Shown: positions 1 through 64,000 of the stretch, piece after piece | Layout of the letters: every line of letters starts with the position of its first letter | How positions within the stretch are numbered: the first letter of the stretch is position 1 | NCBI GenBank assembly: GCA_030762935.1 | Contig: CM060887.1 | Coordinates: 12,826,501-12,890,500, forward strand | Length of the DNA: 64,000 nucleotides | Reading direction: 5' to 3' | From: Hymenopus coronatus | Lineage: Eukaryota > Arthropoda > Insecta > Mantodea > Hymenopodidae | Position numbers and translations under genes: made by a program | Notes under the pieces: model-generated | What the model was told of the DNA's origin: nothing | The model's input: only the letters and a program-made list of their open reading frames with translations | Database searches by the model: none

Positions 1-206
1 ATTTTTGAGTTATCGTCTTCACACACACACTCACAACGCGCGCGCGGACGTTTTTCTAAAAATGTTTTCTTTGGATACAGGGGACTCTAAATGGTATATT
101 TCCGGTGAAATCTCGGTATCGAATTTTTGGGTGCAATACGATAACTTCTATATTCACTATGTATATAGTACGTGTAGAGAAAGTAAAAATACGTGCATCT
201 TACTTG
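1..206 (-). repeat. Family A partial copy (minus)
   Basis: Carries the 5' section of family A in reverse: TTTTTGAGTTATCG, a CA-rich stretch, then TTTCCGGTGAAATCTCGG, and ends in the palindromic terminus GTAGAGAAAGTAAAAA. The window edge cuts it. Confidence 0.85.
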
Positions 207-654
207 TAATTTATACTGATTTCCTCTGTAATTTTTTTCATTCAGAAAGGATTGACGTCATCGAACCGATCTGCCGAAGCAAGAATTGGTATAGCGTTCA
301 GTTTCTCTTAGCGTGTTGTTGAACGAAGATAACTTTAACTCTCTTGAGCACCGAAAATGGTTGTTATAGGTGTACACGAAATACACGTAACATTACACCA
401 AGAGGCCTTTCTTATGGAGTGCTTTATATAGACACAGCAGTGACATTCGTTTATCTAAAATGTCCTCACTCATACAGTATGATGGGGAATGTATTCATTG
501 TCGAATTCATCGGTCTCACCTTTACAGTGCGCTTTGCTCGTTCGTTTGGTGTAGGAATGTCTATATACTATTTATTTATTTACATTGAAAAGCTTTTAGA
601 CCGAGGCTCACTCTAAGGACAATATACCAAATATAAAGGTTACATTTAAAATAA
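207..654. other. No gene recognised
   Basis: Unique AT-rich sequence. Short open frames here have no recognisable similarity. Confidence 0.5.
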
Positions 655-1730
655 AAATATACGACATAAATTGTGTGTGTGTGTTTTTTAAGGAGAAGTA
701 CAGTTTTATATAGTAACGTTTTGTCTGTCTCTTGCGATTCACCAGTTATGCAAAGGGCATTCAGAATGAAGAGGACTTCAGAGGCTATTCCCAAAAATAA
801 TCAAGATGCACATTTTATTTTCTATGTACATTATCTTTAATATACGACATTTTAATCAAAATATGCAACCATTTTTTAGAAAATCAAAATATACGATTTT
901 TGTTTCATGTAAAGGTTAAGAGTTGGGTACCTTTAGAAAAAATCTTCGTGTTGCATCGTTGGAAGATGCTGAACTGAAATATCAAGTTAGGTTATAAATG
1001 TAAAAAGAAGCTAGTAACAATGATAAATAAAAAAAAAACATCAAAAACCAGACCAAAACTGAGACCAAAAGGAAATTTGTTGATAATGCAATAAGTTTAT
1101 TGCGAAACTAGTCCAAGGCAAGGATTCCAAAAGATAAGTGAAGATTTGTTGCAACTATTATTTTTATATTAATATCAAGTTTTATATAGTAACGTTTTGT
1201 CTGTCTCTTGCGATTCACCAGTTATGCAAAGGGCATTCAGAATGAAGAGGACTTCAGAGGCTATTCCCAAAAATAATCAAGATGCACATTTTATTTTCTA
1301 TGTACATTATCTTTAATATACGACATTTTAATCAAAATATGCAACCATTTTTTAGAAAATCAAAATATACGATTTTTGTTTCATGTAAAGGTTAAGAGTT
1401 GGGTACCTTTAGAAAAAATCTTCGTGTTGCATCGTTGGAAGATGCTGAACTGAAATATCAAGTTAGGTTATAAATGTAAAAAGAAGCTAGTAACAATGAT
1501 AAATAAAAAAAAAACATCAAAAACCAGACCAAAACTGAGACCAAAAGGAAATTTGTTGATAATGCAATAAGTTTATTGCGAAACTAGTCCAAGGCAAGGA
1601 TTCCAAAAGATAAGTGAAGATTTGTTGCAACTATTATTTTTATATTAATATCAAGTTAGGTATTTAATTGATTTTTCGTTTTTGAGTTAGCGTAGTCACA
1701 CAAACGTGGGGCGTGGACGAAGACATGGAC

Positions 1731-1735
<5 letters not shown>
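655..1735 (-). repeat. Family A copy (minus), internally duplicated
   Basis: Matches the central and 3' parts of family A in reverse (ATTGTGTGTGTG, CTCTTGCGATTCACCAGTTA, GAGGCTATTCCC). It contains the 476-bp tandem duplication listed separately and ends at the TC/TA microsatellite, at the place where other copies carry CA repeats. Confidence 0.8.
704..1655. repeat. Exact tandem duplication, two 476-bp units
   Basis: The unit from about 704 to 1179 is repeated at 1180-1655 with no difference I could see. The junction reads TATCAAG then TTTTATATAG, and the second unit exits at TATCAAGTTAGG. It lies inside a family A copy. Either a very recent duplication or an assembly artefact. Confidence 0.92.

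Positions 1736-1821
<86 letters not shown>
1732..1821. repeat. (TC)n(TA)n compound microsatellite
   Basis: About 50 bases of TC repeat directly followed by about 40 bases of TA repeat, between a minus and a plus copy of family A. Confidence 0.97.
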
Positions 1822-1825
<4 letters not shown>

Positions 1826-2360
1826 CTTTCTCTGCACGTACTATGTACATAGCGTATAGAGAAGATATTGTGATGTACCTAAAAATTCTATACACAGATT
1901 TCACCGGAAATACATGTTTTGGGTTCCCCTGATTTTACAGAATTTTCACAAGTGCTAAACCGTAAGGGATGGACAAAATCTTACTGCACAAAAAACGTAG
2001 AGCACGTTAAAACGCACAATTTATGTTATGTACATTTTTTTCGTGGAGTTGATCTTTTTTGAGATATTCCCTGTTTTAGTTTCAGCTTTAAAAAACTTAT
2101 ACTTTTCTCCAACATCAATTTGTCAACTGCTGTCCATACAAATAAAGGATCTGCTGTCACATAGCAACCAGCTTTTGATTATCCCTTTAACCTATGGTAC
2201 ACCCTTATTTCGCTTCTCCTTTCAAAGAAGCAAGCAATAAGACTATTTCTGCTAATTTTTTCTCGATTAGAATGAAGTAAATGCATGATCTTTTTAACAA
2301 TAATTTGTTGCAGAGATGTACAGAAAGTCATGTGAATGGAACATATCAGATTTGTTGGGC
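1822..2360 (+). repeat. Family A copy (plus), internally deleted
   Basis: Begins TTTACTTTCTCTGCACGTAC and ends GTGAATGGAACATATCAGA. The middle (palindrome 2 through ATATCGTATATTAAAG) is missing. Confidence 0.85.
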
Positions 2361-3354
2361 GATAGAAGCCAAGTTTTCCTACAGTAAAAGTTTAAAAACG
2401 GTAACATAGTAACGCGCATGCGTCACGACGATTCCGCCGTAAACTTCAACGAGAAGACAAAAGACGATGCACGCTATGCATTTGAACCTTCCTATAATTA
2501 ATTTCTCTGAAATTCAATATTACTTATGATTGAGATGCATGTCCCAACATTGCATCAAGGTTAGCTCTGCTTTCTAACTAAGCGTTCAAATGTGTCACAT
2601 TTTGCAGATTTGTTCCAACCACATTCCACTTACCTTCTTTGTTGTTAGGTTTTTCTACTACACGATGGGTTCTATATAATTATTAATGAAACGATTAATA
2701 TGTTCTTGCTCATAATGCTAACAAGTAACCGGTTGCTTAAGAATGTTATGCTTTATACAAAACTATAAAATCCTACCTTCGTTACGTGAAGCGCCCTTGA
2801 AGAAATGCTATTTCACAAAACATCTTAGTTACACTTGAAATGACGCGCATGAAATCAACAAAATTATTGTCGATGTTCTTTTATTTTTCAGTTGCGTGCG
2901 CATATTCTGTCTGTTTTATAAATATTACTTGCGCTCAAATTAATACTTTCTGATAAAATGTTCTGTCTGTTTCTAGGAATCAATATTGTAATTTTAGATG
3001 TGCCACTTTTGAATTCAGTTTATACAATTATATGCCAGAAATTATTTGACAATTTTATTCAAATTTATGCTATTTATATGGGTACTACATTTTAATTTTC
3101 CTTCTTATTTTCTGAAGTCTTTGGTTTCTTTTGAGTGGCGCTTACGTAGTATTACTCATTCCTTATCTTCATCCTTGGTGCCACATCTATCCTTAATTAA
3201 AAGCGCATTTATATATTCTTTTTCTTCTTTTTTTCTCGTTTATTTAAATACTTTTATTTGATACCTCTAATGGGTGTGCATTTTATTTTGAATTGTTGGG
3301 ATATCTTTTGTTCTATTTGATTTAGATACGTTTTTAATATTTATTAGCGTGCCT
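2361..3354. other. No gene recognised
   Basis: AT-rich unique sequence. A short CpG cluster with GCGCATGCG at about 2414-2422 could be regulatory, but no exon is visible beside it. Confidence 0.45.
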
Positions 3355-3630
3355 CAAAAGTCCTCTTGGCCCGTCTCTCTTGTGGGGGTAACCGGCTGCT
3401 TCACATTTAAGAACTCCGGAGTTCGGATCTCGATTATAGTGTGTTACTTGGATAAGATTTATTTCTTCAGGGTTTTTCCCTTATCCTTAGAAAACAAACC
3501 TTGTGTAAATTAAAGCTTTATGGACCCAGACGCATTTGAGCATCGTTGCACCAATTTCATTCGACGTCCCATATGACTTAATTCAGGTTGAAGGATGTTA
3601 AACTTCAGAGAAAAAAAAATCAATTTCACT
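3355..3630 (+). mobile_element. SINE type 2, diverged copy
   Basis: tRNA-like head with a B-box-like GAGTTCGGATCTC near 3418-3430, followed by the body shared with 25062-25300 and 27236-27445: GGGTTTTTCCCTTATCC, then ATGGACCC, then TTTGAGCATCGTTGCACC. Confidence 0.75.
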
Positions 3631-3884
3631 TTAAATTCACATTTACCCTCCATATAGTAATTATTATAGAGAAAATGTTAATAAAAAGCTACTGAAAAGG
3701 ATCCCCTTACGATGTGCAAAATATTGTTCAATAAACTTCCGGGTGACAAAAGTTTTAAAAGGCAAATTATGTCAGAGGAAGTTAAAAAGATTCTTAACAG
3801 AAGTGCTGGTATAGATTAGATGAATTGTGAATATTAAATATTGATTATGACTGACGATGCTTGAAACTTGTATGAGCCTATAAG

Positions 3885-3886
<2 letters not shown>

Positions 3887-3956
<70 letters not shown>
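3887..3956. repeat. (ATT)n microsatellite
   Basis: About 23 ATT units, then a short TAG run. It follows GAGCCTATAAGCTC and may be the tail of an old retroelement. Confidence 0.95.
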
Positions 3957-4087
3957 GTAGTAGTAGTTTCTTGCCTTTAACTGCATGGTCCTATCTGGGG
4001 CAATTTCCTTTGATATTCCCTATGGTAATAATGGTTAACTCACATACTGTTGTCATTGGATTTCTATAATTCTTTATTCATATTCAT

Positions 4088-4089
<2 letters not shown>

Positions 4090-4183
<94 letters not shown>
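4090..4183. repeat. (TC)n(CA)n compound microsatellite
   Basis: About 50 bases of TC repeat directly followed by about 43 bases of CA repeat, abutting a SINE head at 4186. Confidence 0.97.
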
Positions 4184-4185
<2 letters not shown>

Positions 4186-4186
<1 letters not shown>

Positions 4187-4375
4187 GTTGGTCTGGGTAG
4201 CTCGGTTGGTTAGGCACTGACCTTCTGACCCAAGGTTGCAGGTTCAAACCTGGCCCAGACCAACTGTTTTAAGTGTGCTTAAAAGCGATGGCCCCATGTT
4301 AGTAAATTTAATGATGAAATTCCGGCACACCAGCAGCGCTGATATGATCCTGGTAATTGACAGCATTGTTAACAA
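4186..4375 (+). mobile_element. tRNA-derived SINE (type 7)
   Basis: The head at 4189-4262 folds like a tRNA: GGTCTGGG pairs with CCCAGACC, with A box TAGCTCGGTTGGTTAG and B box GGTTCAAACCT. A body of about 110 bases follows. The tRNA-like part is well kept, but the anticodon arm is irregular, so this is a SINE head and not a tRNA gene. Confidence 0.8.
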
Positions 4376-4540
4376 ACAAAATAATAATTAACACATACTT
4401 CGAGACTCTGGAAAGTATAGGAAATAATCTTGGCCGGAAAAAAATTCCCAGCCCCAGCTGGGATGCGAAGCCAGATCCCTCGCACAGCAGGCAGGAGTTC
4501 TACTGACTGAGCTATGGAGTCAGCTAAGACATTATTCTTG
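4376..4540 (-). mobile_element. tRNA-derived SINE (type 6)
   Basis: On the minus strand it starts with an Ala/Phe-like head (GACTCCATAGCTCAGTCAGT) and continues into a body shared with 47085-47225 and 63360-63500 (GGAAATTTTTTTCCGG, TTTCCAGAGTCT). It meets the type 7 SINE tail to tail. Confidence 0.75.
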
Positions 4541-4584
4541 TTGAGGATTAGCAAGTGCATGTTTTCACACTAATCAAAAAGTTT

Positions 4585-5936
4585 TAAGTTTGAATGAGTC
4601 CAATATTATTTAATACATTCATAGATTATATAATAGAACAAATCTAAAATGGAAACCACCACTTTCCGGGATAGTAAATAAGGAATTTATAGGATTGTTA
4701 TATGCTGACGACTTAATGGTAGGATTCATATCAATTGTCAAATTACAAAGGGCAGTAAATGAAGTTCAAAAATTTTATGAGGAATGGGGAATAAAAATAA
4801 ATATAAGCAAGTCTAAAGTTATGGTTTTCAAAAAAGGATCTAAATTGGGAAAAGAGGAGATGTGGGTATTAAATGGGAAAAGTTTAGAAGTGGTCAAAGA
4901 ATTTGAATACTTGGGAGTGAAGTTGAATAATACAGGAGAATGGAAGGCACAAGGGACAAAAATAGAAGCAAAATGCCAGGATTTAGAATTTGCAAATACA
5001 AGTTAGAGATGACAACCAAGTGGCTGGAGAGAATGTATGAGGCAATGGTGGAATCAAGAATGCTTTATGCAGTGGAGATCTGGGGACCAAGACATAAACA
5101 AGAAGGTGGATCATATGTATAGAATGTTTTGCAAAGAATTATTGGGATTAACGAGATCAGCGCCAGAGAAGTTGCCATAGTAGAACTTGGGAAAACAAGA
5201 AGTAATGGACTAGTAATGAAAAGAATAACAACATTTTGGTGTAAATGCTTGGTAAAAGAAGATGGAGACATCTTAAAGCTATGTATGAAGCAACAAAAAA
5301 AGGTTGGTGGGGAGGTGTTGGAAAAATTATGGAGAAAATGGAGGCTTGAAGATAGAAATGAAAGTAATGTAGGTAAACTAGTAAAATGTAGGGTAGAAGA
5401 CAAAGAAAGACAGGAGATATGGGGAAGTTTAGAAAGCAAGAAATTAGTACAATTTTATAAACAAATAAAAAGAGACGAGCCATATGTGGGTTACTGTAGC
5501 AGGCAAGAAAAAGGATTAGCTTGGATGAGAACAGGAACAATATTTTTAAGAGGGATAAGAGGCAATGAAATGGAATGTGTGATGATAAATAAAGCATAGA
5601 ACATTATTTGAAAGAATGCAAGTGACTAGCAATATGGAGAAACAAGGTTTGGGAGAAAAAATAGAGGAAAAAATCGTAGCTATAAAAATGTTGACAGGGA
5701 AGGAAGAAAAGATGAGATAGCAAGAGAAAATGGGCAAGGAAAGTAAGGAGTGCAGAAGAGGAGAAGGATAACCAAGATAAAGAGGGAAGGGTTGACAAGA
5801 GCTACTCAGAAGGCTAATGGCCTGGGTGCCATACACACGAGGTAGCAAGAAGGCAAATTACATAGTTTAGGTTAGAATAAGAAAAGTGTAAAAGCTATGT
5901 AAAAGAAGTTGTACAAATAAATATTCATTCATTCAC
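4585..5936 (+). pseudogene. Degenerate non-LTR retrotransposon (LINE), reverse transcriptase C-terminal half
   Basis: Fragments in shifting frames read SPILFNTFIDYIIEQI (RT motif before the catalytic box), LLYADDLMVGF (YADD catalytic motif near 4700-4720), FEYLGVKL, WLERMYEAMVESRMLYAVEIWG, MFCKELLGL and VAIVELGK, then a residual zinc-type IEHYLKEC near 5600. Frames change near 4970, 5085 and 5150 and again near 5590, with stops, so it is dead. It ends with AAATAAAT and an ATTC repeat tail at about 5915-5936. It is homologous to the better preserved minus-strand element at 8519-9924. No target duplication could be recognised. Confidence 0.88.
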
Positions 5937-6661
5937 TTCTCTGAATGAATTTCTACCATTGAGATCTGAAATTCTCTTTACATGCTATGTGGCAGTAAAA
6001 ATAAAAGAATTTTCAAATACTTTTTTATTTCAATATATTTTGAAGTACAAATTAAGTAGAAAATACAAACTTTGTACTAGCGTATATCACCACAGTACAA
6101 AAGTATTTACATATAAGATCATGGGTTATAAAATATTAACAACAAAGCTTAGATACTTTGTCATTTCTAAGTGAAAGATATTGTTCATACAAGTAGCTGC
6201 TGCTATTTATAATGCAGAACAATAGAATTAAGGCATTTGACTGTGGCAGTCACATCATCACAACATTTAATGAATAAATTGTTTTAAAATTTGACAACAG
6301 GTGCATTGAAATGCAATAAGAGTCTGCAGTATCTGCAAGACATGCAGAACTTTTATATAGTTCAGCACTGGTTAACTAACAAACTATGTTACTCATTTTA
6401 CTCTAAACATTTATATGAACTAGCTTTCCAATAGCTGTACAATCCAGCTGGCCAGTTATAAAAGAAAAACAAATGTTCTTTAAAATGATATACAAAAATA
6501 CTGCATCTCTGTGATATGAAAGCATGAAGTGCTGTAACTTAATTACAAGTTAAAAATGGAGGGTTTTCTAAAATGAGTGTTCATCAAGCTTGTTCCTGGA
6601 TACAGTTCTAATTTATTGTTATTTTCTTTATTTTTCCCTTCTACTTTACGAGCATATTGAA
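5937..6661. other. 3' flank or distal 3' UTR, no gene recognised
   Basis: Unique AT-rich DNA. The plus strand has TTTTTATTTCAATATATTTT near 6022-6041 (AATAAA on the minus strand), which could end a very long 3' UTR of the LRRC20-like gene. No evidence decides this. Confidence 0.3.
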
Positions 6662-6945
6662 TTATCTGACAATGGAAATGAAATGGAGTTTTATTTATGG
6701 ACGCTCTATAACTGCTGTCATTCTCAGCGTCCCATTCTAAACTGGGAATGAAAGACTACTTAATTTTTGCACAGAGGCCTCTTTTTCAGGCTTGAGGTTA
6801 TTTATGTGCCGTAAATCTATGACAAGGAACCAACTGCTTCACTTCCCTTCTGAAGGAAGCCATGCTAAGGATTTTTACACGTGAAAAAATCCATCGCCCT
6901 CCACCAGGTTAACCCGCAACCTTGGGTATATGTTATCTGACAATG
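6662..6945 (-). mobile_element. SINE type 1, 5' truncated, 13-bp target duplication
   Basis: TTATCTGACAATG at 6662-6674 and 6933-6945 exactly flanks a minus-strand type 1 SINE. The tRNA-like head is cut short (only the B-box region ACCTGGTGG/GGTTGCGGGTTA remains), as expected for 5' truncation. The body (GCTTCCTTCAGAAGGGAAG, GGGACGCTGAGAATGACAG) matches 10302-10600. Confidence 0.9.
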
Positions 6946-8506
6946 TTACAGTTTGTGTATCCATGTACGTAAATATTTAGAACAGCAAAAGGGGGAATAA
7001 TTAGAAATTTAGATGTTGATTTAGTGATGCACTTGCTTCACTATTGTCGTTCAACACTTGTGTTTTATTTATTGCTGCATTATATTAAAACAAAACAATT
7101 CTCTTTGATGCATTTGAGATAAACTCAGTATGTGATGAACACTGCATCTTAGATAAGGGAAAGGAAGAAAGAAAACTGCACCCTTTTAAAACTGAATAAC
7201 TCTTCATTGTAAAAAATAAGGAAAAGTTATCATATTATGCTTTGGTAATGAATGTATGGTACACATAAGTGTTTATGTACAAAACACCTTTCACATCACA
7301 TTACATTTATAATTACTAGACTACATGCTTACACAAGGAAAACCTTACAAACTCTTCTGTCCATGCTAATATCTTGACGTATAGTCTGTGATATATTTAT
7401 ACTACTATTTCATGTATTGTACGAGCCTAAAATATACAACAAATTGATCTTTTTTTATCAAGTATACTTCTTCCTTATTTTCATCTATATGAAAACTTGT
7501 ATTAAATAAAAATGAAGCAGTTTTCTGCTGATTTATAATGTGAAAAAACTTATCTATAATATCATTCACTTCATTATCACATTACTTCTTGATTTAAGGA
7601 TTAATATAAACAAATTATATAGTGAGTGCTCTTTGGTCTCTGGCAATTGCCCCATCACCCCTTAAAAATGCTTGTGGAATTAATATAAAACCATTTATTA
7701 AATAAGAATTTTTGAAAATATGTTTCTCTAAGGTATTCTGAATAGTAATAATGTTCAAAAGCAGTATTCCAGAATGAAGTAGGAGCTCGCAAATGTCATG
7801 GCTACATTGAAACATATTGTGTTTAATTTTTAAAACTTCACAGACTTCACAATGGCTACGAATACATGTGCTAATATCTATTATAGCCTTTAAAGTAAAT
7901 AATGAAAGAAACTGGCATTTTGCCATTCCTCAAAATATTGCACTGATGTAATTGAATGAGTTTGTATACAACTGTTAAATTATTTAAACTCTTAAATAAT
8001 GTGTCCACAAAATTCACTGTCAGAGAAGAAAAGGTTATTTAACCTTTTGTAAATGCTGATATTATTCTAGTAAATGAAATATTAGCAGAAAAGAAAGGAT
8101 TCTGCACCTGGTCACAGCCAAAAATGAAGGTGATTTTTGATTTATCCTTTCATTTAAACAAAAATGGTGCAAGATTGATTCCAAAAAATCTCATATCTTT
8201 CTTATATGGAGGATTGTTTGATTCTTTTTTCTTTCTTAGCTTCCATTGTATTCCAGAATCTTAAATTTTCTCTAGAAAATCTAAAAATAGTATTCATGAT
8301 TTCAAAAATATATTAACTTGTGCAATAATACTTTAATGAAATGCTCATTATATTTTGTTCATACAAGAATATTATTAGTTCAAATGAATAAAATTTTATG
8401 ATTAAGTTTGAAAGAAACTGTGAATGCACTTATTCTTTCTTTTCTTCAATCACAATATGACAGTAGCACTATTCTGATTAGTTTCTCTGAGTTACACCTT
8501 CTTGTG
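6946..8506. other. Unique 3' flank of the LRRC20-like gene
   Basis: AT-rich and repeat-free. A minus-strand open frame of 103 codons at 7615-7926 has no recognisable motif and composition like its surroundings, so I do not call it a gene. Confidence 0.4.
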
Positions 8507-9936
8507 GACAGTCTATATTTTTTTATTTTATTTATTTATTTATGCTAAGCATTATACAGGTGAATATGATCGGTGTTCAGCCCTGGCTCTTTACCGGTCA
8601 TACTCATATTTTACAATAGTTTATTAATTCTAGTTTATTGCATCATTTTGTCTATTTACTGTCCATATCCATTTATTTTTCACTTTGCATAAGAATTGTC
8701 CAATCTTCTTACTATCTTTTTGAAACATTTCAACTACTACTACATTTCTATCTATTTTAAACCATTTCTTATTAATATACTTTTTTCTCCAAATTTCAGT
8801 TCCTTTACATTTAAATAAAATGTGTTCTATATCTTCATTTCCGCCACATATAGGACATTGATTTTGTGGAATACCTTTCCTTAGACCTTTTAATCTCCAT
8901 ACTCCTGCTTTCAGCCATGCAATACCTTCTCGCTCCTCTTTATTTGTCACATCAATGTACTTTTCCCTTCCCCATGAGACTTTCATTGGTATATAGAAAA
9001 CTAAAGATCTCTTTTCAGTTATTTCACTAAATATTTTTTGTATTTCTATATCCTCAAATCTTTTCCTTGCCAACTTCCAGAAGTTATTCACATTATTTTC
9101 TCTTCTTCTCCACATTTCCCCTAACCCACTACTTTCCAGGTTATTTCGAAGACAGTCTACCCATCCCTTGTTCTTTAAACTTTTCTCTTGATATACTAAA
9201 CACTGTTTTAACAAATTCCTTTCTTCCAATTTCAATATCCTATGCCAAAATTTCAATGCCCTTTCCATAATCTTTCCCTTACTTGCCACTCTACCCAGCT
9301 CTATTTGTGCTACCTGCCTAACAGTTGCATTTGGTAACCCCAGTATTTCTTTGCAAAATTTCCTATGCACCTCATCTATGCCTTCCCATCCTCCTTCTAA
9401 TCCCCATACTTCTATCCCATATAGCATTTTTGCCTCAACCACCATATTGTACACTTTTTCTAACCATCTAATATTTATATTAGGTGCTTTGTATTTGCAA
9501 CTTCTAATAGCTGATAAAGCTCCTTTTCCTTTTGCCAATGCAAATTTCTTTTGCTTTTCCCAATTGCCACCACTATCAATTTTAACTCCTAGATAAATAC
9601 ATTCTCTCACTACCCTGTACTCCTTTTCATTCTCATTCTTCCATTTTTCATATTTGCTCAATTTTCCCCCTTTTTTGAACACTACAATCTGCGTCTTGTC
9701 CTGGTTCACTTTTAAACTCCACTCTTTACAGTAATTATTTAATGTTTGCAAGGATTGTTTCAAGCCATTCACTGTAATTGCACCTATAACTAGATCATCT
9801 GCAAACAGTAATCCTGGAATCTGAATATTATTAATTACTGGCATCGAGTTATTATTTCTCCCAATTTCTGTTAATACATCATCTATATATAAATTGAATA
9901 GGACTGGACTTAACTTACATCCCTGACAGTCTATAT
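8507..9936 (-). mobile_element. 5'-truncated LINE insertion with perfect 12-bp target-site duplication
   Basis: GACAGTCTATAT occurs at 8507-8518 and again at 9925-9936, exactly bounding the element (8519-9924). On the minus strand the element begins inside the RT at QGCKLSPVLFNLYIDD, runs through FADD, and ends after a 3' UTR in a TAAA-rich tail (8519-8545). This is the signature of target-primed reverse transcription with 5' truncation. It lies in the 3' flank of the LRRC20-like gene. Confidence 0.93.
8630..9924 (-). CDS. LINE reverse transcriptase, C-terminal part (open frame, 5' truncated)
   Basis: Continuous frame from the truncation point to the stop at 8630: 404 codons from the first internal Met (9844) and about 27 more upstream. 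Visible are QGCKLSPVLFNLYIDD, the catalytic LLFADDLVIG (the F-A-D-D box), the thumb-type segment CIYLGVKI, SIEVWG-like LYGIEVWGLEGG, and a C-terminal zinc motif CPICGGNEDIEHILFKC (CX2CX7HX4C). There is no endonuclease or fingers region because of the 5' truncation, so it cannot be autonomous. The uninterrupted frame suggests fairly recent insertion. The clade is unresolved. Confidence 0.9.
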
Positions 9937-10285
9937 GCTAAAATATGTTAGAACAAATATGCTTATATAAAAATGTCAACGTACGGAGCACTAAGTGCTT
10001 TAGTGTCCATTGCAACAACAACACTAACAGCCTGGCAGGACTAGAAGATAACCAGGAATAACTCACAACCATGACCACAGAAAATGTCTTCTCTGAGTCA
10101 TTCTATGCCCAAGGGACATCCTTGAAATAATACTTGGATTTAACCGCTTGACCAACAAACAAACGCGAAAGCTATCTGCTTTATTGATATTATTTACACT
10201 TGAAATATTTAGAGTTTGGCTTTGTTCAAGTTTAGGATTGCTATATTTTGATTTGCCAATTACTTCTAAGGTCTCATGTGTTTGG
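9937..10285. other. No gene recognised
   Basis: Slightly less AT-rich stretch with CACTAAGTGCTTTAGTG and AACAACAACACTAACAG. It could be an old repeat, but no second copy was seen in the window. Confidence 0.35.
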
Positions 10286-10616
10286 TTGCCAGATTCTCAA
10301 AAAAAATGGAAATGGCCTGTTATTTATGGACGCTCTTTAACTGCTTTGGTTCTCAGCGTCCCATTCTATACTGGGCGTGAAAGACCGCTTAATTTTGCTC
10401 AGAGGCCTCTCTATCAGGCTTGAGGTTCTTTTACGTGCCATATATCTATGACATGGGACCCACGGCTTTACTTCCCTTCCGAAGGAAGCCATGCTAAGGA
10501 TTTTTACGCCTGAAAAAATCCATCGTCCTCCGCTGGGTTTGAACCCGCGACCTTGGATATATGAAGTTAGCATGGTAACCATTACACCACGGAGGGCGAC
10601 TTGCCAGATTCTCAAA
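10286..10616 (-). mobile_element. SINE type 1, full length, 16-bp perfect target duplication
   Basis: TTGCCAGATTCTCAAA at 10286-10301 and 10601-10616 bounds the insertion. On the minus strand the tRNA-like head reads GTGGTGTAATGGTTACCATG (A box) and GGTCGCGGGTTCAAACCC (B box), then the body with a TTCCTTCGGAAGGGAAG hairpin and CAGTATAGAATGGGACGC. About 299 bp. Best-preserved member of its family here. Confidence 0.95.
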
Positions 10617-10755
10617 TTCTATATACGAAACATACTTATTGTTTCAGTGTAAGCATACTAGATATTAAAGTAGGTGATTACAGATAATGGAGTCCCGTAA
10701 GAGATTATATTACTTTAACCAAAACCAAAATAAAGTCCAATACTTGTGGAAAACT

Positions 10756-10761
10756 TTTATT
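10756..10761 (-). terminator. Candidate poly(A) signal of the LRRC20-like gene
   Basis: The plus strand reads TTTATT, so the transcript has AATAAA about 515 bases after the stop codon. The region between is unique AT-rich sequence. Other AATAAA hexamers lie farther downstream (for example near 6026-6031), so the true end is uncertain. Confidence 0.3.
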
Positions 10762-11275
10762 ACATAACCTTCAAAGAATATATTATTTGCTATTTATGCA
10801 TACAATCGTACACATGAATTGAAAATTATGAATTTGGCATTTTTGCTGCTATTTATAGTTTTATGCAATTTAGCATTATCACAAAAAATACTAGCATAGA
10901 ATTTTCTGAATTATCTATTGCAGTTGAAGTAAGTTAGTAGCTTTACAGTCACAATGACTACTAGATGGTCTGTTGTGAATGGAAGTCAAGATGTAGTAAT
11001 GCAAACTCTTGGGAACCTCTCTGTGATATTCATGGATTTTCTAATTGACTTCATTAAAATGGGATCAAACACATTTATGGCATTTTAAAAATAAACATAC
11101 TAATGAGATATATTTTTTTCTTTTAAACACTGAAACCCTTTACTGTATTGATACATGCAGTTGAAATTTGAAATGCAAGATTATTTTAAGGATGTCTGGG
11201 CCCATTGCCTACAGCTCGTATTAAACTGAACACAACTTGAGAAATGTGTTAGATTGAATGCTGCACTCAAGTTCT

Positions 11276-11439
11276 TTACACAGTTAGATCTTCCCAGTCT
11301 TCCTTCTCCCTAGGTGTGAGGTGTATCCTTAATGTTGTGATGGCCTGAAGGGCGTCGTGACACCTTGGGCTCAGGGGATTCTCTCTGAGATCAACCTCCT
11401 GTATCGCTGGTGCTTCCTGTAGCCGTTCCACTTCCACGT
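11276..11439 (-). CDS. LRRC20: LRRC20-like last coding exon 4 with stop
   Basis: 164 bp of coding sequence. The acceptor is CTCTTCAG|ACGTGG with AG at 11441-11440. It encodes residues 126-179: [18 protein letters not shown], then ENPL, then a charged tail ending KEDWEDLTV, with stop TAA at 11278-11276. This is the final LRR and the capping segment. The 3' UTR follows towards lower coordinates. Confidence 0.94.
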
Positions 11440-14400
11440 CTGAAGAGCAGAGCAAAAACACATTTATATAATACATTACTTTTAATGTATAGAGTCTTTT
11501 AAAGACAGTACAAACATTAAACTAATATAAATACTATGTTTGAGACACCAAAAAAATAATGTGTGTGTTGGGCAAACAGCAGGGTTTACAAAATGTCAGT
11601 TGTTTTCTTGTTTACTGTACAGCATTCTGTCTGCGATACCATGCACATGGCTCGAATTAAAATTCTTAGAGATGTTCCTAATATTCCTGCCCATGCACCA
11701 AAAATAAAATATAATGTTTTGATATCTTTGTGATTTGTTGAGAATAATCATTGTTGCATAGAGGTAAAATGGCTGAGATTAAATAGGTGATAGCATTAAT
11801 TAGAAGACAGCATTTTCTCTGCAATACCGTACACAGCATTTTGAGATAATGCCTTGAAATGGAAATGGAGTTTTATTTATGGACGCTCTTTAACTGCTGT
11901 GGTTTTCAGCATCCCATTCTATATTGGGTGTGAAAGGCTGCTAAATTTTTCTCAGAGGCTTGAGATTCTTTTATGTGCTGTAAATCTATGACATGGGACC
12001 AACGGCTTTACTTCCATTCCAAAGGAAGCCATGCTAAGGATTTTTATGCCTGAAATAATCTATTGTCCTCTGCTGGCTTTGAACTTGTGACCTTGGGTTT
12101 ATGAAGTTAGCATGGTAACCATTATACCACAGAGGACAACATGTCTTAAAATATGGCAATATCTTGCAAGATGGCATCTTTTAGTTGGAATGGGGTTGTT
12201 GATGTGTCAGGAAAACTCATTCTTTAAGATAAACCCACAACCAAGTGTCCATTGATTAAGATCTGCAGATCACGGAGGCCATTGTTGGGAACAGCCTACT
12301 GATATGATCGCCAAACATCTGCGTGATTGTTTTCCAAGGGTGCAAATGTGGGGTGGAGCTCCATCTTGTATGGAGATTGTTTTCCATATCGTAATTGCAG
12401 ACTATGATCAAAAATGACTCTCATATTTTAATTTAATGTCTTCATGAATTAAAAGTTTCTGTATGGTATGGCTTAACTTCAAAATTCATCATTAGCCAAT
12501 ATTTTTTCAAACAAGACGATAATGGAATGAGATAGCTCATTACAATAAATTGGAAGTGTTACTAAGCATGTTACAAACTTCAATATACCTAGACTGAGGA
12601 ATTAATGTGTTGGCATGTCATGCTGGCATGTTAGCTTAGTTTGTTAGAGCAGCAGCATAGTAAGCTGAAATTCTGTGGTTCAAATCTCAGCTATGCATTG
12701 AATTTTTCAGCTTTAATCTACAAATGACTTTTGTGGAAGAAGAATTAATTAATGATATAGATGTTTAACTGTAGGCTAGAAGTAAGAGAGTCTGAGATAT
12801 TTGTGGGTTTCTGCTTGTAAACTATTCTAATTCCCTCAAAAGGATGAATAGAGCCCTTCATAAAGATTTAGGATTACAGTGGTGAAGCTGAAGGAGTGTC
12901 AGAGGCTCGGGTTGTCCAAACTAAATATAAACAACTTACATGAATAGAAAAAAAAAAAGTAGAGAAAAAGTTGCTTGTATACTCCTAAACTATTTGCACA
13001 GCCTAAAAATTTAGAAATCTGGATAACACTGGACTTGTACATGCTGCTAAAAGGCAGGGACTTATTAGGTTTGCTATGCAACTGCTCCCCTCCAAAGCAT
13101 GTTACTGTAATGCTTATAGTCATTCTCAGATTCTAGACTCCGGCTTCCAAAGCATAGTGTGGAGCCGTGGATTATAAGGTATGTTAGTTTTTGTTTCTAC
13201 TCTGCTGGATCCATATAAAGACCAAACTGTTTGATCATAAACAGTATTAATGCCAGTAATATAATATGCATTTAAAAGATCATTCATTCTTTAATTATTC
13301 ACTCTTCAAGTATAATAGATCCAAAGCCATTGTCCAAAAAAATTAGCAGCATTTGTGGTGGAGATATTTTATTTCTTAAGCAATGTAGAGTCAATCTAAA
13401 AGGACATCTAAAGTAAGCTCCTGCCTCCACAGTCAATTATGACTAGGTACCTTTGCCACTGCAGGATTCCTTAAAATGTTGGTTCAAACAAAGTTAAAAT
13501 TAGAAAGTCCATGAATCATTAATTCTTCTTTTAAACTAAACTTTAGGAATGCCACTTTGTTAATAAGCTTTCAAGTAATAAATAGATATTGGAGTTTGAA
13601 AAGAACTACAAATAATTTACAAATAGTAAGTATGATACAAATTTAACTCAAAATTAAGTCTGCATATTTTAGCTTCTTAAAATTAAGTATAATCCCTTAA
13701 TGATAGGTTGTGACCAAAATTATATTATTCTCGAAATTAAACATCATAACTCTAAATTTTAAAACATTTAAATGTATGTAATTGAAACAATATTCAAATA
13801 TTTGAATTGATAAACTTACCAACAATGTGATTATGGTGTGCATGCAAATGTGTAAGTTTGGGCATTTTGTACACTGCATGCGGCAGAGCAATGTAGGCAT
13901 TATGTGAGATGTCCAAACGCTCCAGTTCAGCCAGGTCCGCTAGTTCTTCAGGTAACTTGCTCATCTGATTGTTGGACAAGTTCAGTTCTGTAACAATAGT
14001 TGAACATCAATGTTAAAACCTTCTTTGATTCTGATGGTCTCTGATCTGAAAACTATATTTCAAAAAGCTTATTCTATTTATTTCTTGTTAATCAGGATAA
14101 ACTTCCATTTAATATTTAATTGTAGACATAAAAAACATACAGTAGGCTAAGATATTCTTAAAAAAAACATATCACTATATAATGCATTGAAATTCCATGC
14201 TCTTTGCATAACCATGAGAAAAAATCTCTACTTCTTATTTAAGAAAAGTATAAGCATTTCAAAATTCAAATCAATAACAAGATGTATCTCTGAAGTTAAC
14301 CCCTCCTAAAAAAATATTTCACATAACTTGTTTTAAAATGTGGTTGCTATGGGATTTAAATCATTTTTTTGCATGGCCACTTGACAAGTTACTGTATGAG

Positions 14401-16576
14401 AAAAGTATGAGTATTTTAAATTGAAACAATAACAAGGAATATCTCAAAAACGGTCAACTCCACGAAAAACTGTATCAGACATAAATTGTGTGCTTCAACG
14501 AGATCTACATATTTGTGCAGTAAGTTTTTTCTATCTCTTATGGTTTACTAGTTATGCAAAATTCAGTAAAATTCATCCAGAATAAAAAGGTCTTCAGAGG
14601 CTATTCCCAGAAAATTTTGTCATGTAAATATCTTTAATATACGACATTTTAATAAAAATCGTTAGTCATTTTTGAGAAAATCAAAATTTTCAAAACGCTT
14701 TCCATGTAAAGGGGTTTAGACTGGTAGAATTTTCCCCAAAATTTTTGTATCGCATTCCTGGAAGATACTAAATTTAAATACCAAGTTTGGTGTTTTACTG
14801 ATTTTTCGTTTTTGAGTTGTCAAAATGTAAATGGCGTGTTATTTATGGACGCTCTTTAACTGCTGTGGTTCTCAGCATCCCATTCTGAATTGGGCGTGAA
14901 AGACCGCTTAATTTTGCTCAGAGACCTCTATCAGGCTTGAGGTTCTTTTACGTGCCGTAAATCTACGACACGGGACCAACGGCTTTACTTCCCTTCCGAA
15001 GGAAGCCATTTTACCAAGTTTGGTGTTTTACCGATTTTTCGTTTTTGAGCTGTCATGTTCACGGACACATACACGGGCCTTTCTCTAAAATGCCTTTTTT
15101 GGGATACAGGGGACCCTAAAACTTGCATTTCCGGTGAAATCTCGGTAACGAATTTTTGGGTGGAATTCAATACCTTCTCTATGCACAATGTACATAGTAC
15201 GTGTAGAGAAAGTAAAAATGTAAAAAAGTAACCAAGGTTTATTTCAAAGAATTAGACATACTTCGATACCACGAGTATCGAAGTATGACGGTATAGAGAT
15301 CCCATCTTTAGTTGTAGTATTTATTACATCTTCAGGTGCAATAAAGCTGTAAGAGGAAAAACCCCTGAGCCATAAGCAGTCACTTGTTTTTCCACGTGGT
15401 GGGCGATCGTCCAATGTTTCTGCTGCGTAGGTATTTGCTTGCAGCATCTGACGGTTTATATAGGCATTAGTGCTCTTTTAACTGGGAATTTTGCCCGCGG
15501 TTCCGCCGACCTTTGCCAAATGGGAAACTTTACTTGCGCACATTTTGCATTCAGGACATCGGACTGCCGTCCTGTCGTTTCTTTGTAGTTCAGTTCGTTT
15601 TAAGAACATTAGCATCAAAAACTGATTAACATGTTTTAAAATAAAGCGTTTTAGAGAATGGACCACTGAAAATTATATTTTCTAAATTTTTTCTGTGAAT
15701 TTGGCTAAAATTTTAATGTGAAGTTAAAACTTAAATAAACACTGAACGCTTTTAAATTACAGTTATTGAATTCAAGTTATTGAATTCAATAACTGTATTA
15801 TTGAATTTTAAAGTGAATTTTACTGTCCTATTCCAAATATACTATACGATGACATTTTAAAAAAAATCTGATGTGTACCATTCAAATGACTTTCTCCATA
15901 TCCCTGCAACAAATAATTCTTAAAAAGCTTATACTTCTATTTACTTTATGCTAATCAGAAAAAAATTAGCAGAAATAGTCTTATTACTCGCTTCCTTGTA
16001 AGTAGAAGCGAAATAAGGGACAACCGTAGGTTAAAATGATAGTCGAAAGCTGGTTGCTATGTCAATGAAGTTCCTTTGTTTATATGGATAGGTGTTGAAA
16101 GTTCCTGTATGAGAAAAGTATACGTTTTTTATAGCAGAAACCAAAAATAAGGAATGTCACAAAAACGACGAACTCCACGAAAAAAATGTATATAACATAA
16201 ATTGTGTGTTTTAAAGTGCTCTACATTTTTTGTGTAGTAAGTTTTTGTCCATCTTTTACAGTTTAGCAGTCATTCAAAATTTAGTAAAATTCATCCAGAA
16301 TAAACTACCTTTCAGAGGATATTCCCAGAAAATTCAAGATATACATTTCATTTGTCAGGTAAATGTGTTTAATATCCGAAATTTTAATCAAAATCGTTAA
16401 GAGCCATTTTGAGAAAATCGAAATTTTCGAAAAAAGTTCCATGTAAAGGGTAGTTGGGGGTGGGGGGATTTTTCTCAAAATCTTCGTGTCGCATCCCTGG
16501 AAGATACTAAACTTAAATACCAAGTTTGGTATTTTACCGACTTTTCGTTTTTGAGTTATCGTGTTCACAGACACAC

Positions 16577-16625
<49 letters not shown>

Positions 16626-17191
16626 CCTTTTTGTGAAAATGCTTTTTTTGGATATTGGAGGCCCTAAAACATATATTTCCGGTGAAATCTCGGTATCGAA
16701 TTTTTGGTGGAGTGCAATACTTTCTCTATACACTATGTACACAGTGCGTATGGAGAAAGTAATAAACTTCGTTTATCTGTTCATTGTGCACAAAACTATT
16801 GCATATGTTTTAAGTCGTCTTTTGCTCAAAAGAAAACGATTTTAAACACTGCTCATTACAGGTTTTTATATTTTACAACTCCTTTTTTTGCTTAAAAAAA
16901 CTCAAAAGCGTATAAGATGAAATATGTTTATGGCCGTTTTAGTTACTTAAAGTTTAAAAATGAACTCAAAAAGTTTAAAAGAATTGGATGAAAACTATAC
17001 TGTGGAGATTTTTAAGCAGAAAGATTTCCGAGAAAAATCTGTGGCCCACTCACATGCCTTTCTCTACTTATTCTGAAACAAACTACAACCCCCCCCCCCC
17101 ACCACATACACATTCCCATTTCCACATTTCCCAGTCGGGAATCGAATCGCTCTACCAGCAGGCAAGTGCTCTAACGACGGAGATGGCCAGA

Positions 17192-17253
<62 letters not shown>

Positions 17254-20200
17254 ACCCAGAATGGGTGATCAGTCCAATCCTGGTATAAGAGTGAGGAAGA
17301 ATGTGATATGAAATGACGGTGGTATAGATGAAAAGATATATGATTATGGAACAGATGGTGGAATGAATAGCGAGGAAGCCGTAATACCCGGAGAAAACCC
17401 TCCAGATACTTATTGTTCACCAAAAATCCCAAAGGTGGTCCTCTGAGATCGAACCTGGGCCAAGTTGGGGCCACGGTGTTCACCATATCTTAAACATATG
17501 CTATTTTAATCATGATCGTTACAACAAATTTTGAGAAAAATAAAAAATAATGGAAGATTTTCCATGTAATGGCTTGTTTTCAGTGGAAGATTTTTTTCAA
17601 AATCTTCATCCTTTGAAGATGCTGAACTTAAGTATCAAATTTCGTATTTAATCATACAAACACATACTTTTTCCTGAAAATGTGTTTTTTTTCTCTCCCC
17701 TTTTTACTTTTTGTACACATATTATGTACATAATGTATAGGAGGTGTAATTATTTTAGTTATATCAATTGCAATCTTATTTTTAATACCTTTAACTATTA
17801 CAAATTCACGAGGATTACAATATTATCCAATTAACCAATTTATATTTTGAATCATAGTTATAATTGTAATTGTATTAACTTGAATTGGAGCTCGTCCTGT
17901 TGAAACCCTTATATTTTAACAGATCAGATTTAGAGAACGTGTTGTATTCTCGAGATTTCACCGGAAATACATGTTTTGAGACCCCCTGAATCCAAAAAAT
18001 AATCCGTTTTAGAAAAAGGCCAGTGTGTGGCTATGGACAACATATGTTAAATACCAAACTTAGTATTTAAGTTGAGGAACACCAACTTACCTGTAATGAG
18101 TGAGAACTTGACTGCAAACTTGGGTGGTATTTTTGTGATGACGTTACTAGAGAGATTGCAGCCTTTGAGTTCGGTATGTCGCATCAGATGATACACGGCA
18201 TCAGGAACCTGCATCAGCTGACATTCTGACAGATCTGCAAACAGATATAACCTCTCAGTTAGAAAGGGAACAGCAGAGCACTTTCCTTTGCATTTTATTT
18301 CCAACAAGAAAAATGTTAAGTATAAATATATCAAACCAAAAATGCAAATAGGCAAGACTTCAACCCAGTTTTATGTCATAAGTTTTCTACACATTAAAGC
18401 TACCCAATTCCTGCTAACTACGATTAATGGTTTTAATTAAGTAATTAACATGATGTATACAGGAGCCTGAGACACCAGTCAACAGATTGAAACGAAATGG
18501 ACACCTCAGAAAGAGATTGTAGCGCTTAGAAGTCTGAATTGCATTTTAATTAATAGGGGAATGAATGAGAATCCATAACCTAACCTCACAGACTTTCGTG
18601 GCTTTGGTGTAAGGTCAGCCTCTAATACCCAATGTCGCGGGTTCTATCCCAGGTGATGCATTTTTTCGAACGCAAGCACAGCTTCCTTCGAAGGAAAAGA
18701 AAGCCGTGCTGTTTATTTGCATGAAATAGAAGGTCCCTGGACAAATTCCACTATTTCACGTTCCAATATCATGATTTCGTCCTGTCATCTATGGGCGATA
18801 AACTAATCACTCATTATGTGCGCATAGTGGGGAATTGCAAATTAGAAATCCCACCCAATCTAAGAAAACACCATTAGGTGTCCAAAAATACGCCAATATA
18901 GCGTAATGAAACTTGATTTGAGTAAGAGTAGAGGCTTCCAGAATCGTGCAGCAGAGTATCGCAAGTATGTTTCAATAGTTCTTTTCGGTTCTAGCATGAC
19001 CCCTGGGAGGCAGGAAGGACAAATCCGGACGTAATATGCGCTAGTATGGATGGGATATCTAACGATTCCACCCTGACGCCCTAGTTACATGTTGATATTT
19101 CACGGAAAAGTTGCTGCCTATACGTAAATGTAGGTTTTCTTTATGTTACTTTTTGTCAGAGTTTGCAGAACTTTTTTCATAATTTCAATGAGTAATATAC
19201 ATATTCGTTCACATTTCTTCCAGAAAAGTGCGTTGCTATGCTACTGCCTGCACAATGAGTAATCGGACAAAGTGTTGACCTATTTATGTAACTGACCATT
19301 AATTAGAGGATACCCCAAGAGCAGGAAGCTTGGCTAGTGCACAGCGTCTGTGCGCGTTCCAACAAGCTCACCTCTTTCTGTCCGACATTTTCTAGATTTA
19401 GCAACGCAACTACGCAGGTGCGCTAGCAAAGGTGACTGATCCCCTTCTGGAAATAGCACCTGAACACGTGTTTCTCATAGCATTTTTACTTGGTATTTAA
19501 GTTTGGTATCTCGCAAGGATGCGACACGAAGATTTTCAAGAAAATCTTCCCACCCCGAACTACCCTTTACATGGAACTTTTTTCGAAAATGTTGATTTTC
19601 TCAAAAGTGGCTCTTAACGATTTTGATTAAAATATCGTATGTTAAAGATATTTACCTGACAAATAATAAGTATATCTTGAATTTTCTGGGAATAGGCTCT
19701 GAAGATACCGTTATTCTGGATGAATGTTACGGAATTTTTTATAACTGCTAAACCGTAAGAGTTGGACAAAAACTTGCCACACAAAACATGTAGAGCACAT
19801 TAAAACACACAATTTATGTTATACACTTTTTTGTCGTGGAGTTGGTCGTTTTTGAGATATACCATGTTTTTGGTTTCATGTTTAAAAAACTTGTACTTTT
19901 CTCATACAGGAATTTGTCAACTCGTGTCCATACAAACAAAGGAACTTCAGTCACCTAGTAACCAGGTTTTTACTTCATTTTAACCTATGATACTCCCATA
20001 TTTCGCTTCTTCTTACAGTAATAGGACTATTTCTGCTAATTTTTTCTCGATTAGCATGAAGTAAAAAGAGGAATAAGGTTATTAACAATTTTTTACACAA
20101 AAGTAGAGAAAGTCATGTGAATGGAACAGATCATATTTTTACGGCTGGGCTATCTCAAGAGTTATGTAAAGCTGAGACAAAGCTGTAATCTGAACTGGAG

Positions 20201-22395
20201 TAGAAAGAGGTGCTGTAACGATGAAAGACGAAAGTTGTGCCACCTCTCACGCGATGAGGTAATGGCAGCCAGTCGCTGTTACACAGTAAGTGGTAATACA
20301 CTAATTAATTGCGAGAGATTCTCTCCTCGCCGCTTTCTACACCCACAACAACTTTCATTTAAACATGCAAGAAAACAGTTGAAATTTATATTAACTTGAA
20401 GTTGAAATATTCGATGTTTTTACTTTCTCTACACGTACTATGTGCATAATGTATTGCACTCCACCAAAAAATTCGATACCGAGATTTCACCGGAAATATG
20501 TTTTAGGTTCCCCTGTATAAAAAAAAAAAATATTTTCAGAAAAAGGTCTTGTGTGTGTGTGTGAACACGATAACACGGAATGTCGGTAAAATACCAAACT
20601 TGGTATTTAAGTTTGGTATCTTTCAAGCTTGCGACACGTATATTTTCAAGAAAATCCCGCCAACTACCTTTTACATGAAATTTGTTTCGAAAATGGTTTT
20701 CTCAAAAATGGCTAACGATTTTGATTAAAATATCGTATATTAAAGATATTTACCTGACAAATAAAATATATATCTTGAATTTTCTGGGAATAGCCTCTGA
20801 AGACTACTTTATTCTGGATGAATTTTACGGAATTTTGCTTAACAGCTAAACCGGTAAGAGACGGACAAAAACTTACCACACAAAAAATATAGAACATGTT
20901 AAAACACACAATTTATGTCATGTACATTTTTTCGTGGAGTTGATCGTTTTTTAGATATTCTTTGTTATTTATTTCAGCTTTAAAAAACGTATACTTTTCT
21001 CATACAGGAATTTGTCAATTCCTGTCCATACAAACAAAGGAACTTCAGTCACATAGCAACCAGCTTTTAACTGTACTTTTAACCTATGGTACTCCCTTAT
21101 TTCGCTTCTACTTACAAGGAAGCAAGTAATAAGACTATTTCTGCTAATTTTTGCTCGATTAGCATGAAGTAAACAGAAACATAAGCTTATTAACAATAAT
21201 TTGTTGCAGAGATGTAGAGAAAGTCATGTGAATTTAACACATCAGAATTTTTTTTTTTTCAACGCAGATGTTTTACTCTTTCATCCTTAAAGATTTGAGC
21301 CGAGAAGTCACTGTCACTTTGAGGGTAACCTTTTCAATCCAAAAATTCATGTACGGTATCCAAAGTGAAACACAGTAATTATTTTATCTACATTTGCAAC
21401 ATTCTCTCTCAACTCCTCCATAACGATTTATGAACTTCACGCCGATCTTTTTCGTACACTGGTTCATCCTTGATTACTGTTAAATTATGCGCCATTTTCT
21501 CGCTGAAGACTCGTTCATTGTATTGTCGCAATACACTTGCGTTATTTGCCTATCAAATTTGATTGGCCGAACATTTTGTGCATTAAAAAAAAAACGAATT
21601 AAGTTCTTTGGCGGTAGAAAAGTATAATTGAAAAAAAATATAATAGCATTGAGAAACTGGTACCACGTGACAATAAATATCTTGACAGAATGAAGATTAC
21701 GTTGAAAAATAGAGTAAGCTACTGTAACTTTGTAAATAAATATATATGTTAATATCCTTCGTTATCATTTAGTTATGCCAAATCGTCTGTCGCTTTCTGA
21801 ATGGCCCTCGCAACACCGCCGCTGTATCTGCGGCTCTGACATTTTGCATGATAGAGAGAGGCACTGTTGCCTAATCTTGCCACTAGCCTATACATGTGAT
21901 ATCCCTTCGAAAACTGTAACGTTAACTATAGGATCGTTAAATTATAAGGTTACCGATGTCGCGGCCTCTCTCCACTGCGCGAGAGATCCGAGAGTGGCCG
22001 GGAAAGTGGTACGTACGTGTCTTAAGATAAATTACGGAAATGTTGATCTTCTGCTCACATACGCGCAGCACAGTTTGCGAAAATATTTTCGCTCACTCCT
22101 CTAAGCCTAGCAACAGGAATTTCTATAGATAACACAGGGATTTCTGCTGCTGAGCTTAGGTGAATGAGCGAGAACATTTTTAACTTGTTATACTTCCTGT
22201 TTGGGAGCAGATGGTCAATAATTTCAGCATTTATTTAAGGTATGGTCTCCAGTGCGCCTTTGCCAGCACCACTTTCCCGGCGACTCTCGGATCTCTCGCG
22301 TAGTGGAAAGAGGCCGCGAGAGGGATTACCTAATAATTTAATGACCCTAAATAACAATAAATGTTATATCTATAACAAGGATAATGCTGTAAATC

Positions 22396-22434
<39 letters not shown>

Positions 22435-25400
22435 ATCTAAAGCAAACAACTATTCACGACACATGCTGTGCTTACAAGAGAATTGGCAACATAGTCAGTG
22501 CCGACACATGAGGGAAGAAGCGTGTAATTGGTCCTAGCAGACAGCTTCCCCCCTTGGCTGTGCGCGTCAGCCCAGCACTGCAAACCTTGCCGATTTTCCT
22601 TCTCTGTCGCGTTTTGTTTTGAGTGTAGCAGAGCTCTAGCCAATAACAGTAAACTATATGTACAAAAAAAAAAAAAAAACGTAACGGGAAACCAAATTAG
22701 AGTGCCGATGCATCTGTCGAAATGAAACGAATCACATTTCTTTACTTTGGAAATTCACAGCGCTGGTATTGCTAAAGGTGGCCATACTAAATGCGCACAG
22801 GATTATTAAAAAATACTTTACACTTTTGGAGATGTATTCCTGACATCAAAACAAGAAAATAGAGTTATATAAACGTATGCTCTAAAACGCCTCGTTTTCG
22901 CTTTATCAATTTCTTAAATGAAAGTTATCTTCAAAGGCTTTCCGGGCCCAACCTAATGATTTAATTTATTTATGCACTCATTCATAGAATCAGAGTTGGC
23001 CTTGTGTTTCATGGCTACTTGTTAACATTATCAGATGTGTAATACATTCCCCCAGCACGCCTTACAAGTGCTATCTACAGGAACTTCATTAAGACCACTT
23101 CCCCATAATTATTAAAAAAATGTTCCTCTGCAAATAAGAAACATGTGGTTTATGCATCATGTTCTAACACGTTTTATCTTATTATTCGAGATGCATGGCT
23201 GGTACTAGCATGACAAATGGATAGATAGAGGAGGATCAGTTCCATGGCCCGCACGTTCCGCCGACCTCAATCCTTTGGATTTTTATCTTTTGGGGCACAT
23301 TAAACCATTGGTTTAAGCAGCAGACATCCCGAATGAAGAAACTCTTAATCCATGTATCATGAAAGCCTGCGAATCATACAACACCGATTGGCAGTATTTG
23401 ACATTCCATGCTTCAACGAGTGCATGCGTGTCTAGACGCAAGAGGAGGGCATTAGGATCATTTGCTATAAGTGGTGTTTGTGTGGAACACCTAACAAGCT
23501 GAATATGTCAAAAATAGAATAATGTGTCACTTTAAAATGTTTCGGTTAGTAGCATTTTGAACCTCAATAAATTGAGAACGAAGGGTTTTGGGACATTATT
23601 AACATCTTTACTTTCTCTACACATACTATGTTTAGTGTTCAGAGAAGGTATTGTATTACACCCAAAAATTCGATACCAAGATTTCACCGGAAATACATGT
23701 TTTGGGTCCCCCTGAATCCGAAAAGAAACATTTTTAGAAGAAGGGCTGTATGTAAATGTATGTGGACAGCATAACTCATAAACGAAAAGATCGTTAAATA
23801 CCAAACTTGGTATTTAAGTTTGGTATCTTCCAAGGATGCGACCCGAGATTTTCAAGAAAATCCCCCCCATCTACCCTTTACATGGGAAAAAATTCGAAAA
23901 TGTTGATTTTCTCAAAAATGGCTCTAACCATTTTGATTAAAATGTCGTATATTAAAGCTTACATCACAAATAAAATATATATATTCGATTTTCTGGGAAT
24001 AGCTTCTGCTCATTCCGGATGAATTTTGTATAACTGCTAAACCGTAAGCGATACACAAAATCTTGATAAGCATGTAAATCTTGTTAAAACACACCATTTA
24101 TGTCATACATTTTTGTTACAAAGCTGACCGAGATATTCCTTGTTATTAGTTTCGATTTTAAATACGCTTCTCAAACTGGGTCGCCTTTCGTTTCATTACT
24201 CTTTTGTTTTTCTGGAAATGGAAAGGAAACAGAACTTCAATTGTTCACATATCGCCCGGCTTTTAAAAGATTTGACTCGCTTGTATCAATAAAAAAATTC
24301 CCTGTGCATCCCAGAAAACATTCGCCATAATCTTGTTAGCTGACAAAATTGAGCTTTAACCTGGTATGTTCCCTTATTTCCCTTCTGCTTATAAGGAACT
24401 TTGCAATAAGACCAATTCTGTTAATGTCGTTTAGCATAATATAGGTAAAATAATAATCGTTTGTAAAAAGATTTGTTTTCGTAAAACAGGTAGGGAAAGT
24501 CATGTGAATGCAGCACATCAGATGCTTTTTAAATACCGTACTTGCTTTTCTGAAGCGATTCAGACATTGAGGGAGCCGCAGAGACCGGCTTGTCCTAGTG
24601 CGCATTCTCTCCTCTAACGGAAGCAAGACGAACTAGACTGCAGACGGAAACGAATCTGACAAAGCAGCTGATTGTTGGCATGAAGGTGAACAGGAAAAGG
24701 TGGCCATGGTGAGTAAGCCTTCAGAGACGTGACTCACGCAAAGAAATACTGAATCATAACTTACCAAGAGTGCCAGTTTCCTCGGCTTCTTCACAGCGAT
24801 GTACAACTCGAGTAACACCACTCGCCATTGCTAGACCACAATGCTCCTACCTGTGTGTGACGCCTTCACACTAAATCAGCTGGACAGGCCAAGACTATTT
24901 TTGAAAACGGCGCAGAATCTGAGAGTCTTCAGTAAATTTTTGGTTTGCTTTGCTACAGAACCTTCCACTCTCGAGGCGATCCCTGAAGTTACAGAATGAA
25001 AATAAACTTGTCTTTTCTTGACAAATGACAGACCTTATATTGGTCATTACACAGGAAAGGTGCCCGCTTAGGTGGTAGCGTGTCTGCCTCACATTCAACA
25101 AGTCGCGGGTTCGAATACCGCTTAGGGTGAGTTATCCGGATAGGGTTTTCTTTTTTCAGCGCTTACCCTTATCCTGAGAAGACGAATATCGACTAACTTC
25201 CATGGACCCCGAGATCATTTGAGCATCATTTCACCAACTTCATTCATTGTCTGATATGATCAACGAGGTTTAAAGGACGCTAAGTTACCCACACCCCAAA
25301 AAAGTGGAAACAAGAAATGCCAGGAACAGATTTGTGAACACATACAACAGTTTCACATGCGGTTAAAATGAAACATTTTAAACAAACTTTAATTTCTGTA

Positions 25401-25577
25401 CTTGCTGTTTATACACAATGTATGTTGAATAGCAACAATTTTTACTTTCTCTACCGAGTATGTACGTACATATGTGGAGAAGGTAGGTTTTGCATTCTAT
25501 CCAAAAATTCCATACCGATATTTCACCGGAAATACATTTTTGAGAACCCCCGAATAAAGAAAACACATTTTTATAAA

Positions 25578-25629
<52 letters not shown>

Positions 25630-28600
25630 ACAACATAACTGGAAAACGAAAATTCGGTTAAGTACTAAGTTCGGTATTTAATTTCAGTACATATCTTTTA
25701 AGGATGCGCCACGGGGATTTCCAGGAAAATCCCCCCCAACTACCCTTTATACGGAGATTTTTCGAAAATTTTGATTTTTTCAAAAATTCTCTAAGGTTTT
25801 GATTACGATACTAAATGATTAAAATATCTTTATGACAAAAAATGTATATCTGTAATTTTCTAGGAATAGTCATTTTGTAATGAAAGTTTATGGGACAGCT
25901 AGAGAAAGTCACGTGAATGAAATACATCATACGTTTTATTTTCTCCAATACATATGTACAATGTACAAAGTAGATAGAGAAGGCATTGCATTCCTTCCAA
26001 AAATCTGGTATCGGGATTACACCGGAGACCCCGTTGTTTTGAGTTTTTTCGAGACTCCCTGAATTAACAAAAAAGAAGTATTTTAGAAAAAGGTCCGTGT
26101 GTATGTGTGTGAGCACCAAAAACGAAAAGTCTGTTAAATACCAAACTATCTTTCAAGGATGCACACGAAAATTTTAGGGAAAATCCCCCACCCGAACTAT
26201 CTTAACATGGAACATTTTTCGAAAATTTGATTTTCTCTAAATGGCTCTAGCGATGTTAATCAGAATACTGTATCTTTACTTTCTCTATACATACTATGCA
26301 CATAGTGTTTACAGAAGGTATTGCACTCCACCAAAAAATTCGATACCGAGGTTTAACCAGAAATATAAGTTTTAGGGTCCCCTGTATTCAAAAAAAGTAT
26401 TTTCAGAAAAAGGTCCGTGTGTCTGTGAACACGATAACTCAAAAACGAAAAGTCAGTTAATTCCCAACCTTGGCATTAAGTTTTCTTCCAGGGATGCGAC
26501 ACGAAGATTTTGAGAAAAATCCCCCCACCCCAAACTACCCTTTACATGGAACTTTTTTCTAAATTTTGGATTTTCTAAAAATTGGCTCTAATGATTTAGA
26601 TTAAAATATCGTATATTAAAGATATTTACCTGACAAATGAAATGCATATTTTGAATTTTCTGGGAATAGCCTCTGAAGACTAATTTATTCTAGGTCAATT
26701 TTACGGAATTCTGTATAACTGCTAAACCGTAAGAGATGGGCAAAAACTAACAACACAACAAATGTAGAGCACTTTAAAACACACAATTTATATTATATAC
26801 ATTTTTTTCGAGGAGTTGGTCGTTTTTGAGATATACCTTGTTTTTGGTTTCAGCTATAAAACGCATACTTTTCTCATACAGGACTTTGTGAACACGTGTC
26901 CATACAAACAAAAGAACTTCAGTCACACAGCAACCAGCTTTTGACTATCACTTTAACCTATGGTACTCCCTCATTTCGCTTCTACTTATAAGGAAGCAAG
27001 TAATAAGACTATTTCTGCTAATTTTTTCTCGATTAGCAGGAAGTAAATAGAAGCATAAGTTCTTTAACAATAATTTATTGCAGAGCTGTAGAGAAAGTCA
27101 TGTGAATGGAGCACATCAGATTTTTAAGATTATACATTCATTTATAACAAAGCTATCTTTTATTTTCTGAGAATAGCCTCTGGAGACTTCTTCATTCTCT
27201 GTGACTTTTGGTAAACCGTAAGATAGAAGAAAATTTACTGCCCACCTGGGTAGTGTGTCTGCCTCACATTTAAAAGGTCGTGAGTTCGAATCTCGCTTAA
27301 GGTGAGTTACCCGGATAAGGTTTTTTTCGGGGTTTTCCCTTATCCTGAGAAGACTAATGTCTCCATGGACCCCGATATCATTTGAGCATCATTTCATTCA
27401 TCATCCGATATGACCAACCAGGTTAATGGACGTTAAACTAACTATATATATATATATAAATCTGGTTAAAAAAACACCATTTTTGTTTTGTTTTTTAGTT
27501 AACGTTCTCAAGATATTCCTTGTTATTGGTTTCAATTCTAGAATACTTTAAACTTTTCTTAATCGGGAAGTTATCTTTCATCTCTATCTGTTTTGTTTTA
27601 CTACTTGGAAAGAAAACTTTTTTCAATGGCAGCACACAGTGAAGGTGTTTAAAAGATTTGTCTGTCGCTTTTGCCTAGTGAACTCCCTTATTTCCTTATT
27701 TACTTACAAGGAAGCAAGTAAAGAGACAGTTTCTGCTAATGGTTATCTTGATTAACATTATTTAGATAAACGAATAATCTTTTGTAAGAATAATTTGTTT
27801 TCAGAACAGATAGTCATGCGAAAATATCATATTTTTTCAGTTGCACAGCTATCCAGTTATTTAGGTACACAGTACTACTCTGATATTTATTCTCAAATAT
27901 AAAATCCACAAGGTTTTCTAAAAAGTTAAATTTGTGTAGTAAGGCATAGGACTTAGAGAGCTGACCAAGGAAGTCGATAACTGCGAAAGTAACCTTTGAA
28001 TTGATGTAAGGAGTTGATACTACTTGACATTGTTGCAAATTCGGCAACGAATGTGACTCATCTGTACTTTTGTTAATCTAATCTTAATATATTGCTTCCT
28101 ATTATTGTCAGTTTTCAGGCTTTATCTCGCATTTTACTTATCTAATCTGAACGTGGTCATAGCTAACGCCTTTTATTTCTGCAGAATTTGCGTTTCTGAC
28201 TGTCAGACTGTTTACTTTCCTTGGTGCTAACCAGCCTCTGAAATGTTAGGCATTTATTCCTTTTTTAGGCGAAACTTTCACACAAGTGGACCCGGAAGTG
28301 CCGCGATTTTCTCCAGCCACTTTGTTCTCGCAACACATGTCTCCCTCGATCATGACGATATCTTTCGGATGATGAAACCTATTTCTAGTTAGGTATTTAA
28401 TCTTGTTTCCCCTACTCCTCGTTATATCTAAATTATTTTTTCTTTCTCTACACTATTATGTACATAGTGTATAGAGAAGGTATTGTAATGTACCCAAAAA
28501 ATTCGATACTGAGATTTCACCGGAAATATATGTTTTAGGGTCACCTTTATCTAAAAAAAAAAAAAAAAAAAAAAAATCTGATGTGTTCCATTCACATGAA

Positions 28601-29379
28601 TTTCTCTATATCTTTGCAACAAATTTTTGTTAAAAAGTTTATGCTTCTATTTACTTCATGCTAAGTGAGAAACATCTGATGTGTACAATTCACATGACCT
28701 TCTCTAAATCCCTTCAACAAATTATTCTTAAAAATATTATACTTCTATTTACTTTATGCTAATCAGAAAAAATTAGCAGAAATAGTCTTATTACTCGCTT
28801 CCTTGTAAGTAGAAGCGAAATAAGGGACAGCCATAGGTTCAAGTGATAGTCAAAAGCTGGTTGCTATGTCAATGAATTTCCTTTGTTTATATGGATAGGA
28901 GTTGACGTCAAGTTCCTGTATGAGAAAAGTATACGTTTTTCGTAACAGAAACCAAAAATAAGGAATGTCTCAAAAACGACGAACTTCACGAAAAAATGTA
29001 TATAACATAAATTGTGTGTTTTAATGTGCTCTACATTTTTTGTGTAGTAAGTTTTTGTCCATCTCTTACGGTTTACCAGTTATTCAAAATTTAGTAAAAT
29101 TCACCCAGAAAAAACTACTCTTCAGAGGCTATTCCCAGAAAATTCAAGATATACATTTCATTTGTCAGGTAAATATGTTTAATATCCGAAATTTTAATCA
29201 AAATCGTTAGAGCCATTTTTGAGAAAATCAAAATTTTCGAAAAAAAGTTCCATGTAAAGGGTAGTTGAGGGTGGGGGGATTTTTCTCAAAATCTTCGTGT
29301 CGCATCTGTGGAAGATACTAAACTTAAATACCAAGTTTGGTATTTTACCGACTTTTCGTTTTTGAGTTATCATGTTCAC

Positions 29380-29438
<59 letters not shown>

Positions 29439-30046
29439 CGTTGTTGTGAAATAGTTTTTTTTTGGATATTGGGGACCCTAAAACACATTTTCGGTGAAAT
29501 CTCGGTATCGAATTTTTGGGTGGAGTGCAATACCTTCTCTATACACTATGTTACATAGTGCGTATAAAGTAAAAAATAAGCAGAAATAGTCTTATTACTT
29601 GCTTCCCTGTAAGTAGAAGCGAAATAAGGGAGTAGTATAGGTTAAAGTGATAGCAAAATATGGTTGCTATATGACTGAAATTCCTTTGTTTGTATGGACA
29701 GGAGTTGACGAATTCCTGCATGAGAAAACTATACGTTTTTTAAGGCTGAAACAAAAAACAAGGAATATCTAAAAAACGATCAACTCCACGAAAAAATGTA
29801 CATAACATAAATTTTATGTCTTAATGGACTCTACATTTTTTGTGCGGTAAGTTTTTGTCTATCTCTTACGGTTTACCAGTTACACAAAATTCCGTAAAAT
29901 TGATCCTGAATAAAGTAGTCTTCAGAGGCTATTCCCAGAAAATTCAAGATATACATATTATTTGTCAAGTATATGTCTTTAACATATTATATTTTAATCA
30001 AAATCAGTTTGGTATTTAACGGTCTTTTCGTTTTTGAGCTGTGCTG

Positions 30047-30084
<38 letters not shown>

Positions 30085-31772
30085 CATTTTTCTAAAAATG
30101 CTTTTTTTGGATTCAGTTGGTCTCAAAACATGTATTTCCGGTGAAATCTCTTTATCGAATTTTTGGGTACAATACAATACCTTCTCTATACACTGTGTAC
30201 ATAGTACGTATAGTGAAAGTAAAAAGCATTTTCGGAAAAAGGTCCATGTGTCTGTGAACACGATAATTCAAAAACGAAAGTCGATAAAATACCAAACTTG
30301 GTATTTAAGTTTAGTATCTTTCAGAGATGTGACTCGAAGATTTGAGGAAAAGTTCTCCCAGCTCCAACTGCCCTTTACATGGAACTTCTTTCGAAAATTT
30401 TGATTTTCTCAAAAATGACTAACGATTTTGATTAAAATATCATATATTAAAGATATTTACCTGTCAAACAATATGTATATCTTGAATTTTCTGGGAATAG
30501 CATCTGAAGACTACTTTATTCTGGATCAATTTTACGGAATTTTGCATAACTGCTAAACCGTAAGAGATGGACAAACACTTATTACATAAGACGTGTAGAG
30601 TTTGTTAAAGCACACAATTTATAATACATACATTTTTTCGTGGAGCTGATCGTTTTTGAGATATTCCTTGTTATTGGTTTCAGCTTTAAAATACTTATAC
30701 TTTTCTCATACGGAAATTTGTCAACTCCTAGCCATACAAACAAAGGAACTTCAATCGCAAAGCAACCAGCTTTTAAAACATTTGACTGTCGCTTTAGACT
30801 ATGGTACTCCCTTATTTGCTTCTACTTACAAGGAAGCAAGTGATAAGGCAGTTTGTGCTTTTTTTTTTTTTTTTTTCTTTTCTCGATTAGCATGAAAGAA
30901 ATGAAAGCACAAGATTCTTAATAGTAATTTGTTGCAGAGATGTAGAGAAAGGCATGAGAATGGAACACGTCAGTTTTTGTTTCTTTATTAAACTTAATAA
31001 AATACCTAAGGTGTTCGTAATAATGTAGGTGCTATTATTTTATTAATGCCTTTGATAAATTAAGCACTTCAGAAATATGAACTTTTGGAAAGTAGCACGT
31101 TTGGTTTGAGATCGTCTTTAGTCTCGTTATGTTATGACCTGTGTATTGTTTCATTCATGAAGCTCTTGTGTGGACAAATAGAGCAGGGAGCTGGAGAGCG
31201 CGTCCTTGACCTTTGTGACGGAAGCGGGTGGACGCGGAAGAGAGCGGAATGGCGTCCCTCGCTGGAAGGTAACGCACCTATATGGAAATCTGCCATACAT
31301 GGCATGAACCCGCCGTGCGTCACGCGTGTCCTCAGCTCAAAATCAATTTGTCTTATTCTCAGGTGTTTTAAGCATACGTTTAATTCAACAGTAGTGGTAA
31401 AATTAATTACAAATCTGATGTGTTCAAACTATTCTTAATAAAATGCAATTTTCTGACTATTACACGTTAATCCAGATAAACATTTGCATAGATACATTTT
31501 TATTATCAGTATACGATGGTTCCACCACGACACTACTTCAATACGTGGCTACTTTTGTTATGGTGTGCAGATGGAGGATATTAGGAAAATATTACTGCCG
31601 GAAATATTTTTAGCTTCAAGCAGACGAAGGACAACACTCTGGGATTTGATTCTAAACAGCAAAAAGTGGCCAAGCCTGGGCACATAATGAAAGTTCGCGC
31701 ACTGAGAGAGAAAAATGTGTGTAAATATTGTAGACTTATTTGCTGTTTGAGTAATCTATATGTATGAATAAT

Positions 31773-31837
<65 letters not shown>

Positions 31838-32329
31838 TATCAGAGTGTTCTTTCTTTTATTGTTCTATGGTTCTGTTGTCCCAGCACGCGAGCATATGTA
31901 GGTGTATGTATTTGAGTATTTCTAATGTTAAGATATATAAAATAGATATGTAGCTAATATTCTAAATTCTATTTTTAGACAGTATGTACGGTCACCCGAC
32001 CCATGCGACTGTCTGACGCAAATATTGCATTATTGTAAACTTAATAATAAAAATACTATTACTGCTTTTGTTATTTCAGCATTAGAGCAGCTTTGTAATT
32101 ACTTATTCGTTTACTGTAAACGTTTAGGGTCCTAAGCCGCAAAGCTTAGCCCAACATGGAGGGCCCTAAGCCACAAAGCGTACCTGAGGAATCTGTGAAG
32201 CTAAAACACCAATGATCCCAAGAAGTAGATAAAACTTCGGCAATCTGGCGACATCTGAACAACTTAATGTTTTCAACTCTTTCAAATATGAATCGCCAGT
32301 AGAAGTCACTTAAACTACTTCTTAAGACA

Positions 32330-32372
<43 letters not shown>

Positions 32373-35300
32373 GCATCCATCGTGTGGCTTTACCAAACTT
32401 TTTAATTACATATTTAGATTCAGTTGACCTCAAAATGCATATTTCAGTGAAATTCTGTATCGAAGTTTTGGGTGAAATATAATACTTTCTCTACCTGCTG
32501 TATGCGTGGTAGAGTACGTAAAAACGAACTTATGTCGTTGTAATACTAATTATAATACTCCACTAAAAGTAACTGTTCGCGAAAATAAAACTCTTTGAAT
32601 AGAGGGCGTTTATTACCTTCTCTACACTACTATACATAGTGTACTGACAAAGTATTGCATTCCACCAAAAATTCTAAATTCACCTGAAATACACGTTTTA
32701 GGGCCCCCTGTATAAAAAGTGTTTTTAGAAAAATGATCCTGTATCCATAAACACGATAACTTAGATGGAAAGTCGGTGAACTACAAAACTTGGTATTTAA
32801 GTTAGTATCTTCCCAGAATACGACCCCAACTACCCTTTGCATAGAAAAATTTTCGAAAATGTTTCTGTTCTCAAAAATGGCTCTAACGATTTTGATTAAA
32901 ATATCGCATAATATAGACATTTACATGAAAGAGAAACGCGGACCTTTTTCTAAAAATATTTTTTTCGGACTCATGGGACCTCAAAACATACATTTCCGGT
33001 GAGTAGAATACAAAAATGTGTTCAAACTATTCTGAATAAAATGCAATCTTCTGGTTACTTCACGTTAATCCAGGCATTTGCATAAACGTTTTAATTACAT
33101 ATTTAAATTTAGGTGACCTGAAAGCATATTTTTCTGTATCGAATGTTTGGGTGGAATATAATACTTTCTCTACCTACGTGTGTGCGTGGTTAAAAAAGTA
33201 AAAGCGAACTTACTGTCGTTTTAATACTAATTATAATATTCAATTAAAAGCAACTGTTCGCGAAAACAAAACTCTTTGTATAGAGGGCGTTTTTTTTTTT
33301 TTTTTTCAAATAACGACACAGAGAAAATAAATTTATTAAGGGGATATATTTTCTCTTTTACCAGACATATTTTTTGTGTTTTATGTTCATGAAATGATAT
33401 TAGAATGCAATTCTGATGATGTATAAATATATACTAAGACTTGAAGAGGAATATTCTTTATTTATAACTCTGAAGGATATTAGTTTTATTTTAACTTAAA
33501 GTATTTAATATGCTACAGTTTCTCCACTGTATCTGACTTGCAAAGAGTGGCTTGATTTTCTAAATCTGCTTCTATAAAAATGGCCAAATAGAAGATTTGG
33601 AAAGATGTGTCCTTTGCTAATAAAAGTTATGTTTAGGCAGTTGATGCTAAAAGTAGGTCTTTTACCAGATGTTAGTAGTGTTAAAAGTAGAAAATTCTGT
33701 CACTCAGTGCTATAAAATTATAACACTCCAATGTAGCCAACTTTGGTTTATGCGTGCACGGCCTCATTCAAGTAGATTATGATTGAAAGTTTGTATCGAT
33801 CCATAAAATGGCGGATGATTTGAATGAGATGAACGTGGAATCTGCTGAACCAAACGAAATAATGCAAGCAGCGGAGGGAGCAAAATGACTACTACTGCCT
33901 TCGTGTATAGAATGTTTTCGTTCTGTACGACTAAATCATGTTTTCAGCACTGACACTAAGCAAGGCAACAACTGAATATCGCAGACCGTTAAGCACGAAC
34001 TCTATGAAATAGGTAAAACAATTTAGCTATTTATAATTATAATACTTATGTCTATAAATATTGAGAACCGTGTATAAAATAGTGTATGTCAGACGTGATA
34101 AAATTGTTTTATATTGTTCGTAGAATTACTGTACTCGCCTACGGTCTCGTTTCGCAAGCTTCATACTCACAATATAAAACACCATTTTATTCACGTATAT
34201 CATAAAATCGTAATCCTACCAATTATGAAGACTTTCATACAATATTAACGTTTAACCAAAATATTATGATTTTTTGTTGTGTGCATTGAATTCTTCACAC
34301 CACAAAACGTAAAAATACTTGTTCTATAATGATGGTAAGCATGGCTTAGAATATGACGTCATTTCACATTTTGCCTGTCTCAACCGATACACAAGGAAAC
34401 GAAATGTGGAGACCTGCACGAATGTTTTTGGGTGACATTGTCATTTGAATTATAACGCATTCCTCTCGCTTGAGCAACATTGTGAAACACACGTAGTAAT
34501 TAGGTCTGTTTTGTTGCCATGATTTGTACACAAATGGAAAGTAGGAAAAAAAAAAAAAAAAGTTAGAATGAGAGAGGGACTGGTAAGAATAGAAAGAGAT
34601 GCAAAAATTAACTTTCGCTGTCGTTGGAATGCGGGAAGGAAGCGCTTTGTTGCGTCATTTCCGCTTTTAGTCATCTGTTGTTTCGATCTACATTTCAATC
34701 CCATCACATTTTAAATCTAGGATAGATTGTTGCATTACTATACATTTCACGGGTTTTAAGGACTGGTTTGTACTTTGGCATGTTTATTGCGTAATCATAA
34801 ACAAAAAATCTCTGCTAAGTTATAATTTCTGGACACTTTGTTCCTAATAACTAATAAGCTTTCAAAAGCGATAAAGGAAGGAAGACAACGGACGGAAAGA
34901 TCCTGCGCACTCCGACCTTCCATCATACCTCCAGGAGGAAGGGATGCCATGAGGGAACCTAGGAACCCGCAGAAGTGATGGTTAGAGGGGTCACGAAATT
35001 GCAGGATTGAGGTTAGGTGCACACGCAGAGCTCCATAGTGATCCCTGACAGCCAGCTGATAAGAGGTGGTCTGCCAATAGATTCATCCTTGTTGCAAGAT
35101 GTAACAACATTCTTCAATGCAGTTTCAGTTGGCGCCGAGCAATCGTAAATATAAGCAATGATGATGACAGCGACTTTGACTTTAGAAACAACGATAAGAG
35201 CCCTTGCCAAGCGACTGTAACTATGGACGGGACGAAGTGGCAACAGTGTGACGAGGTAAAGCAACTGCCAGGGATCACTATGGCTCTCTCCGACATTAAC

Positions 35301-38300
35301 TATGGCATGATGAAGTAGGCGTGGTCTCTAAAGCCCGTTTCATTGCACTATCTAGCATTGCTCACTGCCTGGCCTCGTTCACTTCCTGTTAGTAGATCAA
35401 CCATTCAACACTGAAAGAGAATGCAGATTGAAAAATGTTGAAAATATGAAAGGTTAGACGTTCAACACTGACAAACTTCTGAATGATTCAAACATATTTT
35501 GAGTGACAGAAGCACATCCTTTTCTTTTGATACAGTAAATATGTATCTTGTAATTCACTGCAATGAATTCTGAACGAGTTTGGTTGATTTATGTTCATCG
35601 TCTTTTCCAAGCTCTGTACATTATCATCCTGAATTTGTTGTATCAAGCTTTATACTTATATTTGTAAAATTACAAGGCGTTTTTATTTTCTAACCATATT
35701 ATCAAATATTGCTTTATTGTGTTACTTTATGAATTACAACGATGCATATGTCAATACGTGTAATGAGCTACTTTTGGAACAGATATATACCTCAACGTGT
35801 GCATGTTTACACTACACCCCCCCCCCCCCCGCAATATCCTCTCCTTATACCGCTGACGGTTCTGTGTGTTCGTAACTATGTGCGCTTCGGAACCCAAAAT
35901 TGAACTCTAGTGAGGGCACTATCGAATAAAAACTATCGAATTATTCGATGGTCACCTAATTATCGGATTTAAAATGTTGCCTTATTGGTTGCTTGGTAGT
36001 CGATATTCTCCAATCACTTTTGAAGTCGCCTTTATCGACAAACTAATGCTGGTATGATGCCAATCCCGTTCCACAGAGTAAAAATAACTACTGTTTAGTT
36101 TGTTTAATTATGAGTTTTGGTCATAAACTTTATACTAAAGAATACTACATACCAACTATCAACAAGAAATATAACCATACAGTTGGTTTACTAGAGCAAA
36201 CAGTTTGTTCCAAGCCTGTGAATTAATATTGATAATACTGCTACAAAGGTCGCCATTTTATGTCGGCACGGATGCACCAGTCACCCAGTGGTGGGACGTG
36301 GAAATTGTTTTGCTTCTAGATAGAAACCAAAACGTTAATTCCATCCCCCCTTTTTTGTTTGTTTGTTTTTGTTTTGCAAACAGAAGTTACAGCTGAGTAA
36401 CACTGCTTGGTGCTTGTTTCCTAACTAGTTAAAAACCAGAAAAAATATTGGGGCTCACCCCCTGATTATGTACTAAATTCGAGAAGCATGTGCCCACATG
36501 GAATTGCCCTTTACATGAAAAATATTTTGAAAATGTTGATTTTTCTCAAACGGCAAATGATTTTTTAAAAGTGTCATATATTAAATACATTTATATGAGA
36601 AATAAAATGTACATTATGCATTTTCTGGGAATATCCCCTGAAGATATCTTTATTCTGGATGAATTTTGCGGAATTTAGCATAACTGGTAAAGCGTAAGAG
36701 ATAGACAAAAACTTAAAATACAAAAATATAGAGCACGTTAAAACACTCAATTTATATCATACACATTTTTTTTTTGTAAAAAAAATTGAAATGGCCTTTT
36801 ATTTATGGACGCGCTTTAACTGCTGTGGTTCTCAGCGTCCCATTCTATACTGGGCGTGAAAGATCGCTTAATTTTGCTCAGAGGCCTCTCTATCAGGCTT
36901 GAGGTTCTTTTACGTGGCGTAAATCTACGACACGGGACCAACGGCTTTACTTCCCTTCCGAAGGAAACCATGCTAAGGATTTTTACGCCCGAAAAAATTA
37001 TTCGTCCTCCGCCGTGTGGACTTGATGTTTTTGAGATACTTCTTATTTGTATCAGTTTTAAAATACTTTTCACATAGAGGAACTTGTCAACTCCTGGCCA
37101 CGAAAATAATCGGATTTCAATCCCAGAGCAAAATATTTGACTGTCGGTTTAGCCTTGTTTATTTGCTTATTTGCCTTCTACTTATAAGGAACTAAGTAAT
37201 AAGACCGTTTCTGCTAATGTTCATCTCGATCAGCATGAAATAGACAGAAAAATTGATGTGTTCTTTTCACATGACTTTCTCTACATCTCAACATATTATT
37301 GTTAAATAGCTTATGCTTATTTTCAGTTCATGCTAATGGAGAAAAAAATAGCAGAAATAGTCTTATTACTTTCTTCCTTGAAAGTGGAAGTGAAATAAGG
37401 GAGTACCATAGGTTAAAGTGATAGTCTATGTAGCTATGTGACTGAAGTTCCTTTATTTGTATGTATGGACACGAGTTGACAAATTCCTGTATGAGAAAAG
37501 TATAAGTATTTTAAAATTGAAATCATTAACAAGGAATATCTTGAGAACGGCCAACTCCACAAAAAGATGTGACATAAATTATGTGTTTTATTGAGATCTA
37601 CATTTTTTGGGGGCAAGTTTTTTTCTATCGCTTACGATTACCAGTTATGCAACATTCCTTAACATTCATCCAGAATAAAGTAGTCTTCAGAGGCTATTCC
37701 CAGAAAATTCAGGATATACATTTTATTTGTCAAGTAAATATCTTTAATATACGATATTTTAATCAAAATCGTTAGAGCCATTTTTGAGAAATCAAAAGTT
37801 TCGAAAAAAATGTCCATGTAAAGGGTAGTTAACGGTGGGGGGATTTTTCTCAAAATCTTCGTATCGCATCCCTGGAGGATACTAAACTTAAATACCAAGT
37901 TTGGTATTTAAGTATTTCCGGTGAAATCTCGGTATCGAATTTTTGGGTGCAATTCAATGCCTTCTCCATACACTATGTACATAGTACGTATAGAGAAAGT
38001 AATAAGCTTCTTTACATTAATTTGTTACAGAGATGTAGAGAAAGTAATGGAATAAAACACATCAGATTTTTCAGTCGGGTAATACATCTGTATGTATACC
38101 CCTAACATCATGTAAAAGAACGTATTTTTCCAGGTTGGCAACATGAATTCATGGCGTGGATAAATGATGTTACAGCTCTTTTGCCATCCGTTTCATTTCA
38201 TATTGGAGGATAATAAGCAAAACTATTCCATTTTAACTCGTGCTGCTTTTAGTGAGATGTCGCACATCTAAATGTGTTTACGACGTCTAAAACCCAAATT

Positions 38301-41300
38301 GCTACGAGGGCAATCTTCGCACACACGTGCTTTCCGTTGGCACAAATAACACGTGTTCATATGGAGTGATGACTAACGGACAGGAAAATTGAGAAACCTG
38401 AATATCTGAGGAGTCATTGCTTTAAGATTCTCTATATGGGAGCCGCTAAAAGTTAGGCGGAAAACACATAAGTTAGCCGCACTATTTAAAGCTTATACTG
38501 GTTTAAATGCATGGGTGGACGTTAGAAAACCCAACATACTACGGACGAAAAGATCATTTGTATAAAATTAAGTGTAGAAGTTGCAGAACCGAGTGTAAAA
38601 ATTTTCTTTTGTTAATAGGACAATTGAAGAATGAAATGAATTGTCTGTAGCAGCCTTTCAGGGCTGCCCTCTGACTTTAAAACAAGTTTAGGAGTAATTT
38701 AAAAAGAATAAATGTTAATTTGAGTAAATATAGTGAAGTAATTAAGTATTTTAAAAATGTATTAGTGTATATTATTATGTACATATTAGTAATGTATAGT
38801 ATTAATGTTGAGGCTTCATAATAACTGTTTATAAACATGCTGGTAATTGACTTAAGTATTGCTTTACTGAATAATAAGTAGTTAGATATTTAAAAAAAAC
38901 ATGTAATATATTAATTGTATAACTATTCTTAATATAACTTAAGATTATTATTGTAAGTGAATTCTGTATAATTAACTCTGCCACCGGGCGTACCCAATTA
39001 CAAAGAATAAAATACATACACATAACTTATTTGCGCTTAAAATTTGAGATCTAAACTCAATAATATCTATGTTACCTAAATGTTTTGTATCTAATTACTC
39101 AATTCGACTGACTACAGACATGGAGAAGCAGTGGAAGACTTATGCTGCAGTAAGATTTCTATCGCTTACAAGAACATTTAGCAAGTTTTCCTTAATTTTT
39201 AATTTTTCTACTACGTATAGTAAGTACGGATATTGTATTGTATTCCACCCAAAATCCAATAAAGAAATTTCAACGCAAATGGGTGTTTTAAAGACCTGTG
39301 GCTCCAATAAACATATTTTAAAACAGTTTCGTGTGTGTATAACTCAAAAATGAAATGTCGTTAAATACCAAACTTGGTAGTTAAGTTCAGTATCATTCCA
39401 AGGATGAGACACGAAAACTTTCAGGAACCCCCCAGCTAACCTTTACATGGAACATTTTTCGAAAATGTTGATTTTCTCAAAATGACTTTAACGAATTTGA
39501 TTAAATTAGCATATGCTTAATATATTTTATGACAAACGACTTTATAAGAATAGTGCTCTTCTTTCTGGATTACTTTTGTATGACTGTTAAACCTAAAAGA
39601 TAGACAACTTCACAAAAAACGTAGATCTCGTTAAAACGCACCATTTATATCTCGTTTTTGTTGTAGAGTTAACCGTTTCCGAGATATGCCGTTTTATTGA
39701 TTTCAGTTTTAAGCTACAAACTTCTCTCAAATGAGAAGTCATATTTCTTTTCGTCTCACTTTTGTTTATACCTATCATGCAAAGAAAACCGATTTTCAAT
39801 TGTTTGATATAGCGAACAGCTTTTAAAATATTTTACTATTGCGTTAGCTTAGTGCATTCCCTTATTTCCCTCCTACTTACAAGGAAGCAAGTAATAAGAC
39901 CAATTCTGCTAATGTTTATCTCGATTAGCACGATGTAAATAAACGAATAATGTTTGCGGAAGAGCTAGATCAAGTTATATGAATGGTACACATTTTTTGT
40001 AATGAAATTTAATAATTTCTGGTCAAATCTTTACGATATAGTATTTAAAGATCATATTTTTATTATGAAATAGTCTAGATAAATATCATTAGACGGTCAG
40101 ACTTCCCAGATAAATTCGCGCTCCGCTCGAGAATTTATTGGTTCGGTCAAGCGTCCTGTAATAATACTTGCGAGAAAACTTTCGAATCGTGTTCCCAAAG
40201 CCTGTGATGAACTGTTGAGTTCAATTGTTTTTGGTGTATTAGACTGTAGCAGTTTCCGAATTCAATTTGACACCTAGCGTCTTTTGTTCTGAATAACGAA
40301 TGTTATCAGGTGGTGATAATGGCAATGGCCGCTGTCAGTATGATTACGCGGTAGCTGGACAGGTTGCTCGAGCTGGTGAAAGCGGAAGTTACGAGCCAGC
40401 ACGATGCGTCAGAAACAGCTGAGTCGAGGACAACAAACAAAGGCTAAGCGGTTCTCGCCATTCCTTTTGTTTCGGATGGAAGGATAGCAAAAGAAGCAAA
40501 ACATAGCATTTTACTAGCAAATGCCTTCAGCTGAAAGATGGACCGTGAAAGAAATGGAACCAGTAAACAAAATTGCATATTTTTGTGGCATTTCTACTTT
40601 CTCTACATGTACTATGTAGTGTATAAAGAAGGTATTGCATTACACCCAAAAATTCGATACCGATATCTCACCGGAAATACAAGTTTTTGATTCTCCTGTA
40701 TCTAAAAAAGCATTTTTAGAAAAAGATCCGTGTGTCTCAAAAACAAAAGTCGGTAAAAAGAAAAATTGGCATTTAAATTTAGTATCTTCCAAGGATGCGA
40801 CATGAAGATTTTGAAGCAAGTCCCCCACATCAAGCTACCCTTTACATGGAAAAAAAATTAGAGAATTTTGTTTTTTTAAAAATGGCTGTAACGATTTTGA
40901 TTAAAATATCATACATTAAAGATATTTACATGACAAATAAAATGTATATCTTGAATTTTCTGGAAATAGCCTCTGAAGACTACTTTATTTCGGATGAATG
41001 TTACGAAATTTTGCCTAACTGCTAAACTGTAAGAGATGGACAAAAACTTACCACACAAAAAATGTAGAGCACATTAAAACACACAATATATGTTATATAC
41101 ATCTTTTTCGTAGGGTTGATCGTTTTTAATATATTCCTTGTTTTTAGTTTCAGCTTTAAAAAACATACTATTCTTATACAGGAATGTCAACTCCTGCCCA
41201 TATATACAAACAAAGGAAATTCAGTCACATAGCAACCAGCTTTTGACTATCATTTAACCTATGATACTCCCATATTTCGCTTCTACTTACAAGGAAGCAA

Positions 41301-44300
41301 GTAATAAGACTATTTCTGCTAATTTTTCCTCGATTAGTATGAAGTAAACAGAAGCATAAGCTTTTTAACAATAAAGGTAATAATTTCACGAGGACGTTAA
41401 TCTATTTTATCGTTATAAACTGGCCTGACGACAACTGATGTATCGTATCAAGATGAACAAAATTCATCTGTTTGGTGATTAATCTGATGATAAGTATCAG
41501 AGTAGTGACGTCCGTTCTCTAACGCCCAAGGACGGCTGCTGTTTACCGAAATAATATGTAAGTGACCTTTTACTACCTTATAAAGAACGTAGAGGTTGTC
41601 CACTCTTCGGTACCAACATCTGTCCGTACAACTGCTGGTCTCTCTTAGGAGGAAGTAATATCTGTCCTTCACATTAAATGCATAGCTGCTTAGATTTGGA
41701 TGAAATCTTCAAAATATACACTCAATGAAACCTTACGTTAGTTGACACGGGTTATTCTGACTTCGCAGTGTTTTTAGGTTCATACCAGCGTAACATATGA
41801 CTAAACAAAAGAGCAATTTAAAGTTCGGTGCCTGTAAATTTTCCATCCATTTTTATACGCACTACCTTGGATTATCTCCTTATATAGCACAAGGTTCGCT
41901 ATAAACCAAGTGCGCGATTTAACGGATTGATGTCTACTTCCATGGCGATAGTAGGAATAAATAAATAAATACATAAATAAAATCTAAAATCCGAATATGC
42001 TACACAGGCACTTATGTAAAATATTCTAATTTATTTCCAAGAACAAACATTACAAATTTTATTATTTAATGCCTTCAGATGGTTAACTAAACTAAAAACT
42101 AACATTAAATTTAAAATCGGTAACTAAATATCTAGAATATAAAAAAAATCTTATGTTCCATTCACATAAGCTTCTCTACCCATTCTACAAACTTCTTACA
42201 AAAGATTATTCTCCTTTCTACTCCATGCTAATTGAGATAAGCATTAGTAGAATGGTCTTAGTTCTTTAATTAGAAGGGATATAAGGGAATACGTTATGCT
42301 AAAGTGATAGTCACAAGTCGCTATGAGATTGTCACTGAAATTCGTTTCTTTCCATGCTTTGAATGGTGCATCTCCAGCTTAATTCACTCTGCATTCACAG
42401 AAAGTTTATCGGCAAATATAAATGGGGAGAAAATGAATACCTGAATAAAATACTTTAGCACTTTACTGTGTAAAATACAAACGTACAATCGGATCCGTAA
42501 AAAACGACCAAGGTGCTTAACTCAGATCATACAGAGTACGGAGAATGAATTCCATAAGGGAGGAACTGCAAATAATGATCACAAAACAACAATAAATAAT
42601 GCTACTGTACAGTCACCCAACTTTCTCTACTCATTTAACAACAAACTATTCTTTAAATGAAGCTTATTCTTCTTTCCACTTAACGTTAATCGAAATAAAC
42701 ATTGAATAAACAATTTTATTACGCATTCCCTTATAGATACAAAGTAATAAGGGAATACAGTAGGCTTAAGTAATAGTCAAATCACTTAAGAGCTGGTTGT
42801 TATGTGATGGCTCTGAAATTCCGACGTCGTTAGGAAGATATGAGAATTTAAAAATTGAAACCAGTAGCAACGAATATCTTGGAAATAGTTTATTCATAAA
42901 AAAGAATAAAAAAAAAGAAGAAAGGATTGTTTCACCTATATTGGTATACTGTATGTTTTAACGAGATCTAAATTTTAAATTGAAGATATGCATGTCAAAG
43001 ATTTTATTTTATATACTTTGAATATATATCATAAGTATATAATTTCCAAATTTGTTGTTAGTCAATTTTGAGAAAATCAAAACTTTCGAGAAAATGTCCA
43101 TGTAAAGGATAGTTTGGAGTGGGGGATTTTCTTGAAAGTCTTCATGTCAAATTCTTGGAAGGTCCTTAACTTAAATATCTAGTTTGAAATTTTACCGACT
43201 TTTCATTTTTGAGGTATGCATTTCATATGCACACGCGCGTGCGTTTACGATGAAATCTTTGGCATCGAAATTCTGGATGGAATACTATAGATACTTTCCT
43301 TACTATACGCAACAGAGAAAATAATACTGCGGCGTGTTCACATTTTAAAACCTTGGCTACCGGTTTATTCAAATGCATTGCATATTTTCTCTAATGCAGT
43401 TGGGTTTTTGTGATCAACTTTGTCCGCTACACCATGTGTAGATGCATATGAAGGCTATCAACAGCAAAACAAAACACCTACCAAATCCTCGTACAGAAAC
43501 CTAACTTGAATTTCCTGTAAGATAGGAAGGCCATTTCCAAAAAATCTGATCTGTTCCATTCACATGCCTTTCTCTACATCTCTGCAACAAATTATTCTTA
43601 AAAAGTTTATACTTCTATTTACTTCATACTGATCAGAAAAAATTCACAGAAATAGTCTTATTACTTGCTTCCTTGTTACTAGAAGCGAAGTATAGGTTAA
43701 AGTGATAGTCAAAAGCTGGTTGCTATGTCACTGAAGTTCCTTTGCTTGTATGGACAGAGTTGACAAGTTCCTGTATGAGAAAAGTACTCGTATGTTTTTC
43801 AAAGCAGAAACCAAAAAGAAGGAATGTCTTAAAAATGAACTCCACGAAAAAAAAAATGTATATAACATAAATTGTGTGTTTGAACGTGCTCTACATTTTT
43901 GGTGAGGTAAGCTTTTTCCCATCTCTTACGGTTTAGCAGTTATGCAATATTCCGTAAAATTCATTCAGAATAAAGTGATTTTATTTGTCGGGTAAATATC
44001 TTTAATATACCATATTTTAATCAAAATCGTTAGCCATTTTTGAAAATTTCAAAATTTTCGAAAAAAGTTCCATGTGAAGGGTAGTTTGGAGTGGGTGGAT
44101 TTTTCTCAAAATCTTCGTGTCGCATCCCTGGAAGATACTAAACTTAAATACCAAGTTTGGTATTTTACCGACTTTTAGTTTTTGAGTTTTCGTGTTCACA
44201 GACACACAGACATACGTACACACACACAAACACGGACCTTTTTCTGAAAATTCTGTTTTTGGTTATAGGGGATCCTAAAACATCTACTTCCGGTGAAATC

Positions 44301-47300
44301 TGCAGAGAAATAAATAGTGGTGTCAGTTTTAACTGCAATGAAATCGAAGCCAGAGTTCTGCAAAGAGGGCGCAAGAGCAGTTGGTAATACTGAAGTGGAA
44401 AGGAGAAGAATACGTCTTATAGTATGTATTGAAACAATTAGTAACATTATTCGACCTGGTCCTTCAGCAATCCGATTAGCCGCTAATTTAAACAATTGTT
44501 ACCTTCTCTATACGTACTATGAACATTGTGTATAGAGAAGGTATTGTAATGCACCCAAAGATTCGTGTGTGTGTGTGTGTGTGTGTGTACAGCACAGCTC
44601 AAAAACGAAAAGACGGTTAAATACAAAATTTGGTATTTAAGTTTGGTATTTTCTAAAGATGCGACACGGAGATTTTCAAGAAAATCCCCCCACCCCTAGC
44701 TACCCTTTACATGGAAAAATTTACAACAAAATTGCTTTTCTTAAAACTAGCTGTAACGATTTTGATTAAAATACCACATATTAAAGCCACCTCTATAATA
44801 AAACGTATATCTTGAATTTTCTAGGAATAGCTTCTAAAACATGTATTTCCAGTGAAATCTCGGTATCGAATTTTTGGGTGGAATACAATATTTCTCTATC
44901 CCTATGTACATTGTAAAAAGCACTTGGAACTGAATAAGTGGATACATCCAGACGGATCTATTTGTGTATGGGCTATATATAGTTCACCTCGACGCCGTGC
45001 AAGAACAAGGATGTTAAAGAAGCCCCTTTTACCAAGAAGTGGCCTTCGGGCTAGAGTCCAAAATCCCATACAAACGTACGAATGAAATATTCCGCGAGGA
45101 AGTGTTCATTCTGTCTTAAAAATAAACATTCCTTCTAACATCGTTTCCCGTGAAGCAGATTTTGAGATTACTGCTAGAAACTGCAGATGTCACATAATGG
45201 GCAAAATAGTTTCTTTCTCTACACGTACTATGTACATAGTGTATAGAGAAGGTATTGCACTCCACACAAAAATTCCATACTGAGCTTTCACCGGAAATAT
45301 ATTCTTCGAGACCTTGAATAAAAAAAAAAATCGAAAAATGACCGTGTGGTGGGGGGCAGCATAGCTCAAAAACGAAAATTCCGTTAAATACCAGACTTGG
45401 TATTTAAGTGGTATCTTCCAGGAATATTACCCCATCCCTAACTACCTTTTATATGGAACATTTTTCGAAAATTTTGATTTTCTCAAAAATGGCTCTCACG
45501 AGTTTTATTAAAATCTCTTTTATATAAGATATTTACATGGCAAATAAAATGTATATCTTCAATTTTCTGGGAATAGCCTCTGGAGACATGTTTATTCTGG
45601 ATGAATTTTGCGGAATTTTGCATAACTGGTAAACCGTAAGAGATAGACAAAAGCTTAAAACACAAAACGTGTAGAGCTCGATAAAACACACAATTTGTTA
45701 TATACTTTTTTTTTTTTCGTGGAGTTGACCGTTTTTGAGATATTCCTTGTTATTAGTTCGGTTTTAAAATACTTATACTTTTCTCAATACGGAAAATATG
45801 TAGCATGGTACTCCCTTATTTCCTTTCTACTTACAAGGAAGCAAGTAATAAGACTATTTCTGCTATTTTTTCTCGATTAGCATGTAGTAAATAGAAGCAT
45901 AAGCTTTTTAACAATAATTTGTTGCAGAGATGTAGGGAAAGTCATGTGAATGGAACACATCAACTTTTTTTAAGACAAGTTTGTTTGCGGAAGTGATAGA
46001 GAAAGTAATGTGGATGGAACACATGAGATTTTTCATTTACTTGGAGCAGGTGGAAGAAGAAATGGTGGCTGATACAGCACACTGAGTTGAGGAAGTGTCA
46101 CAGCTGATTTCTGGCCAGAATGCTTGGATATCGGCCAAATCTCAAGGCCAGTAAACGGCATTCGAGTTTCTCACTGCAACAAATTCCTGCCGTAACCTTA
46201 TGTTGTGTTTTGTTTTGGAGTTAAAAACAAACATTGGGCTGAAGAACCCCAGTCATTAAGGAACTTCATCTCGAAGAATGTTCTTTTTTTATTTTCTCTA
46301 CGCGTACTGTGCCCATAGTGCATAGAGAAAGTATTGTATTGCACCCAAAAATTCGAAACCAAGATTTCACCGGAGGTACATGTTTCAAGACCTTCTGAAT
46401 CCCCTCAAAAAAGCATTTTTAGAAAAGTGTCCGGTATGTGTACAGCCTAGGTCAAAAATGAAAAGTCATGAAATACCAAACTTGGTATTTAAGTTCAATA
46501 TCTTCCAAGGATGTGACACGAAGAATTTCAGAAAAATCTCCGCCACCCCTAAACTCCATTTTACAAGATTTTTTTTTCTCGAAAATGTTGATTTTATCTA
46601 TAATGGTTGATTAAAATATTTACACCTGTGAAGACATCTATATTCTGGATGAATGTTGAGGAATTTTGCATAACTGGTAAACCGTAAGAGATGGACAAAA
46701 GCTCACAAAAATGTAGAGCTCGTTAAAACACACAATTTAGTTATTTAGTTTTTTCGTGAATTTAACCGTTTTTAGATACTCCTTGTTGTTGGTTTTATAC
46801 CGGAATTTGTCAACACCTGGCCATAACCAATAAAGGAACTTCAACCACAAGACAACCAGCGTTTAAAAGATTTGACTCACTTTAAGATATGGTACTCCCT
46901 TATTTCCCTTCTACTTACAAGGAAGCAAGTAATAAGACTATTTCTGCTGATTTTTTCTCAATTAGCATGTAGCTAATAGACAAATAAGTTTTTTAACAAT
47001 ACTTTATTGCATATATGTTGTGAAAGTCATGTGAATGGAGCGCATCATATTTTTTTTTTTTATTCTTTCATTTAGATAGCCTCTTTTAACTTCTTTAACA
47101 CATTAACTCTCACATACATACTTCCAGACTCTGTGGGGGATAGGGAATATTTCTGGTTAAAGAAAATGTTTCCGCCCCAGCCAGGAATCGAACCCGGGAC
47201 CTCTGGGTGAGAAACCAGGACGCCGATCACTTGCTGGCGACAGAGCAGCGCAGAACTTACCTTTTTATATTGTAGTTCGGAAATTCGTTCCTGACTAATC

Positions 47301-50203
47301 AAGAACGGAGTAAAACGAACTATCAGAGTTAAGTTCTTAGAAAGGTTAGGAGGATAGAAATAAGACTTTAGAAATGAACTAAAAATGTACACATTACACA
47401 TAAAACAGATGAAAATAGAATTAAATGGAAAAAGAATATTGAAAGAATGGAGGACAGGAGAATCTTCAAGAAGGGAGCAAGTTATACACCTGAAGGAGGA
47501 GGATGTCTGGACGATTAAGGAAAACATGGCACGATCTCTGACGTCGGTACAGGCTTCCACGAAGAGCAAAAGTAAAGGAAGAAGAGGAAAATGACAGAAA
47601 ATCCATGTATATTGAACGGTCAATGGGTCAGCATTGAGGCCAAGAAAGAATAAATGGATTGTGCTATGCAGTTTATTTAATCCAACAGCTAGTTCAAACG
47701 GGAAGAACTTTTAGAGCTGACATATCAAAGGTTTTTATCCACTACTGCCATTTAAACTCTCGTTTGTTTTGTCGTTGCTAGTAATCTAAAAGCTGGTTTT
47801 AATCAAAGTGATGAATTAAAAGTTTGTATACTATTGTTACATCATTACTTTCCCTGGCACGTATGTACAATGTACATAGTAGACGGAAAAGGTATTGTAA
47901 ACATAACGCCATGGCACGACAGTCCACAAAGTACCATGGCCTTCCGCCCGGCCGCTGCATACCCCATCTCGGCCCGAATGAGGTGCAGTACTGGAGGGTG
48001 AGACGTGATCAGCGCCTCGAGTCCCTCCCGGCCGATTGATGCGGTTTTCTCGATCTGGAGCCGCTACTTCTCAAACAAGTAGCTCCTCAATTCGCCCCCC
48101 AGGGACCCCACGAGGCTGAGTGCACCCCGGACCTCGAGATCTCCTGAACCCAAGAAAAACATTTTTAGAAACATGTCTGTATAGTGTGTGTCTGTGGGTA
48201 GCATACTCAAAAACGAAAATTCGGCTAAATACCAAACTTGGTATTTAAGTTCAGTATCTTCCAAGGATGTAACACGAAGATTTTTTAAAAAACTCTTCCA
48301 CCCCAACTGCTCTTTACATGTATTTTTTTTTTTATTTTTATTTTCTCAAAAAATAGCTGTAAAGATTTTGGTTAAAATGTCATATGTTTAAGAAATTTAT
48401 ATCTTGAATTTTCTGGGAATGCCCTCCGAAGACTTCTTCATTCTGAATGATTTCTGTATAACTCTTAAACTGTAAGAGAGAGAGAGAGACACAAACAGTA
48501 GATTTCGTCAAATCACACAATTTTGTCAGTTTCCAAGCAGAATTTTTAAAACAAAATATTAAGGATTTTCAAAAAATGCTGAATTTTTTAAATTTTGCTC
48601 GAAATTTAACTTTAAAAGTTAGGAACAAGTGGCAAAAAGGGGGGGAAACACATACTCCGTATTTTCTCTGGGTATTTAATACATGCACATCTGATAAAAT
48701 ATGAGAATCAAAAATTCTGATCGAATGCAATAATTGCTCTACCGTAGTGAAAGATAAATAAAATAACCAAATAAATTAATTAAGAAATGCGAAAAGAGCG
48801 ACTTGGAACTCCACCATCCTGTATTGTTGTCCTGGGCTTAGGAATTACTACTAACAGTAGATTCAATAGAGAAAGCAAGCCTATTGCATCAAATTTAACG
48901 TAAATATCAAGTAACAGTAATAAATAAAAACAGAAGTGTGTATTAATTCAAGAGTAAATAGCTAGTTTCTATGTGGTATTTACATCCTTTTAATTTATTA
49001 TAAATAAATCTCTATAACATGGGTTCGAATCCTCTTGATATAGGTTGTAGGGCGTTTTTCATTTTTAAATATTCCATAATGATGTAACAGGAAAAAATAA
49101 ATACATATAAATTAGAATATAGTAGAATAGGCTACCTATATTTTAGAAATGCAAAATTTGTGTTTTAATTTCCTTTAATTTAATTAACTTAAGGGCAGCT
49201 GTTAAAATGCAAGTTTTTGTTTTTATATTGCTTTTTATTGGAAGGATTTCATTATAATTTGGTTTATTTAATTTCAGTGGAAATGCTTCAATCGTATAAT
49301 ATATTTAAGGTTATTTGCTACTGTATTTTTATTAGATACAAAATATGAGTAATCAATGGTATGAAGTATTATTGCCAAAAGGAAAGATAATCAATACTAG
49401 TAAACTAATATAATATAGCTATCTCAAGAAGACAAGCAAAAGCAAGAATTTAATATTAAACGTAATGATTGGCACTACAGAAAGTAGAGTACAGAAAGTA
49501 CTTGGGTAACATTATTTGCAGTGGTGCTAGAATGTAACAGGAGGTATTAAACAAAGTAAAAACAATGATACATCAGATGCTACTAAATATAATACAATAG
49601 CCAAGAAAACAGAGTATTATAAAAACAACAAATGAAGATATATCACACAAATAAAACTAGTATTAGTTGACACTACTAGACAAACTTAAATAAAAAGCAG
49701 TGGAGAAGAGAAGAAATGCTGAAGAAGGGAATCTAAAGGAATAGAAATTAAATAATAATAATAATAATAACAATATTATTATTAAGTGGTAAAATTGACT
49801 AAAATCTATAATTGAGGTTATAAAAGAGAAACAAACGAAATGGTTTTGATTAGAAAGAGGGAGGAAAGTTACGCAGCAATAAAGATGAGAGTAGCAGAAA
49901 AAAATGAGGACAATCAAGAATCAATAGATAAAAACTAAAATAATAATAATAATAATAATAATAATAATTAATAGTAATACAAAAATGGGGATAAACAATA
50001 GCCAGAATAAAAATGTGCATGCAGTAGCGTAGCCAGAAACATGTTAAGGGGAGGGGTTATGTATAGGATTCCATTTTTAAACAATTCGTTTAAAATTCAA
50101 ATTATAAACATGAAGTAATTCTGAGTTGAAATATTCCAAAAATGCATTTTATATTTATAGATTACGTGTAGCAATTGCAATTAAATTTTTGTTTCCTTTT
50201 TCT

Positions 50204-50235
<32 letters not shown>

Positions 50236-50465
50236 ATAAGCAATGCAGGACTAACCCCTGACCCCCTCTCCCGGTTACGCTATGGAAGGAATGGTTGGAA
50301 AGGGATGAAGATATTCTGTTTTTCTGATTAAAGGAAAAGGTTTCTCGTTATCACAGTGGGTTTCACACACAATTCACGTTAACTTTGCACTGACTTACCT
50401 AGATTGTTATTCTCTTTGGCGTCATTACATCGACCCACGACCCTGATGATGGCTCTTCCTGCCAT
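11276..50465 (-). CDS. LRRC20: LRRC20-like leucine-rich repeat gene, four coding exons per transcript, two alternative first exons
   Basis: Joining 24828-24765 or 50465-50399 to 18234-18091, 13987-13820 and 11439-11276 gives one open frame of 179 or 180 codons plus stop. In the 179-aa form, LRRs (LxxLxLxxNxLxxLP type) lie at about residues 44-66, 67-89, 91-112, 114-136 and 138-150, for example [16 protein letters not shown] and [14 protein letters not shown]. The segment across the last intron, [14 protein letters not shown] then VDLRENPL, matches the corresponding part of vertebrate LRRC20 as I recall it, and the length agrees with that family (about 184 aa in human). No signal peptide, membrane segment or catalytic domain is visible, so a small intracellular LRR scaffold is likely; the molecular role of the family is not established. 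All introns are phase 1 and every donor is G|GTAAGT. The gene covers at least 39 kb because its introns are packed with repeats. Orthology is confident; function is unknown. Confidence 0.93.
11849..12152 (-). mobile_element. SINE type 1 in intron 3, imperfect target duplication
   Basis: ATGCCTTGAAAT (11849-11860) and ATGTCTTAAAAT (12141-12152) flank it, 10 of 12 identical. Head and body match 10302-10600 with many transitions at CpG, so it is older. Confidence 0.85.
12185..12368 (-). pseudogene. Transposase fossil (Tc1/mariner-type DDE, QDGAPPH segment)
   Basis: The minus strand gives [11 protein letters not shown], then a degenerate WPP-stop-SADLNQ, and, in a shifted frame, [19 protein letters not shown]. 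This corresponds to the QDGAPPH / WPPRSPDLNPLDFWLWGYLK block of the DDE domain in insect Tc1/mariner-like transposases. Stops and a frameshift show it is inactive. It lies in intron 3 of the LRRC20-like gene. Confidence 0.75.
12620..12725 (+). mobile_element. Old tRNA-derived SINE (type 5-like)
   Basis: TTAGCTTAGTTTGTTAGAGC (A-box-like), GTGGTTCAAATCTCAGC (B-box-like), then ATGCATTGAATTTTTCAGC, which follows the same order as the copies at 55545-55640 and 59575-59650. Confidence 0.6.
12726..13819. other. Intron 3 sequence
   Basis: AT-rich intron of the LRRC20-like gene. No further element recognised. Confidence 0.6.
13820..13987 (-). CDS. LRRC20: LRRC20-like coding exon 3 (core LRRs)
   Basis: 168 bp. 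The acceptor is TTACAG|AACTG (AG at 13989-13988) and the donor is GTTG|GTAAGT (GT at 13819-13818). It encodes residues 70-125: [31 protein letters not shown] and [12 protein letters not shown], about two and a half typical LRRs. It is phase 1 at both ends; the trailing G plus AC of exon 4 makes Asp126. Confidence 0.95.
14280..15215 (-). repeat. Family A copy (minus) interrupted by a SINE
   Basis: Matches family A in reverse from the AAAAGTATGAG/CGGTCAACTCC region to the terminal GTACGTGTAGAGAAAGTAAA at about 15215. The copy is split at 14823-15011 by a type 1 SINE body. Confidence 0.85.
14823..15011 (-). mobile_element. SINE type 1 body nested in family A, flanked by 44-bp direct repeats
   Basis: The SINE body lacks its tRNA head. 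The flanking family A segment is present twice, at 14779-14822 and 15012-15055, with two mismatches in 44 bases, far longer than the 12-16 bp duplications beside the other SINEs. Confidence 0.8.
15216..15861. other. No gene recognised
   Basis: Intron 2 sequence. It includes a short inverted stretch, TACTTCGATACCACGAG / TATCGAAGTATGACG near 15258-15290, and TTATTGAATTCAA repeats near 15765-15810. Confidence 0.45.
15862..16775 (-). repeat. Family A copy (minus), near full length
   Basis: Starts ATCTGATGTGTACCATTC and ends near TATGGAGAAAGTAATAAAC, with all intermediate landmarks present. A CA repeat at 16579-16622 replaces the GTGTCTGTGAACACG segment. Confidence 0.92.
16579..16622. repeat. (CA)n microsatellite inside family A
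   Basis: CA tract at the family A internal site, next to GGACCTTTTTGTG. Confidence 0.97.
17064..17490 (-). mobile_element. tRNA-derived SINE cluster (type 4) with (GA)n
   Basis: The minus strand has a head with TGAACACCGTGGCCCC and CCCAGGTTCGATCTC at about 17435-17480, then TTTTCTCCGGGTATTACGG and CATTTCATATCACATTC, matching 58840-59130. A second tRNA-like stretch, GTTAGAGCACTTGCCTGC, lies at about 17155-17185. A GA repeat at 17189-17249 separates the two. Confidence 0.75.
17500..18065. repeat. Family A fragments: minus 17500-17700, plus 17702-18065 split by the NUMT
   Basis: The first part reads in reverse (ATTTTAATCATGATCG, TTCCATGTAATGG). The second reads forward from TTTTTACTTTTTGTACACAT to AAATACCAAACTTAG, with the cytochrome b piece inserted after the terminal palindrome. 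Confidence 0.8.
17740..17930 (+). pseudogene. NUMT: nuclear copy of the 3' end of mitochondrial cytochrome b
   Basis: Read with the invertebrate mitochondrial code (TGA=Trp, ATA=Met), the segment gives GGVIILVMSIAILFLMPLT, then [12 protein letters not shown], then WIGARPVE, the characteristic C-terminus of cytochrome b. Near the end a single missing base (GAA-ACCCT instead of a GAC codon) shifts the frame; the next bases restore the usual PYILT-type ending. With the standard nuclear code it has internal stops. It sits inside a copy of family A: the left flank ends ATGTATAG and the right flank resumes at GAGAACGTGTTGTATTC. This is a short fossil and not a functional gene. Confidence 0.93.
18091..18234 (-). 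CDS. LRRC20: LRRC20-like coding exon 2
   Basis: 144 bp. The acceptor is TTTGCAG|ATCTG with AG at 18236-18235, and the donor is ACAG|GTAAGT with GT at 18090-18089. It encodes residues 22-69, starting [17 protein letters not shown] and ending [10 protein letters not shown], with one trailing base. Both ends are phase 1 and the length is a multiple of three, so skipping this exon would keep the frame. The translation has no stop and carries LRR-type hydrophobic spacing. Confidence 0.94.
18595..18790 (+). mobile_element. Old tRNA-derived SINE related to type 1
   Basis: TGGTGTAAGGTCAGCCTCTA, then GTCGCGGGTTCTATCCCAGG (B box), then a body with GCTTCCTTCGAAGGAAAAG and AAAGCCGTGC, paralleling type 1 SINEs but diverged. 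It lies in intron 1 of the proximal transcript. Confidence 0.65.
18800..19485. other. Intron sequence, nothing recognised
   Basis: Mixed-composition unique DNA with no open frame of note. Confidence 0.5.
19486..20152 (+). repeat. Family A copy (plus), 5' truncated
   Basis: Starts within palindrome 2 (TTGGTATTTAAGTTTGG) and runs to GTGAATGGAACAGATCA. Confidence 0.9.
20418..21255 (+). repeat. Family A copy (plus), near full length
   Basis: From TTTACTTTCTCTACACGTAC to TGTGAATTTAACACATCAGA with all landmarks in order. Confidence 0.92.
21868..22503. repeat. Large diverged palindrome / foldback element
   Basis: Left-arm CGCGAGAGATCCGAGAG near 21978-21995 is the reverse complement of CTCTCGGATCTCTCGCG near 22283-22301. 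Nested inside, TTTTCGCTCACTCCTCTAAG (about 22087) pairs with CTTAGGTGAATGAGCGAGAA (about 22155), with a centre near 22130. Outer segments ATCGTTAAATTATAAGG and CCTAATAATTTAATGACCC also pair, so the arms extend over at least 21921-22365. The arms are imperfect, so it is an old inverted duplication or foldback transposon. An A33 tract lies in the right arm (22399-22431). Confidence 0.85.
22504..23214. other. No gene recognised
   Basis: Includes a GC-richer part (22540-22640) and an A17 tract at about 22663-22679. The last 200 bases may be more of the transposon whose transposase fragment follows. Confidence 0.4.
23215..23502 (+). pseudogene. Transposase C-terminal fragment (Tc1/mariner-type DDE)
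   Basis: The frame from 23215 reads [18 protein letters not shown] followed by [19 protein letters not shown] then interrupts it, and about 60 more codons continue in frame ([16 protein letters not shown] and onward) to TGA at 23500. The WPARSxDLNPLDF block holds the third catalytic acidic residue region of this superfamily. One premature stop and loss of everything upstream mark it as a fossil. Confidence 0.85.
23606..24530 (+). repeat. Family A copy (plus), near full length, diverged
   Basis: From TTTACTTTCTCTACACATAC to GTGAATGCAGCACATCAGA. Palindrome 2 is perfect at 23794-23817. Confidence 0.92.
24531..24764. other. Intron side of exon 1b, CpG-containing unique sequence
   Basis: Repeat-free and less AT-rich. 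On the plus strand it holds GGCCATG|GTGAGTAAG (about 24702-24717), a donor-like match with no supporting exon. Confidence 0.4.
24765..24828 (-). CDS. LRRC20: LRRC20-like alternative first coding exon 1b (proximal)
   Basis: Encodes 21 codons from ATG at 24828 (context AGCAATGGCG), containing [16 protein letters not shown], plus one base, and ends CTTG|GTAAGT (donor GT at 24764-24763). The spare G joins AT of exon 2 to give TLDLSECQL across the junction. It resembles the distal exon 1a in sequence, length and phase, so the two are alternative N-termini produced by exon duplication. Upstream bases to about 24890 are unique sequence that would carry its 5' UTR or promoter. Confidence 0.88.
25062..25300 (+). 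mobile_element. tRNA-derived SINE (type 2)
   Basis: Head TTAGGTGGTAGCGTGTCTGC and GTCGCGGGTTCGAATACCGC, then GTGAGTTATCCGGATAGGG, CTTATCCTGAGAAGAC, CATGGACCCCGA, TTTGAGCATCATTTCACC. The same order occurs at 27236-27445. Confidence 0.9.
25438..27125 (+). repeat. Three family A copies in head-to-tail array (plus)
   Basis: 25438-25937 (internally deleted, with a GT repeat at 25580-25628), 25938-26272 (5' part only) and 26273-27125 (near full length) follow one another directly in the same orientation. Confidence 0.88.
27236..27445 (+). mobile_element. tRNA-derived SINE (type 2)
   Basis: Head CCTGGGTAGTGTGTCTGCC and GGTCGTGAGTTCGAATCTCGC, and the shared body through GTTAATGGACGTTAAAC. A TA repeat follows at about 27444-27457. 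Confidence 0.88.
27446..28434. other. Diverged family A remnant, then unique intron sequence
   Basis: 27460-27835 still shows family A landmarks (AGATATTCCTTGTTATTGG, TACTTACAAGGAAGCAAG). From 27836 the DNA is unique. A 77-codon minus-strand frame (27814-28047) has ordinary amino-acid composition but no motif I recognise. Confidence 0.5.
28435..30975. repeat. Cluster of four family A copies in opposed orientations
   Basis: Plus 28435-28569 (5' end only), minus 28570-29574 (with a duplicated terminus at 28570 and 28676), minus 29575-30224, plus 30225-30975. CA repeats at 29382-29435 and 30049-30081 occupy the usual internal site. Minus followed by plus makes long inverted repeats. Confidence 0.88.
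31085..31480. other. GC-rich, CpG-containing island, no gene confirmed
   Basis: 31180-31330 is markedly richer in C+G and CpG than the window. On the plus strand it contains GGAATGGCGTCCCTCGCTGG followed by AAG|GTAACG, which would suit a first exon, but no downstream exon could be joined convincingly. Confidence 0.3.
31496..32345 (+). repeat. Family B (MITE-like) left end and a separated body
   Basis: 31496-31565 matches the left end of the element at 58057-58447 (TACGATGGTTCCACCAC). 32066-32310 matches its body (TTTGTTATTTC, TTTAGGGTCCTAAGCCGC, AATCTGTGAAGCTAAAAC). About 500 bp of other sequence, including a GT repeat at 31771-31837, lies between. A second GT repeat at 32331-32371 follows. 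Confidence 0.65.
32613..33200. repeat. Family A fragments
   Basis: Plus 32613-32925 (5' part, with ACTACTATACATAGTG), then a minus scrap at 32938-33002 (GGACCTTTTTCTAAAAATAT, ATTTCCGGTG), then a weak minus terminus at 33145-33200. Confidence 0.75.
33808..33888 (+). CDS. Candidate small ORF, 26 aa, acidic
   Basis: ATAAAATGGCGG is a good start context. The frame reads [18 protein letters not shown] and ends QAAEGAK, with TGA at 33886-33888. The acidic, Ala/Glu-rich composition is unlike translated AT-rich intron. A second ATG overlaps the stop (ATGA at 33885) and opens 22 more codons. It could be a micropeptide, the first exon remnant of a nested gene, or chance. I do not recognise it. Confidence 0.25.
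   Translation: MADDLNEMNVESAEPNEIMQAAEGAK
35028..35290. repeat. Short inverted repeats bounding about 260 bp
   Basis: CCATAGTGATCCCTGACAG at about 35033-35051 and CTGCCAGGGATCACTATGG at about 35265-35283 are inverted copies with one mismatch. The interior has no coding signal I recognise. Possibly a MITE or part of one. Confidence 0.55.
36500..37255 (+). repeat. Family A copy (plus) split by a SINE
   Basis: 36500-36784 runs from CCCTTTACATG to ATACACATTTTTT. After the SINE, 37017-37255 resumes at GATGTTTTTGAGATACTTC and continues to AGCATGAAATAGACAG. Confidence 0.85.
36785..37016 (-). mobile_element. SINE type 1 nested in family A, head lost
   Basis: Minus-strand body with GGGACGCTGAGAACCACAG and TTCCTTCGGAAGGGAAG. 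It stops at CGGAGGACGAA without the tRNA head, so it is 5' truncated. Confidence 0.88.
37256..38080 (-). repeat. Family A copy (minus) plus terminal scrap
   Basis: Minus 37256-38005 from GATGTGTTCTTTTCACATG to TATAGAGAAAGTAATAAGC, followed by a short plus 3' end (38015-38080, TGTTACAGAGATGTAGAG). Confidence 0.88.
38081..39120 (+). other. Unique intron, possible old LINE 3' tail at 38640-39030
   Basis: CTCTGCCACCGGGCGTACCC then AATTACAAAGAATAAAATAC looks like the 3' end of a non-LTR element, but no reverse transcriptase remnant precedes it, so the call is weak. Confidence 0.3.
39130..39995 (+). repeat. Family A copy (plus), diverged
   Basis: Recognisable from ACGTATAGTAAGTACGG and TTGTATTCCACCCAAAATCC through AAATACCAAACTTGG and GATTTTCTCAAAATG to ATATGAATGGTACAC. 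Confidence 0.8.
39996..40593. other. No gene recognised
   Basis: Unique, with a GC-richer part at 40300-40460. Short frames only. Confidence 0.45.
40594..41378 (+). repeat. Family A copy (plus), near full length
   Basis: From CTACTTTCTCTACATGTAC to AGAAGCATAAGCTTTTTAAC. Confidence 0.92.
41379..42140. other. Unique intron block with an unassigned minus-strand frame
   Basis: The minus strand 41672-41448 encodes 74 codons ([20 protein letters not shown] ... [18 protein letters not shown]) with balanced composition including W, C and H. It lies outside all repeats I recognise. No family is recognised and no splice partner was found. Confidence 0.25.
42145..43330 (-). repeat. Family A copies (minus), strongly diverged
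   Basis: Begins ATCTTATGTTCCATTCACAT and ends near CAACAGAGAAAATAATAC. It contains a partial second start near 42600 (CTTTCTCTACTCATTTAACA), so it is probably two overlapping old copies. Confidence 0.7.
43540..44305 (-). repeat. Family A copy (minus)
   Basis: From AATCTGATCTGTTCCATTC to CATCTACTTCCGGTGAAATC. The terminal palindrome is missing because other sequence (44306-44498) follows. Confidence 0.88.
44306..44498. other. Unassigned insert between family A copies
   Basis: 190 bp of unique sequence. A plus-strand frame across it (including [15 protein letters not shown] and [15 protein letters not shown]) has no family I recognise. Confidence 0.35.
44499..44915. repeat. Family A: plus 44499-44837, minus terminus 44838-44915
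   Basis: The plus part runs from ACCTTCTCTATACGTACTAT to TTTCTAGGAATAGC. Then CATGTATTTCCAGTGAAATC begins a reversed 5' end. Confidence 0.82.
44916..45207. other. No gene recognised
   Basis: Unique segment with a plus-strand frame containing [16 protein letters not shown]. Similarity not recognised. Confidence 0.35.
45208..45970 (+). repeat. Family A copy (plus) with the clearest terminal palindrome
   Basis: 45213-45252 is nearly self-complementary about the core CTATGTACATAG, with a 2-nt bulge. The remaining landmarks are in order to GAATGGAACACATCA. Confidence 0.92.
46292..47056 (+). repeat. Family A copy (plus)
   Basis: From ATTTTCTCTACGCGTACTG to GTGAATGGAGCGCATCA, with the CATCTATATTCTGGATG block directly after a small deletion. 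A short 3'-end scrap lies just upstream at 45985-46035. Confidence 0.9.
47085..47225 (-). mobile_element. tRNA-derived SINE (type 6)
   Basis: The minus strand reads TGGTTTCTCACCCAGAGGTC and CCCGGGTTCGATTCCTGGC (B box), then AATATTCCCTATCC and CAGAGTCTGGAAGTATG, as at 63360-63500. Confidence 0.85.
47226..47844. other. Unassigned sequence with opposing open frames
   Basis: The minus 183-codon frame is partly SINE; the plus frame at 47385-47594 (70 codons, [20 protein letters not shown] and charged) overlaps it. Neither shows a known motif. Possibly a degenerate retroelement. Confidence 0.3.
47845..48505 (+). repeat. Family A copy (plus) split by a SINE
   Basis: The terminal palindrome region (ATGTACAATGTACATAGTAG) and GGTATTGTAAAC lie left of the SINE; TCCTGAACCCAAGAAAAAC onward lies right of it. 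Confidence 0.85.
47921..48140 (-). mobile_element. SINE type 3 (tRNA-Met-like family), nested in family A
   Basis: Reverse complement of the central and 3' part of 54867-55200: GGGACCCCACGAGGCTGAG, GAGTGCACCCCGG, GCGGCCGGGCGGAAGGCC. GC-rich island in AT-rich surroundings. Confidence 0.88.
48506..50024. other. AT-rich intron with TAA repeats, no gene
   Basis: (TAA)n tracts at about 49753-49770 and 49938-49968. Otherwise unique. Confidence 0.6.
50025..50288. mobile_element. MITE-like element with CAGTAGCGTAGCC-type inverted ends
   Basis: AGTAGCGTAGCCAG with GGGGAGGGGTTA on the left (50026-50060) is mirrored by TAACCCCTGACCCCCTCTCC then CGGTTACGCTATGG on the right (50252-50285). Such ends are typical of hAT-like non-autonomous transposons. 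A T29 tract at 50208-50236 sits inside. It is about 110 bp from the exon 1a donor. Confidence 0.6.
50399..50465 (-). CDS. LRRC20: LRRC20-like alternative first coding exon 1a (distal)
   Basis: Encodes 22 codons from ATG at 50465, containing [19 protein letters not shown], plus one base, and ends CTAG|GTAAGT (donor GT at 50398-50397). The spare G joins AT of exon 2 to make Asp (GAT). It aligns with the proximal exon 1b around RVVxRCxxAxE. The same frame is open upstream to an in-frame TAG near 50590, with further ATGs including one at 50546, so a form longer by 27 residues is possible. I chose the start at 50465 because it matches the start of exon 1b. Confidence 0.88.
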
Positions 50466-50762
50466 CCTGGTGCAGTGCATGATGGCGAGATTAGGCTCAT
50501 TGTTGGCCTGATTGGTGATATCAGCTCCAAACTGTGGTGGCCTCATGGTGATGCGATGGCTGAATCGATATATCTCGGCTTTAACAAGCTACGCAAGTCG
50601 AGTTTTCTCCACGTGTGAGATATACCAACCACTCCAAAGGCAACAACACTGTTTCTTCCACCAATACTAGAGTGAAAATCCTTCGGAGCGACCATGCCTC
50701 TTTGTTTATATATCAACAACAGCTGATTTCGGCTCCCACCAAACACAAAGGCTGACATTATC

Positions 50763-50823
50763 TGCGCATGCGCCTCGTATGTTCTGCGCCGCATTGCTCC
50801 CGTGCACGAGAATTATGACGTCA
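50763..50823 (-). promoter_or_regulatory. Putative promoter of exon 1a: NRF-1/Ewg-like site and CRE palindrome
   Basis: TGCGCATGCGCC at 50763-50774 is one base off the NRF-1 (insect Erect wing) palindrome, and a perfect CRE, TGACGTCA, lies at 50816-50823. Both are 300-360 bp upstream of the exon 1a ATG, in a stretch with more CpG than its surroundings and free of repeats. No TATA box is evident. Site presence is seen in the sequence; promoter function is inferred. Confidence 0.45.
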
Positions 50824-51420
50824 CGAAATGGCAAGCAGCAAGGTGAAATACGAAACAAACAGCTGCTTCCCCTAGCGCGAAGTTTGTTTTTGTTTTGGGT
50901 GCAGTGCCAAATTAGAGATGTTCATGCCAAAATATATACTTAACCCTAATACCTACCGCAAATATACAATACAGGAATGTTGCAGGTTACTTTCTTTGAA
51001 GCAGGTCACAGTTTTATTGGAAAAAAGACGTCTCTCCTGTTTTAAAATTAGGAGGATGACTAACATCGGAAAATCTGACATTTTTAATTTTTTGCGTAGT
51101 CTCATAAGATGAAAATTTCTTTTTACTTTGTTTTATCATTGCAGGCACAACATGTGTGTTTTTAAGTGTGTTTTAAAATTGGTTGTGCATTTGCTACTTT
51201 GCGCTAAGAATTCTGCACCCACTTAACAGAAAGACTTTTAGTCTTTGGTGTAAAGGGGTATATTTTAGGTACTATTTTATGGGAATTTTGCTCTCTAAAT
51301 TGATACTATTTCTACATAATCCATCCTTCATCTGCCACACTTGTGGAGATGAAGTTTATAGTATTGGTCTGCGTTTCTTTGTTTTCTTTTTTCATTTTTT
51401 ATTTGAATCCTTTTTACTTT
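50824..51420. other. Upstream flank of exon 1a
   Basis: Contains a plus-strand frame (50918-51112, 64 codons, with a Lys/Arg-rich middle) divergent from the LRRC20-like gene. No family recognised. Confidence 0.35.
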
Positions 51421-51639
51421 ATCTGCCACGTTCAATTTACACAGTAGGTAGAACAGTTGCTGTATCCACCCAAAAAGTCCAAACCCAGACGTAATTAAGA
51501 TAGTGGATGCAAAAATTATATAATTTTAAATTATAAATCGAATTGTAATTCATTTTGGAAAGAATCCTAAAAGTGATGGTCACACAAACATTTATAATTT
51601 ATTTTAATTCACTCTGATACACAAGATACAATAAATAAA

Positions 51640-53070
51640 ATTACATTTAATTAATTATAACAACCTTTTGAAATTTCCTTTACGAGATTTCTCTGCAAAT
51701 GCACGTTCTGGGGTATCTTTAATCCAGAACAAAGGCATGTTTAGAAAAAAATGTGCGTATGTGTGCACGCGCATGCATGTGTTTGTACGTTTCGCTATGA
51801 ACAGCATAATTAGAAAAGGAACGTTTTGTTAATTTTCTAATTGTTACTTAAATTCAGTCTTTCAAGGATATATGAACATTTTTAAGAAAATCCCCCACCC
51901 TAAACTACCCTTTTTACTTACTCTGCACGTAAGTACTGTGTAATTATTGCATAGAGAAGATTGTATTGCACCTAAAAATTCGATACCGAGATTTCACCGG
52001 AAATATATGTTTTGATACCCCCTGAATCCAAACAAGCATTTTATAAAAGCGTCCGTGTGTGTCTGTCTGTGGGAAGCAAAAACGAAAAGTCGGTTTAATA
52101 CCACACTCGCTTAGTATTTAAGTTCAATATCATCCAAGGATGCGACACGAAGATTTTCAAGAAAATCCCCCACCCTAAACTACCCTTTTTACTTACTCTG
52201 CACGTAAGTACTGTGTAATTATTGCATAGAGAAGATTGTATTGCACCTAAAAATTCGATACCGAGATTTCACCGGAAATATATGTTTTGATACCCCCTGA
52301 ATCCAAACAAGCATTTTATAAAAGCGTCCGTGTGTGTCTGTCTGTGGGAAGCAAAAACGAAAAGTCGGTTTAATACCACACTCGCTTAGTATTTAAGTTC
52401 AATATCATCCAAGGATGCGACACGAAGATTTTCAAGAAAATCCCCCATCCCCAACTATCCTTTACATTGAACATTTTTCGAAAATTGTAATTTTCTCAAA
52501 AATAGATCTAACGATTTTTATTAAAATGTCATACGTTTAAGATGTTTTTATTAGAAACGAAATGATTATCTTGAATTTTGTGGGAATAGCCTCTGAAGAC
52601 CTCTTAATTCTGGATGATTTTTGTATAACCTTTGTTTAACTGTAAAACCGTAAGAGATAGACAAAAACTGTAGATCTCATAGATCTCATTAAAACAGTCA
52701 ATTATGTAATACATTTATTTGTAGATTAGCCGTTTTCGAGATTTCTCGAACTAAGGCAAGTCTTCAGAACTAAGGTAAAAGTTTTCTAAAACACTGGAGA
52801 GATCTTTCTTTTCGTCTCTCTTTTGTTTACACATAGCAAGCAAAGAGAACCGAATTTCAATTGTTTCATTTAGCGAGCGGCTTTTAAAAGATCTAACTAT
52901 CGCTTTAAACTAGTTTCCCTTATTTATCTTCTACATACAAAGAAACGCGCAATCAGACAAATTCTGGCAATGTTTCTTGATTAGAATGGCGCATATAAAA
53001 GAATATCTTTTGTAAGGAAAGTTTATTTGTGGAACAGCTAGAGAAAGTCATGTGAATGGAACACATCAGA
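51640..53070 (+). repeat. Family A copies (plus), one internally duplicated
   Basis: A diverged copy (about 51640-51909, TCTGCAAATGCACGTTCTGG) runs into a better copy ending at GTGAATGGAACACATCAGA (53070). The 275-bp duplication is listed separately. Confidence 0.82.
51888..52437. repeat. Exact tandem duplication, two 275-bp units
   Basis: CTCTGCACGTAAGTACTGTG starts at 51921 and again at 52196. Everything between recurs without visible difference to AAGAAAATCCCCCA. Confidence 0.92.
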
Positions 53071-53094
53071 GTTTTCATGTTTAATTTGAACCTA

Positions 53095-53470
53095 TTTTAC
53101 TTTCTCTGCCACTTACAATGTTCTTACATAAAGGTATTGTATCCATCCATATATTCATACAGAGGCTTCTCTGGATAAGCATGCTCTGGGGTACCTTGAA
53201 TCCAGAACAAAAGCATGTTTAGAAACATACTTGTGTGCGCGCGCATGTACTTTTGTCTGTCTGTGAACTAGAAAAGGGAAATCTGGTTAATATAATTTAT
53301 TATTGAAATTCAGCATCTTTCAAAGATACGACACGAACGTTTTCAAGAAAATTCCCCACCCGAAACTTCCCTTTTCTTGAAAATTATTCTAAAATGTTTC
53401 AAGTTTGGCTCTTACGATTTTTATTAAAATGTCATATATTTAAGATTTTATGACATAATTTCTGCAACCC
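53095..53470 (+). repeat. Family A partial copy (plus), diverged
   Basis: TTTTACTTTCTCTGCCAC, TTGTATCCATCCATA, then AAGATTTTATGACAT; the 3' half is missing. Confidence 0.75.
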
Positions 53471-53822
53471 GTGTTTCGCCGTGAGTCATTTCATGGGGTA
53501 TTTACAGAATTTTGTTAATCTTGCAACCTGCGTAAGATATGCTTGAGGAAGGCCAAGATCTCGACGGTGTTGTGGTATAGTTTGAGCAGCATTGGAAGAG
53601 GAGATGTCCGTAGTACTTTAGGTCGAGAGCTCGAGAATTGTGAGCTTTCCATCATCAGCTGGAGGAGGTTTTTTCGGGGGAACTACAGAGTGGTGAAGGA
53701 GATTTGTTCATTTTATACAGGTAGCGTCTGCACCCATCTTGCCAACACCTTTGTCAGATTAATGTTGGTGCAAAATTGAGAACACCTCACCTTGTGGCCT
53801 CTACTATTTCACGAAATTTGAT

Positions 53823-54105
53823 TCATCGATCATTCAAAACCATATTCTGGATTTTGTCACCAGTTCGGAGGAAGTCACGCCCGGAACAATGTTCACCATT
53901 TGCGGATGTATGGCCTCGTTTAAATGAATTTATCCAACTGTAAATTGTGCAAATCCAGGAGCAGATGTGCCGTGAACTTGTTCCAACTCGACTCCTATCT
54001 CTTTTAGTGTTAAGCCTTTTAAATAGAAGTGTTGAATCACCGCACGAAACTTTTTTTCTTCGTCTTTCTAAAGAAGTACCAGATTGTTGATTCAATTGCC
54101 TATGG
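53823..54105 (-). pseudogene. Mariner transposase N-terminal (HTH) fragment
   Basis: The minus strand from 54049 reads FRAVIQHFYLKGLTLKEI then GVELEQVHGTSAPGF, ending in TAA at 53932. After a frameshift it continues INSFKRGHTSANGEHCSGR and NMVLNDR. This order (AVI-F-LKGL-KEI, then SAPS, then FKRGRTS, then EPRSGRP, then VMDDRR) is the paired-HTH N-terminus of mariner transposases. The rest of the transposase is missing. Confidence 0.85.
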
Positions 54106-54279
54106 CAACGAAACCACGCGATGGATATTGTTGAAACTTAAACTGCCATCTAGTAAGAGACGGCAATAACTAAATACAAAATTTTTTCGATGCTACGAGG
54201 GTCATTTCTTGGATTTTTAAGGACTTATTGAACACCCTGGACGTTTCGACGCGTAAACAGTTTACGTCTGTACGCCATC

Positions 54280-54545
54280 AATGGCTCGCTTACCATTGCG
54301 CGTTAACACTCTAGTGATTCAAGACTCGGTACAAATCACAACACAACAGTGGCTTGCAATTCTTCCTCCTTTTATTGTTAAAAATGACATTACGTTACTC
54401 AAATTAAAGTAGAGTATGTATGCTACAAAACTTGGCCGTCAGGATCACGGTCCTTCCCTCGGCCACGTACTGTACACTTAGCTGGCAGTTGCACAGCCCG
54501 TCACCCAGACACACATGCGTGGACGTCAAATAAAATCTCAAATCC
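54280..54545. repeat. Repeat shared with the right edge of the window
   Basis: ACAAAACTTGGCCGTCAGGA, then CACGTACTGTACACTT, parallels 63940-64000 (ACAAAACTTGGCCGTGAGAT, CACGTACTATACATTT). Identity of the element is unknown. TACGAGGGTCATTTCTTGG near 54195 is mariner-terminus-like. Confidence 0.55.
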
Positions 54546-54550
54546 AATTA

Positions 54551-54736
54551 TCAAAATAAACACAAAACATACCTTATCACAGAAGATGTTGGAAATTCCT
54601 GGACAACAGTAACCTTGTATGATTTGAGTTTTAAAAGTTTTGTTGTTTTCCATGCTGAAGCTTTCGAAATGTTAGTTTCTTGTGCAAGACGCCTAACCTT
54701 TCTCTGATTTCGTCTTAATTTCTGCTCCATAATCAC
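54551..54736 (-). pseudogene. HTH fragment of a Tc1/mariner-like transposase, possible splice donor
   Basis: Reads RKVRRLAQETNISKASAWK then LLKLKSYKVTVVQEF, resembling the (R)SVRRLxxETGxSxxSxxR...LKLxPYKVTVVQEL DNA-binding segment of insect transposases whose C-terminal half resembles 23215-23502. Similarity is lost after VVQEF. A good donor AAG|GTATGT follows at 54573/54572. Whether the donor is used is unknown; a fossil is the simpler reading. Confidence 0.55.
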
Positions 54737-54866
54737 ACACCTGTTTACCTTCCTTTTCCTATCACAAATTGATCCCTCTCATTGAATTTATTTACAACCA
54801 AATGACAGTCTCTCTACTCGGAACATGCACCCAGGAAATTTAGTCTCATCCCTACAAGATGACGTC

Positions 54867-55200
54867 TCCTTAGCGCGGTAGTAGCGTTGCAGCTTACCAA
54901 GCGGGAGACCTGGGTTCGATTCCCTGTACCGACGTGGGGATTTTTTCCCTCGCTGTGAGACCTGGCCCGGGGTGCACTCAGCCTCGTGAGGTCCCTGGGG
55001 GGGGGGCAATTGAGGAGCTCTTGATAGAAAAGTAGTGGATCCAGGTCGTGAAGACCGGGTGGGTTCGAAGCGCTGACCATGTCTCACCCCCCCCCCCCCC
55101 AATACTGCACCCCATCCATGACGTCTTTCGTGGACCGAGATGGGGGACGCAGCGGCCGGGCGGTAGGCCAAGGCTCTTAGCGAGTTGTGCCATGGAGTCT
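54867..55200 (+). mobile_element. tRNA-derived SINE (type 3), full length
   Basis: Head TCTCCTTAGCGCGGTAGTAG, then CCTGGGTTCGATTCCCTG (A and B boxes, tRNA-Met-like), then a GC-rich body with GGGTGCACTCAGCCTCGTGA and GCGGCCGGGCGG. G and C homopolymers at about 54999-55006 and 55087-55100. Confidence 0.9.
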
Positions 55201-55454
55201 ACAAGATGATGTAAGCACATACGTATCCATAAACGCTCTTTGTGGTACTGTTTGCTGCATTTTGAAAGCACTTCAAGCAAAACTAAACATTGTTAATGTT
55301 ATTCATATGTGGGCTTGACTAGAACAGAAGTAAGATTGACGACAGAACAGATATAAGATGCGCGCGCAGGGAAATGTAGTGAAGGTCACGTGAGGCGTTT
55401 CCTAGGGACCAAGTTTTGTAACAAACGTAATGTACTTACGACACTGTAAATCGC

Positions 55455-55640
55455 TTTTGGGGCATGTCATCTCAAAATAATTTGACATCATCTTGTGGTT
55501 TACCGGAAAATATGCGAGCCAGTTGAGAAGTTAAATGCTATGTCAGTATGTTGCCATGGTAACTCAGTGGTTAGAGCAATCGACTGGAGACTGGGATATC
55601 CGTGATTCAAATCCCGATTATGTCATTGAATTGTTCAGTC
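55455..55640 (+). mobile_element. tRNA-derived SINE (type 5)
   Basis: Leader TCATCTCAAAATAATTTGAC, CTTGTGGTTTACCGG, then the tRNA-like part GGTAACTCAGTGGTTAGAGC and GTGATTCAAATCCCG. Confidence 0.85.
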
Positions 55641-55684
55641 TGGCTGTCCATCTACTATCCCACACACGGTTTGTTTGGAGAAGT

Positions 55685-56618
55685 TCATGTGTGTTTCGTT
55701 CACATGAATTTCTCTACAACTCTGTAACATTAACAGAAAATTGCTTCCTTGTACGTAGAAGGGAAATAAGGGAATACACTAGGTTAAAACGGTAGCCAAA
55801 TTTTTTAAAAGCTGGTTGCCATGTGAATAAAATCAGTTTTTTTGCATTACCAGGAGTTAAATTCCCGTATGAGAAAAGTTCAAAGTATTTTAAAACCGAA
55901 ATCAATAACAATGAATATCTCAAAATGTGGTGAACTTCACAAAAAAAGTGCATTACAAATTGTGTATTTTAACGATATCTATATTTTTTGTATAGTAAAA
56001 TTTTCTACAGCGCTTGCGGTTTACCAGTTATATAAAATTCAGCAAAATTCATCCAAAATGAAGAGCTCTTAAGAGGCATTTCCTACAAAATTCAAGATAT
56101 ACATTTTATTTGTCATATAAATATCTTTAATATAAGGTATTTTAAACAAAACCGTTAGTCATTTTTGAGAAAACTCTAAATATTAAGTTTGGTATTTTAC
56201 CGACTTTTCGTTTTTGATTTATGGTGTTCACAGACACATGGCGCGCGCGCACGCCCCCCTCCCCACACACACGGACATTTTTCTGATTTTTTTTTGATAC
56301 GGTGGGCCGTAAAACGTATTTCCGGCGAATCCCGGTATCGAATTTTCTGGTGAAATGCAATACCTTTCTTACCTACCCACCACCATGTGCTGTGGAGAGA
56401 AAGCAAATACAATTAATACACATTAAAATAGCAAGTTCTGTTTTAATCGACTTTTCGTTTTCAAATAACTAGTTCACAGACACAAGGACATTTTTAAAAA
56501 ATAGTTTTGGATTAAGGAGATCTCAAAACAAAATATATCTCCAGTGAAATCTCGAAATGGAATTTTTGGGTGGAATATAACACTTTCCCTATTTACTATA
56601 CGTAGTAGAGAAAGTAAA
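55685..56618 (-). repeat. Family A copies (minus)
   Basis: A near-complete minus copy runs from TTCGTTCACATGAATTTCTC to GGAGAGAAAGC (about 56405). A second 5'-part copy is at 56440-56618, ending GTAGAGAAAGTAAAAATAC. Confidence 0.85.
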
Positions 56619-56796
56619 AATACGTTAAATATAAATGTGTTACAATCAACATGTTATACATACACTGGCCTGCAGTATGTGCAACAAATAAAAGTTGAGC
56701 GTTTAAGATAATAAAAGAAATAACAAATTATTCATTTTGACCTATTTCCGCAAATGAGTTATTAAAATGCCAGTTTATAGAATTTGTTTTTTTCGA

Positions 56797-56800
<4 letters not shown>

Positions 56801-56870
<70 letters not shown>
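56801..56870. repeat. (GA)n microsatellite
   Basis: Seventy bases of uninterrupted AG repeat. Confidence 0.98.
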
Positions 56871-56875
<5 letters not shown>

Positions 56876-57034
56876 AAATTTAAGTGCATTTGTTTCCATT
56901 TACCCATTTGTTCAGGAGTACAGTGCGTAACGTCTGTGACAAAGAGCGGAGAAATGTGTACAAAGCTGTAACAGTGCTTTTTGCAATAATTCTGGCCAAC
57001 CTGAAAGGCTCTAAAATCACCGAAATAAATATTT

Positions 57035-57300
57035 AGTATTACTTTCTCTAGCCCGTATCTAAAATGTACATAGTGGCAAGAGAAGGCATTGTATTTCACC
57101 CAAAAATTCCATGTCGAGATTTCAACGGAAATGTATTTTGTTTTGAGGTCTCCTGAGTTCGAAAAAAATTTGGAGAAAGATCCGCGCGCGGCGCATGTGT
57201 GTGTGTGGGTGGGGGGGGCAGCATAGCTCAAAAACGAAAAGATCGTTAAAAACCAAACTTCGTAATAATAAATCATCACACGAACATTTTCACGAACTAA
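57035..57300 (+). repeat. Family A 5' part (plus)
   Basis: ATTACTTTCTCTAGCCCG through AACGAAAAGATCGTTAAAAACC. Confidence 0.82.
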
Positions 57301-57684
57301 TTTCATTTTTTAACTCAGGCAAATTTTAAAGTTACTGTAAAGAACACAAATAATGCTCTATTGACAAAATATCTGAAGTAGGTTAAGGCCAACAATGTCA
57401 AATTTCCACTAGATTGCACCTATATAACCATTGTTGCCAGAGCTCAAAAGAAAAATATTGACCCCCGTACAAATATCTCAAGCAAAATAAGTATATTCCC
57501 CTTGAAATTCGGTCACATATGCTTTGGTCAACATTTTTACAGAATTAACCTTGAAATTCTCCTTTATGTGATTATTTAGATGGACAGGATTGTGAGCACA
57601 TATTCTTTGCATGCAAGAAAATATGAGCAGCAGTAAATTTCCAGGATCCGATAGTGAGTTTAGGTATTCATCTTCCATGCAATG
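57301..57684. other. No gene recognised
   Basis: Unique AT-rich sequence. Confidence 0.5.
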
Positions 57685-58565
57685 TTGCTCTACATTTTTT
57701 GTGTGGTAATTTTTTATCCACCTCTTACGGTTTAGCAGTTATGCAAAATTCCGTAAAATTCATCCAGAATAAAGTAGTCTTCAGAGGCTATTCCCAGAAA
57801 ATTCAAGATATTCATTTTATTTGGCTCTCTTAAATATAAGAAATTTTAATCATAATCGCTAGAGCCATTTTTTAGAAAATCAAAATTTTCGAAAAAAGTT
57901 CCATGTAAAGGGTAGTTGTGGGAGGGGGCTTTTCTTGAAAATCTTCGTGTAGCGTCCTTGAAAGATACCAAACTTAAATACCAAGTTTGACATTCAACGG
58001 TCTTTTCGTTTTTTAGCTATGCTGTCCACAGACACACACGGACCTTTTTGTAAAAATGCTTTATTATTAGTATACAATGGTTCCACCACTTGGCATTACT
58101 TCAATATGCGGGTACTTTTGTTATTTCGTCATTAGAGCCGCATTGTAATTACTTACCGGTCTGTTATAAACATTTAGGGCCCTAAGCTGCAAAGCGTAGC
58201 CCAACGTGGAGGGCCCTATGCCGCAATTCGTAGCCGAGGGATATTTTTTATAAGTTGAGGAGTGTAGCAGTTGCGGCCGAAGGCGACAGGGTGTAGACGA
58301 TGACTCTGTGAAGCTAAAACCCCAATGTTCCAAAGAAGAAGTCAAAATTTTGGCAATCTGGCAACTTTCACATCTGAACATCTTAACGCGTGTGTGCGTG
58401 CCGCGCGCATGTTGTATATGGGTGGTGGAACCGTCGTATAGCTTTTTTTTTGGATTCAGGGGGACCCAAAACATGTATTTCCGGTGAATCTCGGTATCGA
58501 ATCTTTGTACACTTGTACACTATGTACATAGCACGTGTAGAGAAAGTAAAATGATACTTTGTTAT
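57685..58565 (-). repeat. Family A copy (minus) split by a family B element
   Basis: 57685-58056 runs to GGACCTTTTTGTAAAAATGC. It resumes at TTTTTTTTGGATTCAGG (58443) and ends GTGTAGAGAAAGTAAAATG. Confidence 0.9.
58057..58447 (+). mobile_element. Family B MITE-like element nested in family A
   Basis: The left end TATACAATGGTTCCACCAC and the right end GTGGTGGAACCGTCGTATA are inverted copies (17 of 19). GCTT is present on both sides as a possible target duplication. The interior holds a 34-bp imperfect direct repeat starting AGGGCCCTA. The body is also found at 32066-32310. Confidence 0.78.
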
Positions 58566-58799
58566 TGGGATATTGAGAAAGTCATGTGAATGGAACATCA
58601 GATTTTTTGAGTTATGCTGTCCACAGTCAGAGACAGAAACACACACTGATACACAGGGCCCTCAAACGTGTATTTCAGTTGAATTCTTGCTGTCCCTTAT
58701 GTTGTCTGGCAGATCCCTACCTCTCTTGACAGTAAAAAATATCAGCACTTAACATTTCTGATCCATTTAAAATGTTTGTAGTCGGCTTATCATAGCCGT

Positions 58800-59130
58800 A
58801 CTTAGGATTGTCACCCCCTAGGACTTACAACCGAATTCCTAGGGGTCAGAAGTCTGTCGGGGAGTCAACGGAGAATGGAGAACCTGGAACGAGTGGTCAG
58901 CCCGTAGCCAGGCAAGCGTGAGGAAGTGGATGATATGAAATGCAAGCGAAATGGAGGATAGGAAATGTGATGATGGATCAATTGGTGGAATGAGTGGCGG
59001 GGGATCCAGAAGACCCGGAGAAAACCCGCCCAGACGCCGCTTCTTCCACCATGCGGGAGCTTGGGATCGAACCCGGGCCTTCTAGATGGGAGGGACGCGG
59101 TCTAACCACTCGTCCATGGCGCCGCCCCAA
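58800..59130 (-). mobile_element. tRNA-derived SINE (type 4)
   Basis: Minus-strand head ATGGACGAGTGGTTAGACCG and GGCCCGGGTTCGATCCC (Leu/Ser-like), then GGGTTTTCTCCGGGTCTTC and CATTTCATATCATCC, as at 17255-17480. Confidence 0.9.
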
Positions 59131-59194
59131 TATTCCCTAAATCTGATGATTTCTTTTCTTACAGAAATCTTGTGTACGACAGGAGTCAGACTGA

Positions 59195-59650
59195 AAAATT
59201 CAATGCCATAGCCGGGATTTGAACAACCGGTCTCTAGACGGTTGCTCTACCACTGAGCTACCATGACAACTTGTCGGCACGGCATTAAATTTCTCCACCG
59301 ACTCGTATGTTTCCCGGTAAACCACAAGGTGATCTCAAATTATTTTTGGGTTGACAAACCCCAATGGCGACTTACAATGTCGTAAGCACTTCAAGACCCA
59401 GGATTCATAGTGTAGCCAACTATTATGGACAATCGTGATCATTTAATTGTTTTCTCACAGGACAGGAGTTGGATAGATGGTCGCCATTAGGGTTGTCATC
59501 TCAAAATAATTTGAGATCACCTTGTGGTTTACCAGGAAACATGCGAGTCAGTTGAAATTCAATGACGTACAGGCAAGTTGCCATGGTAGCTCAGTGGTAC
59601 AGCAACCGGCTTGAGACCGGGAGATCCATAGTTTAAATCCCGGCTATGAC
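59195..59650. mobile_element. Inverted pair of type 5 SINEs
   Basis: Minus copy 59195-59370 (AGCTCAGTGGTAGAGCAACC on the minus strand) and plus copy 59485-59650 (TAGCTCAGTGGTACAGCAAC), about 115 bp apart. Leaders TCATCTCAAAATAATTTGAG face each other. Confidence 0.85.
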
Positions 59651-59654
59651 ATTG

Positions 59655-60455
59655 ACTTTTACTTTCTCTACACCTAGTATGTACATAGTGTATTCCACCC
59701 AAAAATTCGATACCGAGATTTCACCGGAAATACATGTTTTGGGTCCCTTTGAGTCCCCCCCCCCCAAAAAAAACATTTTTGGAAAAATATCCGTGTGTGT
59801 TTGCCTGTGGACGGCATAGCTCAAAAACGAAAATTCCGTTAAATACCAAACTTGGTATTCAAATTCAGCATCTTCTAAGGATGCAACACGAAGATTTTAA
59901 AGAAAATCCCGCCACCCACCTACACTTTGCATGGAAAAAATTCGAAAACTTTGATTTTCTCAAAAATGGCTCTAATGATTTTGATTAAAACATCGTATAT
60001 TAAAGATATTTATCCGAAAATAAAATGTATACCTTGAATTTTCTAGGAATAGCCTCTAAAGACCACTTCATTCTGGATGATTTATATTGAATTTTGCATA
60101 ACTGGTAAACTGTAAGAGATAGATAAAAACTTACTAAACAAAAAAATGTAGATCACGATAAAACACAATTTATGTCATATACATTTTTCTTCGTGGAGTT
60201 GATCGTTTTTGAGACATTCCTTGTTATTGGTTTCAATTTTGAAAAACACACTTTTCTCATACAGGAATTTGTCGACTCCTGTCCATACAAACAAAGGAAC
60301 TTCAGTCACATAGCAACCAGATTTTGACTATCACTTTAACGTATGGTACTCCCTTATTTCGCTTCCGCTTACAAGGAAGTAAATAGAATGATAGCTTGTT
60401 AACAATAATTTCTGCAGAGATATAGAGAAAGTCATATGAATGGAACACATCAGAT
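59655..60455 (+). repeat. Family A copy (plus), near full length
   Basis: From TTTACTTTCTCTACACCTAG to ATGAATGGAACACATCAGA, directly after a SINE. Confidence 0.92.
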
Positions 60456-61251
60456 TTGTTCAGTCTGACTCTACCTATCCATCCCCATTGTGTTTACTCT
60501 GTGCATTGATTTGTGGGATTGCAGACTCACCTACTTCCCCAAATCATGGCACGGGAGTCGTGTTGTTGCGTGCCAAGGAGCTGGAGTGAAGTACAACTGC
60601 TGTATAATTCAAAGGGTGCTTGATGCAACCCTTGTGCGTGTGTACTTGCCCAGAAGAGTTAAGGTCACGACCCCGCTCGCTATGACTGAGGGGAGAGCTT
60701 GTCAAGAAGCCAACCTTTGCTCGCCTAGCCCTAAATTACTTCCCGTTTTATTTATAGCCACATGTGCGTTCGTTTACTTATATCTAAGTTACCTTCGCAT
60801 CTTTCTATTTGCATATCCCTCTTTCTCCCATCCTTTACTCCTCTTTCTCCAAATAATACATTATTTCTGAGAAAAAGGTCATTGCCTCTCGTAAAGTTTC
60901 CAAAACCTAAACAATCTATTTCCAACTGTCCTCAACCTTTTGCTTCTTCTGTTTCAATACAGATTCCCGTGATTTCTTCGGGCGCACTTCAGTCTAAGGC
61001 TTTTTGTGCTACCTGTATTGTTTAACTCACTACGCCTGCATTCCTTCAAAAGGAATAGTCTGTTTTACTTTCTCTACACGTACTAAACATAAATAAAATG
61101 TGTATAATAACCCTGGTACCTAATTACTTAAACCAGGACTAATCTGCCAGATTTTTAATATTTATTAAACTTCACATTTATGCATAAATCATTATTTTCA
61201 GGTAAATCTAAGCTAACATAATTATAAATATTAGTCATGATATAAAATCAA
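60456..61251. other. Unassigned block, with a short family A terminus
   Basis: 60490-60870 has a plus-strand open frame of 126 codons (including GSRVVACQGAGVKYNCC) without a known motif. Its middle is GC-richer than its surroundings. A family A terminus TTTTACTTTCTCTACACG lies at 61064-61085. Confidence 0.35.
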
Positions 61252-61909
61252 AAATCTGATGTGTAGCATTCACTTTTATTTACTTTATGCTAATCAGTAA
61301 AAATGAGCAGAAATAGTCTTATTACTTGCTTCCTTGTAAGTAGAAGCGAAATAAGGGACAACCATAGGTTAAAATGATAATCAAAAGCTGGTTGCTATGT
61401 CAATGAAGTTCCTTTGTTTATATGGATAGGAGTTGACAACTTCCTGTATGAGATGTATGTTTTTCATGGCAGAAATCAAAAATAAGGAATGTCTCAAAAA
61501 CGACGAACTCACGAAAAAATGCATATAACATAAATTGTATTGTGTGTTTTAACGTGCTCTACATTTTTTATATAGTAAGTTTTTGCCCATGTCTTACGGT
61601 TTAGCAGTTATTCAAAATTCAGTAAAATTCATCCAGAATAAACTACTCTTCAGAGGCTATTCCCAGAAAATTCAAGATATACATTTTATTTGTCAGGTAA
61701 ATATCTTTAATATACGAAATTTTGATCAAAATCGTTACCCATTTTTGAGAAAATCAAAATTTTCGAAAAAAGTTCCATGTAAAGGGTAGTTTGGGGTCGG
61801 GGAATTTTTCTCAAAATCTTTGTGTCGCATCCCTGGAACATACTAAACTTAAATACCAAGTTTGGTATTTTACCGACTTTTCGTTTTTGAGTTGTGTTCA
61901 CAGACACAC

Positions 61910-61943
<34 letters not shown>

Positions 61944-62083
61944 CCTTTTTGTGAAAATGCTTTTTTTGGATATTGGGGACCCTAAAACATATATTTCCGG
62001 TGAAATCTCGGTATCGAATTTTTGGGTGGAGTACAATACCTTCTCTATAAACTTTGTACATAGTGCGTATAGAGAAAGTAAAA
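61252..62083 (-). repeat. Family A copy (minus), near full length
   Basis: From AATCTGATGTGTAGCATTCA to TATAGAGAAAGTAAAATA. CA repeat at 61912-61941 at the usual site. Confidence 0.92.
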
Positions 62084-62399
62084 TATAACTTTAAACAAAC
62101 AAAAATAAAAATACTAATACATTTTCTAAAATATAATAAACTAAAACAAACATTCATAATTAACACAAATAATTATTACTACTTCTAAAATGCAATAACA
62201 AACATAAAATCAAATTACCAAATGTATTTATCTTTAAATTTCATTTTTACCAAAATATGATAAACTATAATTAATCTATTACCTTTTATTTATTTAATAA
62301 TTATTTATCAATAATTAATATTACAATTTATTTTTTAATTTTATAATTATTTCTTTTGCATATTTAATTATTAATTTATTAAATTTTACTATTTAATAT
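62084..62399. other. Extremely AT-rich spacer
   Basis: Mostly A and T with TTATTTAATAATTATTTATC-like runs. No gene. Confidence 0.6.
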
Positions 62400-63255
62400 A
62401 TATCTACACGTACTATGTACACAGTGTATAGAGAAGGTACCTATTGCATGGCACCTAAAATTTCGATACCGAGATTTCACTGGAAATAGACGTTTTAGAA
62501 TCTCCTATATCCAAAAACAGTATTTTTAGAAAAAAGGTCCGTGTAAATGTGTGTGTCTGTGGGCAGCATAGCTCAAAAACGAAAAGACCGTTAAAAACCA
62601 AACTTGATATTTAAGTTTTGTATCTTCTAAGGGTTCAACACCAATATTTTCAAGAAAATCTCCCCACCCCTACTACCCTTTACGTGGAAACATTAACGAA
62701 AACTTTTATTTTCTCTAAAATGGCTCCAACGATTTTGATTAAGAAATCGTATATTAAAGATATTTACATAAATAAAATGTATATTTTGAATTTTCTAGGA
62801 ATTGCCTCTGAAGGCCTCTTCTTTCAGGATGATAATTTTGCTAGATTTTGCATAAATAGTAAACCGTAAGTAAGAAATAGACAAAGACTTATTACACAAG
62901 AAATGTAGATCTTGTTAAACACACAATTTATGTCATATATTTTTTTTTCATGGAGTTTACTATTTTTAAGGTATTCCTTGGATATATAGTGGATTCAGTT
63001 TAAAATTTTCATGTGCGGAAATTTATCAACTCCTAGTAATGCAAAGAAACGATGTCATTCCCATGGCAACCGCTTTTAAAATATCTGACTAACGTTTTAG
63101 ATTAGTGTATTCCCTTATTTTCCTTCTACTTACGAGAAAGCATTTCTGCTTATGTTTATCTCCATTAGCACAGAATACATAAAGCATGAGCTTTTTAACA
63201 ACAGTTTGTTACAAAGATGTAGAGTAAGTCATGTAAATGGAACATATCAGAAAGT
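62400..63255 (+). repeat. Family A copy (plus), near full length
   Basis: From ATCTACACGTACTATGTACA to GTAAATGGAACATATCAGA. Confidence 0.92.
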
Positions 63256-63359
63256 TTTTTGTTTCATTTATATAGCCTCCTTTAACTTGAATAGTCAAAT
63301 TGGGGGCTTTAAACAACTCATTCACTGTAGGCTTAAAAACATTAGGTTAATTACTTTAC

Positions 63360-63500
63360 ATCATTAAACTCGCACACAACATTCACTATCACATTCATAC
63401 TTCTAGACTCTCTGGGAGATAGAGAACAATTCTGGTTAAAGTAAAATTCCCGGTCCCAAACGGAAATCGAACCCGGGACCCCTTGATCACGGAGGCAGTC
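63360..63500 (-). mobile_element. tRNA-derived SINE (type 6)
   Basis: Minus-strand GGTCCCGGGTTCGATTTCC (B box) and body AGAATTGTTCTCTATC, AGAGTCTAGAAGTATGAA. Matches 47085-47225. Confidence 0.82.
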
Positions 63501-64000
63501 GAATTCAGTTTTCTAATGGGATGGGTGCTACTTGTTTTGGTGCTATAAGCATATCCCCATAAGTATTGTATCTCCTGCAATCCAAAGCCTTGGAACATGG
63601 AATGTGTTTCATAATCTGCAGTCTAAGGTTCCCTGAAACATCACTTTTGTGTTAAGATACTTTTTCTCAGGATCATAATCTGTTCGCAGCTGAATTCTAA
63701 GACATTTTAATAGAATTTCAACTCTTCTCTTACATGGTTCCCTAATAATTAGCTTACCAGGTCTGTTTCCTGAGTTTTTAAGTCAGGATTTGTGATGTTC
63801 TCTTTTGGACCGTTCTTAATAGATTCTCCAATTGTACTTATATATATTACTCTGGTCCAATAAACTGTGAAGCTACTCCTTGTCTAGCAAGTTCACCAGC
63901 TTTTAACCTTCTGCTTTGTTTGATATACAGTAAGTACGGTACAAAACTTGGCCGTGAGATGCACGTCCATCTCCCAGTCACGTACTATACATTTGTATAC
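63501..64000. other. No gene; right edge repeat
   Basis: Unique sequence until about 63940, then a segment repeated at 54400-54490. Cut by the window edge. Confidence 0.45.

What the first reader, a model, noticed from the sequence alone, without database searches (positions are those of the whole stretch)
24765..50465. Two homologous, mutually exclusive first coding exons for the LRRC20-like gene
50465-50399 and 24828-24765 each have an ATG, 21-22 codons, a phase-1 end and a G|GTAAGT donor, and both splice in frame to exon 2. The peptides align around RVVxRCxxAxE. This implies a duplicated first exon with its own promoter, giving two N-terminal isoforms 25.6 kb apart. The rest of the protein is shared, so the difference probably sets expression or partner choice.
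Basis: partly seen in the sequence, partly recalled or inferred. Interest (0 to 1): 0.85.

Follow-up and report, generated by a model that had tools for sequence, protein, structure and literature searches.

The report
Ancient twin start exons of LRRC20
A small insect leucine-rich-repeat gene has two interchangeable first coding exons, far apart in the genome, that give one protein two different front ends; the same pair is annotated in several insect orders, so it looks like an old, kept feature rather than an accident of this genome.

Summary
On the minus strand the window carries a complete LRRC20/Sclp gene: exon 1A (CDS 50546-50399), exon 1B (24828-24765), exon 2 (18234-18091), exon 3 (13987-13820) and exon 4 (11439-11276, stop). 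Both first exons end G|GTAAGT in phase 1 and read in frame into exon 2. One correction: the A start codon is 50546, not 50465. Exon 1A encodes 49 codons, beginning with a tail (MRPPQFGADITN) shared with relatives. Isoform A is 207 aa, B 179 aa. Profiles built only from other species' proteins pick 1A and 1B as the only significant window hits, each best with its own class. In ten of ten A/B pairs that I picked from the listings, in six insect orders, the two proteins are identical from the exon 1/2 junction to the C-terminus. They are therefore alternative first exons of one gene, probably older than those orders. AlphaFold models put the swapped part in the LRR's N-terminal capping helix, with an extra low-confidence tail in A. 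Separate promoters and tissue use are inferred; no RNA data were available. The kind is known (alternative first exons); eight literature searches listed no paper on this pair.

The parts
50399..50546 (-). Exon 1A, coding part: [49 protein letters not shown] + first base of the next codon; donor G|GTAAGT
   Evidence: A-profile hit E 1.2e-15; relatives share the peptide along its length
50547..50800 (-). Putative promoter and 5' UTR of 1A: NRF1-like palindrome GGCGCATGCGCA (about 50774-50763), TATATAA about 166 nt and TATCGAT about 24 nt upstream of the ATG
   Evidence: Consensus patterns recalled; the NRF1-type pattern occurs once on the two strands of the window (its match is on the + strand here); function not shown
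24765..24828 (-). Exon 1B, coding part: [21 protein letters not shown] + first base of the next codon; donor G|GTAAGT; in-frame stop 7 codons before the ATG
   Evidence: B-profile hit E 6e-15
24829..25230 (-). Region upstream of 1B where its promoter would lie; 39% of it matches repeats found elsewhere in the window
   Evidence: no clear core promoter motif
18091..18234 (-). Exon 2, shared: (D)[17 protein letters not shown]...FSLIT
   Evidence: relatives
13820..13987 (-). Exon 3, shared: [16 protein letters not shown]...HNHIV
11276..11439 (-). Exon 4, shared, ends ...[10 protein letters not shown] stop
   Evidence: EDWEDLT stands in the consensus of alignments A1 and A2

Best explanation
The window holds a complete LRRC20/Sclp gene, probably of an orthopteran insect (nearest proteins are orthopteran), with two alternative first coding exons. 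Transcription from an upstream promoter uses exon 1A and makes a 207-residue protein with a conserved, probably disordered N-terminal tail and one version of the LRR capping helix. Transcription from a second promoter about 25.7 kb downstream uses exon 1B and makes a 179-residue protein with the other version of the capping helix and no tail. Both splice to the same exons 2-4. Shown by sequence: both exons, the splice phases, their class membership and the conservation of the pair. Inferred: that each exon has its own start of transcription, that the two are used in different tissues or stages (my guess is a broad form, A, and a more regulated form, B), and that the tail of A recruits a partner that B lacks.
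For: Both spliced reading frames are open from ATG to stop. Profiles from other species assign each exon to its own class, with no third copy in the window; with the junction included, window A scores 71.7 bits with the A profile and 43.3 with B, window B scores 42.8 with A and 65.2 with B. Ten of ten A/B pairs that I picked, in Hemiptera, Phasmatodea, Orthoptera, Coleoptera, Hymenoptera and Lepidoptera (orders from my own knowledge), share an identical suffix that begins one or two residues before the split D codon of LDLSEC. Several are named isoform X1 and X2 of one species. A Habropoda bee gene model strings the A core, then the B core, then exon 2, so both lie in that order there too (P0172). 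In Lygus hesperus A and B are separate UniRef entries. AlphaFold on the Bacillus rossius pair: A has a helix at 20-47 after a low-confidence tail, B a helix at 2-18, then the same order of strands and helices.
Against: No RNA evidence for this window; the window's own assembly could not be searched (searches did not complete). No clear core promoter upstream of 1B. No B form is listed for the closest named relative, Anabrus simplex, only its A form (one search shows 120 of 237 rows). Isoform names do not always mean A versus B: Neocloeon X1 and X2 are both A, with X2 starting at an inner methionine. Some B models have extra residues before the B methionine (P0251 Apis dorsata, P0273, P0274, P0281, P0305), which I take for translated 5' UTR, unproven.
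Confidence: 0.9

Rival explanations
1. Only one of the two exons is used in this species; the other is a relic of the old pair that still looks intact.
For: No RNA data; window B departs from the commonest B residues at some positions (EEAEETGT against the consensus EEAQET..), and the one other orthopteran B that I saw by name is Schistocerca P0250.
Against: 1B keeps ATG, frame, phase and donor, and the exon 1 residues that are invariant in the 44 aligned B proteins (44 of the 57 sorted as B); it scores 65.2 bits with a B profile made without it. A relic of this age should have decayed.
Confidence: 0.06
2. 1B is an internal cassette exon, included after 1A, not a separate first exon.
For: A Habropoda gene model joins A and B in one protein (P0172), and five other B models carry extra residues before the B methionine. 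In the window an AG 2 bases upstream of B's ATG would keep the frame.
Against: The other 7 of 8 AGs in the 72 bases upstream give a stop or a frame break, and the in-frame one has no pyrimidine tract. In 10 of 10 pairs that I compared the B protein begins at the B methionine. The Habropoda model may be a prediction that ran through B's 5' UTR.
Confidence: 0.03
3. The two exons belong to two paralogous genes, and the second gene's body lies outside the window.
For: Exon 1A is 32 kb from exon 2; the genome could not be searched for another copy.
Against: In 10 of 10 pairs the two isoforms are identical over 156-160 residues, which paralogues would hardly be; both exons lie on the same strand upstream of one exon 2 with matching phase.
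Confidence: 0.01

Closest known systems
[quoted passage not shown]
   Same: Same gene: window isoform A is 88.0% and 88.9% identical over 208 columns to Anabrus simplex P0116 and to P0117; isoform pairs are annotated in other insects
   Different: Nothing essential; the passages on Sclp that I saw (PMC6411687, PMC4440730, PMC5098726) do not mention isoforms
Genes with alternative first coding exons and alternative promoters, such as dystrophin (class recalled; PMC1790709 seen only as a search listing with the start of its abstract)
   Same: Separate 5' exons spliced to a common body, giving N-terminal isoforms
   Different: Here the two first exons are homologous to each other, encode the same structural element (the capping helix), and the pair is kept across insect orders
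SHOC2, nearest solved structure by sequence
   Same: LRR ladder: sequence match over residues 28-175 of the relative P0118 (E 3.3e-36); second in the Foldseek list (probability 1.00, TM 0.61 by query length) after a Leptospira LRR protein
   Different: SHOC2 is much longer; LRR proteins match each other widely, and nothing here shows that LRRC20 binds SHOC2's partners

Membership tests
LRRC20/Sclp family | Full-length match with the same N-cap plus LRR body | tested here: met
   88.0% identity over 208 columns to the protein named leucine-rich repeat-containing protein 20 of Anabrus simplex; LRR families in Pfam for the relatives P0118 and P0246 (window proteins not scanned)
Alternative first coding exons | Two ATG-bearing exons with the same end phase and donors, both in frame with one exon 2 | tested here: met
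Alternative first coding exons | Same-gene isoforms that differ only before the exon 1/2 junction | tested here: met
   10 of 10 picked pairs from other insects (nine within a species, one across two Schistocerca species); not tested on transcripts of this species
Alternative first coding exons | Each first exon has its own transcription start | not testable with these tools
   Needs CAGE or 5' RACE; motif matches upstream of 1A are only suggestive
Mutually exclusive exons | The two are never joined in one productive mRNA | tested here: inconclusive
   7 of 8 possible acceptors upstream of B break the frame or stop, one weak one does not
Homologous exon duplicates | The two exons share ancestry | tested here: met
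   1B is the second window hit of the A profile (E 1.2e-7) and 1A the second of the B profile (E 1.4e-5)

The most novel reading that the evidence does not exclude
One LRR gene has kept two versions of its N-terminal cap since before the insect orders compared here split, as two separately controlled isoforms; the A tail (M[RK]P..FGxDITN) is an isoform-specific docking motif that links the LRR scaffold to a partner that B cannot bind, so promoter choice switches the partner of an otherwise identical protein.
Probability: 0.3. Interest if true: 0.6.

Novelty: new member of a known kind. Interest (0 to 1): 0.42.

Why it matters
Homologous alternative first exons kept over such a span imply that the two N-termini do different jobs. 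The function of LRRC20/Sclp is poorly known, with links to muscle; the pair gives a direct handle, since removing one exon tests one isoform while the shared body stays intact. It also means that studies which treat Sclp as one transcript may mix two proteins.

Tried and rejected
Rejected: a third first exon in the window; the next A-profile hit is a 12-residue piece at 3556-3521, E 0.042, in sequence that by eye resembles the repeat upstream of 1B. Rejected: recent duplication. Led nowhere: promoter motifs. On the gene strand no MEF2-type site lies in the 800 bases upstream of 1B, and one lies upstream of 1A against 0.43 expected, so a muscle promoter is not supported by motifs. Considered and dropped: a KEN degron in exon 1A; KEN stands in 37 and QEN in 58 of 135 A-type ends, within the predicted helix. 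The FGxDITN motif is not universal: D[ILM]TN occurs in 59 of 131 A tails, against 13 of 188 protein bodies; rows named as bees, ants, butterflies and many beetles lack it.

The first tree used a labelling rule that counted A rows with MAGR as B; one search corrects it, dropping P0257, and there P0002 still counts as A by rule although it starts like B. That tree of 128 unique 18-residue cores (76 A, 52 B) has a clade of 48 B and no A with support 0.79; 4 B rows fall outside (P0001, P0245, P0305 and Schistocerca P0250). The human protein (recalled) favours neither class (9.0 against 8.9 bits), so which exon is ancestral stays open.

The literature searches that listed no account of this isoform pair are 25 of 61 papers shown; 20 of 320 shown; the library lacks most subscription journals, and the 1999 moth SCLP paper is not held.

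Full report
What is there. The minus strand carries a complete gene. Exon 1A (CDS 50546-50399), exon 1B (24828-24765), exon 2 (18234-18091), exon 3 (13987-13820) and exon 4 (11439-11276) give a 207-residue protein from 1A and a 179-residue protein from 1B, both open to the same stop. The window has 10 GGTAAGT sites on both strands; 4 have an ATG at least 20 codons upstream in an open phase-1 frame, and they are exons 1A, 1B, 2 and 3.

Correction of the start. The frame of 1A is open upstream of 50465 to an ATG at 50546, with a stop 15 codons before that ATG. Relatives start there: Anabrus simplex P0116 begins [38 protein letters not shown], against [37 protein letters not shown] in the window. 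Of 131 A-type proteins with at least 12 residues before the core, 119 have MRP or MKP in that stretch. Isoform A therefore has a tail that isoform B lacks.

Two classes. From the 307 proteins returned (listings of 115 of 115, 120 of 258 and 120 of 237 rows, with overlap) I sorted 135 A-type and 57 B-type N-termini by pattern; the rest lack exon 1 or fit neither pattern. Profiles from the 74 and 53 unique cores, without window sequence, find 50588-50382 best for A (1.2e-15) and 24846-24757 best for B (6e-15); each is second for the other (1.4e-5 and 1.2e-7) and nothing else is significant. With the junction included and the 26 test proteins left out (121 A and 51 B rows used), window A scores 71.7 with A and 43.3 with B, and window B scores 42.8 with A and 65.2 with B.

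One gene, not two. I picked ten A/B pairs by name from the listings: Halyomorpha, Planococcus, Lygus, Bacillus rossius, Schistocerca (A from americana, B from serialis), Onthophagus, Pseudomyrmex, Neodiprion, Microctonus and Loxostege. In ten of ten the two proteins are identical over the last 156-160 residues, from one or two residues before the split D codon of the exon 1/2 junction. In Habropoda one gene model holds the A core, then the B core, then exon 2. Against a simple reading of names, Neocloeon X1 and X2 are both A, and five B models (P0251, P0273, P0274, P0281, P0305) have extra residues before the B methionine.

Age. Over 18 aligned columns in eleven taxa, the window included, A-A identity averages 0.77, B-B 0.61, A-B within a taxon 0.53 and A-B between taxa 0.51. 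A tree of 128 cores has a clade of 48 B with no A (support 0.79); 4 B fall outside, the Schistocerca one among them, so the tree supports but does not prove one origin. Shrimp and springtail proteins score as A (58.5 against 40.0 bits for Penaeus P0207; 63.0 against 42.0 for Orchesella P0197). Two proteins of unknown species start more like B (P0002, 30.0 against 20.5 bits; P0005, 23.2 against 21.1, marginal), so the split may predate insects, but this is weak.

Structure. AlphaFold models of the Bacillus rossius pair (A from 58 aligned proteins, mean pLDDT 83.2; B from 44, 86.2) show a helix that ends just before the first LRR strand in both, residues 20-47 in A and 2-18 in B; in A residues 1-3 and 6-26 have pLDDT under 50, which takes in the first turn or two of that helix. 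The alternative exons thus swap the capping helix and add or omit a probably disordered tail. These are models of relatives, not of the window's own proteins. The best sequence matches among solved structures are SHOC2; in Foldseek SHOC2 comes second after a Leptospira LRR protein.

Promoters and use. Upstream of 1A lies an NRF1-type palindrome whose pattern occurs once in the window, a TATATAA and a TATCGAT (patterns recalled). Upstream of 1B nothing comparable was found and 39% of the 402 bases is repeat. This fits a broad promoter at A but is only consensus matching. In humans LRRC20 is described as transcribed in almost all studied tissues with much higher levels in skeletal muscle (PMC8594701, passages); in flies Sclp was lower with mutant lamins in muscle (PMC4440730, passages), and a 1999 moth study is cited for a role in muscle death (PMC6411687, passages; the study itself not seen). 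A split into a general and a regulated isoform is a guess from these.

Literature. Searches listed no paper on this isoform pair (two of them show only part of what they found); the pair is visible in database names (isoform X1, X2), so it is annotated but, in what I could search, not discussed.

Verdict. Real, well supported, of a known kind, with a long record of conservation. The open part is what the two N-termini do.

Noticed in passing
15859-16766, 20412-21254, 26276-27125, 28670-29576, 43540-44301, 61272-62088, 62403-63288 and others: A repeat family of roughly 900 bases in many copies, about 65-92% alike, in both orientations; about 44% of the window lies in self-repeats, and none of the five coding exons does.
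   Followed up: partly
8630-9844 (-), 4695-5006 (+): Pieces with a reverse transcriptase domain, PF00078 (E 4.2e-8 and 1.8e-10), probably of retrotransposons.
   Followed up: partly
59580-59651 (+) and 59204-59267 (-): Two tRNA-like matches in Rfam (38.2 and 31.9 bits) that ARAGORN does not call; perhaps SINE-derived.
   Followed up: no
about 12139-12000 and 10600-10450 (-): Two copies of a tRNA-like sequence followed by a shared body (GGCTTCCTT..GGAAGTAAAGCCG), by eye a SINE family in intron 3 and the 3' flank.
   Followed up: no
P0172, P0251, P0273, P0281 (bee proteins): Residues just before the B methionine are alike in these models named as bees (such as SVCLGK, SVCLSK, VRLGK before MANAVTRV), which could be conserved 5' UTR read as protein or a longer B N-terminus in bees.
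   Followed up: no
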